Shown piece after piece: positions 1 to 64,000 of a stretch of DNA of 64,000 nt. The translations under genes were made by a program, and so were the position numbers. Origin of the DNA: Picochlorum sp. 'celeri' (taxonomy: Eukaryota; Chlorophyta; Trebouxiophyceae); assembly GCA_010909725.1 (NCBI GenBank), contig JAACMV010000008.1:124001-188000 (forward strand). The letters are read 5' to 3'. The notes beneath the pieces were generated by a model. It was not told the DNA's origin and made no database searches. It was given only the letters and a program-made list of their open reading frames with translations. Every line of letters begins with the position of its first letter. Within the stretch, counting starts at the first letter, position 1.

Positions 1-1204
1 CCAGTCTACATCCCCTAGAACACGTACGCTCGGAATGAAATCATAATCTAAAGTTAAAGTTAATGCGGATGCTGAGTCACCAAATCCTCTCGTATGTATC
101 GGCGATTGGGGTTTTCACTCAGCACTGCACGTGTACCCTCCCCACATCATCCATCAGGATGAGTTTGTCATGATATCAATGGCCAATACAGACCCCAATC
201 TATACTATAGAGGAGCAACTAGCTTTGCGCTTCCACCCATGCTCCGATACCCCAGCATCAACAATGTAATGGCTCTCTCCACAAGCCCTTGATGGGTCGC
301 GATGAGCTGCGCTGATCCAACTACGCTAGTAGTCCCTGAGGATACCCCATTGCAACCTACTATTGCTCAATTTCAATATTTAGATATCTTGGTGCAAGGA
401 TGATTATTAATATCCACCCACATATGCCGCTCACGGTGAATCTTGTCTGGAGCGTGAGCATCGGACACGAACAGATATTCTCATTATCAGTCGACAATCC
501 GCCTTCTAAACCCCTTATATTGGATTTAAAAATATAATTGATCACTTATATATGAAGAATTCTCATGTATTCCGCCAACGAGATGCACTTGTCAAACCGA
601 GCTTGTACGAGGCCAGGGCTGGGACAAGAGACTGATCTCTATACGTTGGATTTTGTCCTTCCGCTCAATATATAACATGGCAAGGTACTCAGAAACATAT
701 CTGAAGATCATCCATGAGAAATCCATGGGCAGCTCGAGGCGATCTGCCTCCATCTTGGCTTCTCAATTCCCCCTCAAGAATATTCTACTGTATCCCGCAT
801 CTTACAGCGTCATGCTGCATTGCAGTGTCAAAATGGAGCTGCAATTGCACATGTGTACGAGTGTAGCGCGTAGATCTCGCGGTAACTTGGCCGGCACGAG
901 CACTTGTTGGAGAGTTTGCCAGAGCCAAGACAGTTCCTTGGTTTAGAGTTTAGACCATAGTTTGTATTGACGCATCGCCATCACCAATCTACCTCGAATT
1001 CACGCTGCTCTAGTTCCATGACATATACTAGACCAATATCAGTCCATTCGCAGGTGAACAACCGATCGTGGAAAGGTATTTCCGTTCATCCGCTTCCCCC
1101 ATGGGCACCATGGACAAACAGGCCGATGAAGCCAACGCGCCGTCCGAGATGAGAGTATCTAGTGATTCGTCGCAACCGGGTACTCCACATTTCTATTTTC
1201 CATC
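1..1204. other. No recognisable gene
   Basis: About 1.2 kb upstream of the RRM gene. Short open frames exist on both strands (for example 653-946 on +), but their translations are not recognisable, carry no domain and show no flanking splice logic. No tRNA-like cloverleaf, repeat array or mobile-element end was seen. It may hold the 5' UTR or promoter of the gene starting at 1205, or the end of a gene outside the window. Confidence 0.5.
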
Positions 1205-3762
1205 ATGTCTTTGAGTATGGATGATCCTCCCAACTCCCGGGTATTCGTGGTAGCCGGGAGGAATACATCGGTACGTTTAGTCTCCATGAGGTTCAGGCTC
1301 CTGGCACTCGATTTCTCCGTGTCTTCAGGGTCAGTCCAATGGTCCATGTATCTCACTCTATGCTCCCAATATTGCAGTCTGAGTACTTGAGGAATGTTTT
1401 CGAGCAGTATGGAACGGTATCTTTCGTGAAATACCTGCGAGACAAAGGTAAGGTGTCATCTCTCTTCGTGGCCAGCGAGTTTGGCTCTGTTTGTGCTGCG
1501 ACCGGGGTTCTGGTGGGATGGAACGAATAGGTGCCCTCTGTGTGGCTATATGATGCGCTCAATTGCAAATTTGCCCGCGATATTTCTGTGGGTTCGTAGA
1601 CGGTGACGCAACCGTGGCCTTGGTTCCTTGTCCCATCAAGGTTCATGAGCGACCGATGGAAGCCGATGTATCTAGAAGGGTGTTGTTTGGGTACATTGGC
1701 ATCCATTGTTGCATGCATGGTTGCCAATATTCCTGATCAGAGCTCACAGTTCAATGTGTATCACTTCCATGACATGGGGCGAGGGTGGATGGTGAACCTG
1801 GTTGAGTTGAGTATGTTGTCATCTGACACAGGAATGCTGACAGGTGTCCTTTTTTTTTTCTATGTGCAGGCGTGGCTTATGTCAAATATACCAAGGCATC
1901 AGCAGCGGCTTTGGCGATAGAGAATCTTCATGAGGCGACTCTGAATGGTGGACAGGGGCCGAGGCTCAAGGTTATGCTTGCAGAATCTCCCCATGCGAGG
2001 TATGTGCTTCATGCAAACACTTCCATGTTTCAGATGGGTTTGCTGCGATAATTATGGCGGTATGGATGTTGTACTTTTACATATTAATACATTGGTATTT
2101 ATTGCTCGTAGGAACATTCCCAGGGTCCAATATAGTGAGTTTGCAGCAGAAAAGCAACCTTTGCCGGTTTCTGGAATGGACCCAGACAATGTCCCACCGA
2201 AGTCTCGTCTTTTCATGGTGGTTCCTAAGCACGCAAATGGTAGTGAAATAGAAGAAAAGATGAGAGGGTTTCCAGGAATGCAGTATTGCAAGACGGATTT
2301 GATTGCATCAAAGGGGATTGCCTTTGTCAAGTACTCGTCATCATCAGCAGCCCACACTGCTATGGAAGCAGTGCAGGCAGCCGGGGGCATAGCCGGTTAT
2401 AGGGTGAAAGTAATGCTTGCAGAGCCTAAATCACAGCGCTTTTCTGGTCCATCTAATGGAATGTATGATCCAAGAGGTGAGCAGCACTCGCTGATATCCT
2501 CCAAGTTCATGGAAAATGATCAGCGGATCTTTTATTCAGCTAGTCCAAATTACTATGATGGAATTTTGCAAAGTGATTATGGATCTGGATTTGCCCAAGG
2601 GCTGACGAGTCTCATGGGCACATTTTCTGACAAACAAGGAGGGTTTGGTGCAAGGGAGGGTCTAACCATCTCGTCTGCAAACAATGTGGATATCTCGTAT
2701 GGAAGTAAATCACTTGGTGATGTGTCAGAAACCATTCATAAGCAGCATAGCAATCAAGGGCAGAATGTAGATCTGAATGCTGTTCCTCCAGGAAACCGTT
2801 TGTTTGTCGTTGTTCACAAAAGTGTGAATGAGGAAGCTCTTGCAATGGTGTTCCGCTGCTTCCCAGGAATGGAGTACCTCGATCTCAAGAGAGATCGTCT
2901 TTCTGGTCGAAGCAAAGGCTTTGCGTATGTGAAATATTATTCCCTGGATAGTGCCAAAGCGGCACAGGCCAGCCTCAATGGTATGGAGTTCCCACAAGGG
3001 AGTGGCTGCATGCTGAAAGTTTTGTTTGCAGCACCACTGAATGTTTCGAGGGCCAGACAAGGAGAATTTTCTTCGGTAAGCGTGTCATCAACGAATTCTG
3101 ATGTACAGAACTCGCCAGCAAAGGGTTTCTTTGACACGCCATCCCAGGATGGGGTATCAGCAGCTACAAACTTTCAGCTCCCTTCCCCAAACACAAGCGA
3201 TTCAGTGGGCCAGTTTGCATATGGCACGCAATACTTGATCAATTCTGCAAGAACAGATTTGTCTTCTGCATCACACGAGAGTATAATTTCTCCACTCTCT
3301 TCTCCACTTAGGGATAGGCATGTGCAGCAAGATTGCAATGGAAACAGCAATGGTGAACAATCCTTGGGGGAGTTCAAGCTCGACTTTGGCATTTTTGAAG
3401 GTGCTGATGAGAGTCAAGAGGCCACAAATATGATGGCTGGACTTTCACTTGGTAAATCAGAAATGGATGCGATCAGAGACTCTGTCGAATCTTCCTACGG
3501 ATCGTTTTCAGCCGAAACAAAATCTTCAAAGGCGGAAAACTCGGTATACTCTGTTTTGAAGGAACCTTTGCCAGTGGAAGAGATTGAGGACATGTTCAAA
3601 AAATCTGGCCATGTAGAAAATGTGGAACTTTTTGGCTCAAAGCTGGCAAAGATTCAATTCTCTGATGAACATGCTGCAAAGCATGCCATGAGAATGGCAG
3701 ATGACCTTGCTGCAGTCGTCTCCATCTCCCATCTCTTGCCAGAAAAGACAGCATATGAATGA
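1205..3762 (+). CDS. RBM45-like multi-RRM RNA-binding protein
   Basis: Probable nuclear or cytoplasmic RNA-binding protein. Proposed exons are 1205-1270, 1378-1447, 1870-1999 and 2112-3762 (638 codons plus stop); all junctions are GT-AG (gtacgt, gtaagg, gtatgt donors) and restore frame. RRM1 is built from exons 1-3 (RNP2-like RVFVVAG, RNP1-like GVAYVKY). RRM2 starts at SRLFMVVPK with GIAFVKY, RRM3 at NRLFVVVHK with SKGFAYVKY. A weak fourth RRM-like stretch lies near the C-terminus (NSVYSVL to KIQFSD). The linker between RRM3 and the end is Ser/Asn-rich and probably disordered. Tandem RRMs with this spacing and the GRN-type first RRM resemble RBM45/DRB1 and its plant relatives; a Mei2-like protein is the alternative, but the Mei2 C-terminal RRM is not evident. 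Intron 2 (422 bp) is unusually long for this window. Confidence 0.75.
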
Positions 3763-4550
3763 ACTGCGGATGTTCAATGAATATAGAATATAGAATAGAC
3801 TGGGGACACTCAAAAAGCTGCAATGCTTCATTTTGGGACCTTGTATTGTATTGCTGGGTAAGCAATATCCAATTTTGGGCAAGGAGCCTGGAAGGTGTAC
3901 CTAGTGCAAGAGCAGAATGATGACTCAATGAAAATGACATTTGAATAAAGAAAGAGAGTGTATATGTATGTACGTATCCTCACAGGATGCACCATCAGGA
4001 CATGGCCTCAGATTCATCACAAGTCTCCACTGAGCAAGTGGCAGCGATGTTTCAAGGGGGCCATGCTCTTCCCATATGATTATATTTGATGATGTAACAT
4101 CTCAATCAAGTTCTTTCTGCTCAGAGAAACGCATCAATGCATGTGTGGTTGTTCGTCACATACCACGTATGAGTTTGGCTGCATTATTGCCGTGTTGTTG
4201 AACTCATGAAATGCATTCTTACGCTGTAAGCCCAGATGAGACATGCCTCTCCCTATGTCAACCCTCACCAGGACGAGATGATCAGGCACATGTCACGAGA
4301 TTCCTCTCAAGAACCTCAGCATCCTAGATGGATCAAAGCAAGCCCAGAGACAAGGACTACTGGGAGTGCCATCAAGCATGCATCGATCCCGCAGTCGGTC
4401 AACGAGGCCACTGGATAGGACCACCTCGTCATTCGGCGCTAGGACAAAATGCGGCGACTACCTACCATGAAATGGCACAATGCGGCATTCTAGTACCGAA
4501 TCATCGACCATCTCCACGCACAATTTTATTGAGAAATAAATTAAAGTACA
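3763..4550. other. Intergenic region
   Basis: About 790 bp between the RRM gene and plastid uS17. It holds the 3' UTR of the RRM gene, with AATAAA at about 3944 and TGTAA near 4095, and the promoter and 5' UTR of the uS17 gene. Short open frames at 4236-4681 overlap the uS17 start and look spurious. No RNA gene was recognised. Confidence 0.5.
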
Positions 4551-4889
4551 ATGAACCTCCAAACAAGCTCTTTCCGTGGAACGCAGATGGCAACTCGTGT
4601 GGGTGTTGCACAACCACGCGCAGCACAGTCCTTGGTTGTCCGCGCTGCTCAGACGTTGCAGGGCAAAGTTGTATCAGTTAACCAGAATAAAACAACTATA
4701 GTTGCTGTTGAGAATATCACCGTGCATCCATTGTACAGCAAGCGTGTGAAGCGCACGACAAGGTACACGGCCCATGACGAGCGTGGAGAGTGTCAGATTG
4801 GAGATGTCGTGAAATTGGTTCCTTGCCGTCCATTATCAAAGAAGAAGAGATTCACAGTGGAGGATATTGTGATGAAGGGCAACAATTGA
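4551..4889 (+). CDS. rps17: Plastid 30S ribosomal protein uS17, nuclear-encoded
   Basis: Small-subunit protein of the chloroplast ribosome that binds 16S rRNA. 112 residues in one exon. The first about 32 residues are Ser/Thr/Arg-rich and free of acidic residues, with a VVRA/AQ junction typical of a plastid transit-peptide cleavage site. The mature part is a complete uS17: the LQGKVVSVNQNKTT strand, HPLYSKRVKRTTRY and the GDVVKLVPCRPLSKKKRF motif. Bacterial-type length and the transit peptide argue for the plastid rather than the mitochondrial version. A TGTAA element lies 59 nt after the stop. The gene is convergent with the SAC phosphatase; the two stop codons are 87 bp apart. Confidence 0.92.
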   Translation: MNLQTSSFRGTQMATRVGVAQPRAAQSLVVRAAQTLQGKVVSVNQNKTTIVAVENITVHPLYSKRVKRTTRYTAHDERGECQIGDVVKLVPCRPLSKKKRFTVEDIVMKGNN

Positions 4890-4947
4890 TGCATTCCCTT
4901 TGGCGGTAGTAGTTTCATTCTTGTATAGTGTCACAGACTTTTAGCAA

Positions 4948-4952
4948 TGTAA
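4948..4952 (+). terminator. TGTAA poly(A) element of the uS17 gene
   Basis: TGTAA occurs 59 nt past the uS17 stop, within TGTAAAAC. Green algae of the chlorophyte lineage use TGTAA as the polyadenylation signal. The assignment is by position only. Confidence 0.45.
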
Positions 4953-4976
4953 AACAATTCCAATGACAACATCATT

Positions 4977-6907
4977 TTACCTAGATTCCCAAGGAATGCT
5001 CAGATCTGGTCGCAGCATCGGGGAGTCGACCAAGTATTTGCCATATTTCTTCACATTGTGGACAATGGCTATTGCCAAGAAGAGAAGCAGCCAGACTTTT
5101 TGGATGGCTTCCAGCGTGAACACGTGTTGTGTTGAACCCAATAGAACAAAATTCTTGTGCGCCAGAACCACTAGGATGGTGGCGAGGATGAGGGGAATTG
5201 CAGGGGAGATCCTGATGGAAGAAGCTGCTCTGGCACCTGCATCAGAAGGATACTCTTTCATGTATATGTTTGCACAACATTGCCGCGTCAGATACACACA
5301 TACCATCTTTATCTGGTTTGAATGTTCCTGTTACCAGATCTAATGCATCTTGCTTCCCTCCGTCCTTGAAGTTGTTAAGGAAGTACCTTGTCATACTCTT
5401 GACACCGTCATCAAGCAGTCCTGCAAGATCCCTCTTTCCTGTTCTTGTGAATGCAGATTTCATCGCACCAGTACCTGCATACTGCCTTGAAATCTCGTCT
5501 CCATGGTCTGCCCAAATGACACGGAAGATTTTCTCCAGCTCTGGATAGGCTGTGCTGAATCCCTCCCCGTCTGCAAGGAGACCTTTTGCATGAAGGACCC
5601 CCTCCAAGGATTTACGAGCCAGCATACCCTGTACAACATTCGTTCTATCCAACGTATCAATACAATTCGTTCGAAATACACCAGTCTGCCTGGACGTTGG
5701 CGCCTGTCCGTTCACTGTCAAACACCCAAAGTCTTTGTGCATGCCAGAAATTTGATCCCACAATTTTGACAGATTCTGGTACTTGGTAGATCCGCACTCT
5801 TTATGGAAATCAAATGGAACAAACTTGAAATTTGAGATTTCTCTGCTCACAGCTTCTGCTGCGGATGCATACGCATCACTCAGACGTCCCTCTCTGCCAG
5901 TCAGGTTGGCCAGGTTAATTGCAGTTACTGCTCCATAATTCTTCGACAGAGACGAGACATGGCTCTTTAGGACAGCTTCACTCCTTCCAGATGGCCCAAT
6001 AGATATTGGTATTTTATATTTTAGGTTGGGAGTCTGGCTCCACATGACTGGGATTGAACCTCGCACCTGGACAAACGATGTAATGGAACCATCATGGAAT
6101 TCCACAATTTGCTCACTTTCAACAAAATTTGCAACATTAGCATCAGTGTCCGCCCCTCGTCTCCACTGGCGCGTTCCAGGGCGTTTGGCGGATCTTCTCG
6201 CGATGATGGTAAGCGTGGATGACATGTCAGCCCCATTCCTCTTGAATCGTATGCCTTTGATCTGTGAGATAAATCCCTTCATGATTGTTGGCACAAACTT
6301 TTCTGCGCCCGCCTCTGCATCATGTATGAGCACACCCTCATGTAAATGATAATGACTTGTCAACCAAACCAGAGTACACAAAGAACGCACCAATCAAAGG
6401 AAGCGCAAGGACCCTATTCCATGTCAACCAAGGATCAGCCCTCTGCCATGCAGATGCCGAATCGCCTGCATCCAAGTGCTTCTGAGAACACAACGTAATA
6501 TCGCCACCAGCAGATAAAAACATGCCGCCACCATACTTTGATGGATCGACAGCATCCTGCATCGTTCGAATAAGGCTCCTGTCATGTGATGATGCACTTG
6601 AACCAGACAACACTCGAGTCTTTGCTACCAAAAACACGGGAAATCCCCTCAAAATCCCCACTTCTCTTGCATCCGTTACAACAATTAAAGAGCTTGATTG
6701 TTTCATGCGGGAAAATCCCAGAACACCGAAAACATCAGTGTACGAGTGCGTAATATCCTCCTTGTCAACCAGCTGCAGTGTGCCAGAAGACAAGTCGCAC
6801 GTAAGGGATTGACCCAAACTCTTCCCCTTCCACCATGGTTGTAAAACTACAATATCACCCAATCTTTGCATACGCAAAACTGGATAAAAATCAATCTCCC
6901 CGATCAT
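4977..6907 (-). CDS. SAC1-type phosphoinositide phosphatase, ER/Golgi membrane
   Basis: Removes phosphate from phosphoinositides, mainly PI4P, at ER/Golgi membranes. Exons on the minus strand are 6907-6391, 6314-5304 and 5236-4977, giving 595 residues (yeast and human Sac1 are about 590-620). The catalytic CX5R(T/S) motif reads CIDTLDRTN with the nucleophilic Cys near residue 387. Other SAC hallmarks are ANFVESEQIV, SFVQVRGSIPVMW, FDFHKECG and QYAGTGAMK. Two C-terminal transmembrane segments (about residues 518-536 and 550-568) match the Sac1/plant SAC6-8 type. The first intron (76 bp) was placed at gtgcgt...gatgcag because this restores the WN...LI...KFVP spacing of the family. The start ATG overlaps the TGA of the small upstream ORF in an ATGA. 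Confidence 0.9.
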
Positions 6908-7161
6908 CGTGAACCCGAATCTTGCTTCCTTTCTTCTAGGGAATCCGACTTCTTTTCACCCTTCCAAATGCTGGCTGTCGTATTGGATCGCGTCTCTTGA
7001 TCCAAAAGTCTCACTTGTTTTTCAATTTCCGATTCCGTTTGGCCCAGGATGGAATCAGTCTGTTTATTCTGTCGCAGAGAATACCAGCAAATCGAAGCAA
7101 CGCCAATTCCTGCACCAAGTTGAGTCAGGATTTGTCCTATACTTGTTTTCGCGTGAGCCAT
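6904..7161 (-). CDS. Small single-pass membrane protein, unknown
   Basis: Not recognised. From the ATG at 7161 it encodes 85 residues: a hydrophobic segment at about residues 8-28, then a charged, Gln/Glu/Lys-rich tail likely to be helical. The frame stays open upstream with ATGs at 7212, 7230, 7257 and 7347, so the true N-terminus is unsure; a TATA-like CTATATAG on the minus strand near 7290 would favour the ATG at 7257. Its TGA overlaps the start codon of the SAC phosphatase by 4 bp in the order typical of translational coupling, which is odd for a eukaryote. It could be a real small protein, perhaps an organelle assembly factor by size and topology, or a chance frame over the SAC 5' UTR. 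Confidence 0.45.
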   Translation of the reverse strand: MAHAKTSIGQILTQLGAGIGVASICWYSLRQNKQTDSILGQTESEIEKQVRLLDQETRSNTTASIWKGEKKSDSLEERKQDSGSR

Positions 7162-7394
7162 GTACCTATTACTGACAAATAATTCGCCAGGCAGTCGGTC
7201 AGGAGGCTCCATTTGGTCTCTGTAAAGCATCTTCTCTCCATGACAAACGAGCCCCATCAAAGCAAATCGTTGAAAGGCATATATGTTTCTATATAGAAAT
7301 ACACATCCATTGCCTTTTGATTTGTAAAGGACCCTGATTTCTGTCATCAATCACATGAGAAAAGATTTCAGATTTCAGTCTTTTGTATATTGCG

Positions 7395-7994
7395 ATGCCG
7401 CTGTCTCCTGTAGACACCTGGTCGATTCAAGACGTTCAGGTCTACCTCGATGAGTTAGGATTGGGTAATCTGAAAGCCATCTTTCTAAAGAATGGCGGTG
7501 GGTTATTTGCCTTGGTTATGTATTTCTCCACATTAAATTGATTGGGATTTTCGATATGTCACAATACTCGTGCAGTTGATGGAAAAGATCTATCGTCTTT
7601 CACCAAGTCAGACTTGACTCAGGAGTTGGGTGCAACAGAGTTGCAGGCTCGCAAGATTTTGAATGACATTGAATCTCGCAGAAATGCGCCAGCTACTCAG
7701 AGTGCCATGGGATATCCAGCTCAAAGTACAGCACCAGTGCAGCAGCAGAATGTACCAGTGGTTACAACTCACATGGTGACACCAGCACCAGTTGTTGCCA
7801 CACAGGGACCTTATCAGTATCATTATTACCAGAGGGAGCGATATGTGGGTGGAATCACATGGGTGATTGCCATTTTATTCTGCTTTCCGTGTATATTTTG
7901 TTGTCCTGTCGATGAACGGCAGCCTGTGGCACAGATGACTGTTGTCACAACCCAGCCAACACATCCTCCGCAAGGACAGCATGTGACGCGGTGA
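7395..7994 (+). CDS. SAM-domain protein with C-terminal membrane anchor
   Basis: Exons 7395-7497 and 7576-7994 (intron 78 bp, gtgggt...tgcag) give 173 residues. The intron lies inside the SAM domain and joins KNG to VDGKDL, restoring a complete fold: W at residue 9, the VYLDELGL helix, the F...NGVDGKDL turn, the LTQELGA helix and a final RKILNDIE helix (about residues 6-68). A Gln/Pro/Val-rich linker of about 50 residues follows. Then comes a short aromatic, Cys-rich membrane segment (GGITWVIAI...PCIFCCPVDER) near residues 128-153 and a short tail. SAM domains usually mediate oligomerisation, so a membrane-tethered scaffold is plausible; no partner is evident. The C-terminal CC-rich segment resembles small Pro/Cys-rich membrane proteins of protists, but I cannot name the family. 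Confidence 0.78.
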
Positions 7995-8135
7995 TCCCAG
8001 CATGCGAATGGATGAGTTTTTTTTTTTGAAGCAATAAAAATAATGGGCGTGATACATACAATCCAGTCGACCTAAATTACAAATTTATCATCTTTTGATC
8101 TTGCATGTAAGGAATGGAACTCTGTCATTATGGAC

Positions 8136-11100
8136 TCAGTGTTTCTCACACCATATTCTTGCGTTTTGGAACATCTTCAGCCAAGGGCCGGGCTGTTTTG
8201 CATCGAGTCCGAGGTCGCTTGGATACCAAGGATTCTGCCACATCAAGAATGCTCTTTCTGGATGAGGCATCATGGCCAAGTGACGACCATCTTTCGAGCA
8301 AAGTGCAGCAACGCCATCGGGAGATCCGTTGGGATTGAATGGATACGTTTCTGTTGGGTTTCCAGCTGGATCGCAGTAGCGTATTGGTGCAAGGTTGCCC
8401 TCATCGACGCTTGCTCTCACTGATGCATCAGGGAAGATGACTTTTCCTTCACCATGAGCACACCAGACACCAAGGGTTGTACCTTCCATGCCTTCCAACA
8501 TGACTGCTGGGGATTTTTGAATTTGGACACTGCTCCATCGACTCTCGAATCTACCTGATGAGTTGTGAATGAACCTTGGCTGCTCAGCATCATCCAAGAC
8601 ACCATTTGTGGCTGGAACCCATCCTAATAGGGCCATTAATTGGCATCCATTGCATATTCCAAGAGAGAATGTATCTGGTCTCGAGTAGAAAGCATCAAAC
8701 TGAGCTCTAAGGGACTCGTTAAATCGAATAGTTCCTGCCCATCCCTTTGCAGAGTCCATGACATCAGCATATGAAAATCCTCCAACAAATACGACTCCTT
8801 GGAAGTTCTCCAGAGAAGCTCTTCCTTGCAATAAGTCTTGCATAGTGACATCCCAAGGCTCCATACCAGCATGTGAGATTGCGGCTGCCATTTCTCTGTC
8901 ACCATTGCTTCCCTCTTCCCTCAAAATAGCAACTTGTGGCTTGTTCTTCTTCTCTAATATTGCCTTGTCTGTCCACTGTGGTACAAATGGAACTTTCCAT
9001 ACAGGTGCTTCCCTCGTCATCTGAACCGACTCTTCTGATGCAACACACTCTGAGGCACACTGCAGTTTTTCCAATTTGAAGGCTGTGCTCTCCCAAACAG
9101 CACGGGATGTTGCCAAATCTTCACTCACAACCTGTTCTCCATCAACTGTAATTGATACGTGTTTATTACTTGTGGTCGATCCAATTGCAATTGCAGGTAC
9201 ACCTGCAGAAGCGTAGGAGCTGATGATGTTATCTGCATCGTTCTTGCTCACTTCTAGTACCAATCCAAGTTCCTCTGCAAAAAGGGTGGCAAATTTACCC
9301 ATAGCATCCTTGGTAGGTGACTCTAAAGTAAGATTTATTCCTCTGTTTCCTGAGTAAGCCATCTCCAAAGCAGCAACTGCCAATCCTCCGTCAGATATGT
9401 CATGACCTGCGAGGAGCTTGCCTTCTTTCAAGAGCGCCTGAGTGACCTTGTATGCACTAGTCAGAGTGGATATCTTGACATCAGGAGAAGAATCTCCAAC
9501 TTGAGAAAATACCTGAGCCAAAGCAGAACCTCCGAGTCGTCTGTGGCCTTCAGCAATGTCAACATGAATCAAGACGGAATCGTCGCTCTTCAGGTCTGGT
9601 GTCACAACCTGAGTGATGTCAGGGCAGGTCACATATGCAGAGACCACCAAATTTCCTGGTGCCATCACAGTCTCACCTGCAGCTGATGCCGCCATTGAGA
9701 GAGAATCTTTTCCTCCATCTACGGCGATACCCATCTCAACCATTGCATCTCGAAGTGCTGTTGCGGCATCATACATGATAGCTCCTTCAGAAGCCATTTT
9801 TGCAGCATACATCCAATTCACAGACGCTTTGATATCCTCCAGTGATGTTGATGCAGCCCATACAATATTTGTAACAGCTTCTCCCAAAGCCATCCGAGAC
9901 ATTGCACTTGGGTTAATGAAACCCTTGAGAGGTTGCTCACCAATAGAGGTAGCAGCTCCAGTGTACCCAGTGTGGCTCTGAGCCATTACGGCAACATCAG
10001 AAACAGGGAGCTGTAATGGCCCACAGCACTGCTGCTGTGCGACAAGACCTGTGACTGATCTATCAACTTTGGTTGTCAAAAAGCGCTTGGAGCAGACTGA
10101 TGGGAGTTTCAGCACTCTCTCCAGTGCTGAACTGATCGTTGTTCCATCTGGAATTGTGAGAGGAACGAGAGGTTCGTCCCGCCTTGAAAATTTGTACGTC
10201 TTGTTTGGCATATCTCCAAGAACCTTCTCCAGGTCCAAATCTACTGGATTCTGTGTGCCTTCTGGGGCTTCCTTGTCAACAAGGACAACCTTTCCACTTC
10301 CATCGATTGACCCAATAATTTGGATGTTGCACCGCTCTCGAGTGCAAATACTCTCAAGCAGCTCCCTCTTGTCTGGCTTAATGAGCAAACAATCATTCTC
10401 TTGATATTCTGCACCCCAGATCTCAAGCACACTCATGGTCTTGTCTCCTAGCTTGATTGCCCGGACATCGATCTCGGCTCCAAGAGGATAAATTATTTCC
10501 TTCACCACATTGCAATTTCCACCGGCACCTTGGTCATGAATCTGTTCAATTGGATTATTTTCTCCTAGCTCAACACAAGCGCGCACAACTCTCCACAATT
10601 TTTGGGCTACTTCGGCATCACCTCTTTGAACAGCATTAAAATCGAGATCAGCTGACAGGGATCCTGATGGAACAGATGATGCAGCTCCACCACCCATACC
10701 AATGCGATATGCGGGGCCACCAATCTTCACAATCAACATTCCAAGCTCTGGATCGTTCTTTTCCAGGTGGTGGTGATCAATTTGCCCGAGTCCAGCACTG
10801 AACATGATTGGCTTGATCCACTCTCGCCTCTCACCATTTGGAAGACGTTGCCCAAACGTTCTCGTGTATCCAGCAATCATTGGCTCTCCGAATTTATTAC
10901 CGTAGTCTGATGCACCATTAGATGCATCAATAAGTATTTGCAATGGAGAAGCCAACGTCGATGGGTATTCAAAGCTCTGATCCTCCCACTCCATCTGATA
11001 TCCATCAATGTTGAGATTTCCCACACAATATCCAGATGTTGATGCTCCCATGATTGATCCAATTCCAGTTGCGTGTGTATCACGGATACGTCCACCAGCA

Positions 11101-12233
11101 CCAGTTTCAGCTCCAGGATATGGAGCTACAGCACAAGGGAAGTTGTGTGTCTCAGCAGTCAACAAAATGTCCCAATCTCTCTTTGCTCGCGCCAACGGAG
11201 ATGGCTGCCCAGGAACCGAAGGCAGCAATGGCTCCACTGGTCCACCTCTGATGGCAGATGAATTATCTTTGAAACCTATGACAGAGTTACGACGGTTCTT
11301 ATTCCACGTGTCCTTCACAATACCAAACAAATCCTCAGGCATCTTCTCATCGTCAATGTAAATATCAGCCTTGAAAAACCAATGGCGAGAATGTTCTGAA
11401 TTACTCTGTGCAATATCGAAAAGTTCAACGTTTGTTGGATCTCTCTTTAACTCGTCCCTGAACATTTGTGTATAGTAGTCCAAATCCCATTCATCAAAAG
11501 CAAAACCCATTTCATCATTGACTTTCTCCAACGCAGCCCTGCCTTCCTTCATCAAAGGTATGGTCTCCACAGCAGCTGGTACGGTGTCAGTCGCAAAACT
11601 CTTCAAAGGCTCCAGGTACCTCTGCTCTGTCATTCGATCATGCACAAGTGCTGCAAATGCTTCACAATCAGCCTCTGACAGTGGAGACGATGAGCGAACA
11701 AGATACCTCCTAGACAACTCAATTCTTTCAATCGAATCAAGTCCACATGACTGACAAATAGAAATAGCATTCGCAGCCCATGCTGTACTAAAACTCATCC
11801 GAGGACCAACCTCAATCACCACTTCTGTTGAGTCAGATGCACCCAACACTGTCTCAGATGTGAGATTTTCTGGCTCAAAGGTCTCCTTCAGCAACCATCC
11901 AAGAGTCTTTGCTGAATCTGACGTCAAACCATTATCATCGATCGATATATTAAAGCAGAGCTCTCCCACGACATCAACGATCGCAGGATTCACCTTGTTC
12001 TTTGCATTCTCTACCAGAGTTGTTCGCTGAGACTCTGACAGCCCAGGAGTCCTAAATACCTGCACAACACCCCCAGACACACGTGCCATCTTCTCTTCAG
12101 GAGATGCTCGTGCCATGCTCTGGACAATCATCCTCCGATGCAACCCAGCACCGACTCTCCCAGCAGGTCGTACGCCCCCAGCAGAAGAACACAGCCGAGC
12201 CTCTTCTTGCGGAGCGATAGGACGACCCGACAT
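8136..12233 (-). CDS. PURL: Phosphoribosylformylglycinamidine synthase (FGAM synthase)
   Basis: Fourth step of de novo purine synthesis: FGAR + ATP + glutamine to FGAM. 1365 residues in one intronless exon, the usual length of the large single-chain PurL of plants and enterobacteria. The first about 60 residues are Arg/Ser/Ala-rich and precede the core, consistent with an organelle transit peptide (plant FGAMS is plastid/mitochondrial). Visible signatures are ETHNFP near residue 360, the GAGGRIRDTHATG glycine loop, IHDQGAGG, GGKDSLSMAA and AGHDISDGG. The C-terminal class I glutamine amidotransferase domain has its nucleophile in GICNGCQ (about residue 1193) and the His/Glu pair in HPERAF (about 1324). 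The gene is divergent from the RETICULATA-like gene. Confidence 0.96.
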   Translation of the reverse strand: MSGRPIAPQEEARLCSSAGGVRPAGRVGAGLHRRMIVQSMARASPEEKMARVSGGVVQVFRTPGLSESQRTTLVENAKNKVNPAIVDVVGELCFNISIDDNGLTSDSAKTLGWLLKETFEPENLTSETVLGASDSTEVVIEVGPRMSFSTAWAANAISICQSCGLDSIERIELSRRYLVRSSSPLSEADCEAFAALVHDRMTEQRYLEPLKSFATDTVPAAVETIPLMKEGRAALEKVNDEMGFAFDEWDLDYYTQMFRDELKRDPTNVELFDIAQSNSEHSRHWFFKADIYIDDEKMPEDLFGIVKDTWNKNRRNSVIGFKDNSSAIRGGPVEPLLPSVPGQPSPLARAKRDWDILLTAETHNFPCAVAPYPGAETGAGGRIRDTHATGIGSIMGASTSGYCVGNLNIDGYQMEWEDQSFEYPSTLASPLQILIDASNGASDYGNKFGEPMIAGYTRTFGQRLPNGERREWIKPIMFSAGLGQIDHHHLEKNDPELGMLIVKIGGPAYRIGMGGGAASSVPSGSLSADLDFNAVQRGDAEVAQKLWRVVRACVELGENNPIEQIHDQGAGGNCNVVKEIIYPLGAEIDVRAIKLGDKTMSVLEIWGAEYQENDCLLIKPDKRELLESICTRERCNIQIIGSIDGSGKVVLVDKEAPEGTQNPVDLDLEKVLGDMPNKTYKFSRRDEPLVPLTIPDGTTISSALERVLKLPSVCSKRFLTTKVDRSVTGLVAQQQCCGPLQLPVSDVAVMAQSHTGYTGAATSIGEQPLKGFINPSAMSRMALGEAVTNIVWAASTSLEDIKASVNWMYAAKMASEGAIMYDAATALRDAMVEMGIAVDGGKDSLSMAASAAGETVMAPGNLVVSAYVTCPDITQVVTPDLKSDDSVLIHVDIAEGHRRLGGSALAQVFSQVGDSSPDVKISTLTSAYKVTQALLKEGKLLAGHDISDGGLAVAALEMAYSGNRGINLTLESPTKDAMGKFATLFAEELGLVLEVSKNDADNIISSYASAGVPAIAIGSTTSNKHVSITVDGEQVVSEDLATSRAVWESTAFKLEKLQCASECVASEESVQMTREAPVWKVPFVPQWTDKAILEKKNKPQVAILREEGSNGDREMAAAISHAGMEPWDVTMQDLLQGRASLENFQGVVFVGGFSYADVMDSAKGWAGTIRFNESLRAQFDAFYSRPDTFSLGICNGCQLMALLGWVPATNGVLDDAEQPRFIHNSSGRFESRWSSVQIQKSPAVMLEGMEGTTLGVWCAHGEGKVIFPDASVRASVDEGNLAPIRYCDPAGNPTETYPFNPNGSPDGVAALCSKDGRHLAMMPHPERAFLMWQNPWYPSDLGLDAKQPGPWLKMFQNARIWCEKH

Positions 12234-12911
12234 CTCAGATGCCCCTTGAAAATACTTTAAACCATATTTCCTGCGCCATCGTCACAATATATGCGTGATG
12301 AGAGATATTCTCATGAGTCGCAGAAATGAGAGTTCAAACTGAGATAGGCCACCATCGGGCAACCTACTCCGAATTCAGATATAAAATTATGTATGGAAGA
12401 TAAATCACGCACCTGCTTTGCATGCGAACCCCTCCACAGAGGATATTCCTCTGTGCATGACAGCACGAAGGATGCCGCTGCTGCATAATTCAATTTGTTC
12501 ACTGTCTGTGTACAACAACGATATGGTATACCATTAATTAGTTTAATATGACTCTCTTGAGTGCGACTAGTTGCCTTTCATCGTCAAATTCCCCCGAGAT
12601 TGTCTGACATTCAGCATCTCATCTCATTTCTGTAGCATTGGTCCAGTTCTTAAAAAGATGCCTCATCAGGATGACTCATTGAATCCCCCAACGACGCCTG
12701 ATCCACCCACTGATGACCCATGGTTGTCGATTGAGCGCTCCAGGGTGATTAGGTCCGACAATCTGCTCGGTACCTGAATGACCTATATAACCTGTTGTGA
12801 TTGTAGGACAGTGTTGGTGGATGAAACCTTTAATTCTGCATATTCGCCTGGGATAGCACAGAACTGGGTACATTTTATTGTAAATCAAGGTATATAAGAA
12901 GTAAGTGGAGG
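12234..12911. promoter_or_regulatory. Divergent promoter region, PURL / RETICULATA-like
   Basis: 678 bp between two start codons facing away from each other, so it should hold both promoters. On the + strand TATA-like CTATATAAC (about 12781) and GTATATAAG (about 12890) precede the RETICULATA-like gene. The second lies only about 20 bp before the chosen ATG, so transcription from it would favour the in-frame ATG at 12993. No gene was recognised in it. Confidence 0.4.
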
Positions 12912-14066
12912 ATGATGACTGTTGTCGGGCAAGGAATAAGGGCAACGATCAGATGCCCTAGGGGTGGTAGGAAATCTCTGGACCCAATAGCGATGAATGT
13001 CCATTCTCAGTCATTGATGGGTCATATGCCCTTAATTAGTGGTCAATGTGGTGGGAAAGGGTTGTTTGGATCCAAGGTGGCGCCATTGACGCGTTGCTAC
13101 AGCGCGGCAGCGGACCAGCCAGACGACCTAGGGGTTGCGCTGGGAGGTAGTCCACCACCGCCCAACGAGAATGACAACGGGGATGATGATGGAAATGGTG
13201 GACATGGAGGTGCTGCTTTGGTGTTGGCAGCAGGGAGGACGCTCGAGTCGTTGCCTCTTGATATTGGCCAAGCTGTCCAAAAGGGGACGATTCCAGCAGA
13301 TATGTTGAAGCGGTATTTGGATATGAGCTCGAACCCTATCATCGCCTGGTTGATGCAGTTTGGTGGGTTTAGGGAACGTTTATTGGCAGATCCAGGATTT
13401 TTGGTGAAGGTTGCCATAGAGGTAGGCATTGGAATTTGCACAAAGACTACTGCAGAGTATGCCAAGCGGGGGGAGCAGTTTGAAAGCCAGTTGGACTTTG
13501 TATTCGCCAATATATGCATGGCATTGATTGCTGATTTTATGTTGGTGTGGTTGCCTGCTCCAACGTACGCAGCGAATAAAAGCGTGGCATCCAAGGCTCC
13601 AGGCATGCTTTCCAACATCTTTGCAGGCTGTCCAGACAATGCATTCCAAAAGGTTCCACCTGGATACGAGCCTTTCACGTTCGTCCAGCGCTGCGGCTCT
13701 GTCGTGCGAAATGGAGCTAAATTGTTTGGTGTTGGCTTCTTTGCAAGTCTTCTGGGGGTTGGCATGACGAACGGCCTTGTTGCGATTCGCGAAATGTTGG
13801 ATCCATCCTTTGTCCCACTGAATGCGCCGCAAGATGTGGCAGTCATGTCTGGGGCATATGGGTTGTACATGGCATCGAGTTCGAACTTGAGGTATCAAAT
13901 TTTGGCTGGTATTGTCGAGGAGCGAGGTATTGAAGTTTTGTTCAAGAACAACCCTGCTATCTGCGCAGCCTTGTCCTTTGCTGTCAGAACGGGCAACACA
14001 TTCCTTGGGTCCCTGCTGTGGGTTGACTTTTTGAGTATTCTCGGATTGCAAAAGATAGGACATTAA
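12912..14066 (+). CDS. RETICULATA-related (DUF3411) chloroplast membrane protein
   Basis: 384 residues, one exon. Land-plant RETICULATA and RER proteins sit in the chloroplast envelope and affect leaf mesophyll development and metabolism; their molecular activity is unknown. The first about 65 residues are basic and Ser-rich and end near CYSAAAD, which looks like an organelle transit peptide. A Gly/Asn/Asp-rich low-complexity stretch follows (residues 77-97). The conserved part begins around LESLPLDIGQAV and has the family pattern: the DMLKRYLD helix, the RERLLADPGFLVKVAIEVGIG block, a membrane segment at FANICMALIADFMLVWLPAP, and C-terminal FGVGFFASLLGVGMTN and NTFLGSLLWVDF segments. An in-frame ATG at 12993 is an alternative start. 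A TGTAA element lies 71 nt past the stop (14137). Confidence 0.85.
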   Translation: MMTVVGQGIRATIRCPRGGRKSLDPIAMNVHSQSLMGHMPLISGQCGGKGLFGSKVAPLTRCYSAAADQPDDLGVALGGSPPPPNENDNGDDDGNGGHGGAALVLAAGRTLESLPLDIGQAVQKGTIPADMLKRYLDMSSNPIIAWLMQFGGFRERLLADPGFLVKVAIEVGIGICTKTTAEYAKRGEQFESQLDFVFANICMALIADFMLVWLPAPTYAANKSVASKAPGMLSNIFAGCPDNAFQKVPPGYEPFTFVQRCGSVVRNGAKLFGVGFFASLLGVGMTNGLVAIREMLDPSFVPLNAPQDVAVMSGAYGLYMASSSNLRYQILAGIVEERGIEVLFKNNPAICAALSFAVRTGNTFLGSLLWVDFLSILGLQKIGH

Positions 14067-14232
14067 TGTTGTGATCGTCTCATGATTTTCCAATACGCTA
14101 GTTTTCTTTGCACTGCATTTGTGTTTCCCAACTTGATGTAACAACAATTGACTATTCATTCTTACAAAAGTTTGTCCTACAACTCATCATTTCAAAATAC
14201 TACTTGTGCGTCGAGCGTCCCTGGGGAAATCT

Positions 14233-15373
14233 TCAGAGATCGACAATCTTCATCTCAGTTTCTGCTCTCCATGATTCTCCAGGCTTCAAAACAATTGGCT
14301 CGGAGAACTGCGCATTTTCTACACAAACAAACTCCTTGTAGCAATCTGGCATGGCTGTCCAAGGAGACCAGACAACTGTATCCGACCAATTCTTCGAATC
14401 GATGGAAATCGCAGCACCAGTACCCACATCCAACTCTACGTGACCCGCGGATTTAAGGTATACAGAATCTACGGGACCAGTAAAGGCAATAGAGTCTCTA
14501 TCTTCTTCCTTCTTGGGAGGGTTGTTGGCATCCTCCGTCTTGTCCAGGTACTCCTACAAGTAAAAAACACTCTCCCATCAGGTAACTCTTTGTAAAAAGA
14601 CACGGTTTCGTGCTACAACGTACCAATCCTTTGAGACCATTAACCTTTGCATTCTCGACACCAGCAACCTCAAAGTATGAGTGGAGAGCTGCTGTGAAAT
14701 CAAATGCTTCGCTTCCCTTGTTCAACACACGCATATCTGTCTTCAAAGTCTCCCCATGCAAACTAATAGAATAGGCAACCATAAAATCATGTGGCCACAT
14801 CTTCTTGGTGTACTCATTATCAATCAATGCAATTTCAATCTCGGGGTCGCGATCGTCTGGCTGAGGATCTGCTGAAGATCCCACAACTTCCCAGTCAAGA
14901 TTGCGAGCAAATCCATGCTGCTGCATCTCTCCAGGCCCAAACTGGGGGAAGCAGTGTGGAATACCTCCAGAAATTGGCTTTGACTTGTCGAACACTGCAT
15001 CTGGGCGAATATAAAGCACTTCATCTCCAGATGCCTGCTTCCATGACGTCACACAACCCCCGAAAAGGGTGACTTCTGCACTGCTCCCACACGCATGCTT
15101 CAGCACCACTGTCGGCAAACCACCTCTACCCTCCTTAAACTCCACATGGCCAGGAATCTCAAATTTAGATGCAAGATCCTTCACCAATTCAGCAGAAGAA
15201 GCGGAGGCTATGATCGCTTTCGAGCGCTCTGCTCTATCCACACGTCGAGAACCAAACCGACTTCCAAAGGTGGCACTCCTGCGTCGTTTTATATCATCTG
15301 AGCTATCTACAACATTAGATTGGACGATCGCAACGATTCTCGCACCTGTTGGTACTGGACTGCCTGAAACCAT
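14233..15373 (-). CDS. Glucose-6-phosphate 1-epimerase-like (aldose-epimerase fold)
   Basis: Likely interconverts the anomers of hexose 6-phosphates. Exons on the minus strand are 15373-14624 and 14553-14233 (70-bp intron, gtacgt...cttgtag), giving 356 residues. The core starts near residue 60 with the VVLKHACGSSAEVTLFGGCVTSW block, then PISGGIPHCFPQFGP, MQQHGFARNLDW and a LHSYFEV segment that supplies the catalytic His. After the intron come the GLEYLDKTED and VVWSPW...MPDCYKEFVCVENA motifs of this subfamily. The about 60-residue Ser/Arg-rich N-terminal extension suggests an organelle-targeted form. The frame stays open upstream of the ATG to a TAA, so an extra 5' exon cannot be excluded. 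Confidence 0.88.
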
Positions 15374-15619
15374 GGGATTTGGTTGGGTACCCAACCGCAA
15401 TTTTTGGCGAACAAGCTCTCTGCATCGTGAGTGTATGAGTTATGTATGATTAATCGAAAATATCAAATGGAAGATCGGTTGAGAGGGGCAGGTGTCGTGC
15501 TCAGATCGCTATTCTCCTTGAATAGATAGTATAAACACGTTTAGCCATGCGATGTACATGTACATTCATGCCCCGCCTTGGTATCAATCGTATGCTATAG
15601 AAAATAACATGTTATAAAC

Positions 15620-18600
15620 ATGGCGTTGCTGGATGAATGGAATCAAGAGATTAGTGGAATCGTTGCAGAGTCAAACGTTTCAGGTTCGAAAAACGGTGCA
15701 GAAGCAACAGGTTCACTATTTAGTCTCGATATACGACTCGATTTTGCCTCTCAGTGCGTTATTTGTATTGCTTCTTCGGTTTACCCGCTGATGTGCCGGA
15801 CAGTGCTCGGACAACCATAAAGTGCCACTGTCTCATAACTCTCTTTGTGTTTTCAGGGGCCGTGGGCATGCGGTGGGACTGGCGTGTTCTTCTAGTAAGA
15901 TTTTCTTAGCAACGTCGAAGAATTTTCTCATTCGGCATGACGAGAATACGGGAAGCATCAGCGAAGTGATGCTGTCAAAGTCTCATGAGTGCAAGATACG
16001 CAGGTTGTTTGTGGATCCATGTGGACATCATATTCTGGTGCTGATTCAGCAGGGATTATACCTGGAGACGTATTACATAGGGAGTGATTTTTCAAAGCCG
16101 GTGCCTTTGAAGGATCTGAAGGGAATCAACGTGACGAGTGTGGCATGGGGTATGCAGACAGCATTGACGAAGGGTGCTGGATACAGCAGTGCAGTTCTTG
16201 GCACGGATACCGGGGAAGTGTATGGGGTCTCAAATATAATGGTAAAGAAAATAATAGTAGAGAGGTTATTGGAAATACCTAGAAAGGGGAAATCTCCGAT
16301 TTCTGGCATGGTTGCTATTCCTTTGGGTGGATCGACAACCGAAGCGCAAAGGCATCTCTTGTTGGTATTGTGTGGCACACATCTTCACATGTTCTTGGGA
16401 AGCGGTGAAACAGTGGTTTCGATGCTACAGAAGGCAGGTCGAGGCGACGTGATAACCAAGTTATTTGATCTCCCAATCGAGAGAGATGCTGCTCAGATAC
16501 AACTTTTTAGGCCCCCTACTATTTCTTCTCGGGAAGCAGTGCTGGCGGATCCGACGAGTTTTGCAGTACTATCTACATCTGGAATATACTATGGGGGAGT
16601 GAATTTGCGGCAACAGACGGATGACCCAATGGACTATCTGACCTCACACAAACTTTTGCCCTGTGGGGTGTTCAACAGGCAGGGTGTCGAACAGCCAATC
16701 TCACTGGCAATGACCCAGTATCACATCGTGTTGTTGTATCCCTCTAAACTTCAGTTTATAAATATAGAAAGTAGAGCGACAATTCAGGAGATCCTTGTGG
16801 AGTCGTTTGCTTCACCTATGAGAGGGGCAGCAGCTTTGCCACTGGGCTTGTGCAGGGATGCTGTGGATGGTCAGCTATTGGTTCTGGCTGGAGATGACGT
16901 GTATGAGATTGACCATTCCAATGAAGATAGAGATATGTGGAAAATATTTTTATCAAGGGGCGACTACAAATCTGCTCTACCATTTTGCAGGACAGCATCC
17001 CAGAGGAATGCAGCATATTTGCAAGAAGCTGAGCGCTTGTTTGCCGAGCAGGACTACAAGCAGGCGGCGACGTTGTTTGGTAAGTGCACTTCCCATGTAC
17101 CAACATTTGATGAAATATCTCTGCGACTCATGGGGCGGGGGGATGGAGCGGCCATGCGTGCTTTCCTTGAAGCTCGATTGAGCACCTTGGGCAAGAATGA
17201 CAGAGTGCAGAGCACGATGGTTTCTACATGGCTTCTTGAACTGTTGCTTGATAATGCAAACAAAAATGCGCTTTTGAAGAATACAGGCGGTGTTTCTGAT
17301 CAGGAAGAGAATTCGGAAGACGAGGTTAAGGCTTTCCTATGGAAGTTTGTGCGAATACTAGATTCAAAGACGACAATATCAATCTTAGAGGATTATGGAC
17401 GGCATGATGATCTCATTGAGTATGCTAGGGCTAGAGGAGATGACGAAGCTGAAGTTGAACTCTTGATGCGCAAAGGGGATGCAGAGCGAGTATTCGAAAT
17501 TTTACGGAAACCATCTGTTAATCGAGAGCTGGTTTACAAATATGCCGGCAATCTCCTGGCATTGGCTCCCTCGCAGACAGTATTTTCCTGGATGGATGCG
17601 TCTCCTCCTCTAGACCCTCTTCGTCTGCTGCCGTCGATATTGCCTTATGCTGATCAGAGATCCTCTCAGAGTGCTAGGTTTGAAGTAGCCCGATACCTTA
17701 AATTTTGCGTGGAGGTTAGGGGAGTAGTCGAGCCAGCGATTCACGATTTTTATATCAGCATTCTATGCATCGATGAAAAGAATAGTGCAGAGCTTCTTCA
17801 GTTCATCAAACAGTCCAAGAATCCATTTGGTGCTCCATTATATGATCCAGTGAGGGCCCTGAGGTTATGTTCTCTCTGGCAAAGAAAAGATGCCATTGTC
17901 TTGTTGTTATCAGAAGTAGGTATGTGGAATGAAGCAATTGATCAAGCTCTAAGTATAAGTATTGAATACGCGAAAGAAATAGCATCAGAATATCAAGGAG
18001 ATGATGATGATCTCCGTAAAGGCATATGGCTAAAGATTGTCAAACATTTGATTTCTCAAGAAGGGTCAGAGCAAGGACATTGGACGGTGCGTTTCTTGGA
18101 GAAAATAAGACATGTTGGAATCTGTTTTCTAAAATATACAATATTTATTACGCAGCGAGACCTGGTGGAAAGCATTGGGGGGATTATGGAGGACTCCAAT
18201 GAGTCAGTTTTGATTGATGATGTTCTGGACTTGTTTCCTAGTTTGCAGAAAATGGGGGTGTTCAAAAGCCTAATCTGCCAAAATTTAAACAAATATAGTC
18301 AAAGCATTGATCAAAAGAAGAGTGAGATGCGGATTGCATCTGAGTCAAACAGAAAACTTCGAATGGCAGTTTCACACCTGGGGAAAGCCAAGGTTAGAGC
18401 CAGTCCCAAGTCCTCATGCATCAGTTGCGCCAGATTGCTTACAGAGAGACCACCTACTGCAGCTGGTCCAACAGGGGGCTCCTTACCAAGCATATACACT
18501 TTTCCAACTGGGAATATGTATCACGGCGCTTGCTTGTGCTTTGAAGCAGCCAAACTGGGGACAGAACAGTCAGCAGCAATTATTAAGAAGCTTTCAAAGC

Positions 18601-18779
18601 AATTGGCTTTGGCAAAAACGACTTCTGAGGTTGATACAATAGATCGCCTGAAAGCTGAATTAGAGAAAGAAATTGCCATACAAGATCCTTTCTGTAGTGA
18701 AAACCTTGCAATGTTAGTGACAAAGCCCTTCACTGATGACTCGTGCAGCGAAAGAGCCACCTCGTGGTCTATAAAATAA
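15620..18779 (+). CDS. VPS18: VPS18, core subunit of HOPS/CORVET tethering complexes
   Basis: Class C Vps protein required for fusion of endosomes and vacuoles. Exons: 15620-15753, 15857-18086 and probably 18156-18779, giving 995 residues with the last intron removed or 1018 if it is retained (69 bp, in frame, no stop). The N-terminal half is a beta-propeller (the GRGHAVGLAC start corresponds to the first blade), followed by an alpha-solenoid clathrin-repeat region (DYKSALPFCRTASQRNAAYL, YKQAATLFGKCTS). The C-terminal region has ILPFFP-like DVLDLFPSLQKMGVFK, a coiled coil, a RING-type CISC...H-G-A-C set and the terminal QDPFC motif of plant VPS18. The gene is divergent from the epimerase gene. 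Confidence 0.9.
18087..18155 (+). other. Probable stop-free 3n intron in VPS18
   Basis: 69 bp from GTGCGT to TTACGCAG, AT-rich, without an in-frame stop. The 23 residues it would encode (starting VRFLEKIRH) interrupt the helix before the DVLDLFP motif. Removal joins GHWT to RDLVESIGG and restores the usual VPS18 spacing. The donor and size match other introns in the window. Confidence 0.7.
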
Positions 18780-19008
18780 AGATAGGAGGCCAGTTGTTTG
18801 CAAATGATTGTTTGTTATTCTTTAAAATGGTTTTAGTGTGAAGAATACACCATATAGTAGCCCACGAATCGCCAAGTTGTTGAAACGACCCATGCTTACT
18901 TGAATGTGGCCAGAACCATGACTAATCGCCAGGGTCTGTGCCATCCTCATGCCACTACGCACTATTCGAGTAAGAGATATATTCTGCAATATGTTTGAAT
19001 TGATTGTG

Positions 19009-19013
19009 TTACA
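19009..19013 (-). terminator. TGTAA poly(A) element of the polyketide synthase gene
   Basis: TGTAA on the minus strand 34 nt past the TAA stop, in AATGTAACAC. Positional assignment as the chlorophyte-type poly(A) signal. Confidence 0.45.
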
Positions 19014-19046
19014 TTAATTTACCAAAGTCTACTTCATAAGAAATAA

Positions 19047-20045
19047 TTAGTGTGCCGGATGAGAAACTTTTAGAATGTTTAGCCAGAAAAGCCATACGAG
19101 CATAAAGACTATGAATTCGCAGATTACAATCCAAGCAAGCCTTATCCGCGATCTATCCCGATGGTATTGGGTTTCGGACATCGTTCTCTTCTCTTGGGTC
19201 ACGGATTCGGCCTCTGCTCCGATCCAAGAATGACGAGATGACAAAATCGGGTTCTCATGTTCCAAGGCCTCCAGACAAGCTGCAGCGGCCTTTGAAGCAA
19301 CCTGCAAATACTCTGATGCAACAAAATAGTGATTTGAGTCAATCACAATGCGTTCAAATGAAGATTGGGTGTGTCGTGTCCACCCCTTCATGTAGCCTTT
19401 CGGAATGGTGTTGTCCTTGGCCCCGTCAAATGCCAAAATAGGACAGGAGAGCGGCGTATTCTCAACTGAGTACTCGTACTGCACAGCCATCATTATATCA
19501 TTAATTGCCATCGGTGCGACGAGATCATATAAATCCTTGGATTGCTTCATTTCCTCAATTCCAGCAAAATGTCCAGCCTCAAATGCATGCAAGACACTTT
19601 CTTTTGGGAGTGACCTCCAGTCACGTAGATGCGCGACGACTTCTTCTTTGATGACCCTAAAATTACCAAAAAGATAATTTCTCTTTGGATTGTAGATTTG
19701 CATGATAACGGATGCATATTTATCCGGGGGAGAAACTGCTGCTGGTATGAAAAGAAGCGGCATTTTTCTTCCGCATTTCTGCAGCCTTTGAATCATATCG
19801 TAACCAATAATAGCTCCAAGGCACGTTCCAAAAATTGCATAAGGCATCTCATCAAGGGGAAGTGTCTCAATTAGATGCTCAGACAAAGCTGGCAATGAAT
19901 CTATGTGTTCTTCGTTCGATCGCCTTCCGCGGCCAGGGATCTGAACAGGATACACATCTATGCATGATGGGAAAATTTGGTTCCAGTGAGCAAACAGATT
20001 TTCGGCAACTCCGCCTGCCCAAGGTAGACAAAATAGCCTCATTTT
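19047..20045 (-). other. PKS thioesterase-like domain plus C-terminal membrane anchor
   Basis: Alpha/beta-hydrolase of the thioesterase family: LFCLPWAGG near the start, VQIPGRGRR, the nucleophile elbow GTCLGA (Cys codon 19821-19823 in place of Ser), acidic FDGAKDNTIP and a late His in DSNHYF. It presumably releases the chain by hydrolysis or cyclisation. After about 50 further residues comes one hydrophobic helix of about 23 residues (LAWIVICEF to FWLNIL, about 19130-19065), preceded by Arg-rich RDRSRIR and followed by only about seven residues to the stop. This is a tail-anchor topology with the whole synthase on the cytosolic side. Confidence 0.8.
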
Positions 20046-23000
20046 TGCCCGAGAAGCTGCCGCAGGCGCGTTTACTGCATTTTTTCCAGACTCAGCCAAA
20101 GTGTTGTGGACTCTGCCTCCATGATGAAGCAGCAAATCCATCAGAGAAGCAGGAGTATGCGTGATCAACTCGTATGACTCGACTGTCGCAGTCCCCATCA
20201 AGTCATCAATCTTTGCTTTCAAGTCTAGCGATGATAGAGATTCCAGACCTTGTTCACCCAGGGGCGTTGACGGGTCAGGGCGGTCGACTTGCAGAACAGA
20301 TTGGAGAATGCGATCTATGGAACCTTGGTCAACTGATTTCCCTCTCAATGCATTGCTCTTGGCTTTTGATCCGATTTCTTCCAGGTTTGGCTCATATTCT
20401 ATAACCGGAGTAATTGTTTGCAGTTCCTCGTAAATATCTTCTAGTTGATTAGATAAATTGGATCCAATGAGCATCTTGATATTTTTCCAATATGACTGTG
20501 TTGCAACCATGTGCACTGAAGCATTACCGAATCCGATCACCCACTGCAAGGCCGAGAGCCCATGGCCAACACTAAGCATACCCAGAGATTTGGCTTCTTC
20601 ATCCGATGCAGCAAATTTAGCAGCCATTCCTGCGATGAAACAATTTTTTCCTCGTTATTTGTGAAATTCAGTCTCAGCAATTTCCACATAGCACGTACCG
20701 ATTGATCCCCATGCTCCCCATTGTGTTGATGTACATGGAAGACCCTCGACTCGGAGCCTAATCGCGATATTGTCCATGGCGCTGTTCGCGGCGGAGTACG
20801 ATGCATGATTCTTATTTCCTAATAAAGCGGATATCGAGGAGAAGAAGTTTGCACAAAGCGTTGGTCTTGTTCCACGAAACAGTTTCTGTATTGGCTCGAA
20901 TTTGCCCGAATGCACCCGCCTGCTGATATTCGGTGCAGTGTGCGGCATGGTGGCAGCTTGTTGGCTACCCGACGTGTGCAGAAACACCATTGAGATTGGC
21001 ATGTCCCTCCTGTAATTATCATGGTAGATGTCAGCGTCCGATGATATTGAACCATCAATCTTTTCAATGCGAGTGAATCCTGTTCTGGTCAGCGCATCTC
21101 GTGCACGTCCATTGCTAACTCCACTCCTACTGAAGAGATAAACATGGTTGGCAAATAAAGCCCTCCCCCAAGTTGCAGTCGCCATTCCCAGTGCCCCAGT
21201 TCCTCCTGATACTACCAAAGATGCATTGAAAAGTTGTATCTTGTCTTTTCTATTTGTTTGTACTGTCCTTTTCACCTTTTTCACGACAGGCAATGTCGAA
21301 TCGGAAAGCATTTCTCTCTTGTTCTTCTCTGAACTCTGAATGAGGACATTGCTGCTGAATTTCTGAATCGAAACTGTTGCCATCTCCAGATAAACGTTAT
21401 TCAAATACCCACTGACTATGCCATATTCTTTACCCAACCTTTTAGACAGTAGGGGCGTCACTGTATTGAAGTTACTCTCATTAACAATGTTTGAGATGAT
21501 GAGGGATGATTTGGTTTTCGCTGATGCGATCGCTGAGAGTGCTTCTGCAAGAAGTTGCTCAATGTTTAAGACTGGTATTTGGAAGTTTGGCTTAAATGTT
21601 TTAGAGTTTCTCGGAATCTCATTGGCTGCATGGCTTGCACTGTTAACATAGGCCTCATAGCGGTACAGGTTCTCAGGATGGTGCATCCCAGTCATTCGAT
21701 GCATCAGTCCTTCAATTCGAGTCAATCTGCCTCGATCTTGATCAAGAGTAATTGAAGTTTTGGACGCCCTACAAAATTTGCTGTTGCGATCTTGGGGTAA
21801 ATGTAGAGAAGCGACTCGAGCAGCGCAGTTATCCCCATTTCCTGACAATGTGCAGACTCCAAGCAGAGAGTACACATCAACTAATAAGTCTGACTGAGAG
21901 CTAGACGTAGCAACCTGTGCACATGAGGTCTCTTCTTCAATCCACAGGCTTACTAGAGTATTTGATCTATTAATATGCTGTTTTCTCTCAGAATTTCTCT
22001 GAACAATCCCAGGGCCTACTGTAGCTTCTGCTAGTGTTGCCTGCTCATTCACAAGCGAGCAAATTCCGTCCTGTGGGACAAACCGGGCTTTGAACGACCC
22101 TTTAAGACTTAATTTTATATTAAACGCGTTTATGCTGTGCAACACAATATCGTGTTGATCCCTCCCTTTGTCCCCCCGCTCAGAAGAATAAAGTGATAAT
22201 GCTCCTGAGACCGCTGATTCAATGACGAATAAGATCCCACCATTCGATTGGGCCAATAAAGATCTCATTTCAACTGATTTTAGCTCACGCATTTCGTACA
22301 GAATTCCCTCTGTGTGAGTAATAGAGCTAACCTTCATCAAAACTAATGGTAAATGTTTGGCTTCAATCCTGTTGAAGAATTCCCAGACCTGAAAACAAGG
22401 AAAGTAAAAATATGTGATTTCTCAAGCATTTAGACACGAAAAAGTTAGAGAACATATACATCCTATATGTGGAACCTACATGGTGTATGTTGAGCCCGCG
22501 TTTTTGGTCAACTCTGAATTTGTGTATATGAGAGAACATTGCATGAGCATTTATGCCGCTCATACCAAATGAACTAGTTCCAACCACTCCTGGATCCATT
22601 GATACTGCTGAATTTTCTCTATTGATATGATGAGAACCGTCCGCTTCTGCCATAGATTGCGATATAAATGGATTCAATCCCCGGAGGTGCTGAACAGGTG
22701 GCTTGGTGAGGCATCCAAGTAGTGACAAACCACACAAAACTCCATTCAGGCCAGCGTTGCCTTCAGCATGGCCAAGGAATGATTTACTAGCCAACATGCT
22801 CAATACAGAAGTCTTCGAAAAAACTCGTAGTAATGCGCTAACCTCGATGGGATCCCCTAAGGCAGTACCTGTCCCATGGGTAGAAACAGCAGTCACCTCG
22901 CTTGTGCTGATAGCTGCTTGATCGCAGGCTGATCTCAAAAGCTTGACTTGGGCAGAGCCGTTGGGCGATGTCAAACTGCTACTTCTTCCATCTTGATTCA

Positions 23001-26000
23001 TGCAAATTGAGTCGACGTCTGCCACAATGGGTTTCTCGTCGATTGCACCTCTCTCAATCAACTCCATCAGCAAAACAGTTGAGCCTTCGGCTCGGCCATA
23101 GCCATCAGCTTCTTGGCTGAATGTTTGGCATCTACCCGTGAATGAAAGAGCTTTGAGATGACAAATAGCACTGAAAGTATCTGAATTGAGAATTAGGTTT
23201 ACACCAGATACGAAATTGGTACCAGAGCCTTGCGTCATTAAGGAGCTGCCAGACAAATGGCATGCGACAAGCGAAGAAGAGCACGCAGTGTCACTACAAA
23301 TGGAAGGGCCTGCATGTCATAATAACAGAACAAATATATTTGAATATGTTTTAATGTCCAGATTTAGAGTTGCTGTGGAGAAAATATATGGCACAACTCA
23401 CCATTGAGTCCAAACGTGTAAGACACCCGTCCTGCCATGTACGAAGCCCCATTGCCAATTATCGCATGAGGTGGAGGTTTGGCGCCTCTCTGGGGCAAAC
23501 TAGTGAGATATTCATGATACATACAACCTATATAGACACCGCTAGCGATAGAGGTGTCAGTCGAAAGTATCAAAGTGGCGTGCTCTTCCAAGAGAATTCT
23601 CACTTGCGGATCCAACCAACAAGCTTCCTGATGAGTTATTCGAAAGATCTCATGATCAAATTTGAAGACATCCTTGCAAAATGCGGCAAATCGTGTGTAT
23701 GATAACCCGGAAGCAGTGGTAATCGGATCAAAACAACTCTCAATGTCCCATCGCTCATACGGCACCTGTGCAATGACATCCTTCTCGGGAAAAATGCTTC
23801 TTTTAGGATCTAAGCAATATCCTTCAGCCTCAGGGAGTTTCCCAGCAATAGACCTGATAACGATCGACTTCTCCCATAATGAGGGGTTTTCACGTAAGTT
23901 CAAGGTGTTCGGGTCCATAATGGCTCCGTGCTCATTCAAAATGTGAGTGCTGATTGCTAAAATAGAGGGATGATCAAAGGCTACTGTTGGATTGACATCG
24001 ATACATAGAGTCCGTGAAAGAGCATTCGCAAGCTCCATACTTCCTGTGAAAATATTATAATTAATTAGATCAAATGTAAGGATAAATGTGTCTTCAAACG
24101 CATTGCAATTTTTTCTTTCAACGCACCAATAGAGTCCAATCCAGCCTCCATGAAACCCTGATCATCTTCTATTTTTTGGCCTAATATCCCTGCAACCACT
24201 CCTCTAACAGATTCCAGAATGAAAGAATATGAAAATTTATTCATTACCGTTTTCGTCGATATGCGAACAGTGGGCCCCTCGACTGGACTATCGCGATCCA
24301 GATGAATTTCAGTAGGTTGCTGAACCAACGCCCCTACAACTGCATTGTTGAGACAGGCTTGAGAACCCATGATCGCCATTAGAATTTCAAGGCCCATTTG
24401 AGGATATATTATATCCATTCCTTGTTTCCTCATTGCATCTAAATGGCGTTTAGCCATGCCCACACTCCAGGGGCCCCACTCAACAGCCAAAAAGTCCAGT
24501 CCTTTATACCTGTTTTGCTCGCAAACTTCATTCAGGCACGCGTTCGCTGCACTGTAGTTTGTCTGGCCAATGTTGACAAAGGAAGCAGCAATAGATGAAA
24601 ATATAATTGTAGATTTCTGTGGAAGCATTCCATAAGCCTCGGTAAGGAATCGGAGACCATTTGATTTTGGTGCCACTACACTTCTCACGTGAAACGGTGC
24701 CAATCTGGACAATAGGGAATCATGAACGACTCCAGAGGAAAAAATGACTGCCTTTGGTGCAGCATAATTTTGCTCAGATTCCTCGTGATTAGTCTGGTCT
24801 CTCTTCGATATTGAGTAGAACTCCAGTGATGAATGCTCTCCTCCGGCATAACCACTCCTTCCGAACATGTGTATGCGCTTGAAGCATCCGCGGCCATTTT
24901 CAGAGATCCAAATACTGATTAGGGACCCTAATGCACCAGTGCCGCCGACTATGTCCCATTCTATCGCAATCGTATTGGGCCTGGCTGCAGTTTCTATGAG
25001 CACTTCCTCTTTAAGGCGAGCTACACATCGGGCCATACCGATTTGCACGTTGTCATGATCATCTTGGATCATGGAACGATTTAAATCCATGGGTTTCTTT
25101 GCAAAATCCTTCTGGTGATTGAAAAATGCGTTCACTCCTATTTCAGCGGCTGCAGACTTGATTAAGCTAATCTCAGGCAACGTTGAAGTTTGCGAGTTAT
25201 AATGAGAAGATAAATTTCGAGATATTCTCCCCATTAATATGCACTCGTAGTTCTTCTCTTCCTTCATGATCTGCACTAAAGTCAATAGATCTGAAATTTC
25301 AGAAGAGCTTGATCTATCCAAGGAGTACTTTCGGAATATATCCATTTTGCACTGGAATACAACAGCCAAATCCTTGATGAAATCATCGCTTAACAGCCTA
25401 CTACATGATTCTTTAACAGTGTACTCGATTTGGTAGAACTTTTTATCTGGCTCCGTGCACCTGTTGGAGTCGTTAGGTAAGCTTGATGGCCGGAACTGCA
25501 TCCTCTGGATTTTGAATGGGTCTTGCCCTGTCGAAGTTGCCCTGTAGTCGCAGTGTACTGGATCCGATGCTTCCATGAAGTTTTGCGCATCTACAGCTCC
25601 GTGCACCCACTCAATACTGTTTAAATGTTTTGATACTAGACTAGCCTCTAATGCTGTGGGATATCGCAGAACTCCCGGTGACTTGGAAAACCCAGTGCAT
25701 ACCTGCAGAGAGCAGTCAATTTGCGGAGGCATGGACGCAAATCCTCCATCTGTTATCTGTTGTGGAGCAATATATCCTATGCAAGATCTTGTAGTATAGT
25801 TGGGTTTGAATTCCGCTATTTGACGAGCAGCCAAGTTGACTTGTCTCCAGGGTTTGATGCGTGAGTTGTAGCCATATGAAATGGTGCATGAATACGCTTT
25901 CTGGACCCCACCATTCTGTTTCGTTCGGATGGCAAGCGTTCCATCGTTGCTTATTTCAACAAATAATTGATTTTCAGTCAGTGGGCTCAAAATCGTGAAC

Positions 26001-29000
26001 TGATGTGCGAGTGCATTCGTGATCCTAGCACTCTTCTCCTGGTACAGGAAAGCATAACAGTCGACTGATGCAACAAACAGTGACGCGAAGGGAAGAATAA
26101 TTTCTGCATTGATCTGGTGTTGAGAGTGCATGCTCAAGGCATTGTCAGATATGCTGATCTGTATCTCTATTCCTGCCGAACAGGACAAGGATTTGTAATG
26201 CTCGCTAACATGGGCAGGCAGGACCCACAGGCTAATGCGTTTGTAAATGACTTGGCTCCGCAATTCTCTTTCCATCTTTCTACTCTGAATATTTGCAGAT
26301 ATAATTATGTTTGCATTTGTTCCCTGAAATGCAAATGCACTCACGCATGCCGCGATATTCTGGCCTGTAATTGGATTTCCAGATCTCTCCCTGGTGACAA
26401 AAGGTGCAAGTCTGGAACCCAGGGAAACGTGGGGATTCAAGCTTTTCAAATACTGAATAGGTAAATTTTCAATTTTTGAAGATATATACTCAGCAGCAAG
26501 ACAACCAATATGGCCTGATGCTGGCTCTGCGTGCCCAAAGTTCGTCTTCGATGCTGATATTGTCGGCAAGGAATATTTCTCAAACACACGTTGGAGAGCA
26601 CCGATTTCAATTGGGTCCCCCAATGCTGTCCCGGTACCATGGAGGGTAGCATTGGATAAACCAGAGGGGCTCAATCCTGAATTTATGACGTTCGTGCGTA
26701 TCAGGCTATGCTGAGCGGTGCCATTTGGCGCAGTCAAGGACGATGATCTGCCATCCTGGTTTATGTTGATTGCAAGTATCACCGAGCAATTGGAACTGTG
26801 AGCAGTGCTCAGAACTGAAGCAATGCAAGCTTCAGATCTTCCATACCCATCAGCGCTTGAATCTAAAGCTTTACATCTGCCATCCATTGCCAACATTCCG
26901 GATTTCTGAAGTGCCACTGTAGTGTCGCAAGATAATATCATGCTCACAGAATCAGCGACAGATGCGACATTCTTTGTCTTGACATAGTCTACACATAGTG
27001 AAATTGCCACCAATGCTGACGAGCATGCCGTGTCAACACTCATGGATGGTCCAGTGCACCCGAACATGTACGAAAGCCTTCCAGAAGCTACGCTAAGACT
27101 AGTACCAGTACTAGCATAGGAATTGCCTGCTCCATTCATATATCGCATTATCAGTTGCTTATATTCCATATGCTGAATACCAACGTAGAATCCAGATTGT
27201 AAATTTGTATTGAATTGAGGCATGGACTGGATGCATCTGTAAGTGATCTCTAGTAAGCGCCTGTGCTGAGGGTCCATGCACTGTCCCTCCATGGCAGACA
27301 CCCTGAATAGCTCCGCATCAAATTGGTCAACGTGATTTAGCCATCCAGAGAACCGCACTAGCCCTCCCTGAAACAAAATTTAAACCCATAATCGAGCAGA
27401 TGAAAATAGATTTCAATCATACATACATGGTATCGTACCTCGTATACTTCTGAATCCCATCTGTTTGGGGGGACAATTTGTGCATAGTCACTGAAGATTG
27501 GATGTGGCTTGGGAGTATCGGCTTCATGAATCATACTCAACGAGCCGGGGCTAGGGTCTGCAATCATATCTAGTTGCTCCTTTTGGGGAATGATATGATC
27601 AGCATTAGGCGTTTGGCAAATGAAATTTACTATGGCATCCACAGATGGGTAGTCATATATTAATGTTGCTTCCAGCTGCATTCCTGTTTTGGAAGAAAGA
27701 CTACGGGAAATTTCAACCGCAGTCAATGAGTCGATATCCTGAAAATTAATTTCTGGATCCTCGTTTTCTAAGGACGAAAGGATGACGTCACGGACTAATT
27801 CCTTCACCAGGGCTGGGGACTTTTGAACATATTCTACTGGTTCATATCTCTCCTCATGCTGAGATGTAGCTCTGGTGCCGGAGCCATGGTCGAATTCATC
27901 CATTAGCCTCCATTGTCCTCTAAGCGAAAATGCCGACTTCAATAAATTGAGATCGAATCTTAAATGCCCTGTAATGGGCGCGCATGACGCAAGGTATAGC
28001 CTCCAAATCTCCGTGGAAGCAAATGCGCTGATCCCCATTGTCGCAAAGTGGTTTGCGTAATCCTTGGCAAGGCCTTCACTCAAAAATGGTCCCAATCGAA
28101 GGCTATAAGATTTCAGACCAAAATCATACCTGATACGAGATAAATGATCAAGCATAGAGTTGGCACAGGAATAATATGCACCACCTATTTGACTCCAGAT
28201 CGATGAAATAGAAGAAAGATATACTTCCGAACATGTCTGACGCCTCAGAGAGAAATCCACAGAGTTCACCTGCGGTTATTTTGAAATCCATAAATATATT
28301 ATCAGAATAACCATCCCTTTGACCATCAGGTGGGCGCATTACGTACCTTGTGCGAGACTATTTTCCGAAACGTGGTGGTATCCAGTCCACCAATGAGATC
28401 GTTTGCACTTATTCCTGTCGCGAAAACTCGCTGCTCAAAGTGAGGAAATTCCTCCCTTAATTGTTCCTCCAGGCTGCCATTATCTATATGTAATGTAGAA
28501 TCCGACAGAATAATCGATACAATAGAATTAACTTTGCGGAAAGCATGCACCCTATTTTCTGGCAGGTATCCTTTGCTTGAGGTCACCAACGTGTGCTGAC
28601 ATTCTAGCGACAGTACAGTGCTTTTGATATACTCAAATCCAATACCCTGAATTGTGTATAATATAAAATGAGAGATTATCTAGAATTCAGGAAAATAGAA
28701 TCATATCATAGCACACAGTCCTTACCTTCGTTCCACCATACACTAGAATGGATGTGGGAACTTTCGGAGTATGCCGAGGCTTGTGTCGTCCATTTTGTAT
28801 CCTAAGTACATAGCACCTCTGGCCGTTCAGGAGGAATTCGTACTCTCCTGTGCATGTCAACAGATGTCTCAATGTTTCCAGTCCAAGTGCATGTGTGAGC
28901 CCTTCCGAGTTGACCAGCTTGATCGAAGGGGCAAACAGTTGTCTTGACTCCAGGAATATTGTCTTTGATAGAGATAATGTCGCCTCATACTGTTTTATAG

Positions 29001-32000
29001 TCCTCTGATGCGGTTCATGGGGATGGCTTGGGATGATGGAGAGAGGTGAGACTGTCAGGCTCCTGTTCCAGTTTATTGACGTCATCATATCATATATTGA
29101 TATCAGAACATCAGTATCCTGATCGCACTTCACACGTTTGCAAGAAAAGTCATTTGTCAGCAATAAATGCGCGATGTCGGAATGCATAAGGGCGCAAATC
29201 AGATGCTCAATACTGCTCAGCGACAAGTCAAATAAATGAGCCTCGCTGGGTGCTACCCTTCCGATTCTAAGGCAATCGTTAAATGCTTCGACTTGGCATT
29301 TGGCACCTGCTAGAGATTCAAGCATGAAGAGGCCGATCTTCCCTGACTCATTATCACGCCGTTCCGCTTCAGTGACATTTTTTGGCTTCCATAGCTGAGT
29401 CATCAATTCATTTTTTATTTTACTGCCCGGTGCCTTATTGGAGGACTGACATGAAATACCAAGATTGATAGCGGTGTCAAGAGTTCTGCCTCCGGAATGG
29501 TGGCAGACACAACCCTCATGCATCGGTCTATCCCAATCCTCATCCCGGGCACCTTGAACTGATAAATGAGTGAATTCAGTGTCCTCGTGATTTGAAACTA
29601 GTAGTCTAAGTTCAATCAGAGACTGTATCGCAGTAGAATTGAGATTAGATCGATTGTGCTGAATAGTCGCAGTGCAGATATAATTCCTTTGAAAATTTGG
29701 GAAGTCAAAAACCTTCTTCCTGGGTTCCTTGAGAATATCCATAGAATTTTGGGCCATTGCAATTGTGAACTCGAACGACTTTTGTGTTGATGAAGAAAAG
29801 GTCAATAAACCATCTGACATCGACAATGATACGCAGATCCTCGGCCAACTAAATGAGAAGGCTTGATTCTGGCACTGCAGCATGATATGATTGAGGTCGC
29901 TGCCTACAGTACTAACAACCCTAGACTCGCAGACCAGTTCAGCCAGAGAAAAGCACAAACCTAGCATACTGGAGATCTTAACGTTTTCAATTTGAGTTAG
30001 CAGCGTGTCTGCTCGTCTTAGATCGAACTCAAATGTCACACTGGGCCGCAGTTGTCTGACTTTGCCACAATAGTGTTTCGGAATCGCAGCTGGCCAAAGA
30101 CTGCTGCTTCTGAAGTGGAGACCTTTTATTTCAAGTTTACGATCATTATTATTGGCACCTTCTGTCTTTTCGATGATCGATGATGCATTTGTACCACTCA
30201 TACCGAAAGAACTGGTTTGACCGAGGGAAGCTGCCGCCATACATGTGCCTTCCCTTGGTATGAACACGGGGCCAAATTTCGTATTATCCTCAAGGGTTTG
30301 CACTACAAAAGTATTGGGTGTGACCAGGTGATTTATCAAAGGCACGTAAGAATCCCGGACAGACACCAAAATCTGTAGGAGGCCGGATAGTCCAGCGGCG
30401 CCTTCAGTGTGCCCCGTGATAGATTTGAATGCCGCGATGGACAGACCATCTTTGTGGTGGCCACTGAAGGCGTTCATTAGTGCATTCACTTCTATTGGAT
30501 CTCCCAAGGAAGTCCCTGTTCCATGGAGAGAATATGTCGTTATACTTGATAAAGGCAGCATTCCTTGCTCTGCAGCCCTCAAAATGAGCCTCGACTGGGA
30601 TGGACCACATGGCGATGTTAAACTGGAGCTCTGTCCATCTTGATTCACGTACGATGAGACGATTGCTATACTTGGGCTACCGATTGTATCTTCACTAGAC
30701 AATATCGTCAGGAGCACTGCCTCGGACCTTCCGTAACCATTTGCCAGAGAATCCAAAGTTTTGCATCTACCCTCGAGGCTCAGAGCATTGAGCCGGCAGA
30801 GAGCCATAGTGACTGCTGGGCTAAGCATGAGATTGACGCCTCCAGCGATGCTATCCTTTACTTCTCCTTGCAATATGATTTTACTGGATAAATGGACTGC
30901 GACCAATGAAGATGAGCACGCAGTGTCGATTGACGCTGCCGGTCCAGTGAGTGCAAAGTGATAGGAGAGCCTGCCTACCATGAAGTTTCCAGAAGTGCCG
31001 GTCGCAGAATAGCTGGACATAGAATTTTCTGCTGTCGATAGGACATGAGAGTAATCGAAGTTCATGCAACCGATGAAATTACCTGCATTCGCTGGAAATC
31101 TGGTGTGATTATTAATTTTCTGCAAGCAAAGGCATTCATGCAACCTACCCAAATCATTCGAGGTCAGAACTTCTCTACATTGGTTGATTGCCTTATATGC
31201 GGCATGCAGCAATAGTCTTTGCTGTGGATCTGTGTATGTGGCTTGTAACACGCTGATTCCAAAGAGCTCGTTATCGAAATAGGATACAGAGCTCAGGAAG
31301 GCTCCAAACCGAGCATATATCCCTGCCGCTGAGCTAGTCGAAAAAGAAGAGTCTGCGTCCCACCGCTCAAATGGAGTCACTGATTGACATTCCGAGCGGC
31401 CTTGCAAAATCTTGAAGGTATCATAATTTCCACGCTCATCGAATGGAAACCTTGAGTCGACACTGGAAATCCGAATTGACTTGTTCACCTCCAGATCAAC
31501 TTTCACACGATTGATGGTTTCGGGATGTGTTTTCTCCTCGGATCCGATTGACAAAATGTAATTCGTGATTGCTTCTATTGTGGGATGATCGAAAACCAGA
31601 GTATTTGGTAAAGTAATGTGGAATGCATCTGCTAAAGTGTCTTGAAGTTCAATGGCTGTCAGTGAATCCAAGCCAGCATTCATTAAGGGTTCTCGTATTG
31701 CGATATCTTTTCCCAGAAGACCTGTTACAATTTGCAGCACCCCTCTGGCGACGCTTTCTCTACGAATCTCGTGTGAATGGTGCACAATAGTCCCTGTTTC
31801 AGATGTTAGATTCCTCTCATGATTCTCAAGCAGAGTATTGTCCCGCCAAAAATCCCCATCGAAGTTGAAAGGGCTTGCAATGACTACTTTGCTCATTTTG
31901 CCTGATTGCATCAAGTGAGCCAATGAAGCCAAGCCTGATATAGGGCTCACAGTGCCTAAGCCATACGCCGATGTCCTCTTCAAAATGTCACCCCTAAATT

Positions 32001-35000
32001 TTGCCATTCCAATACCGGACCAGGCACCCCAGGCAATACTTGTGACGTTACAACCCGCGTTTTGGAGATTTAGCCCGTGCCCTTCAAGATAGTAATTAGC
32101 ACTTGCGTAGTTTGATTGCCCAGGGGAGCCAATCAAAGGTGAAATCGAGGAAAAGAAATACGAGTCGGACGAAGGTGTGAGCTTGAAGATCCCGGATAGA
32201 CTGTTCAAACTTGCAGACTTGGGCGCAAATACTCGCCTGATTCTGTATGGATTCTGGCCACCGATTGCCTTATCATCATTTAATCCACCCGAATGAAAGA
32301 TGGAGTAGAAGACCTCGCGTCTCCTGACGATTTCCTCCAAATCCCCAGTAAAACTCATATCCGACTTAAGCAGCGTCCCATCACTCACGGAGCCTGAAGT
32401 TCTCAAGCGGCCGGATCTTCCTGTGGCGAGAGTGAGGGAGGAGCCTACCCGAATAGATTGGTATCTCAAGGTCAACAGGCCAATGCCATCTGTACCGCCT
32501 AAAATAATGCTCGTCTGTTTAGCTTGACTCCTGGGTTTAGTAATAATATTGGTCAATTTGGAAACAGCAAGTTGTGGGCGGAAGATTGCGCCCGCATTGA
32601 GCGCGCAGCCGTCAGTGCCAACTACTTTTCCCATTGTCTTTGGCGCATGCTTTGAAGCATGATCTAGTTGTACACTGGTCAAATTAAGCCTTTGACGAGA
32701 CTCTGACTTCAGAACTCGATATAGTCCCCATAACGATCGCTCCTGTAGGTTTAATGCTCCCTGAATTTTTGGTGTGATCTGGAAAGAATTGCGTGCATGC
32801 AGTTCTAGATGCACAGCTCGTGTGGGTACCTGGGCTGCCAAAGTGGTGTGATTAATGCATGCCTCCGATGGAAAAACTTTTGATTCCATCCTCACATTCA
32901 CATTTCCAAATCCAATATATGTGTATCCAAGGATCTTAGCCCTATGATCTGCTGGCAGGTCATCTGCGTGGTACTCAACAGAGTAGAGCTGGTCCTTTTC
33001 CATCTGCCCTGTTGATTCAGAGGCATTTCTGATAAATACCGGAGACTTTGTCTTGATTATTGAGCGTGATAGTCGTGTAGATCTTAGACCCTTCGTTATT
33101 ACAGCATGACCTTGTGATAATGATGCTCCAACGATGCTTGAAATCGTTACTGGACCTGATGTCTCCACACAAGCAGATATGCTTGGACTTCTCTCAGTTG
33201 TGTCGCTAGAGTTTGAACTCACTGCAATACAAAAATCTAGCTGGGTTGGAATTGATGCAACAGATTCTTTTGAGAGTGCTGCAAGAAGATGAAAATGGGT
33301 ATCTAACTCAGCAGGGTGGATAGTGTGACCATCGGCCATACAAGGCTTTACCGAAGCATTGGCTTTTGGAGACTCGAGAGCTGAGAGGACGCTCGAAATC
33401 TTCACCCTTCTCTTCGTTTGCATTTTTTTGCCTGTTCGAATACCAGCAGGACTGTAAGCAGCCTCAAAGTATAAGCGATCTGTTTTTTTTGTCTCATTCA
33501 GAGTGATTTCTCCAGAGCTCAATTCAATATTTGCCGCGAGGACAACTGCCAAGTCTTTATCCGATAGTATATGAGGTGCTCTGAAAATTGATTTTTGCAG
33601 GCCCGAGTGGCCAGCCGTTTTAATCATATTGATCATTGCGAAGCAGCAAAGTCCTATGTCAATCCAGAGTGCACCTGGGACGAGAGATCGTCCCTGAACA
33701 TTGTGGTCGACCAGGTATGAGGCTTGAGGCTTCAAAATCACCAAGGAAAACTTTACTCCTTCTGGCGATCTCTTGTAAAATCTCATATGGAGGCTTGAAG
33801 GAAACAGAGGCCAATACTTCAGTTGCGATAGAAGGATATTGAAGTCACTCTTCTTGCTCAAATATTCACCCACCTGATTATGGTGGGAAATGCTTGCATG
33901 CGCATTGGTTCCACCCATTCCAAATGAGCTCGTTCCAAAGATCTCGTCATGTCGCCCTTCCATTCGAAGCGTCAACTCTCTTGAAACCTGGAGACATTCC
34001 GATAGCTCGGCAGAATTGAGTGTACTGCTAACATAAGGATTGATTTTTCGGAGATTTGCTACCGCAGAACTGTTCCTTGAGACTAGGGACTTCGCACAAA
34101 GCAAGAGCCCTGTGAGCCCTGCTGCGCCTTCGGTGTGCCCTAAAATTGACTTAGACGATGATATAGTCAATTTTAGTGTTTTAGAGTAAGCAATACTGCT
34201 AATGGCTTTGACCATTGCACTTACTTCGATCGGATCTCCCAACTCCGTGCCAGTGCCGTGGCATGAGTGCAGTGAATAATCCCCATCACCGGCTCTCTCC
34301 AAACTTCTCATAATCAAATCGGACTGCGAGTTACCGTTAGGGGCGGTTATTCCATTGCTACGTCCATCCTGATTGATTAGTGAGCCACGTAACAAGGCAA
34401 CGCTTTGATGTTTCGCGTCGAACTCTGCCAGAAGCATGGACACAATTCCTTCACCTCTGCCATATCCATCAGCAGTCGAGTCAAACGTTTTGCACCTCGC
34501 TGAATCAGAAAGTGCGCCCATCTGACATATGCTAATTGTTGTAGACTGTAAAATTATGCTATTGACACCTGAAACGACTGAGTTTTGCAGTGCATCGTGC
34601 TGGATACAACGAGCGCCCTCATGGAGCGATACCAATGAAGAAGAGCAGGCTGTATCTGCACCAAGACTCGGCCCTTTGAAGTTGAAAGTATAAGATATTC
34701 GAGCTGGTAGGTAGCTCAGTCCATTTCCAGTTATTAGGGATGCTGTTATGTTGGACCCGTGCGAGTATTGTAACTGAAGGTACTCTTGGTACATACATCC
34801 TACAAACACACCCGTGTTGAGGGCGATTTTTGATTGACTGGCAAATGTTTTCCTTTGCAGGAACAAAACCTCTTCCATAAGAAGTCTCTGTTGTGGATCT
34901 ATGTTTCCAGCTTCATGATCGGAAATGGAAAATAGCTCAGCGTCGAATAAGTCTATGGTTTTGAGGAACTTTCCAATCGCAACATAGGAGCATCTGGGTC

Positions 35001-38000
35001 CGCATTCGTTTCTAGGGGCGTAAATTGCATCATTATCCCATCTCTGCAGATGATATATATAGTAAAAAGATATTCAGTGGTATAAAACATTCAAAAAGCT
35101 CTCCTGGGATGACAATTTAGTGCACACACCTGGTGAGGGACTGCAGAGCAGCCTTCATTGCTCAAGATGAAAGGATCACCCTCGCTGAAATCGCTTCCAT
35201 CCCCAGCGTATCTGAAACAATAGCCTGTTATTTCAACGGTCGATTTACTGTCGACCTCATGACTTCGCGAGACTAGAATATTGGGTTTAATATCTGGAGC
35301 ATCTTGAGTTTGTGTTAAGTCTGTAGTGGGAAGGGTTTCAGTGATCAACGCAGCGATGGCGTCGATAGTTGGCGCATCATAGAGCAAAGTTGCAGGTAGA
35401 TTCAGTCCAAAGCGAGCATTTATCTGGTCAACAATGTCCAAAGATACAAGCGAATCAACACCGGCCTCGAACAAAGGTAGATTATTAGGTACCTCCGCTC
35501 CAAGAATATTCTTCACCGTAGCAGAAACAGTTATCACAATCTCAAGTCTGCCTTGGTCGATCCCATGTGGCGTGCGGCTTATAGAAAGAGATTTACTTTT
35601 GCTTTGCAGAGTATCGATCTGCTTGAGAGGCTTAACAACAAAATTTGACATGAGCAGGAATACAACTTTTTCCTGTCCCTCCAGTCTCATGTCCGATGAA
35701 ATTTCCTCTTCTGAATACGCTGACTCGCTGCAGCATGTCAAGACGTCTTCGGAGACTCTATCCTGACGCTGATATTTCGCAGATTCGAGCATCGTAGGAA
35801 GAAAAAGGGAATCATTTGGCTTCATTCCTCCAGCCAGAATATGTGAAGCGGCATCGAGTACATTGGGACCGATTTCTTCTGGTGTCGTCGACTTTTGAAT
35901 ACATCCTATGGGCATTAGGGTTCGGCGATCTGATAAAGCCGATAAAAACATAACCCCCAGTGATCTCCCCGCGCCTCTGATGAAATGAGCGTACAACCTG
36001 TCCTTAACTGACATCTTTTTCTTGCTCAAACTGTTCTGCTCAAGATGCGAAGCAACAGTGGCTTCGGAAATGTTTGCTCCCTTGCCAATAAGCAACACTT
36101 GATTCTGTTTCACAACTATATCCAGCAGATTATGGGGCGAGCTTGAACCAATGGTCATCGCCCTGTGGATCGCAAGATTTTGGATCACAAGGGAGAAGTT
36201 GCTGTTGTTGGAGACCGCGTCAATTGCTGCAAAAGAAGCCATGATCATGGCAGCAGCAGGGAAGACTATCTTGTCTCGCACAAAATGTTCCAATATATAG
36301 GAAAATTTTGCTGTCAAGGCACAGGTGAAAGTCGCTGTGTCGCTTTCATTAGTTGCACAGACGCTTAAGAGTCTGTTACTTGCAACAGCATACCAGAATC
36401 TTGATTTCCTCCATTGAAACATGTATTCAGATTTCCGACAGTATCCCTTAGACGTCGATATAATGATGTGCGAGTTGGTTCCTTGGAAAGCAAAAGCGCT
36501 CACTCCTTGGTAAGCATCAGTAGCGCTGGTTAGAAGGATTGCTGATTGTCGTTGTATCTTTGGTAACGACTTATCAACGGACTTATCCTTTGCGATATAT
36601 CGATTTAGACTCTTTAGGTGCTGTACTGGGGAGGCTTGCTCAAACTTAAGTTGAATTGCGGCATGGTACAAACCAACAAAGCCTGATGCAGGCTCTAAGT
36701 GCCCATGAATAGATTTTGCTGCGGAAGCCGTTTTATTCGACATGGCCTCTTTAAACACGTTCTGCAGTGCTCTCATCTCAATTGGATCTCCCAACGCAGT
36801 ACCTGTTCCATGCAGCTGCAAGGCCTTAATGCAGCTATGGCTTGCTGTGCCTGCGGCAAGTGCCCCGAGGATAACTCTTTGCTGGCTTGGTCCGTTCGGA
36901 GCAGTGAGCGTATTTGTTCTACCATCCTGGTTCACAAAAGAAGAAATCATTAAAAACTTGTCACCGAAGCAAAGTGAGATCTCATCATTGACTATCTTGG
37001 ACCTTTCCATCGCCAGCACCGCGACACCTTCGGCTCGAACATATCCGTCAGCAGAGGAGTCAAAGGTTTTGCAACGACCATCTTTAGAGAGCATACCGGA
37101 AACATGGGTACTTCGAGTGGTGTCGGATGAAAGCATCATATTCACAGTCGAGGAAATTGCGCCCGAACTTCGTGCATTCAGGATGTCTTGTCGCCCAAGA
37201 TGTGCTGCACAAAGAGCAGAAGAGCATGCTGTGTCCACGCTCATTGATGGGCCCTTTAATGAGAATGTGTACGATATTCTCCCAGCAGCAACACTGAAAG
37301 CACTGCTTGTTGCTGAAAAAGCACTTATCTCTCTATTGTGTAGAGCATATAGATGAATGTATTCAGCGTGTTGCATGCCGACATACACGCTAGTATTAGT
37401 TGCTTCGTTGAAGTCTCGTTCGCCGCAGGCTTCAAAAACTAGTTCTAACATCGCTCGATGCTGTGGATCCAGTACACGTGCTTCGTTGGTGGACATTGAG
37501 AATGCTAGGTTATCGAAGTACTCTATGGAGTCGAGCCAAGATCCGAAGGGAATAGAGGAGCCCTCATCAAATGCGAAGGCACATCTATACACAGGGCCGC
37601 AGGTCACAGCATCATTGTTGACTGTCTGGGGAAGACGAGCGTACAGCGAGGCAATGACCAAGTTCTTCTCCGTGTCGACCTCTGTAGCAATTCCAACGGT
37701 CTCCTCATTGAAAGATGTGCGCTGTGAGCCAAACTGTCGATCTAGATAGTCTACAAGGGCTGTGAATGTAGGGTAATCGTACAATAGAGTGGCCGGAAGA
37801 GCGACACCCATCAGCTCGGACAATTGATTTGATACCTCGACCACGGTCAATGAATCGAGGCCTCCTAACTCCGCACTCTCCCCAGATTCTCCTATTGTTC
37901 CATGCAATGCACTATTTACCACCTCGATGATAGAGGCCCTGGTCATTCTCTCGACCCCTTCCAACTCAGCACAGGTTCTTTGCTGATCTGGATGTCTCTC

Positions 38001-41000
38001 TGACACCCTTCTTTCTGCTGCCACATCATCTGGAACCTCCGCGGGGAGCATATCGAGCAATCCAATGCTACCTCTATGCGTTAAGTGGTTCACAAGATGC
38101 CTCTCGCTAATTTTGGCATAGACAATGGTGGCACACGCACCGCAAGCCTGAAAACCTCTAATCAGTGCACTAGGACGCAGAGCGCCCAGGCCCAATAATC
38201 TCATCTCACCGCTGCAGTTGCAAGCCAGGGTCATAAATTAAGGAATTAACTACCTAGAGATAGCTCATATCGATTCATCCGTACCTATAATCTGCAGCCA
38301 TTCCAATTTCAGCGAAGGGGCCAAACGCCACCGCCTTAACATTTCGCCCGACCGATGTGTGCCACTCTGCAGTCTTTAACTGGAAAACTGAGGCTGCTGC
38401 ATAATGAGAGCCACCACTCTGTGACCAAATGCCAGAAATAGAGGATATTATCATTGTTTTAATCACAGGGAATTCCATCGAGCAAGTCAAACTGTGTACT
38501 TTACAGGATGTTGTCTCATTGAAACAATGTTCATCCATATCTACAATATAGCGTGGCACCATCATTCCAGCAGCATGGACCACAATATGAACAGGTGGCA
38601 TATTCTCTGCAATCCATAAAAAGAGCTGATTAACTGAGTCTGGTACAGACCAGTCACAAATTCGAACTATTACTGAGTGAGCTTTTTTATTTAGTTCTAA
38701 CAATGCATCTTTTTCAATCACTCCTGTCAAAGAAGTCAGCAAAAGCACGCATTCTTTCTGTGCAAATTGCTTTGCAGCAAAGAGTCCCAATCCGCGGGTG
38801 CCTCCAGATATGACTATACATCGGGTTGTACTGCTGAGTGCGGGACGAGATCGCTCAGATCTTCTTGGCTGCGTCGATCGCACCAGGCGGTCCGTGGATA
38901 TGCAGTTCTCATGAACATCGATTGAAAACTCCGAGGATATACTTAGAGCTGCCTTTATCATTGTTGTCGAGATACAATTCGATCGTATATTTATCATTGG
39001 TTGATGAAAATCTCGTCTGCACTCCAACATAGCAGTCATTGAGACGCCTTGGGCAAGAGCCTCACATGGCAAATGACTGGTTCGGTTGTCCACCTCTGGA
39101 AGAGATACAAGGCTGTGCTTTACTTGGATATCAAGTAAACCAAACAACTCATAAAACCAAATCATGCTTGACTTATATGGGCTGAGAATATTCTTGTCTT
39201 CATCCACTAGGCCAAACACGTGCGTCGAATCGGATAAAGAGCAAACAGCCATCATCTGATCCAAGCTAGACACCGCGATCTCTGGTACATCTGTGAAAGA
39301 TGCCTTAAGCTCGCAGGAAACACCGATTTTTAAATGTTTTAAATCTCCTGATGTTGGAGTGGGCTCAAGAGGATCCCCCAAACTTCGATGTCCCTGCTGC
39401 TCGAAGGACAGGATCTTAAGGATTCCTTCTGTACTTGCTGGCCTCATCCTGATATGTCTGGAGACATACTCTGCCTCTGAGACATGGTTATTTGTAGCCC
39501 CTGCCAAGTGAATACTAAATGTTTCTGCTCTTATCGTTTGGATATCGTGTCCAAAACTTTTTGCGATGTGTGAACAGGCAATCGCACAATAATCGAAGGG
39601 AATAGAAAGTTGTGTTCCAAGAGGTATTCTGCTGCTGCAATTTTCATAGAAATAGAGTGCAGACGATGCCTCCAAGACATTTAAAGATTTTTCAGTGCCA
39701 ATAACATGGCACATATCTGCAATGAGAGGCCTGCCGGAGTCTAATACGTCGATACTCAGCTTCCAGCCAAGCGCTTTATTCTCAGGCATAGTTTGATTTT
39801 GTGACCCGGCAAGAGAATGCAAGCACTGTAACTTATTCTGCAGCAAATGTTCCCCTAATCTGACTTCGCATACACCGTATATATCAAAGCAAATGCTATT
39901 CACATGATCTTCAGTATCCTGCACTGTTCTGCGGCCCACATTCCTGCAGAAAACCAATTTTGCCGAGGCAGAAAATTCTTGGAATGTCTCTGAAATCATG
40001 GCAAAGGCTGTCATTTCTGGCACCTGAAGACAGTTAATCGGATACAAAAAATTCATCGCAGTATAGTGGACCGAGGTTTTGCGTATGGAGAGGACTTTAT
40101 AGACGTTAGCCATGGGAGGTATTGTGGAAAGTACTGCCTTCTTCCATGCGGTATCATCCAGTTTCCGAGCCATTTGACCAAAAGAACTTCCTTGGCATAC
40201 AGTATGAGCATTTGTACCCTATATAGTAATAATAATTATCATTAATTAATTTTCGTAATAGGCTCATATAGCATTTTGGACAAGCATGGTAATATTTTAT
40301 GGCGCACCTGGAACGCGAAGGAACTAGCCCCCAGAAGACGTTGGTCACAATGCCTAGCAATTGGGGCATCTTGTCTGGCCTGGAATACGTTTGATCCTTG
40401 ATTTTCCAGCATACGATCGATGTAACTATTTATGAACCTTAAATGACGGATTTGCTGAACAGAATTTCTGCGCGGCTGCTGTACAACATTCACCACTGAC
40501 AAGAGCCCAGCCGCTGTTTCACAGTGGCCATAATCTGTTTTCGACGCCGAAAAGGTTATATACTTGCTGGGAGAGGTTTGAAGAATTGATCCATATTCGA
40601 TTGGGTCCCCTAACTCTGTGCCAGTCCCATGCATTTCGATATGGAACTCCACCGCCGATATTTTTGAGTTCTCCAAAGCAGAGAGGATCACTCTTTGCTG
40701 GGCGGGACCGTTTGGTGCTGTCAAACTGCCGCTCTTCCCATCTTGCCCCACGGAGGTTCCGAATACTGCGCCTAAATTTTCCTCCTGCCTATAGGTCAGC
40801 AGCATGGAGGTACATGATTCCGAGCGTACGTATCCATTTGCCTCAGCATCTAGAGTTTTGCACCTCCCGTCAAGTGACAACATCCCTGACAGAGAGAAAA
40901 GCATTGTCTTTGTGGGAGTCAATATTGCATTCACCCCTGAAGCAATACCTTCCTGGTATCTAGACCATTTCATTTCATTGCATGCATAATGCAGTGCCAC

Positions 41001-44000
41001 CATGGAGGAAGAGCATGCTGTATCAATACTTGCGCAAGGACCATTCAGATCAAACAAGTATGATATTCGGCCGGAAGCAACACTATTTGCGCAACCTGAG
41101 GCGGAGTATACGTTCGCATCGATCCAAGTGACATGATATTGGTAGTCTGGGGCGCCGATGCCTACCATGACTGAACAACTTTTCGAAACGGCGACAGATT
41201 GTGATATTTCAAGAGAATTCTCCAATAAAAGTCTTTGTTGTGGATCGATACTAAGAGCCTCGGTCAGTGATAATTTGAACAGAAGATGGTCAAATGCAAA
41301 CAAATCTCTCAAAAACACTCCAAACCTTACTATGATCTTATGGTTGACGACTGAGTCATCGTTGGTGTTCCATCGGCAAATCGGTGTGCCAATAACTTTA
41401 TCTGTATTTTCTGTGACTGATTTGTTTATGGTGGCCTTTTGTGCAATGTACCGTATAAAGACAGGCTTTGACGTATCATTAAGGTCATTCTGCATTGATG
41501 TTCGAATCTTGTTTTGTTCGTTTCCAGTTTTATTGCCTTCGAAATTTAAGAGAACATGACCACTCAAAGCTCGGACTGTTGGATAGTTTAGAATGTCAGT
41601 TGCATCTATATTGTAAGGATAAACCTTATTGAGGGAATTCTGCAGTTCGACCAGACCCAAAGAATCCACACCAACATCCATGAATGGATCGTCCAACCCT
41701 ATGGGTGCACCTGTGATTCCTTCTGCAATCTTTTGAATAGACATTTGAATGCTATCGATATCCTCATACTTTGGGATATCTGAACGGGATCGAATGGCAT
41801 TATTATTGGCTGCGAGGACTCCAGCAGTTTCTTCACGGATCTCAGCCAGGAAGTATGGAACAGAACCCACAAGTCTAAAGGTTCTCTTCCATTCCATTTT
41901 GAAAATAGGAACCGATGATATATATAAAATGTTCGCGTTCAGAAGCACGGATTTTAAACAATCTACAGCTTCCGAAGGCTCAAGAAATACAACCCCAGAC
42001 CTGCTGGCTGCCTTACGCACAGCCTGCGTAGATGCCATTCCTTGTGACCAGGCGCCCCATTGAATCGACAAAGCGAGAATGCCTGTGGATCGGCATTCGC
42101 TCGAAAAGGCATCTAGAGCTCCATTAGCTGCACAATAATTGAGCTGACCCGCGGATCCGATCAAGGAGGCAATCGAAGAGAACAAGATGCATTTTTGCAA
42201 CGGCAGGATACCTGTAGCACCTCGAAGGGATACCTTTGGTGCTAGAACTTGGCGTATGCTCGACATATCTTGTGATTCAATAGCAGAATCTTTGGTTATA
42301 CCTGCAGAATGAACTACACCAGTGATTGTCCTTCCATAGGAGTTTTCAATAATCAGATCCCAGTCCTCTCTAAATGTCAAATCACATCCCAGGTGGGTAA
42401 CTTCGCTTGAAGTTTCTGACAAATGCCCAAGTCTTTTAGGCTTTCTATTTATCAACTTTATCGTTTTCATCCCATACGAGATCAGAAAATCTGTTGCTAC
42501 GACTCCAAGGTCGCCTGCTCCCCCTGTAATCAGCCAGGGGTTGGCTGATTCTTCCCTCAGGGGTTTGGCATTTTTAATCATCAATTTCCCTACATGATTC
42601 GTATTGGAATATGCTTTCATCGCTGTTTTCACTGAAGAAATATAATACTGGGTGTAATGCGGAGGTCGAACTCGCTGTTTTGCGAACAAAGTCCCTACTT
42701 CCTTGAGCAGGTTATGAATCGTGCCCGGGCTTGCGTAATCAAGCGCCACTGTGTGCATCAAGACATCTGGCCTTTCTTGTGACATTCGGTGGCAACTCCA
42801 GATATTTCTTTTCCCCACTTCCAGAAAGGAGCCTGAGAAAGCCATGACAGCGGCTGACGCAGCAACCATTCCAGGGGACGTCAAGGAATTTATGACTCTG
42901 TCTACTTCTGATACTGATAAGGATACATCATCGACGAAAGTGGTCTTTCTCGAGTCTCCCAGCGAGCGGCATCGGTAATTTTTCCTGACTACATGCCTCT
43001 TGTGACATGAACTTGCAGTAACAAACGGAGTACAATTTGCTGACTGCGCCACTTCCAATAGAGCCATTCCAAGAGCCCCCGACCCTGCGTGTACCAAGAT
43101 GCGGTCTCCTCTTTTAACACCCTGAATGCACATCAAAGCCGTGCAATAGACCGTTGGCAGAGTGCATGCCTCGTCCAGTGACAGGGACCCAGGTACTTTG
43201 AGCAACATCTCTGGATGGCTTATGCCAACATGTCCACCCAAGCAGCCAGGTACAAATCCAAACACTCTGTCTCCTTGCTTCAGACCTGATTTTGAGCCAG
43301 ACATAATCACACCTGAACAGTCAGATGCAATAGGCTGTGGATTTCCTGGATATAGGCCCATAGCATTTAATACATCTCGAAAATTCAAGCCAACAGCATG
43401 AACACGCAGCGTTAAATCGGTATCACTCTTGTCTGAAGAGGGGTAGAAGTGCATATCAGTACTGGATCTTTGCAAAGTGAAAGACGATGGGATACTATCG
43501 TCCAAACTTTTTTCTAGCCTCGAATCAATTATGACAGAAGCAGATATATGCCTTCCAAATTGACCAAACCGCTTTGAATCCTCACTATGGACTTTATGCG
43601 TAGATGTATCGCTCGTAAACGTCATACACACATCTATTTCTCTCTCAGTTGCAACCGCCTTTAGCATACCATGCAGAGCTCCACTCTTCAAGTTGATTTC
43701 ATTAGCTCTATACGGATACTCCATTGCCATTGAGTGCTTCACTTCGCTGAAATAAAAACCCTTTCCTAACTGTAGTATTGATTTAATCTGCTGCAGTTTT
43801 GCCCCCAGATATTCAGGTATGCTGCGTGTCGCATCACTAGCCAGGCTGACTGCTCCTGTGCGGTCACCACCGACAGGGGCGGAAACCTCTTCCTTAACGC
43901 AGTAATTGAAATTATGTTCTTGGAGACCCGCAGAAGGGTCGTATCTGCGATAAAACGGTTTTAGCGTCACTTCATTCATTGTCAACTGACTAATCAATTC

Positions 44001-47000
44001 AGCTTCTAACTTCATGCTCGAAGCTGAAGCCAAGGCGTGCATCTCGCGACAGTTTGATGGACGTCGCCTGGCATGGACGCCCATGAAAGAAGTTGGTACC
44101 GCAAGATTTGTTTCTCCAAACCTGAAAATAGACAATGCTGATGCGGTATGCATGGCGCTATCTGCATAGAAGGGATCTATAGAGTGCGATTGCCTAGCTG
44201 AGTTGGCGGACGATATTCTGGCAATATTTGCGGTGGCAATTTCTTCTTTCTTCATGTCATAGATGCAAGAGACGAATATCAATGAACAAAAATTCATATG
44301 CTGTCGTTTTGTAGGATATCGAGACATCCGCAGCGGTAGAACCTCGGAGGTGTCGGAGGAACAGCGCTGTCCTGTTCCTGAAAACATATTTAATCGTCCC
44401 TGCACTAGACTGAAGGAACATTGGATGTCCAAGTCAGCCACAGAGCTCAAAAGAAGCGGTGACGTAATAACGGCTGATATTGCAGACTTTCTTTGCTTGT
44501 TATCCTCTAGACCCAAGTCAATGCAGCTAGAGCAAATATCCAGAAACCCTGTCCCAGGAAATATTGGCTGTCCTCGCACTGTATGCTGGTATAAATCGGG
44601 TACTTTTGAAAGCGAGATTTGGAACACGACAACATCGGTAGATATCGACAATACTTTTCTTGTTAATGTTCTGTGGATCGCCGGAAGCCAGTATTGGTCT
44701 CTAACAAAAGGAAGACGCCTAGAATTAAAGGGTCCGCCTCTACCTGCCTGGCAAGAGAACACAGCGTGTGCGTTGACGCCGCTCATTCCGAAAGAGCTCG
44801 TGGAGGCAAAGCCAGTCTCAGTTGCAATGCTACCAGAAAGTTCCCTTGGGAACGACTGCGACCCAGCACTGTCATTTCCCCCTTCATTCTTTAACAGTTT
44901 TGAGATGTGAGGGTTTAGGCCGATTAAATGTGTTATGGGTGCAACGGACATTCCTTTCAAGTGGGACAACGCCAGTATACCTCCAGCAAGTCCTGCGCTC
45001 CCCTCAGTATGCCCAACCATCGACTTGGAGGACAGAATATATTTTGGAGGAGTGTGTTCAACCCCATAGCCCTTCATGATTGCGCCAACTTCAATGGGGT
45101 CTCCCAAAGATGTCCCAGTTCCATGAGATGAGATGGATGAAATATCACCTCCTTGAAGTGATGCTTCGCGAAGAGTTTGTCTAATAAGAGCCGCCTGCGA
45201 AAGGCCATTTGGAGCAGTTAATCCACTTGATCTACCCGAGTGATTGAATGAAGTTCCACGAATAATGCCTATGCTGCTATTGCTTGGTTTCTTGTCTCTG
45301 CCAAGAGCCATTGTAGTAACCCCTTCACCTCTACCGTAGCCATTGGCTACGGAAGAGAAGGCTTTGCACCTTCCATCTGGGGAAAGCGCATTGAGTTGAC
45401 CTATTGCATTCATTGTATCCGAGAATGTTATCGTAAAAACCCCTGCAACCACTGAGCTCTGACAGTCCTGATCCTGAAGTGCTCTCCTCCCCAAGTGCAT
45501 TGCGACAAGCGATGAAGAGCAAGCAGTATGCGTCGACACACAGGGTCCAACAAGGGAGAAAGAGTACGAAATCCTCCCTATGAGAAAGTCCATTCCATTT
45601 CCTGTTGTTATTGATGGCTGGATTGGAACTCCCTCTCGGGAAAGATACTGTATGTATTCCATGTGCATGACACCAACGAACCTGCAAGGCAATACATCGA
45701 GACTCAATCGCAACACCAGATGAACGCCAATCATCAATATCACTCTCTTACAATCCTGTGGAATTTCTCGAGGATGAATTCCAGTCAGTTTCGACCAGGA
45801 CGCCCAAGGTCTCTTCGAGCAAAAGCCTCCCCTGGGGATCTAGTCCTTTGGCTTCGGAAGGTGCAATTTTGAACATCTCTGGATCGAATGCTTCCAGATT
45901 TTCAAAGTACCGTCCCATATAGTACGAATTGCCACCTAAATAGGGAGATGCACTTAGTTGATTGATACACGCTGTCTTCGAAGGTGATACAAGAGAGTAT
46001 GCACATACCTTCAAAAAGGTGCATCCTTTGTTCCATGTCCCACCGGTTCAGCGGGACAGTCCTCACATTATCAACTTCTGATGGTGAGGCACAAGCAAAT
46101 TTGTACAAAGTTCGCATCGCATTGTTAGGGAAAGAGTATGATACAGAGAGTATTTCGGTGTTCACCATGTCCTCCAAGCTTTCCCCAGGAACCAATGGAA
46201 TTATGCCAACACCATTAGGTTCTGGAGCGAAACTAGATGCAATTCCATCTGCTAAAGCACGTGCATCTGCATAGTCAAAAAATTGTGATACAGGTATATC
46301 AAAATCAAACCTTGCACGAATCTTTTCAGACAATGCCTGTAAACTCATCGAGTCCAGTCCGGCCGAGAACATAGGTTGATCTGGGGCGATGCTCAATCCC
46401 AAGGACTCTATGATGTCTTGTAGCTCTTGTAGAACTTCAAACGCTGTCATCACTTTTTTTCTGGGTTTGGGTACACCATCATGGATGGGCTGTTTCTCAA
46501 TCACAATTCTCAAGATGTCTGGGATTGTCTGCATCGAACTACCAATCTTTATCCAATCAAAAGTGTTGATCATCAATGTTGAGGCCCTCGGGCCTTCTTT
46601 GATATCATTTGCTATTGCAAGTAAGAGATTGTTCATCTCATCAAGCGCATTGTCGGGCTGTATCAGGGCTAGCCCCATCTGAGACATTTTCTGTACGAAC
46701 CCCTTGTCCTCAGCTGCCATACCCCTTCCTCCCCAATTGCCCCACTGAACAGCAATGCTTGGGATTCCGATCATACTTCCATAATCTCCCCATTCATCTA
46801 GTGCCCCATTGGCGGCAGCATATACTGACTGTCCGTGCACACCACTGAAAGCAGCGATGGACGAGAACATCTGCAACGCATCAATTGGCAGAGCAGTGGA
46901 CAATCCATAGATTATGCTAGCTCCCGTCACTTTACCTGCAAAAACATTTCGAATACTTTGAACAGTTATATTTGGAATTAATTTGGAGTCTAACTGCCCT

Positions 47001-50000
47001 CCAGCATGCATTACACCTGTCACTGGGCTATCCCTGGAAGCATAAAAAACCCCAGCAAGATCTTCTCTCTTGGACGAATCGGCCATTGACAAAACGATTC
47101 TAGAACAGAACAGTTCGTGCATGAAATCAAACTTTTCGGAAGGCTTAAATTTTCCAGTTCTTCCTAGGAAAACTCCTGAACTAAGGTTGAAGACGGCTAT
47201 CCATAGGGAGATCAGACTTCCTATGGCTCCCATTCCACCGGTTACCACAAGTTCTTGACGAGGCCTCAGAAACTCTTTGGCTCGATGTGAATAGAACATA
47301 TCAGTGTTTGGGACCAGTACAGGGTGCTTGATACAATTCCCTTCGATCCAAGACTCGAATTTAGTCCCGTTTGCATTATGCTGGTATCCTTTTTGACTTT
47401 TGGCTTGGCCTATCTGAGATGAAATGTACCCTGCTGTATCGGGAGCCTCATTGCGCAGCACGCGTAGGAAAGACTGGAACTCTCTCGACGGTCCGATCAT
47501 TTTAAATCCATGTAGATAAAACGAACATGCGTTGGCCTGTGCGAAAATAGGCAGGGAAAAGGACAAGCCTTCCAATTTTTTGCCAGTTTTCTGCCAAGCC
47601 ACCTGGAGAGCTTCGCTTAACCAGGAAGTTGCGCTCTGCTCTGACTCAGGACGCCTCTTGATCTGAAATCCTGTCTCAAACTGTAAAGTCAAATTCTGGA
47701 ATCTATGACTACCAACTTTTTGATGACTATCGGGTAGTTCTGTCTGATATGATATGGAGTAGCGGTCTGTCAACCGACCTTCGATTTGCCTCTCCTGCAC
47801 CAATTCTTTGGACTCTAAATCCGATATTTTGTGGTCTAACATATTTTTTGAGTTTTGTTTTATTCCCCAGTGATCTGTGTGGATTATGTGTTTGCCAAAC
47901 GTCTTGAATACAGATGCATACATTGCTTGAGATTTTGGTTCGTCATTGAGCATCAACCTCTTCACTGATACAACAGCTCTTGGCCTCTGAGTAGCTCCTT
48001 TGGTATATGATGTGGCTGGTCCTAGATGAATTGAGCAGTCTAAAGATGCAGGATAACGCTCAGAGTTTTCACAGATGATTTGTCCGAAGCTAGCTCTGTG
48101 GGGTTGCAACCATGCATCTCTGATTTGTAGAGCGCTCTCAATTTTTGAAAGTCTGCCTTCTTCTGGCCTTTGCTCTCGAATTATTGCGTTCACTTTAGAT
48201 GAATAGTGGTTGATTCTCTGGATTTGGTTCAGAGAGGAGAGATGGACCAATCCGGACGATACATTAATTTCAAACCTCAACAACAGAAAGGCCTCCAGCA
48301 GCACTGGATTCATAATCACGGCATCCCCAAGCACAAGGCGGGAACTGGCAGCACTTAAAATAGATGCAATAAAATCTTTGGATAGAGAAAACATTCCTGA
48401 ACCTGGCATTATAGAGCGTGATCCGACAACATGGTCCCACATGTACGAGTCCTCAGGCCTTAACATGCTTTCCACTACCGTCGTGGATCGCTGAGGGGTA
48501 TATCCTCCAAAAACGAAGCGATTGGTTAGTACCACGGGCCAATTGATTTTTCTATAAAGTAAAGTATCGGTACCCGGAAGCATACTCTCCTCTATGCCTT
48601 CCAGTGCGATGCAGGTATTGGTTCCACTCATTCCGTAGGAACTCACAGTGCTGATGTTGACATTTCTGCAAAGACTGCCTCCAGATTGTCTTTGAGGCAG
48701 AAATTTCTTCCCTCGATGGTTGAAAATATTTTGAATAAATGGGTTCAAATGCCTCAATGAGTGGAATCGAAGATTGCGGAGTTGCAAAATTGATGAGAGT
48801 GCCCCCGCGATTCCATGAGCACCAGCAGTTCCCTCCGTATGTCCAATTGCAGATTTCAGCGAGACTACACATCAGGAAGAATTCAACGAAGTTGACTAAC
48901 ATGTATACATATATTCAGCACATATGACATACCCAGATATTTGACTGAGGCTATCGAGTCGTACACGGTGTCAAGTGCCCCGATCTCAATTGGGTCACCT
49001 AAGACAGTCCCGGTTCCATGCAGGTTGATGGACAAAATATCGTCTCTAGCCACCATCGACTCTTGTAAAAGCTTGAATATCAATGAAGCTTGAGAAGGTC
49101 CATTGGGGGCGGTAAGAGAACTGCTTCTTCCGTCTTGATTGCACTCGCATCCTTTGATATACCCAATAATGTCCGATGGGTGACTCTCTGCATTTCCGAC
49201 CACGATGGCAACACAGCCCTCCCCTCTGCCGTAACCATCAGCCGTGGAGTCTAAAGTCTTGCATCTTCCGCTCACAGAAAGTGAGCCTAAGACCGCCAGA
49301 TTTAGCGTCGTCGTGGGAAGAAGCATGAGATTTGTTCCTCCGGACACGCCATGCCCAATCGTCCCACGACGCAATCCATTGCTTGCCAGGTATACTGCAA
49401 CAAGCGACGAAGAACAGGCTGTGTCGATCCCAATACATGGTCCCTTGAAGTTAAATGTGTAAGGAATTATTCCGGATGCGAAGTTCAATCCACTGCCTGT
49501 TAGATGAGCCAGGTCTGGTGCAAGAACAGTATTTCTCAGAAACCCAGGAAACTCATTCCAGACACAGCCGACATATGTTCCAACAGAAGAGATAGATGAA
49601 TTTAGCGAAATAGTCCTTTTGATTGCAAGTAAGGTTGATTCGAGCATTAATTTTGACTGAGGGTCAAGCCACAGTGAGTCCCGTGCAGAGATCTTCAGGC
49701 TTTCACTGTCAAAGCAATCAATGTGCTGTATCCAGCAGCCATGGGTCAGCAGGCTTTCACTATTCGCTATTTTTGACACATGCTCCTCAGAAATATGAAA
49801 TCTGTCTACCGGAGCTCTGTTCGTATGCTCTTTATCATCCGCAAGGAACGCGAGTATACCCGGCTCGAGAAGAGGTCCAGGGCTCCTCGAGTAACCACCA
49901 GACGTACCCTCAACGCTTAATATTGTAAAACCTGAGGATGAGGCAGCTGGATGAATTAATAGACTTTTATCATTCGTAAACGTGCCAATTTGTCTTAACT

Positions 50001-52567
50001 TTTGGACTATAAATCCAGTGAGCGAAGCCACATCAGCGTAATCAAATGCTATTGTGTCTGGCAGTTGCAGGCTGAAAGCATCCTGCAGTGCCTGCTTGAG
50101 CTCGATTGACGTAATCGAGTCCAGACCAATGTCAGCAAAGTAGAGGTCTGATATATTACCATCAACTTCCAGAACGTTATGAATTGTCTTCTCCACAATA
50201 TTTTGTACCTCTTCGTCACTGAAAGCAACATTGTCATTGTGCTCAAAATTCTGATCATACACATCAGATTCCTTCACGTGCGATGCTATACGTCCGCTTT
50301 CAAGATATTGTATGCTGTGAATAGATGTTCCAAATCCCAAGTAAAGGTCTTTCTTCGTGCGGGAGCATGTGGTTCTCCTCATGGGGGCGGCTGCATCTGA
50401 ATGGTTCAGCATATCTGATGACAGCGTCCTGGTTGCATCAACCGATGCAGACAAACCCCTCGATTGGAGTGAGACTTCAGAAAAGAGTTCTTTCCACATG
50501 TCCGAGCCAATACATATGCCTATTGGATCCAAATCGAGGAGATCTGGGCGAGAAAAGTTTTTTGATGGAATCATCAATCCTTGCCATCTATCGTGGCACT
50601 CACACCTGCTGCTGCTCTGTGTCAAATGTTTCCCAATACATCCAGCAGCCACAACTTCCGCATTTACTAGGCTGTCTGATTTAGTCTCCATTAAAAACGA
50701 TGGATGTATACAGCTGAACTTGGCGCAGATTTCAGTGTTCAACGCGCCTGATACACTGCCTAGAACAAGGTCCAACAGAGAGGTTTTGATCTGCAGAGCG
50801 TGGGTGCAGATCTTGGAGGCAAGGCATGCGAGTAAGACAGAAGGCAACGTGGGCGTGCTATGAATCGATTGACTCAGAATCCAAGATGAATTTGAATCGA
50901 TTCTTCCAATGAAAGCCAGATTTCCATTTCCTGTTGTTGGCTGCATGGAAACGCGCGCAAATATGCTGATGTGCAATGCCATCCACCAGCATGGCTCCAT
51001 TTTCCAAGCGGGGCCAATGCCCTTTCGTTGTTCCCCGTCTAAGCTTTCATGAATTCTTTCCACAATAATATGGGAATTTGTTCCCTGAAACGCGAATGAA
51101 CTGATAGATGCTGCCGAAACGCTGTTGTGCACAGCAGAAAAGCAGCCTGGGCTTCTGAGAAAGCCAAAGACAGCCTTTTGATTCGGTCTCGCTTCCAGCA
51201 CCCTGATCACATACGGGTTTATCTGAACAAGATTCTTGAAGTCAAGTCCAATATTAAACTGCAACCGCTCCATTGCATGGAACAGCCCGACCGCACCAGC
51301 TGCAGGCTCGGCGTGCAGTACGGTGGCCTTTGCTGCCTGTACTTCAAGGGTCATGTCCTTGGCAAAAACGGAGGTCGCAGCACCAATTTCGATAGGATCA
51401 CCTAGTGCAGTTCCTGTACCATGCATTTCAAGAATTTCAATTCCCTCAGGCATAACTTTCCCAGCAATTAGGGCGCCCCTAATGACTTCTTGCTGCGCTG
51501 GGCCATTTGGAGCAGTGAGACTTGAACTTCTACCATCTTGCCCAACAGCAGTTCCTGAGATATATACACTTGAACTGCTGCCCTTAGTATCTTTCTTTTT
51601 CATCAAGTGCACAATGCAGCTCTCAGCTCTACCATATCCATCTGCTCTGCCATCCAAAGTCTTACATCTTCCATCAGCTGAGAGCATGCTGGCTGCTTTC
51701 AGAACCCACGAAGTCTCGTGACTGATAAGTAGATTTACCCCAGAAGCAATTGAGAAATTCCAACCTCGAGACATTGAGCTAGTGATAGACAAGTGTATTC
51801 CAACCAATGATGAGGAACACGCTGTATCAATGCTTGAGGATGGTCCTCTCAAATTGAATGTGTAGGACACCCTCCCAGACAAGACACTGAGCGTTCCGGA
51901 TGTCGCCATAAGGGCATTCTTCTCCAGATGTAGCAGATTCAAGAAATATTCATTATATGACACGCCCACTGTTATCGAACAGGATGAAGGGTCGAGTAGA
52001 CCCTGGGCATCGTGCAGGCATGCTCCAACTGACTGCAGCAATAATCTTTGTTGTGGATCCATATACGAAGCCTCTTTCCTGCTAATACCGAACGCATCTT
52101 TATCAAACAAATAAATATCGCTAATAAACGCTCCAAAGCGCTGTGGCATGGTGTTTCCTGATATGCGTTCAGCAAACGCAATATCCCATCGTTGGAGTGG
52201 TACCTGAACACTCATCACCCAGTCCATTAACATATTCGTGGATGCAAACAACCAGACCATCACCGACGTACCATATTGCAAAAGTCACCATCTATGGAAA
52301 AGGGTTTTTGCCACTCAGATGATAGAATCTCGGCCTTGATATGCGAATCATGGGAAGGTATATTTGGAGACATGCAAATCGGCATCTGCAGGAATGGTAC
52401 GTTGATCAATACACGATCATACAACAAAGAAACATCATGGGACATACATCATACAAGGACTCATCATCAGACGAATAGATTTCTGCGTATTCTTCCGGCA
52501 AAAGGCGAAAACCGACCGCTTTTGAAGTGCCCGACTCCCCGTGAATGTCCAGCTCGCGGTTTTCCAT
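19047..52567 (-). CDS. Giant nine-module AT-less type I polyketide synthase
   Basis: Assembles a polyketide on carrier domains. Exons on the minus strand: 52567-52448, 52385-52272, 52203-48933, 48864-46009, 45935-45752, 45681-40308, 40218-38285, 38211-35130, 35043-28726, 28646-28347, 28269-27439, 27367-24127, 24043-23402, 23309-22480, 22388-20699, 20629-19047. All 15 introns are GT-AG, 62-92 bp, and restore frame inside recognisable domains; the sum is 32,370 nt, divisible by three. An extra in-frame 66-bp intron is likely at 31148-31083, leaving about 10,767 residues. Order: nine modules of KS, DH or DH remnant, sometimes ER and KR, then ACP, ending in TE and one transmembrane helix. Each KS is followed after about 70 residues directly by the DH region, so there is no room for an AT; post-KS RxPFxRxxYW-like linker remnants remain. 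Substrate AT and the ACP-priming phosphopantetheinyl transferase must be elsewhere. The product is unknown. Confidence 0.93.
20110..23890 (-). other. PKS module 9: KS - DH remnant - KR - ACP
   Basis: KS9 has DTACSSS (Cys 23281-23283), HGTGT and GHAEGNAG, with an intron (23401-23310) just before GPSICSDTAC. The about 500-residue region after KS9 has no HxxxGxxxxP motif. KR9 has GGTGALG and FSSISA...YSAANSAMD and is cut by the intron at 20698-20630. ACP9 reads GLESLS, Glu for the usual Asp before the active Ser (near 20239). Expected to leave a hydroxyl. Confidence 0.8.
23940..27510 (-). other. PKS module 8: KS - DH - KR - ACP
   Basis: KS8 has DTACSSA (Cys 27023-27025), HGTGT and GHAEPASG. DH8 keeps the His and Pro of the first motif with Gly replaced by Ala (HQINAEIILP) and a second-half QIDCSLQV. 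KR8 has GGTGALG and FSSIAA...YSAANACL. ACP8 is interrupted right after its active Ser (GLDSIG/SMEL) by the intron at 24126-24044. Expected to leave an alkene. Confidence 0.82.
27600..31480 (-). other. PKS module 7: KS - DH remnant - KR - ACP
   Basis: KS7 has DTACSSS (Cys 30916-30918), HGTGT and GHTEGAAG; a 66-bp stop-free intron probably sits at 31148-31083. The DH remnant has Gln in place of His and Leu in place of Pro (LLTQIENVKISSML), although a second-half LDTAINL survives. KR7 is split by two introns (28725-28647 inside GGTK/GIG, and 28346-28270) and keeps SSISS...YSCANSMLD. ACP7 reads DIDSLT, with Asp where Gly is usual (Ser near 27728). Expected to leave a hydroxyl. Confidence 0.8.
31083..31148 (-). 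other. Probable stop-free 3n intron in KS7
   Basis: 66 bp from GTAGGT to AATGCAG on the minus strand, 22 codons without a stop. The encoded segment (RLHECLCLQ onward) is absent from the other eight KS domains at this place. Removal gives NDLGNFIGCMNFDY, matching NTGVFVGCMYQEY in KS6. Confidence 0.7.
31540..35250 (-). other. PKS module 6: KS - DH - KR - ACP
   Basis: KS6 has ADTACSSS (Cys 34645-34647), HGTGT and GHTEGAAG. DH6 has DHNVQGRSLVPG and ELDTHFHL. KR6 has GGTDGIG and FSSISP...YASANYYLE. ACP6 carries GLDSLT (Ser near 31664). The intron at 35129-35044 precedes the RWD motif of KS6. Expected to leave an alkene. Confidence 0.85.
35330..37670 (-). other. PKS module 5: KS - DH - ACP, no KR
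   Basis: KS5 has DTACSSA (Cys 37224-37226), HGTGT and GHLEPASG, so it looks condensation-competent. DH5 keeps the catalytic His and the Pro nine residues on (HFVRDKIVFP) and a second-half LDAASH. Only about 100 residues separate DH5 from ACP5 (GVDSLV, Ser near 35452), so no KR fits. A DH without its own KR, following a KR-only module, recalls the dehydrating bimodules of bacterial trans-AT synthases. Confidence 0.8.
37730..41470 (-). other. PKS module 4: KS - DH remnant - KR (Asn lost) - ACP
   Basis: KS4 has DTACSSS (Cys 41013-41015), HGTGT and GHCETAAG. The next region lacks the DH His (Leu at that position before QVPEMT). KR4 has GGTRGLG and the Ser/Tyr pair in ISSISG...HYAAAS, but Ser replaces the usual Asn after Tyr-Ala-Ala-Ala. 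ACP4 carries GLDSLT (Ser near 37852). If KR4 works, the product is a beta-hydroxyl, which DH5 of the next module could dehydrate. Confidence 0.8.
41540..46180 (-). other. PKS module 3: KS - DH - ER - KR - ACP, fully reducing
   Basis: KS3 has THTACSSS, with His in place of the common Asp before TACSSS (Cys 45519-45521), HGTGT and GHTEGSAG. Its N-terminal part is split by introns at 46008-45936 and 45751-45682. DH3 has HTVRGQPIFPG and ADSAMH. This is the only ER of the protein: VGLNFRDVLNAMG and the NADPH loop HAGSGALGMALLEVA, about 43.4-42.6 kb. KR3 has GGAGDLG and YCAANGALD. ACP3 carries GVDSLG (Ser near 41662). Expected to leave a methylene. Confidence 0.86.
46200..49930 (-). other. PKS module 2: KS - DH - KR - ACP
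   Basis: KS2 has DTACSSS (Cys 49414-49416), HGTGT and GHTEGTAG, the last reached across the intron at 48932-48865. DH2 has the intact HxxxGxxxxP motif (WDHVVGSRSIMPG) and a second-half Asp in SLDCSIHL. KR2 has GGMGAIG and a Ser-Tyr-Asn set in FSSIAA...YAAANGALD. ACP2 carries GLDSMS (Ser near 46350). Expected to leave an alkene. Confidence 0.85.
49940..52385 (-). other. PKS module 1: KS - inactive DH remnant - ACP
   Basis: Starts about 45 residues after the protein N-terminus; there is no loading domain before it. KS1 has DTACSSS (Cys codon 51817-51819), HGTGT and a third-motif His in VLHAEPAAG, where the Gly usually before that His is Leu. The following region aligns to a DH N-half, but Gln stands at the catalytic His position (SQSIHSTPTLP). 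There is no KR. ACP1 carries GLDSIT with its phosphopantetheine Ser near 50117. Expected beta-carbon state: unreduced ketone, unless enzymes act in trans. Confidence 0.82.
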
Positions 52568-52939
52568 CTTGGATAGCAAAAGACCTGTCACGGATATAAA
52601 GTTTTCTACTTGATTAATATTGCAGTAAGAGATATATCACGGAACTCGTTGTTCCTCAGATGTATCACGGGCTTTCTGTGGACACGTGCCCAGTCCAGGG
52701 TACTTGTCACTGTGGGTTCAACGAACAAACTTCCTTGCAAAACTGGGAAAAGGAAATATTTCCTTGTAAAACAAGAATATTTCTTAAACTATTCTGTCTA
52801 ACATCGCTGCGAATGTCGCTACACGGTGTGGACCGAGATTCCCGTACCAAGTCAACAATAGTTGACCGGGCCAGGGCATTGGTCACATCAAGTACAAGTT
52901 GACAGGTTACACCATGCGATTCACTTTATACATACTATA
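52568..52939. promoter_or_regulatory. Upstream region of the polyketide synthase
   Basis: 372 bp separate the end of the uL2 gene from the PKS start; both are on the minus strand, so this must hold the PKS promoter and the uL2 3' end. It has a G-box CACGTG (52683-52688, about 115 bp before the ATG), a perfect 16-bp palindrome (52750-52765, aaggaaatatttcctt), a related AAGAATATTTCTT beside it, and TTTATAT about 30 bp before the ATG. Their regulatory roles are guesses. Confidence 0.35.
52907..52911 (-). terminator. TGTAA poly(A) element of the uL2 gene
   Basis: TGTAA on the minus strand 29 nt after the uL2 stop, in GGTGTAACC. Assigned by position. Confidence 0.4.
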
Positions 52940-54031
52940 TTATTTCTTATGACGAGATACACGAATAGTCCAATCTGTTCGAGGATTGTTTCTAGTTCTG
53001 TATCCTTTGGTTGGTTTTCCCCAAGGAGTTTGAGAAATCCTACCCTTTGATTTACCTCTACCACCGCCATGAGGGTGATCGACGCAATTCATTGCTACTC
53101 CTCGAACCTTGGGTCTCCTTCCTAACCAACGCGATGCCCCAGCTTTGCCTAACTTGCGATTCTTGTGCTGAGGATTCGACAACACGCCTATTGTTGCCAT
53201 GCAATCCAGCAGCACCAACTTTTGCTCACCTGATGGCAGCTTCACAACCGCATACCCATCCGTTCCTTTCTTGACCAACGTGCACGCTGTTCCAGCAGAT
53301 CGACCGAGCTGACCGCCTCTACCAGGCTGCATCTCTACATTATGGACTTGCATCCCAATAGGAATTTCCCTCAGAGGCAGTGCATTCCCTGTCTTGATCG
53401 CCGCATCATGTCCTGAACTTAATGTATCCCCGGGTGACACATTTTGCGGAGCTAAAACATACGAATATGATTTACTAACGGGCGTTCCTTCCGGCAAAGA
53501 CTGGTGATGAAGCAATGCAATCCTAGCTGATCTATTCGGGTCATACTCTATGCGCTGAACAATACCATCGACAGTCGTCTCAGGATACCTCGCAAAGTCG
53601 ATTTTTCTATAAACACGCTTATGACCACCACCACGATGTCTAGACGTAATGCGACCGTGGTTATTTCTTCCTCCGCTACGAGTAAGCCCCTCAGTTAAAG
53701 GCTTGAACGGCCCTCCCTTCCATAAACCTTTCCTGCTGGTAATTACCCGACCCCTCATACCAGGAGTCATAGGTTTATACTTTTTCAAGCCAGAATCGAG
53801 CAACGATGACGCATATCGAACAAAATCCCTCTGAAACAAGGACTGTGTGGACTCCCCAACACTCTGACGCACGCAGGATACTCCCTCAGCCGCAGCTGAT
53901 ATGCTCTATAGACACATATTCACAGTAAATAGGTAACTAATGAACAAAGATGGGCTGATTCTTGTCGCAGGTCATACCTTGTCAGATGACAGCACTCGAC
54001 GAGCTGCCGACAACAGAGCGCTCCTAAACAT
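52940..54031 (-). CDS. Organellar ribosomal protein uL2, probably mitochondrial
   Basis: Large-subunit protein next to the peptidyl-transferase centre. Exon 54031-53978 encodes the first 18 residues, an Arg/Ser/Ala/Leu-rich amphipathic start typical of a mitochondrial presequence. After a 72-bp intron (gtatga...ctatag), exon 53905-52940 gives 339 residues in total. The uL2 core is complete: RVITSRKGLWKGGPFKPL, GGRNNHGRITSRHRGGGHKR, RIEYDPNRSARIALL, GRGGQLGRSAG, the RPKVRGVAMNCVDHPHGGG signature with the functionally essential His, and GKPTKGYRTRN. Green-alga plastids normally encode their own uL2, so the mitochondrion is the better guess; bacterial-type motifs exclude the cytosolic uL2. Confidence 0.88.
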
Positions 54032-54067
54032 TCTATTCTACTCGAGTATCTATCTCAATAATTGATA

Positions 54068-54072
54068 TTACA
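54068..54072 (-). terminator. TGTAA element between SBDS and uL2
   Basis: TGTAA on the minus strand 4-8 nt after the SBDS stop, inside the 44 bp separating SBDS from the uL2 start codon. It could end the SBDS transcript. Confidence 0.35.
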
Positions 54073-54075
54073 AAA

Positions 54076-55454
54076 TCATGCTTTTTTATGGTATGCAAGA
54101 GCCATCCGCCGAGCGACAGCATATGATCCAACTTTTTCCCCAGAAGGAGAGAAAAACACTGCATCCACCACAGAACCATTGCCCTTTTGTTTCAACTGCA
54201 CCGTCCATCCAGGCTGAAGTTCATCAATTTCAGAGAATCTATCCCGACGGGATGCGAATTCATCAGGAATATCCGCGATCGGGCCTCTCTGAAAGACAAC
54301 TGTTTGCTCTGATGCGCTCAACGTCTGTATAGGGGCAACAATCCTTGGTCGCTCTGGTTCTGATGGTACAGCAGCTTCTGCAGGCAAGGAGAGGTTTTCC
54401 AGCGACTCGACGACGTCCTCCGCGCTATCATCATGTGATCCTTCTACAAATGCATTCAATGATACGACTTCCAAGCGACCATGCTGCCCTTCATCTTGAA
54501 CAAAACCATGGATTTTCCTGTATGCCCCAGGATCTATGCAGCACTCTACAACCACCCCATCATCTTCTATGTTTTGCTCCATCACCGCTGCATGATGTTC
54601 TTTCAGAATCTTTTCTAGATCTTGAAATGATGATACAGGAATAGTTATCTTCAGCTGCATCTGTGCCCGCTCAATGGGAAAGACAGCCTTGAGCAAGGGG
54701 AGCGCCTGGAGACGAAAGAAAAATACACCTTGGCACACGCAAGACTTTGGGACACCAACAAGAAAACACACGCACCTCCACCGCCTGAAGTTTTGCTGGC
54801 TTTTTAGGATCTACTGAGAAATGGATATCTTTCAACGCTCTCTCCAGCACGCCTATGGTATATGGCTTTTTTGACTTTGGATTGACACACTTTTCACTGA
54901 GTATTGCTGCCACATCACGAAATAACGTGTCCAATTCAACCTTTCGCTCCTTATCGGAAACCTGCATCTCTCCATCCGCTAAAATCTTGATGCATATCGT
55001 ATGCTCATCGTCTGTACCGAAAACCTGAATTAAATCCTCCCTCTTGGCCAACACACCTTTTGACACATTACTAAACACTGTCGTTGTTTGCAACACTTCA
55101 TCCAAATCCTTCTCTCTGCACAGAAGGAACATGTGAAATTGATCAGATTAGACATCCTGCCTCAAAAACAACACCAGCAACAAACGCACATGCCATTCCT
55201 CCAGTTCAAAATCTTATTCTTGTAACACGCAATTTCAAACCGTTTACCAAACTTTTTATACCTCACAACAGCCACGTTTGTCAACCGCTTTTGCCCTGAA
55301 ACACATCATTATAAAACATTTTAGTTACATATATAGGGTTTCCGTGCATGTCGCCATCATATATACACGCGACAGTACTTGAGAAGTGAAACACAATGCC
55401 ACATGGCATGCAGACATGTGACATACCGATTGGTTGAAATACAGACTGAGACAT
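54076..55454 (-). CDS. SBDS: SBDS ribosome-maturation factor with extra C-terminal MBD-like domain
   Basis: SBDS, with the GTPase EFL1, releases eIF6 from pre-60S subunits. Exons on the minus strand are 55454-55427, 55295-55190, 55115-54776 and 54705-54076 (introns 131, 74 and 70 bp), giving 367 residues. The first exon supplies only MSQSVFQPI and the first base of the next codon. Domain I is complete ([37 protein letters not shown]), as are the helical domain II ([33 protein letters not shown]) and the ferredoxin-like domain III ([23 protein letters not shown]). Human SBDS ends after about 250 residues; here about 110 more follow. They comprise an acidic linker, then [11 protein letters not shown]...[11 protein letters not shown] (about residues 318-365), which resembles a methyl-CpG-binding/TAM fold. 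Plant SBDS tails are usually zinc-finger-like, so this tail is unusual. Confidence 0.9.
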
Positions 55455-55657
55455 TGCAATATATTCTCTGCAATGGAATATCAAAATTTCATACTGATTG
55501 CTGTTGTATCTATTACCAATCCATGAACCATGGCTGATCAGCCATCTTATAAGATGATGACTAGGAAATCTGAGACTCTTCTTCTTCCCTGCCTTGCAGG
55601 GAGATTATTATTCAAATCTCTCATTGAGATCCATTGGCATTTATATTTGGATTTAAA
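55455..55657. promoter_or_regulatory. Divergent promoter region, SBDS / P5C reductase
   Basis: 203 bp between two diverging start codons, presumably a shared promoter. No strong TATA box or named motif was seen. A short inverted repeat (CCATGGCTGATCAGCCAT, 55528-55545; the outer C of each arm does not pair) lies in the middle. Confidence 0.35.
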
Positions 55658-56698
55658 ATGATTGGTAAAATAATTATGAATGTGAGATTGAGCCGACGGT
55701 GTTATTTGCATACATTATACTCAGACTGTTGCCATGTGAACAGACCATTCCAACGTGACCGATACGGCGTATTCCATGTGGGCAGATCGACTCTCGCACC
55801 AGATCAGAAGAATCTATATCATACGAATTTGACATGTGCTGCGGGTGAGGGTTCTTCCGTGTCGTTGGAGAGTGCAAAACTTGGTGTGATTGGGTTTGGG
55901 CAGATGGGTGGAGCCTTGGTCCGGGGGTTTATCAATTCCGGGATTATCGATCCGAGTGATGTGGGTGCGTCGGTCAAGTCCCCAGAGAGGAAGCAGTCTT
56001 TGTTGGATATGGGGGTGGAGCATGTGTTTGGGGATGCGACGCATGGAGGGGCTGAGGATATTGCAAAGTTCAGTGACATTGTGCTGGTTGGGGTGAAGCC
56101 ACAGGTGATCAAGCCAGTCTTGCAGTCGCTGTCTCCGTTCCTAGAGCCGAGGCATTTAGTTGTTAGTATTGCTGCTGGTATTAAGCTGAATGAGTTGGAA
56201 AGTCATTTGGGAAAGGGAGTGAGGGTGATTCGAGTGATGCCGAATACTCCAGCTTTGGCACAGCAAGGTGCATCGGCGTATGCATTGGGTTCGTATGCAG
56301 GGGATAAAGACGCCGAGGTTGTTCATACATTGTTATCCAAAGTAGGGCTGGCTATTAGAGTTCAGGAAAAGATGATGGATGGTGTGACGGGTGTGAGCGG
56401 GAGTGGGCCTGCGTATGTCTATATGATGATTGAGGCTATGGCTGATGGAGGTGTGGCAGCAGGATTGCCGCGAGAAACGGCTCTTGCTTTGGCAGCGCAG
56501 ACGGTGAAAGGGGCGGCAGAGATGGTGTTGCATGGAGATGGAGATACTTTAACGCATCCTGGAGTTTTGAAAGATAGAGTCGCGAGTCCTGCTGGCACAA
56601 CAATCGCGGCAATAGCAGAGTTGGAGAATGCTGGGGTTAGGAATGCGTTTATTCGCGCAGTGTTGGCCTCTGCATCTCGTTCAGAGGAACTCGGGTAA
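55658..56698 (+). CDS. Pyrroline-5-carboxylate reductase
   Basis: Last step of proline synthesis: P5C + NAD(P)H to proline. 346 residues, intronless. The core (about 270 residues) starts near residue 73 with the dinucleotide-binding LGVIGFGQMGGALVRGF. It continues with VKPQVIKPVL, VSIAAGIKL, RVMPNTPALAQQGASAYA and the C-terminal substrate/dimer signature GVSGSGPAYVYMMIEAMADGG through HPGVLKDRVASPAGTTIA. The preceding about 70 residues are Arg/Cys/His-rich and fit an organelle presequence; plant P5CR is mainly cytosolic or plastidic. Start chosen at the first in-frame ATG. Convergent with cpFtsY, the stops only 37 bp apart. Confidence 0.95.
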   Translation: MIGKIIMNVRLSRRCYLHTLYSDCCHVNRPFQRDRYGVFHVGRSTLAPDQKNLYHTNLTCAAGEGSSVSLESAKLGVIGFGQMGGALVRGFINSGIIDPSDVGASVKSPERKQSLLDMGVEHVFGDATHGGAEDIAKFSDIVLVGVKPQVIKPVLQSLSPFLEPRHLVVSIAAGIKLNELESHLGKGVRVIRVMPNTPALAQQGASAYALGSYAGDKDAEVVHTLLSKVGLAIRVQEKMMDGVTGVSGSGPAYVYMMIEAMADGGVAAGLPRETALALAAQTVKGAAEMVLHGDGDTLTHPGVLKDRVASPAGTTIAAIAELENAGVRNAFIRAVLASASRSEELG

Positions 56699-56735
56699 AA
56701 AGAAATAAAGAATCGCATCTTGATTATTATTCTTA

Positions 56736-57944
56736 CTATGTTTCTGTATTGGGAAATAATGCATCGACAAAAGAAACTGGATCAAATGGCTGCAAGTCCT
56801 CTACTGATTCTCCTACCCCAACCATTTTGATTGGCAAACCAAGGCTATCGACAACACTGACCACAGCACCTCCCCGTGATGTTCCGTCCAGTTTGGTCAG
56901 AATAATTCCTGATAGTTGAACGGACTCGTTGAATTCTTTTGCCTGGTTGAGCATGTTCATCCCCGTTGTCCCATCCAGTACAAGCAAGGTTTCATGTGGT
57001 GCTCCATCCAATCTCTTGCCAATGCTTTTTTTGCATTTGGCAAGCTCTTCCATCAGACTCCAATTTGTATGCAGCCTCCCACTTGTATCACACAGAACTA
57101 AATCAATTCCCTTCTCCATAGCTGAGCCGACTGCCTTGTATAACACAGTATCTGGTCTAGTTTTCTCATTTTCTGCCATGACTATTTCTGCTGAACTCCT
57201 TTGTGCCCACTGCTCTAATTGCTCTCCAGCAGCAGCCCTGAACGTATCACCCGCGGCGAGCATGACGGACGCCCCTTCTTGGGAAAATTTGTATGCTAAT
57301 TTACCAATTGTTGTCGTCTTACCTCCACCATTGACTCCTACAATGAGCAGAACAGATGGTTTCTCGTTGCTGAGGTTGAGCTCGCTCCCATTCCCACGAT
57401 TTGACAAGATATCGACGATCAATCCTTTCATCGCATCTCGTATTTCCCCACCAGTTTTTAATTCCCCGGCCTGGACTCTTTCTCGGATTTGATCGACGAT
57501 CTTGAACGCAGTCGTGGGGCCGAAATCAGCCATCTACAATGTCAGATACACTTCATGAGTTATTGAATACGTCACTGTGCAAAAATATTCCAATGTAAAC
57601 GCACAATTAATGCATCTTCGAGCTCTTCTAATTCATCATCTGCATCTTCTAGGTTCCAATATGTAAATAGCTCTTCGAGAACACCCAACTTTGCCCTCGT
57701 CTTCTCTGTCCCTTTGACAATCCTGTCAAAATCTTGCGAGGCCTTTTCCTTGACAACTCTAGCCATTTTCTGAAGTACATTGGGACTTGAATGGACCTAA
57801 AATATATAAAGAATGGCATATAAGAGACAAAACATCACTGAAAGGGCCAAGATGAATCGTAAGACGCACAATGTGGGTTGTTCTACTGCTTCTCCGACAG
57901 TGATACAAAGGTCTTCCTGAGGTAGCTGCGGATTTTGACCACAT
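56736..57944 (-). CDS. cpFtsY: Chloroplast signal recognition particle receptor cpFtsY
   Basis: Thylakoid SRP receptor GTPase that, with cpSRP54, delivers light-harvesting proteins to Alb3. Exons on the minus strand are 57944-57870, 57796-57605 and 57533-56736 (introns 73 and 71 bp, both gtgcgt), giving 354 residues, close to the about 366 of Arabidopsis. Exon 1 is a Ser/Arg/Thr-rich transit peptide. The N domain (LGVLEELFTYWNLEDADDELEELEDAL, then DFGP after the intron) matches plant cpFtsY. The G domain has G1 GVNGGGKTT, AAGDTFRAAA, DTSGRLHTNWSLMEEL, the KLDGTSRGG loop and the terminal GVGESVEDLQPFDP. It lacks the acidic A domain of bacterial FtsY, as expected for the chloroplast form. Confidence 0.95.
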
Positions 57945-58266
57945 TTTGCTTTGAATATATCTATAAATGAATAAAATTCAATTTCGACTGCCCTTGCTTG
58001 ACTCTGGGTAGTGACCAGTGTCCACAGTACATTTCCTTATCCAGATGACGGATCCGTCATCTCTTTGGAGGATTGCGGAGACACATGTGCAGATCTAGGG
58101 ACCAGTCCCAGGAGACAAGTCTCGGATGCGCTGGTATCAGGTCTAGATTGAATTCCACAGTCTTACATATGTATTGGTTTGTCAGGTCATGACACGAGAT
58201 GGCAGTAATTGCCACATTGTACAAAATAGGGACAGAAACATGTCTCTGTGTTGGCATTTTCTTGCC
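57945..58266. other. Intergenic region, CDPK-related kinase / cpFtsY
   Basis: 322 bp between two minus-strand genes: 3' UTR of the kinase, with a TGTAA-containing ATATGTAAGACT near 58165, and the cpFtsY promoter. No gene was recognised. Confidence 0.45.
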
Positions 58267-59883
58267 CTAGGAAGAAGGAATCTGGAATCCTGAAATTTCC
58301 TTGATGGCCCTTTTATTCTTATCCATCCAGCAATTGATTGCGTCAATGTCAGATGCAGGTACCGCTGTATCATTGGCAGGGTCCAATTTCCCAAGAACAG
58401 ACACAACCTTTTCAAAACGTTGGTATGGCAGCCGTGCATCAAAATGTCTATACAGCATTTGCAGGAACTCGTCTCTTTTAGTTTCCGACCGGGCAAGAGC
58501 AGCACAAATGCACTCTTCTGGTGATAATGCACGGATTTTCGCCTTGGAGAATTTGCTCAGATGCTCTTTAACTTTGGTAGATACTGTCATGTTATTCTTC
58601 GCCATCAATGTCCCAACGTCCTCGGCAGTCAACAGATGTCCCGTGTTTTTGACCTCTTGCACTACCAAATCACACATCTCAGTGGTTGCACCTGCTTCCA
58701 TTGCTTGCCTTGAGGTGAACATTGCCTCACGATGCACCCTTGTGTTGCTTGCAAATCTGCGTAAATTTTGCAGTACTGATGGATCCAAAGGATGATGAGG
58801 AGCCGCCTCATTAAGCCATCGGTGTCGGAGAATATACTGAGTATCTGGCCTTCTGTCGGGATTCTTTTGAAGCAAATGCTTTATCAAGTCCTTGGCTGGC
58901 TTCGAAATAGATGGCCATGGGGTGGCACTGAAATCTGGCTCTGAATACATAATCTTGTCAAATGTGCTCCCACCATCCCGCTCATCAAAAGGAGGGTACC
59001 CAGCAAGCATGACATATAAACATACTCCGAGACTCCATACATCCGCTTTAGGACCATAGTTTCTGTTTAATACCTCTGGTGCCACGTAATATTCAGACCC
59101 GACAACTGATTTGAAGTTTTTCCCAGTTGTGAAAAACTGGGAGAGTCCAAAATCTGCCGCTTTTACTTTTGCATTCTTCTCCTTTGAAGAGAATAAAAAG
59201 TTTTCAGGCTTGATGTCGCGATGTGCGATGCCCAGTGTATGGCAATGATGAACCAGTTCAACCATTTGTCTAAACACCCTGGATATGTAATGCTCAGTCA
59301 CACTCCCCATATCAATGAATCTATCAAAAATCTGCCCTCCGTCGCACAACTCAAGGATCAAATATACTGCCTCATCGTCCTCATAGACTTTGCACAGGGC
59401 AGCCACGGACGGGTGAGAACTCAGTAACTGCATTCAAATATGAGCTTTCTTTGTACACAAATTGCATGCCAGAACGATATACACAGTGCGTACCATGAGA
59501 ATTTGAACCTCCCGTCGGATGTCTTCAACATCCGCCTTTCGCTTCATTTGACCCTTCTCAATCTTCTTACACGCGAATACTTCTCCAGTAGCCCTATTTC
59601 TACAACGTGTCACAACACCAAAAGCTCCCTCACCAAGCAACTCTCCAATCTCATAATCATTATGCACATCTCTCATCCCAAATCCCAAAATATTATTCAA
59701 CTTGAGCTCTTTCTTCTTTTCTGGTGGGTCATCTGCTGCAAGGAAGCCGTTCTCGGCTGTGCTCACCAGAGGTTCGTGAAGACCTTGGTTCTCGACAACC
59801 CTTTCATAGTTCGAGTCGTCGAATGCGTCTTCAAGCGCTCCACAACAACAAATAAACCTAATCACTGGATTTTGGACACCCAT
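58267..59883 (-). CDS. CDPK-related Ser/Thr kinase without canonical EF-hands
   Basis: Exons 59883-59494 and 59427-58267 (66-bp intron with an in-frame stop) give 516 residues. The N-terminus MGVQNPVIRFICCC has the Gly-2 of an N-myristoylation site and a cysteine cluster suited to palmitoylation, so plasma-membrane attachment is likely. The kinase domain is intact: Gly-loop GEGAFGVV (about 84-91), Lys in FACKK, AHRDIKPENF, DFG, SVVGSEYYVAPEVL and DVWSLGV; its closest style is plant CDPK/CRK. The about 170-residue tail after HRWLNEA resembles a CDPK junction plus regulatory region in length and helicity. However, I see no DxDxDG calcium loop, so calcium control is probably lost or indirect. 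Confidence 0.88.
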
Positions 59884-60246
59884 CAGATCGAATGCTGTAC
59901 CTGAGGGTGTCGTTAGCGTTTTGCGTGGTTACAATCGTCGGACTCGCCCACATTCAAGTACGGTTTGCCACCAATACTGCCAGATTTCCGTACAGTAATT
60001 TTCAAAAATCTAAAAACTATCAATTTAATGGCATATTTGATAACAATTCAACTCTGGAGACTCAATCGGCCATGTGCATGGCTACAATCCTGCGCAAGCT
60101 TCGTACAAGTGCAATGCATACGTACAGTATTCATCATCAACAGCCGTGGCTCCTCGTGAGATGACATTATTTCTATGAAACAGTGCATCTTAAACTCGTT
60201 ACACTATCAATACAAAGCATGAGATGATGTATTCTATCACCGGAGG
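59884..60246. other. Intergenic region, serine acetyltransferase / kinase
   Basis: 363 bp between two minus-strand genes. It contains the acetyltransferase 3' end with TGTAA (60203-60199, 44 nt after the stop) and the promoter of the kinase. No gene was recognised. Confidence 0.45.
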
Positions 60247-61872
60247 CTAGATAACATAATCCATACCCCCATCTTCTGGGTCATGAGATTTGGAGAGCGA
60301 TGCACTCTCATCTTCTAAAGACTTTGTCCGCCCACTACTGGATGCCTTACTACTGTCTTTGCTTGCTTCTTTTATCAATGTAGGGGCAACATGCTGTTCA
60401 TGCGCTGCGTCACCTCCACTACTCTCTACATGCAGTGCTTGATGCTGTATGGAGGATTCTTTCTTTCCAGACTTGACAACCTTTTGCAAGAATGGATCGA
60501 AAATGTCTCCATTACTCGTGCCTACCTTTGCAGCAGAGGACTCTTGTGAAATGCTCCACTGCTCCATATTCAGCGCAGGATTGCCCTGCACTTTTCCAAC
60601 CACTTTTGCAGGAGACCCAGCTACCATGGCTTTGGGAGGAACAGGTTTCAAAACAAGTGATCCTGCAGCTACCTGGGAACCTTTACCTATATCTATATTG
60701 CCTAAAATCGTGGCTGAGGCCCCGATGAGAACATTATCCGATACTTTGGGATGACGATCCCCATGTTGCTTTCCAGTCCCACCAAGAGTCACATTCTGCA
60801 GAATCGACACATTGTTACCAATGACAGCCGTCTCCCCAATGACAACACCAGTTCCATGATCAAGTAAGACTCCCTTTCCTATCTGTGCTGCTGGATGGAT
60901 GTCCACGGCAAAAACCTCAGATGAGCGACTCTGCAATGCTTCAGCCATGACCCTCCTTCCTTGCTTCCAAAGAGCATGTGCAATCCGCTGAACTTGAATC
61001 GCATGGAACCCTTTAAAATATAGTAACGCTTGAGAATAGCTCCGACATGCTGGATCCTACACACATGATACAATACAGTCAGTTGGCATCACCTCCCAAT
61101 TATGATGGCAACAACAAACACGTGACTGAAAAAACCAAGACGCACCCTCTCCCTCATGGCACACAGATCAGCTTGAGATGCCACTCGAATCTTCTCATCC
61201 CGCATGAGCACAACATAAAACAATTCAAACAACTCGGTCGGCAAGAGAGTCGTATTCGACAGCCTATTTGCCAAAATGAAAGCCAAAGACCTCTCAAAAG
61301 AATCATGAGATAGTATACTTGCATACAGAAAACTGCTCAACAATGGCTCATCTTCTGCATCTCTTTCAGCCTCTTTACGAATACTCTTCCACAATGTGTT
61401 GCTTTTCACAAAATTTTCTTGACCCTGAATCGTCGTGTGACGTTTCTTGGCATCCTCCCAGAGCTCACAGAAATTCGAAGACTCTACGCTCTCCTGCATA
61501 TACTGAGGAAACGCAGCTTCCTTCCAAATTCTACTATCCATAGATTCTTCATTTGATTGCGAAGAAGACCCATTCTCGTGCCGAGATTTCTTGCCATGTT
61601 TCGTTCCTGCAAATATAACACAGAATTGTCAATTCCGTTGCCATATAGTCCACCTGTTCCATGACATTTGACCTACCATTGTTATGATGATCTCTATTGC
61701 GTGAAGAATGCACCACAGTTCTATGTGAGCGTTGTTGGGTACCTGTCCAATGCAGAACACTCGTATCAACAAGCGCCAACACAGCCATGTGTGGCTTACT
61801 GAATACAACCATCTTGTTGTTGTTGAGATTTTTATAAAAAAAAGTTCTGCGAGAGAATTGATCATCATTCAT
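60247..61872 (-). CDS. Serine O-acetyltransferase with long Ser-rich extension and conserved C-terminal tail
   Basis: Makes O-acetylserine from serine and acetyl-CoA, the committed step of cysteine synthesis. Exons 61872-61677, 61606-61146 and 61056-60247 (introns 70 and 89 bp) give 488 residues. The helical N-domain has LWKSIRKEAE and LLSSFLYASIL; RDPACRSYSQALLYFKG follows the second intron. The left-handed beta-helix is complete: DIHPAAQIGKGVLLDHGTG, ETAVIGNNVSILQNVTLGG, HPKVSDNVLIGASATILGN. Instead of ending soon after, the protein continues for about 130 Ser/Lys-rich residues and then ends in MDYVI, the C-terminal peptide that docks into O-acetylserine(thiol)lyase in plant SATs. The N-terminal about 70 residues may be a transit peptide; ATGs at 61812 and 61788 are alternative starts. 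Confidence 0.9.
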
Positions 61873-62054
61873 TCGATGACCCCACACTGTGACAGGGCTC
61901 TAGAGATCTAGATCTCTAGTACATTGAACTAAACTTGTGGGAGATTGTCCCCACATGCAGGGCACATGGTGACCCATACACGTGTGAATATAAGGCATTA
62001 TATCACTGAAATAGTACTTAATGGTCTATAAAGTGTATCCCATGCGCCTTCAGT

Positions 62055-62957
62055 ATGGATAATGGTGTTCGAAGGACAGTTTCACAAGGACCTGGGTATG
62101 TGAACCCAAACCTTCGTTATAGCATCCAAGCACGTCAAAAGGTATTGTGAGATATCGTAAATAGTTTTCATGCTAAAATGAATCAGGAATACGGGAACCA
62201 GTTTCTCATCGAAACGAGGACAAGTCGTGTCGAGTTTTTTTTTGTTGTTTTGGGGGTAGTTCATCTTTGATACGCCATATTTCTATTGCAGAAAGCCCGA
62301 CGAACAACATATGATTTGAAAAAGAAAGAATGGGATGATTGGGAAGCCCAAGCAGAGCGTGAGGAGGAAGCTTATCGTGCTACAAGGCAGTTGAGCAGGC
62401 TGCAGGCTGCTCCTCCTGGGACTCAACCAGATGGCAGTCGTGCACGCCGCGTGGTGAGAAGCGACTATACAGGCAATGGTAGACCTGATAGTATCAATAG
62501 AAATTTTGGACGGAGAGGTCAGGTAGGGTTTCCATCCCGAATGAGTAGAAGAGATGCTCCTCCTCCTCCTCCACAACCTGGCACTCGGCTAGACAGACAA
62601 GAGGAAAGAGAAACGCCTTCTTCGTCGCAGATGGAGGATGCCAAGAAGAAATTTGTTCAGCAAAGGCTTATGCAGAAGGTTATGGGGTTTTCCAGAGTTG
62701 TGGAAGAAATTCAAACATCTCAGAAGAGTAGGATGGCTGGGGATGGTATTGAGAGCAGCAGGCAGAAGAAGAATGCGAGCACTGTCACCAGAAATGTGAG
62801 GAGGGCTCCTCGCCAAACGATGAGTAAGATTGATAGTAGTCCTAGTATGAATCTGGATCGACGAAAGAACCAGAAAAGAGGCGAGGCTCCTCCCCTTGCA
62901 GAAACGGTGGGATCTGATGCCTGGGCAGAGTCGTCCAGCGATTTGTTGGATTGGTAA
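62055..62957 (+). CDS. Basic, disordered protein, unknown function
   Basis: Not recognised. Exons 62055-62141 and 62292-62957 (intron 150 bp, gtattg...ctattgcag) give 250 residues. The protein is rich in Arg, Lys, Gln and Ser, with a charged helical start (KKKEWDDWEAQAEREEEAYRA), a Pro run (PPPPPQP), a possible coiled segment (KKKFVQQRLMQKVMGF) and a short acidic/aromatic C-terminus (SSSDLLDW). No transmembrane segment. It looks like an intrinsically disordered regulatory or RNA/microtubule-associated protein, but I cannot say more. A TATAAA lies at 62027-62032, and a seven-codon upstream ORF (62042-62062) overlaps the start. Confidence 0.6.
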
Positions 62958-63034
62958 AATGCTCTGCTGTGCATTCCATGCCTGCTAAAAAAAATAAAAT
63001 ATTTATATATATCATGGTAATTTAGTCTGTTGAT

Positions 63035-64000
63035 ATGGCATCCACGGTGCAAACCGGGGAAGAACTGTTGGACAATGTTGCGAGTTGTTTACAGCGCCGA
63101 GGGAGTGCTAGCTGTGCCGTTGGGGACGACTATATATTGATTTTTGGAGGAGAAAATGGTGAGAAATGTTTCAGGGATTGTTGGAAGTTTCATGTGTCAG
63201 AAAAGCGATTTGAATTTGTTGGGGAAGCACCAGAGACATGTTCACCAAGGTCTTTTCATACCGCTACTCTTATCGGAGGGGTTGTCTGGTTGATTGGTGG
63301 GGGAAACATGTTTGCAAAGAAGAGACAAGTCGTGGACGATGTTTGGTATTTTGATATCACGGCGCAAAGCTGGCATCATGTTGATGTCGAGTGCGTTGAT
63401 TGTTGTTTCCGAGTCTGGATGTAGCATGTTGGCTGACACTCAATTGTGTGACCGCTGTAGGGGTGAGGCGGAAGCTTTGTCACGAACGGGACATGGTGCA
63501 TGTATAAAACCGAATGAGAGCAACGTTATTGTGATCTTTGGGGGCTATAGTGTTTCGTCTGGCCGGCAGAGAGGTGGTACCTGGAGAAATGATATTGTTG
63601 AATTTGATGTCTCTACAAAGACGTGCAGGATCGTCGATGCAAGGAATCCTCCATCCCCAAGGGCACATATGTCATTTCATCGGGTTGGCAACTATTGTAT
63701 ATCTCTGTTTGGTCGATCAGGGGCTAAAACGTTGATATCTAAACACAAATGTCTGGCTGTCTACGATCCATCCACCATGACATGGTTAAATGAGACATCT
63801 GGGAAAGGAGAAGTGCCGTCTGCACGGTATAGTCATGTGTCGTCGGTGTTGAGATCTAATGTGATTGTTTTCGGGGGTGTCTTGGACAAGGCTGATTCTT
63901 CTGGAGGGGGTACAGTGTCGGTGTTGCATTTCGATCAGAAGAAGAATGCCTTCATTTGGCTCAAGGGCGGGTCAAAAAAACCGGGATTGATTCAGCATAG
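63035..64000 (+). CDS. Kelch-repeat protein, C-terminus beyond the window
   Basis: Exon 1 63035-63390, intron of 70 bp (gtgcgt...ctgtag), exon 2 from 63461 open to the window end. At least five kelch-like blades are visible, each with the hydrophobic strand, Gly-Gly and spaced Tyr/Trp: YILIFGGENGEK, VVWLIGGGN...DDVWYFD, VIVIFGGYS...NDIVEFD, CISLFGRSG...LAVYD, VIVFGGVLD. Kelch propellers bind protein partners; with no other domain in view the partner and role are unknown. The start follows the previous gene's stop by only 77 bp. Confidence 0.8.

Follow-up and report, generated by a model that had tools for sequence, protein, structure and literature searches.

Here, we show that a window of 64,000 bases from Picochlorum sp. 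'celeri' (C8:124001-188000; the window is this whole stretch, as analysed here) contains one minus-strand gene for a polyketide synthase (PKS) of nine modules and 10,789 residues, and that by every sequence test run this protein lacks an acyltransferase (AT). The original prediction of an AT-less, nuclear, single-gene synthase with an AT presumably acting in trans is supported. Giant AT-less PKSs are widespread in green algae, and one review presumes their loading enzyme to be encoded as another gene (PMC7073580). Four PKS loci without a match to AT and only two AT loci per haplotype were found in the compact diploid genome studied here, which makes the question of the loader testable by removal of single genes. 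Overall, we consider it rather probable that the window encodes a nuclear, non-iterative type I synthase of the AT-in-trans kind that is loaded by an ankyrin-repeat transferase, is tail-anchored and makes a cell-wall or cell-surface polyketide.

Gene structure and domain content

The genome comprises 27,412,692 bases in 30 contigs, with each examined locus present on two of them, as in a diploid; the published description gives a phased diploid assembly of 27.43 Mb in two sets of 15 scaffolds at 46% GC (Becker et al., PMC7225527). The gene runs on the minus strand from an ATG at 52567 to a stop at 19047 (19047..52567), and its 16 exons form a single open frame once 15 GT-AG introns, each 62-92 bases long and together 1,151 bases or 3.4% of the gene, are removed, confirming the coordinates, strand and length proposed earlier. 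Intron 1 (52386..52447, 62 bases) and intron 2 (52204..52271, 68 bases) are followed by intron 3 (48865..48932, 68 bases) inside the ketosynthase (KS) domain of module 2, intron 4 (45936..46008, 73 bases) in the N-terminal part of KS3, intron 5 (45682..45751, 70 bases) inside KS3, intron 6 (40219..40307, 89 bases) at the GTNAH motif of KS4, intron 7 (38212..38284, 73 bases) after the KR domain of module 4 and intron 8 (35044..35129, 86 bases) in the N-terminal part of KS6. Intron 9 (28647..28725, 79 bases) interrupts the NADPH motif of KR7, where the matches to the related proteins P0122 and P0123 stop too, and intron 10 (28270..28346, 77 bases) also lies inside KR7. The remainder, likewise on the minus strand, are found in the N-terminal part of KS8 (intron 11, 27368..27438, 71 bases), beside the serine motif of ACP8 (intron 12, 24044..24126, 83 bases), inside KS9 (intron 13, 23310..23401, 92 bases), after KS9 (intron 14, 22389..22479, 91 bases) and in KR9 (intron 15, 20630..20698, 69 bases). 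A frame-compatible GT-AG pair alone is no evidence for an intron, because 76-192 such pairs occurred in each of 15 junction tests (without intron 5); the introns were chosen on short length, splice sites and the conserved motifs that they restore.

A bacterial cluster carrying frameshifts is ruled out by the introns, by the eukaryotic neighbours (L2, SBDS, RETICULATA-like and Vps18) and by the genome itself, and the claim of a nuclear origin stands. Viral contigs scanned with ribosomal protein L2 gave no match. Several separate genes are likewise ruled out, the gaps between coding stretches in the gene model being at most 92 bases.

Domains were called by Pfam on 12 exon frames of the PKS (that is, all but the small exons 1, 2, 5 and 10), by a six-frame KS search and by motif checks, which together give the nine KS that had been predicted. 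Besides nine KS, the protein has nine ACP, seven KR (modules 2, 3, 4, 6, 7, 8 and 9), two DH (modules 3 and 6), one ER (module 3) and a terminal thioesterase. Its first domain is a KS, with neither an AMP-binding domain nor an AT upstream. The nine KS and nine ACP have catalytic motifs, those of the KS including Cys and His, and stand alongside the other PKS domains in the one protein; at the third catalytic residue of KS1 the pattern was silent, yet the sequence reads LHAEPAAG at that place. Along the minus strand, module 1 (49993..52352) consists of KS, 276 residues without a DH or AT match, and ACP; module 2 (46235..49830) of KS, a DH remnant, KR and ACP; module 3 (41541..46147), which is fully reducing, of KS, DH, ER, KR and ACP; and module 4 (37725..41459) of KS, 446 residues without a DH or AT match, KR and ACP. 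Module 5 (35331..37667) has KS, a DH remnant and ACP, with no KR found; module 6 (31543..35207) has KS, DH, KR and ACP; module 7 (27607..31491) has KS, 481 residues giving a weak DH signal when homologues are included, KR and ACP; module 8 (23919..27585) has KS, a DH remnant, KR and ACP; and module 9 (20109..23876) has KS, 411 residues without a DH or AT match, KR and ACP. ACP8 and ACP9 (GLESL) were recognised by motif only and the other seven by Pfam, and KR4 reads YAAAS where YxxxN is expected.

The original prediction proposed a search with the Pfam AT model PF00698. Pfam, on the exon frames scanned, detected no AT, and the same holds for an AT profile built locally, for the comparison of profiles and for inspection of motifs; as claimed, no GHSxG-type AT motif occurs in the 10,789 residues.

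Candidate loading enzymes and the proposed product release and use

A stand-alone AT had been suggested to lie elsewhere in the genome. Searching the entire genome in six frames with PF00698 gave six candidates at first look and led to two loci per haplotype, both malonyl-transferase-like. One, L003 (C7/C24), starts with a short Ser/Thr/Arg-rich exon that by eye resembles a transit peptide; the other, P0001 (C3:1172794, allele on C23), joins ankyrin repeats to an AT domain and has no transit peptide visible by eye. Over 213 residues, the second AT exon of L003 shares 46% identity with P0001. P0001 scores just below the NCBIfam FabD cut-off (249.8 vs 260.9 bits), and its predicted structure consists of an ankyrin domain and a FabD fold (pLDDT 90.9). 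In an alignment of 47 sequences, the serine of GLSLGE and the histidine of GAFH are invariant and Arg356 is nearly so; we take these three to be the catalytic residues. The N-terminus, in our own reading of the protein and its homologues, has a conserved MPRDMxGTGRYPP-like start ahead of the repeats.

This type of transferase appears, from sequence comparison, to be conserved from Chlorella to Chlamydomonas and, judging by protein codes, also in Prasinoderma and Chlorokybus. Among the listed matches (the best 120 of 7,873, from 8,000 scored candidates), many green algae have homologues with at least 80% query coverage, including Chlorella, Parachlorella, Myrmecia, Trebouxia, Bryopsis, Pycnococcus, Dunaliella and Gonium; a Picsp_1 protein among them is 86% identical, and the local alignment of the Chlamydomonas reinhardtii homologue, CHLRE_02g088250, covers 56% with the ankyrin part present. 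We take the codes Chlat1 and Mesvir1 to stand for Chlorokybus and Mesostigma, and presumably Tetraselmis and Prasinoderma are represented as well; the putative Mesostigma protein is without its N-terminus. With the ankyrin half of the putative Chlorokybus protein as query, 28 of 779 candidates matched: 20 with ankyrin plus AT, six weak ankyrin proteins, P0242 (286 residues, no AT listed) and P0243 (292 residues, AT listed without ankyrin).

We propose P0001, the ankyrin-repeat malonyltransferase, as the likeliest loader of the PKS on sequence grounds, since neither it nor the PKS shows a presequence, a choice made by elimination rather than by demonstration. The main argument against it is its kinship with mitochondrial malonyltransferase (MCAT); a further one is its occurrence in the putative Chlorokybus and Mesostigma proteins. 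In a Foldseek search with the P0001 model, human mitochondrial MCAT was the best match at 44-45% identity, bacterial transferases reached 35-37% at best, and the list also included the trans-ATs of the disorazole and bacillaene synthases; a separate comparison gave 263 bits for human mitochondrial MCAT vs 181 bits for bacterial transferases. Such kinship suits a role in mitochondrial fatty-acid synthesis, and the two AT loci found per haplotype offer no second mitochondrial candidate. It is thus conceivable, although we think it unlikely, that the ankyrin transferase serves as the MCAT of mitochondrial fatty-acid synthesis and that the PKS is loaded by the plastid MCAT L003, by a dual-targeted form of this enzyme or within the plastid. 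However, human mitochondrial MCAT is also the nearest relative of L003, by a small margin, so this kinship alone does not fix location. Furthermore, the conserved N-terminus of the ankyrin transferase homologues has no evident presequence, the N-terminus of the PKS is acidic, and the first exon of L003 is transit-peptide-like. A wider reading, in which a cytosolic ankyrin malonyltransferase is the trans-AT of green-algal PKSs, its ankyrin domain may dock on them, and one of these PKSs is tail-anchored with release by a Cys thioesterase, is put forward tentatively, as a possibility that falls somewhat short of an even chance.

The thioesterase (19317..20039, minus strand) is RifR-like and reads FGTCLGA where RifR (3fla) reads FGHSMGA, placing a Cys (in GTCLGA) where RifR has its Ser. 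Downstream, a hydrophobic segment at residues 10756-10786 (19059..19151, minus strand) is a predicted tail anchor. Both features, the Cys thioesterase and the tail, hint at the site and the manner of product release from the PKS. The route that we propose would begin with a free-standing malonyl-CoA:ACP transferase charging all nine ACPs with malonyl, after which each KS would condense once. By textbook domain logic, modules 1-9 would yield keto, hydroxyl, methylene, hydroxyl, keto, alkene, hydroxyl, hydroxyl and hydroxyl, and the Cys thioesterase would release the chain. Because the N-terminus is not transit-peptide-like and the C-terminal segment is hydrophobic, we infer that the PKS may be tail-anchored to an endomembrane, facing the cytosol. 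The statement that the product cannot be predicted from the specificity domains of the PKS itself is formally true, but malonyl extension throughout is the simplest prediction, since both AT loci per haplotype look like malonyl transferases. By analogy with Chlamydomonas PKS1, the likeliest use would be a cell-wall or cell-surface polyketide. We noticed that only one phosphopantetheinyl transferase locus per haplotype (PF01648; L007/L008, C4:460580 and C30:463220) was found for all ACPs.

Allelic divergence and the inter-domain regions

Between the window and its allele on C17, the PKS region is 99.5% identical, with 185 SNPs and 15 gap positions over 38.6 kb. Of the SNPs inside the gene, 14 lie in the 1,151 intron bases and 108 in the 32,370 bases of exon (P = 8e-5, Fisher's test), an intronic excess seen in 19047-29000 (P = 0.006) and not significant in 29001-52567 (P = 0.078). 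Three of the four allelic indel events also fall within that intronic 3.4% of the gene (P = 1.6e-4): three bases at 52264 in intron 2, three at 24060 in intron 12 and one at 20650 in intron 15. These contrasts support the gene model beyond its open frames. Divergence is uneven along the gene, with 82 of 122 SNPs in 19047-29000 and few in the 5' two thirds, resembling what gene conversion or a loss of heterozygosity would leave.

Substitutions alter 107 codons, 49 synonymously and 58 nonsynonymously, and omega between the alleles is roughly 0.41. The C17 allele lacks two bases (21872..21873, minus strand) in a short GT repeat of exon 15, which shifts its frame within module 9. Considering this deletion and an omega of only about 0.41, constraint on the gene may be weak. 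The same two observations could be read as decay, with one allele frameshifted and the enzyme on its way to loss. We regard this as improbable: no substitution between the alleles leads to a stop, none of the KS and ACP motifs is broken, and the frame is kept, across the stretches covered, in relatives of 97%, 83% and about 38% identity. Moreover, the deletion may be an assembly error, because the published assembly was polished with long reads only (PMC7225527).

The regions between KS and the next assigned domain depart from the original prediction in two respects. It held that each KS runs into a DH or a DH remnant, whereas remnants were found only in modules 2, 5 and 8, and modules 1, 4 and 9 match nothing of the kind. 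The DH profile, built from other loci of this genome together with modules 3 and 6, matched these two strongly (hence not independently). It gave E values of about 1e-16 for modules 2 and 5 and 1e-6 for module 8, with no match in modules 1, 4, 7 and 9. When homologues were included, the region in module 7 gave a weak DH match (hhalign, 88.6%) that leans partly on distant homologues, themselves DH-like; AlphaFold with three sequences gave a pLDDT of 28.5 there. It also held that no space of 300 residues exists, whereas the distance from KS to the next assigned domain is 276-481 residues, and 276-446 in modules 1, 4 and 9. The structural half of a KR takes about 200 residues. The stretch in module 6, where a real DH precedes KR, is also 446 residues, which leaves little room for a 300-residue AT in stretches of that length.

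The local AT profile, built from 11 algal transferases, had no positive score in any inter-domain region, and it scored 223 bits on the plastid AT exon. Pfam with a limit of E 10 found no AT in the regions of modules 1, 2, 4, 7, 8 and most of 9, though HMMER filters discard most matches above about E 0.1 despite that limit, and in hhalign profile comparison modules 1, 4 and 9 matched nothing (1 and 4 as single sequences). A degenerate AT concealed in the three of nine inter-domain regions that lack an assigned fold and that neither the DH profile nor the AT profile matches, and whose counterpart in module 7 yielded so uncertain a structure, is thus very improbable given these null results, the lack of GHSxG and the length of the DH-bearing stretch.

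Relation to known systems

PF00109 matches across the genome place four PKS loci on each haplotype, and the three outside the window were annotated on one haplotype from unspliced ORFs. One (C4:312171-364330) starts with an AMP-binding domain and has 11 KS and a thioesterase; another (C3, about 959.8-981.0 kb) has an AMP-binding start, four KS and a thioesterase; the last (C1:103210-126970) has six KS and no thioesterase found. A six-frame genome search with PF00698 gave no match in any of the four, and none of 18 Pfam-scanned pieces of these three loci contained the domain, with about ten further ORFs or ORF ends of at least 200 residues lying outside that scan. The main frame at C4:312171-343499 (L013-L016) is uninterrupted for 10,443 residues, and in the C30 allele the KS matches lie within shorter frames. 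The thioesterases of the C4 and C3 loci read GHSYGG, and nothing in their last 120 residues resembles the hydrophobic end of the window PKS. At the end of the C1 locus (L022:3210-4532; C1:103210-104532, minus strand; allele C21:1029559), KR and ACP are followed in one 441-residue open frame by a Nup98 autopeptidase domain (PF04096, E 7.5e-20). Over 132 residues, the alleles do not differ in the Nup98-like part, which by eye has CFT where the normal Nup98 (C8:647535) has HFS, the frame stopping two residues on. Some PKS genes of P. renovo are reported to decrease under high salt.

Close relatives of the exon spanning modules 6-7 are P0122 (97%) and P0123 (83%). P0126 is colinear with PKS residues 4230-7296 at 38%, and P0227 with residues 7597-9690 at 36% and 10041-10708 at 43%; the thioesterase of P0227 likewise reads GTCLGA, and the C-terminus of that protein looks hydrophobic by eye. 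PF00698 is listed in none of these four relatives. In a midpoint-rooted FastTree tree of 72 KS, a small sample, KS5, 6 and 7 pair in order with three KS of P0126 and KS8 and 9 pair with KS of P0227 (support 0.99-1.0), deeper branches are weakly supported, and the bacterial clade does not include the KS of the window. P0227 is labelled "bacterium" (MAG) by its source, yet is colinear with the C-terminal third of an algal PKS, and probably stems from a mis-binned contig of an alga.

The main result conforms to a rule already published, in that giant AT-less PKSs are usual in green algae. An AT-less protein of this size had been described as an extreme case, whereas AT-less multimodular PKSs are the rule in chlorophytes according to Shelest et al. 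2015 (PMC4661987), who describe two PKSs of Chlorella variabilis with 10 and 9 KS and subunits of 1.2 MDa, and the C4 frame of the same genome is by itself of comparable length. Like the chlorophyte synthases of that study, the window PKS is nuclear and giant, has several modules and no AT; its leading KS, Cys thioesterase and hydrophobic tail do not appear in the part of that text available to us. From the KS count alone, we would guess it to be an orthologue of the 9-KS CvaPKS2. The candidate trans-AT, the tail with the Cys thioesterase and the nucleoporin fusion are new details, none of which was found among the literature matches listed.

In Chlamydomonas, PKS1 is linked to the zygospore wall in three reports (PMC6912462, PMC9832785, PMC7073580), one of which presumes the AT of PKS1-type synthases to be encoded as another gene (PMC7073580). 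The window PKS resembles PKS1, the 11-module chlorophyte PKS, in being AT-less and multimodular with a terminal thioesterase (PMC7073580). However, PKS1-type synthases start with an adenylation domain and have 11 KS, whereas the window PKS starts with a KS, has nine, and carries no N-terminal adenylation or ligase domain; by domain content, C4:312171-364330, not the window gene, looks like the PKS1 counterpart. As in bacterial trans-AT PKSs (e.g., bacillaene and disorazole), its modules are AT-less and a free-standing AT is predicted to load them; unlike these, it is one eukaryotic gene and not a cluster. Overall, multiple KS, no integrated AT, a free-standing AT elsewhere in the genome and a nuclear green-algal gene place it with the chlorophyte AT-in-trans PKSs.
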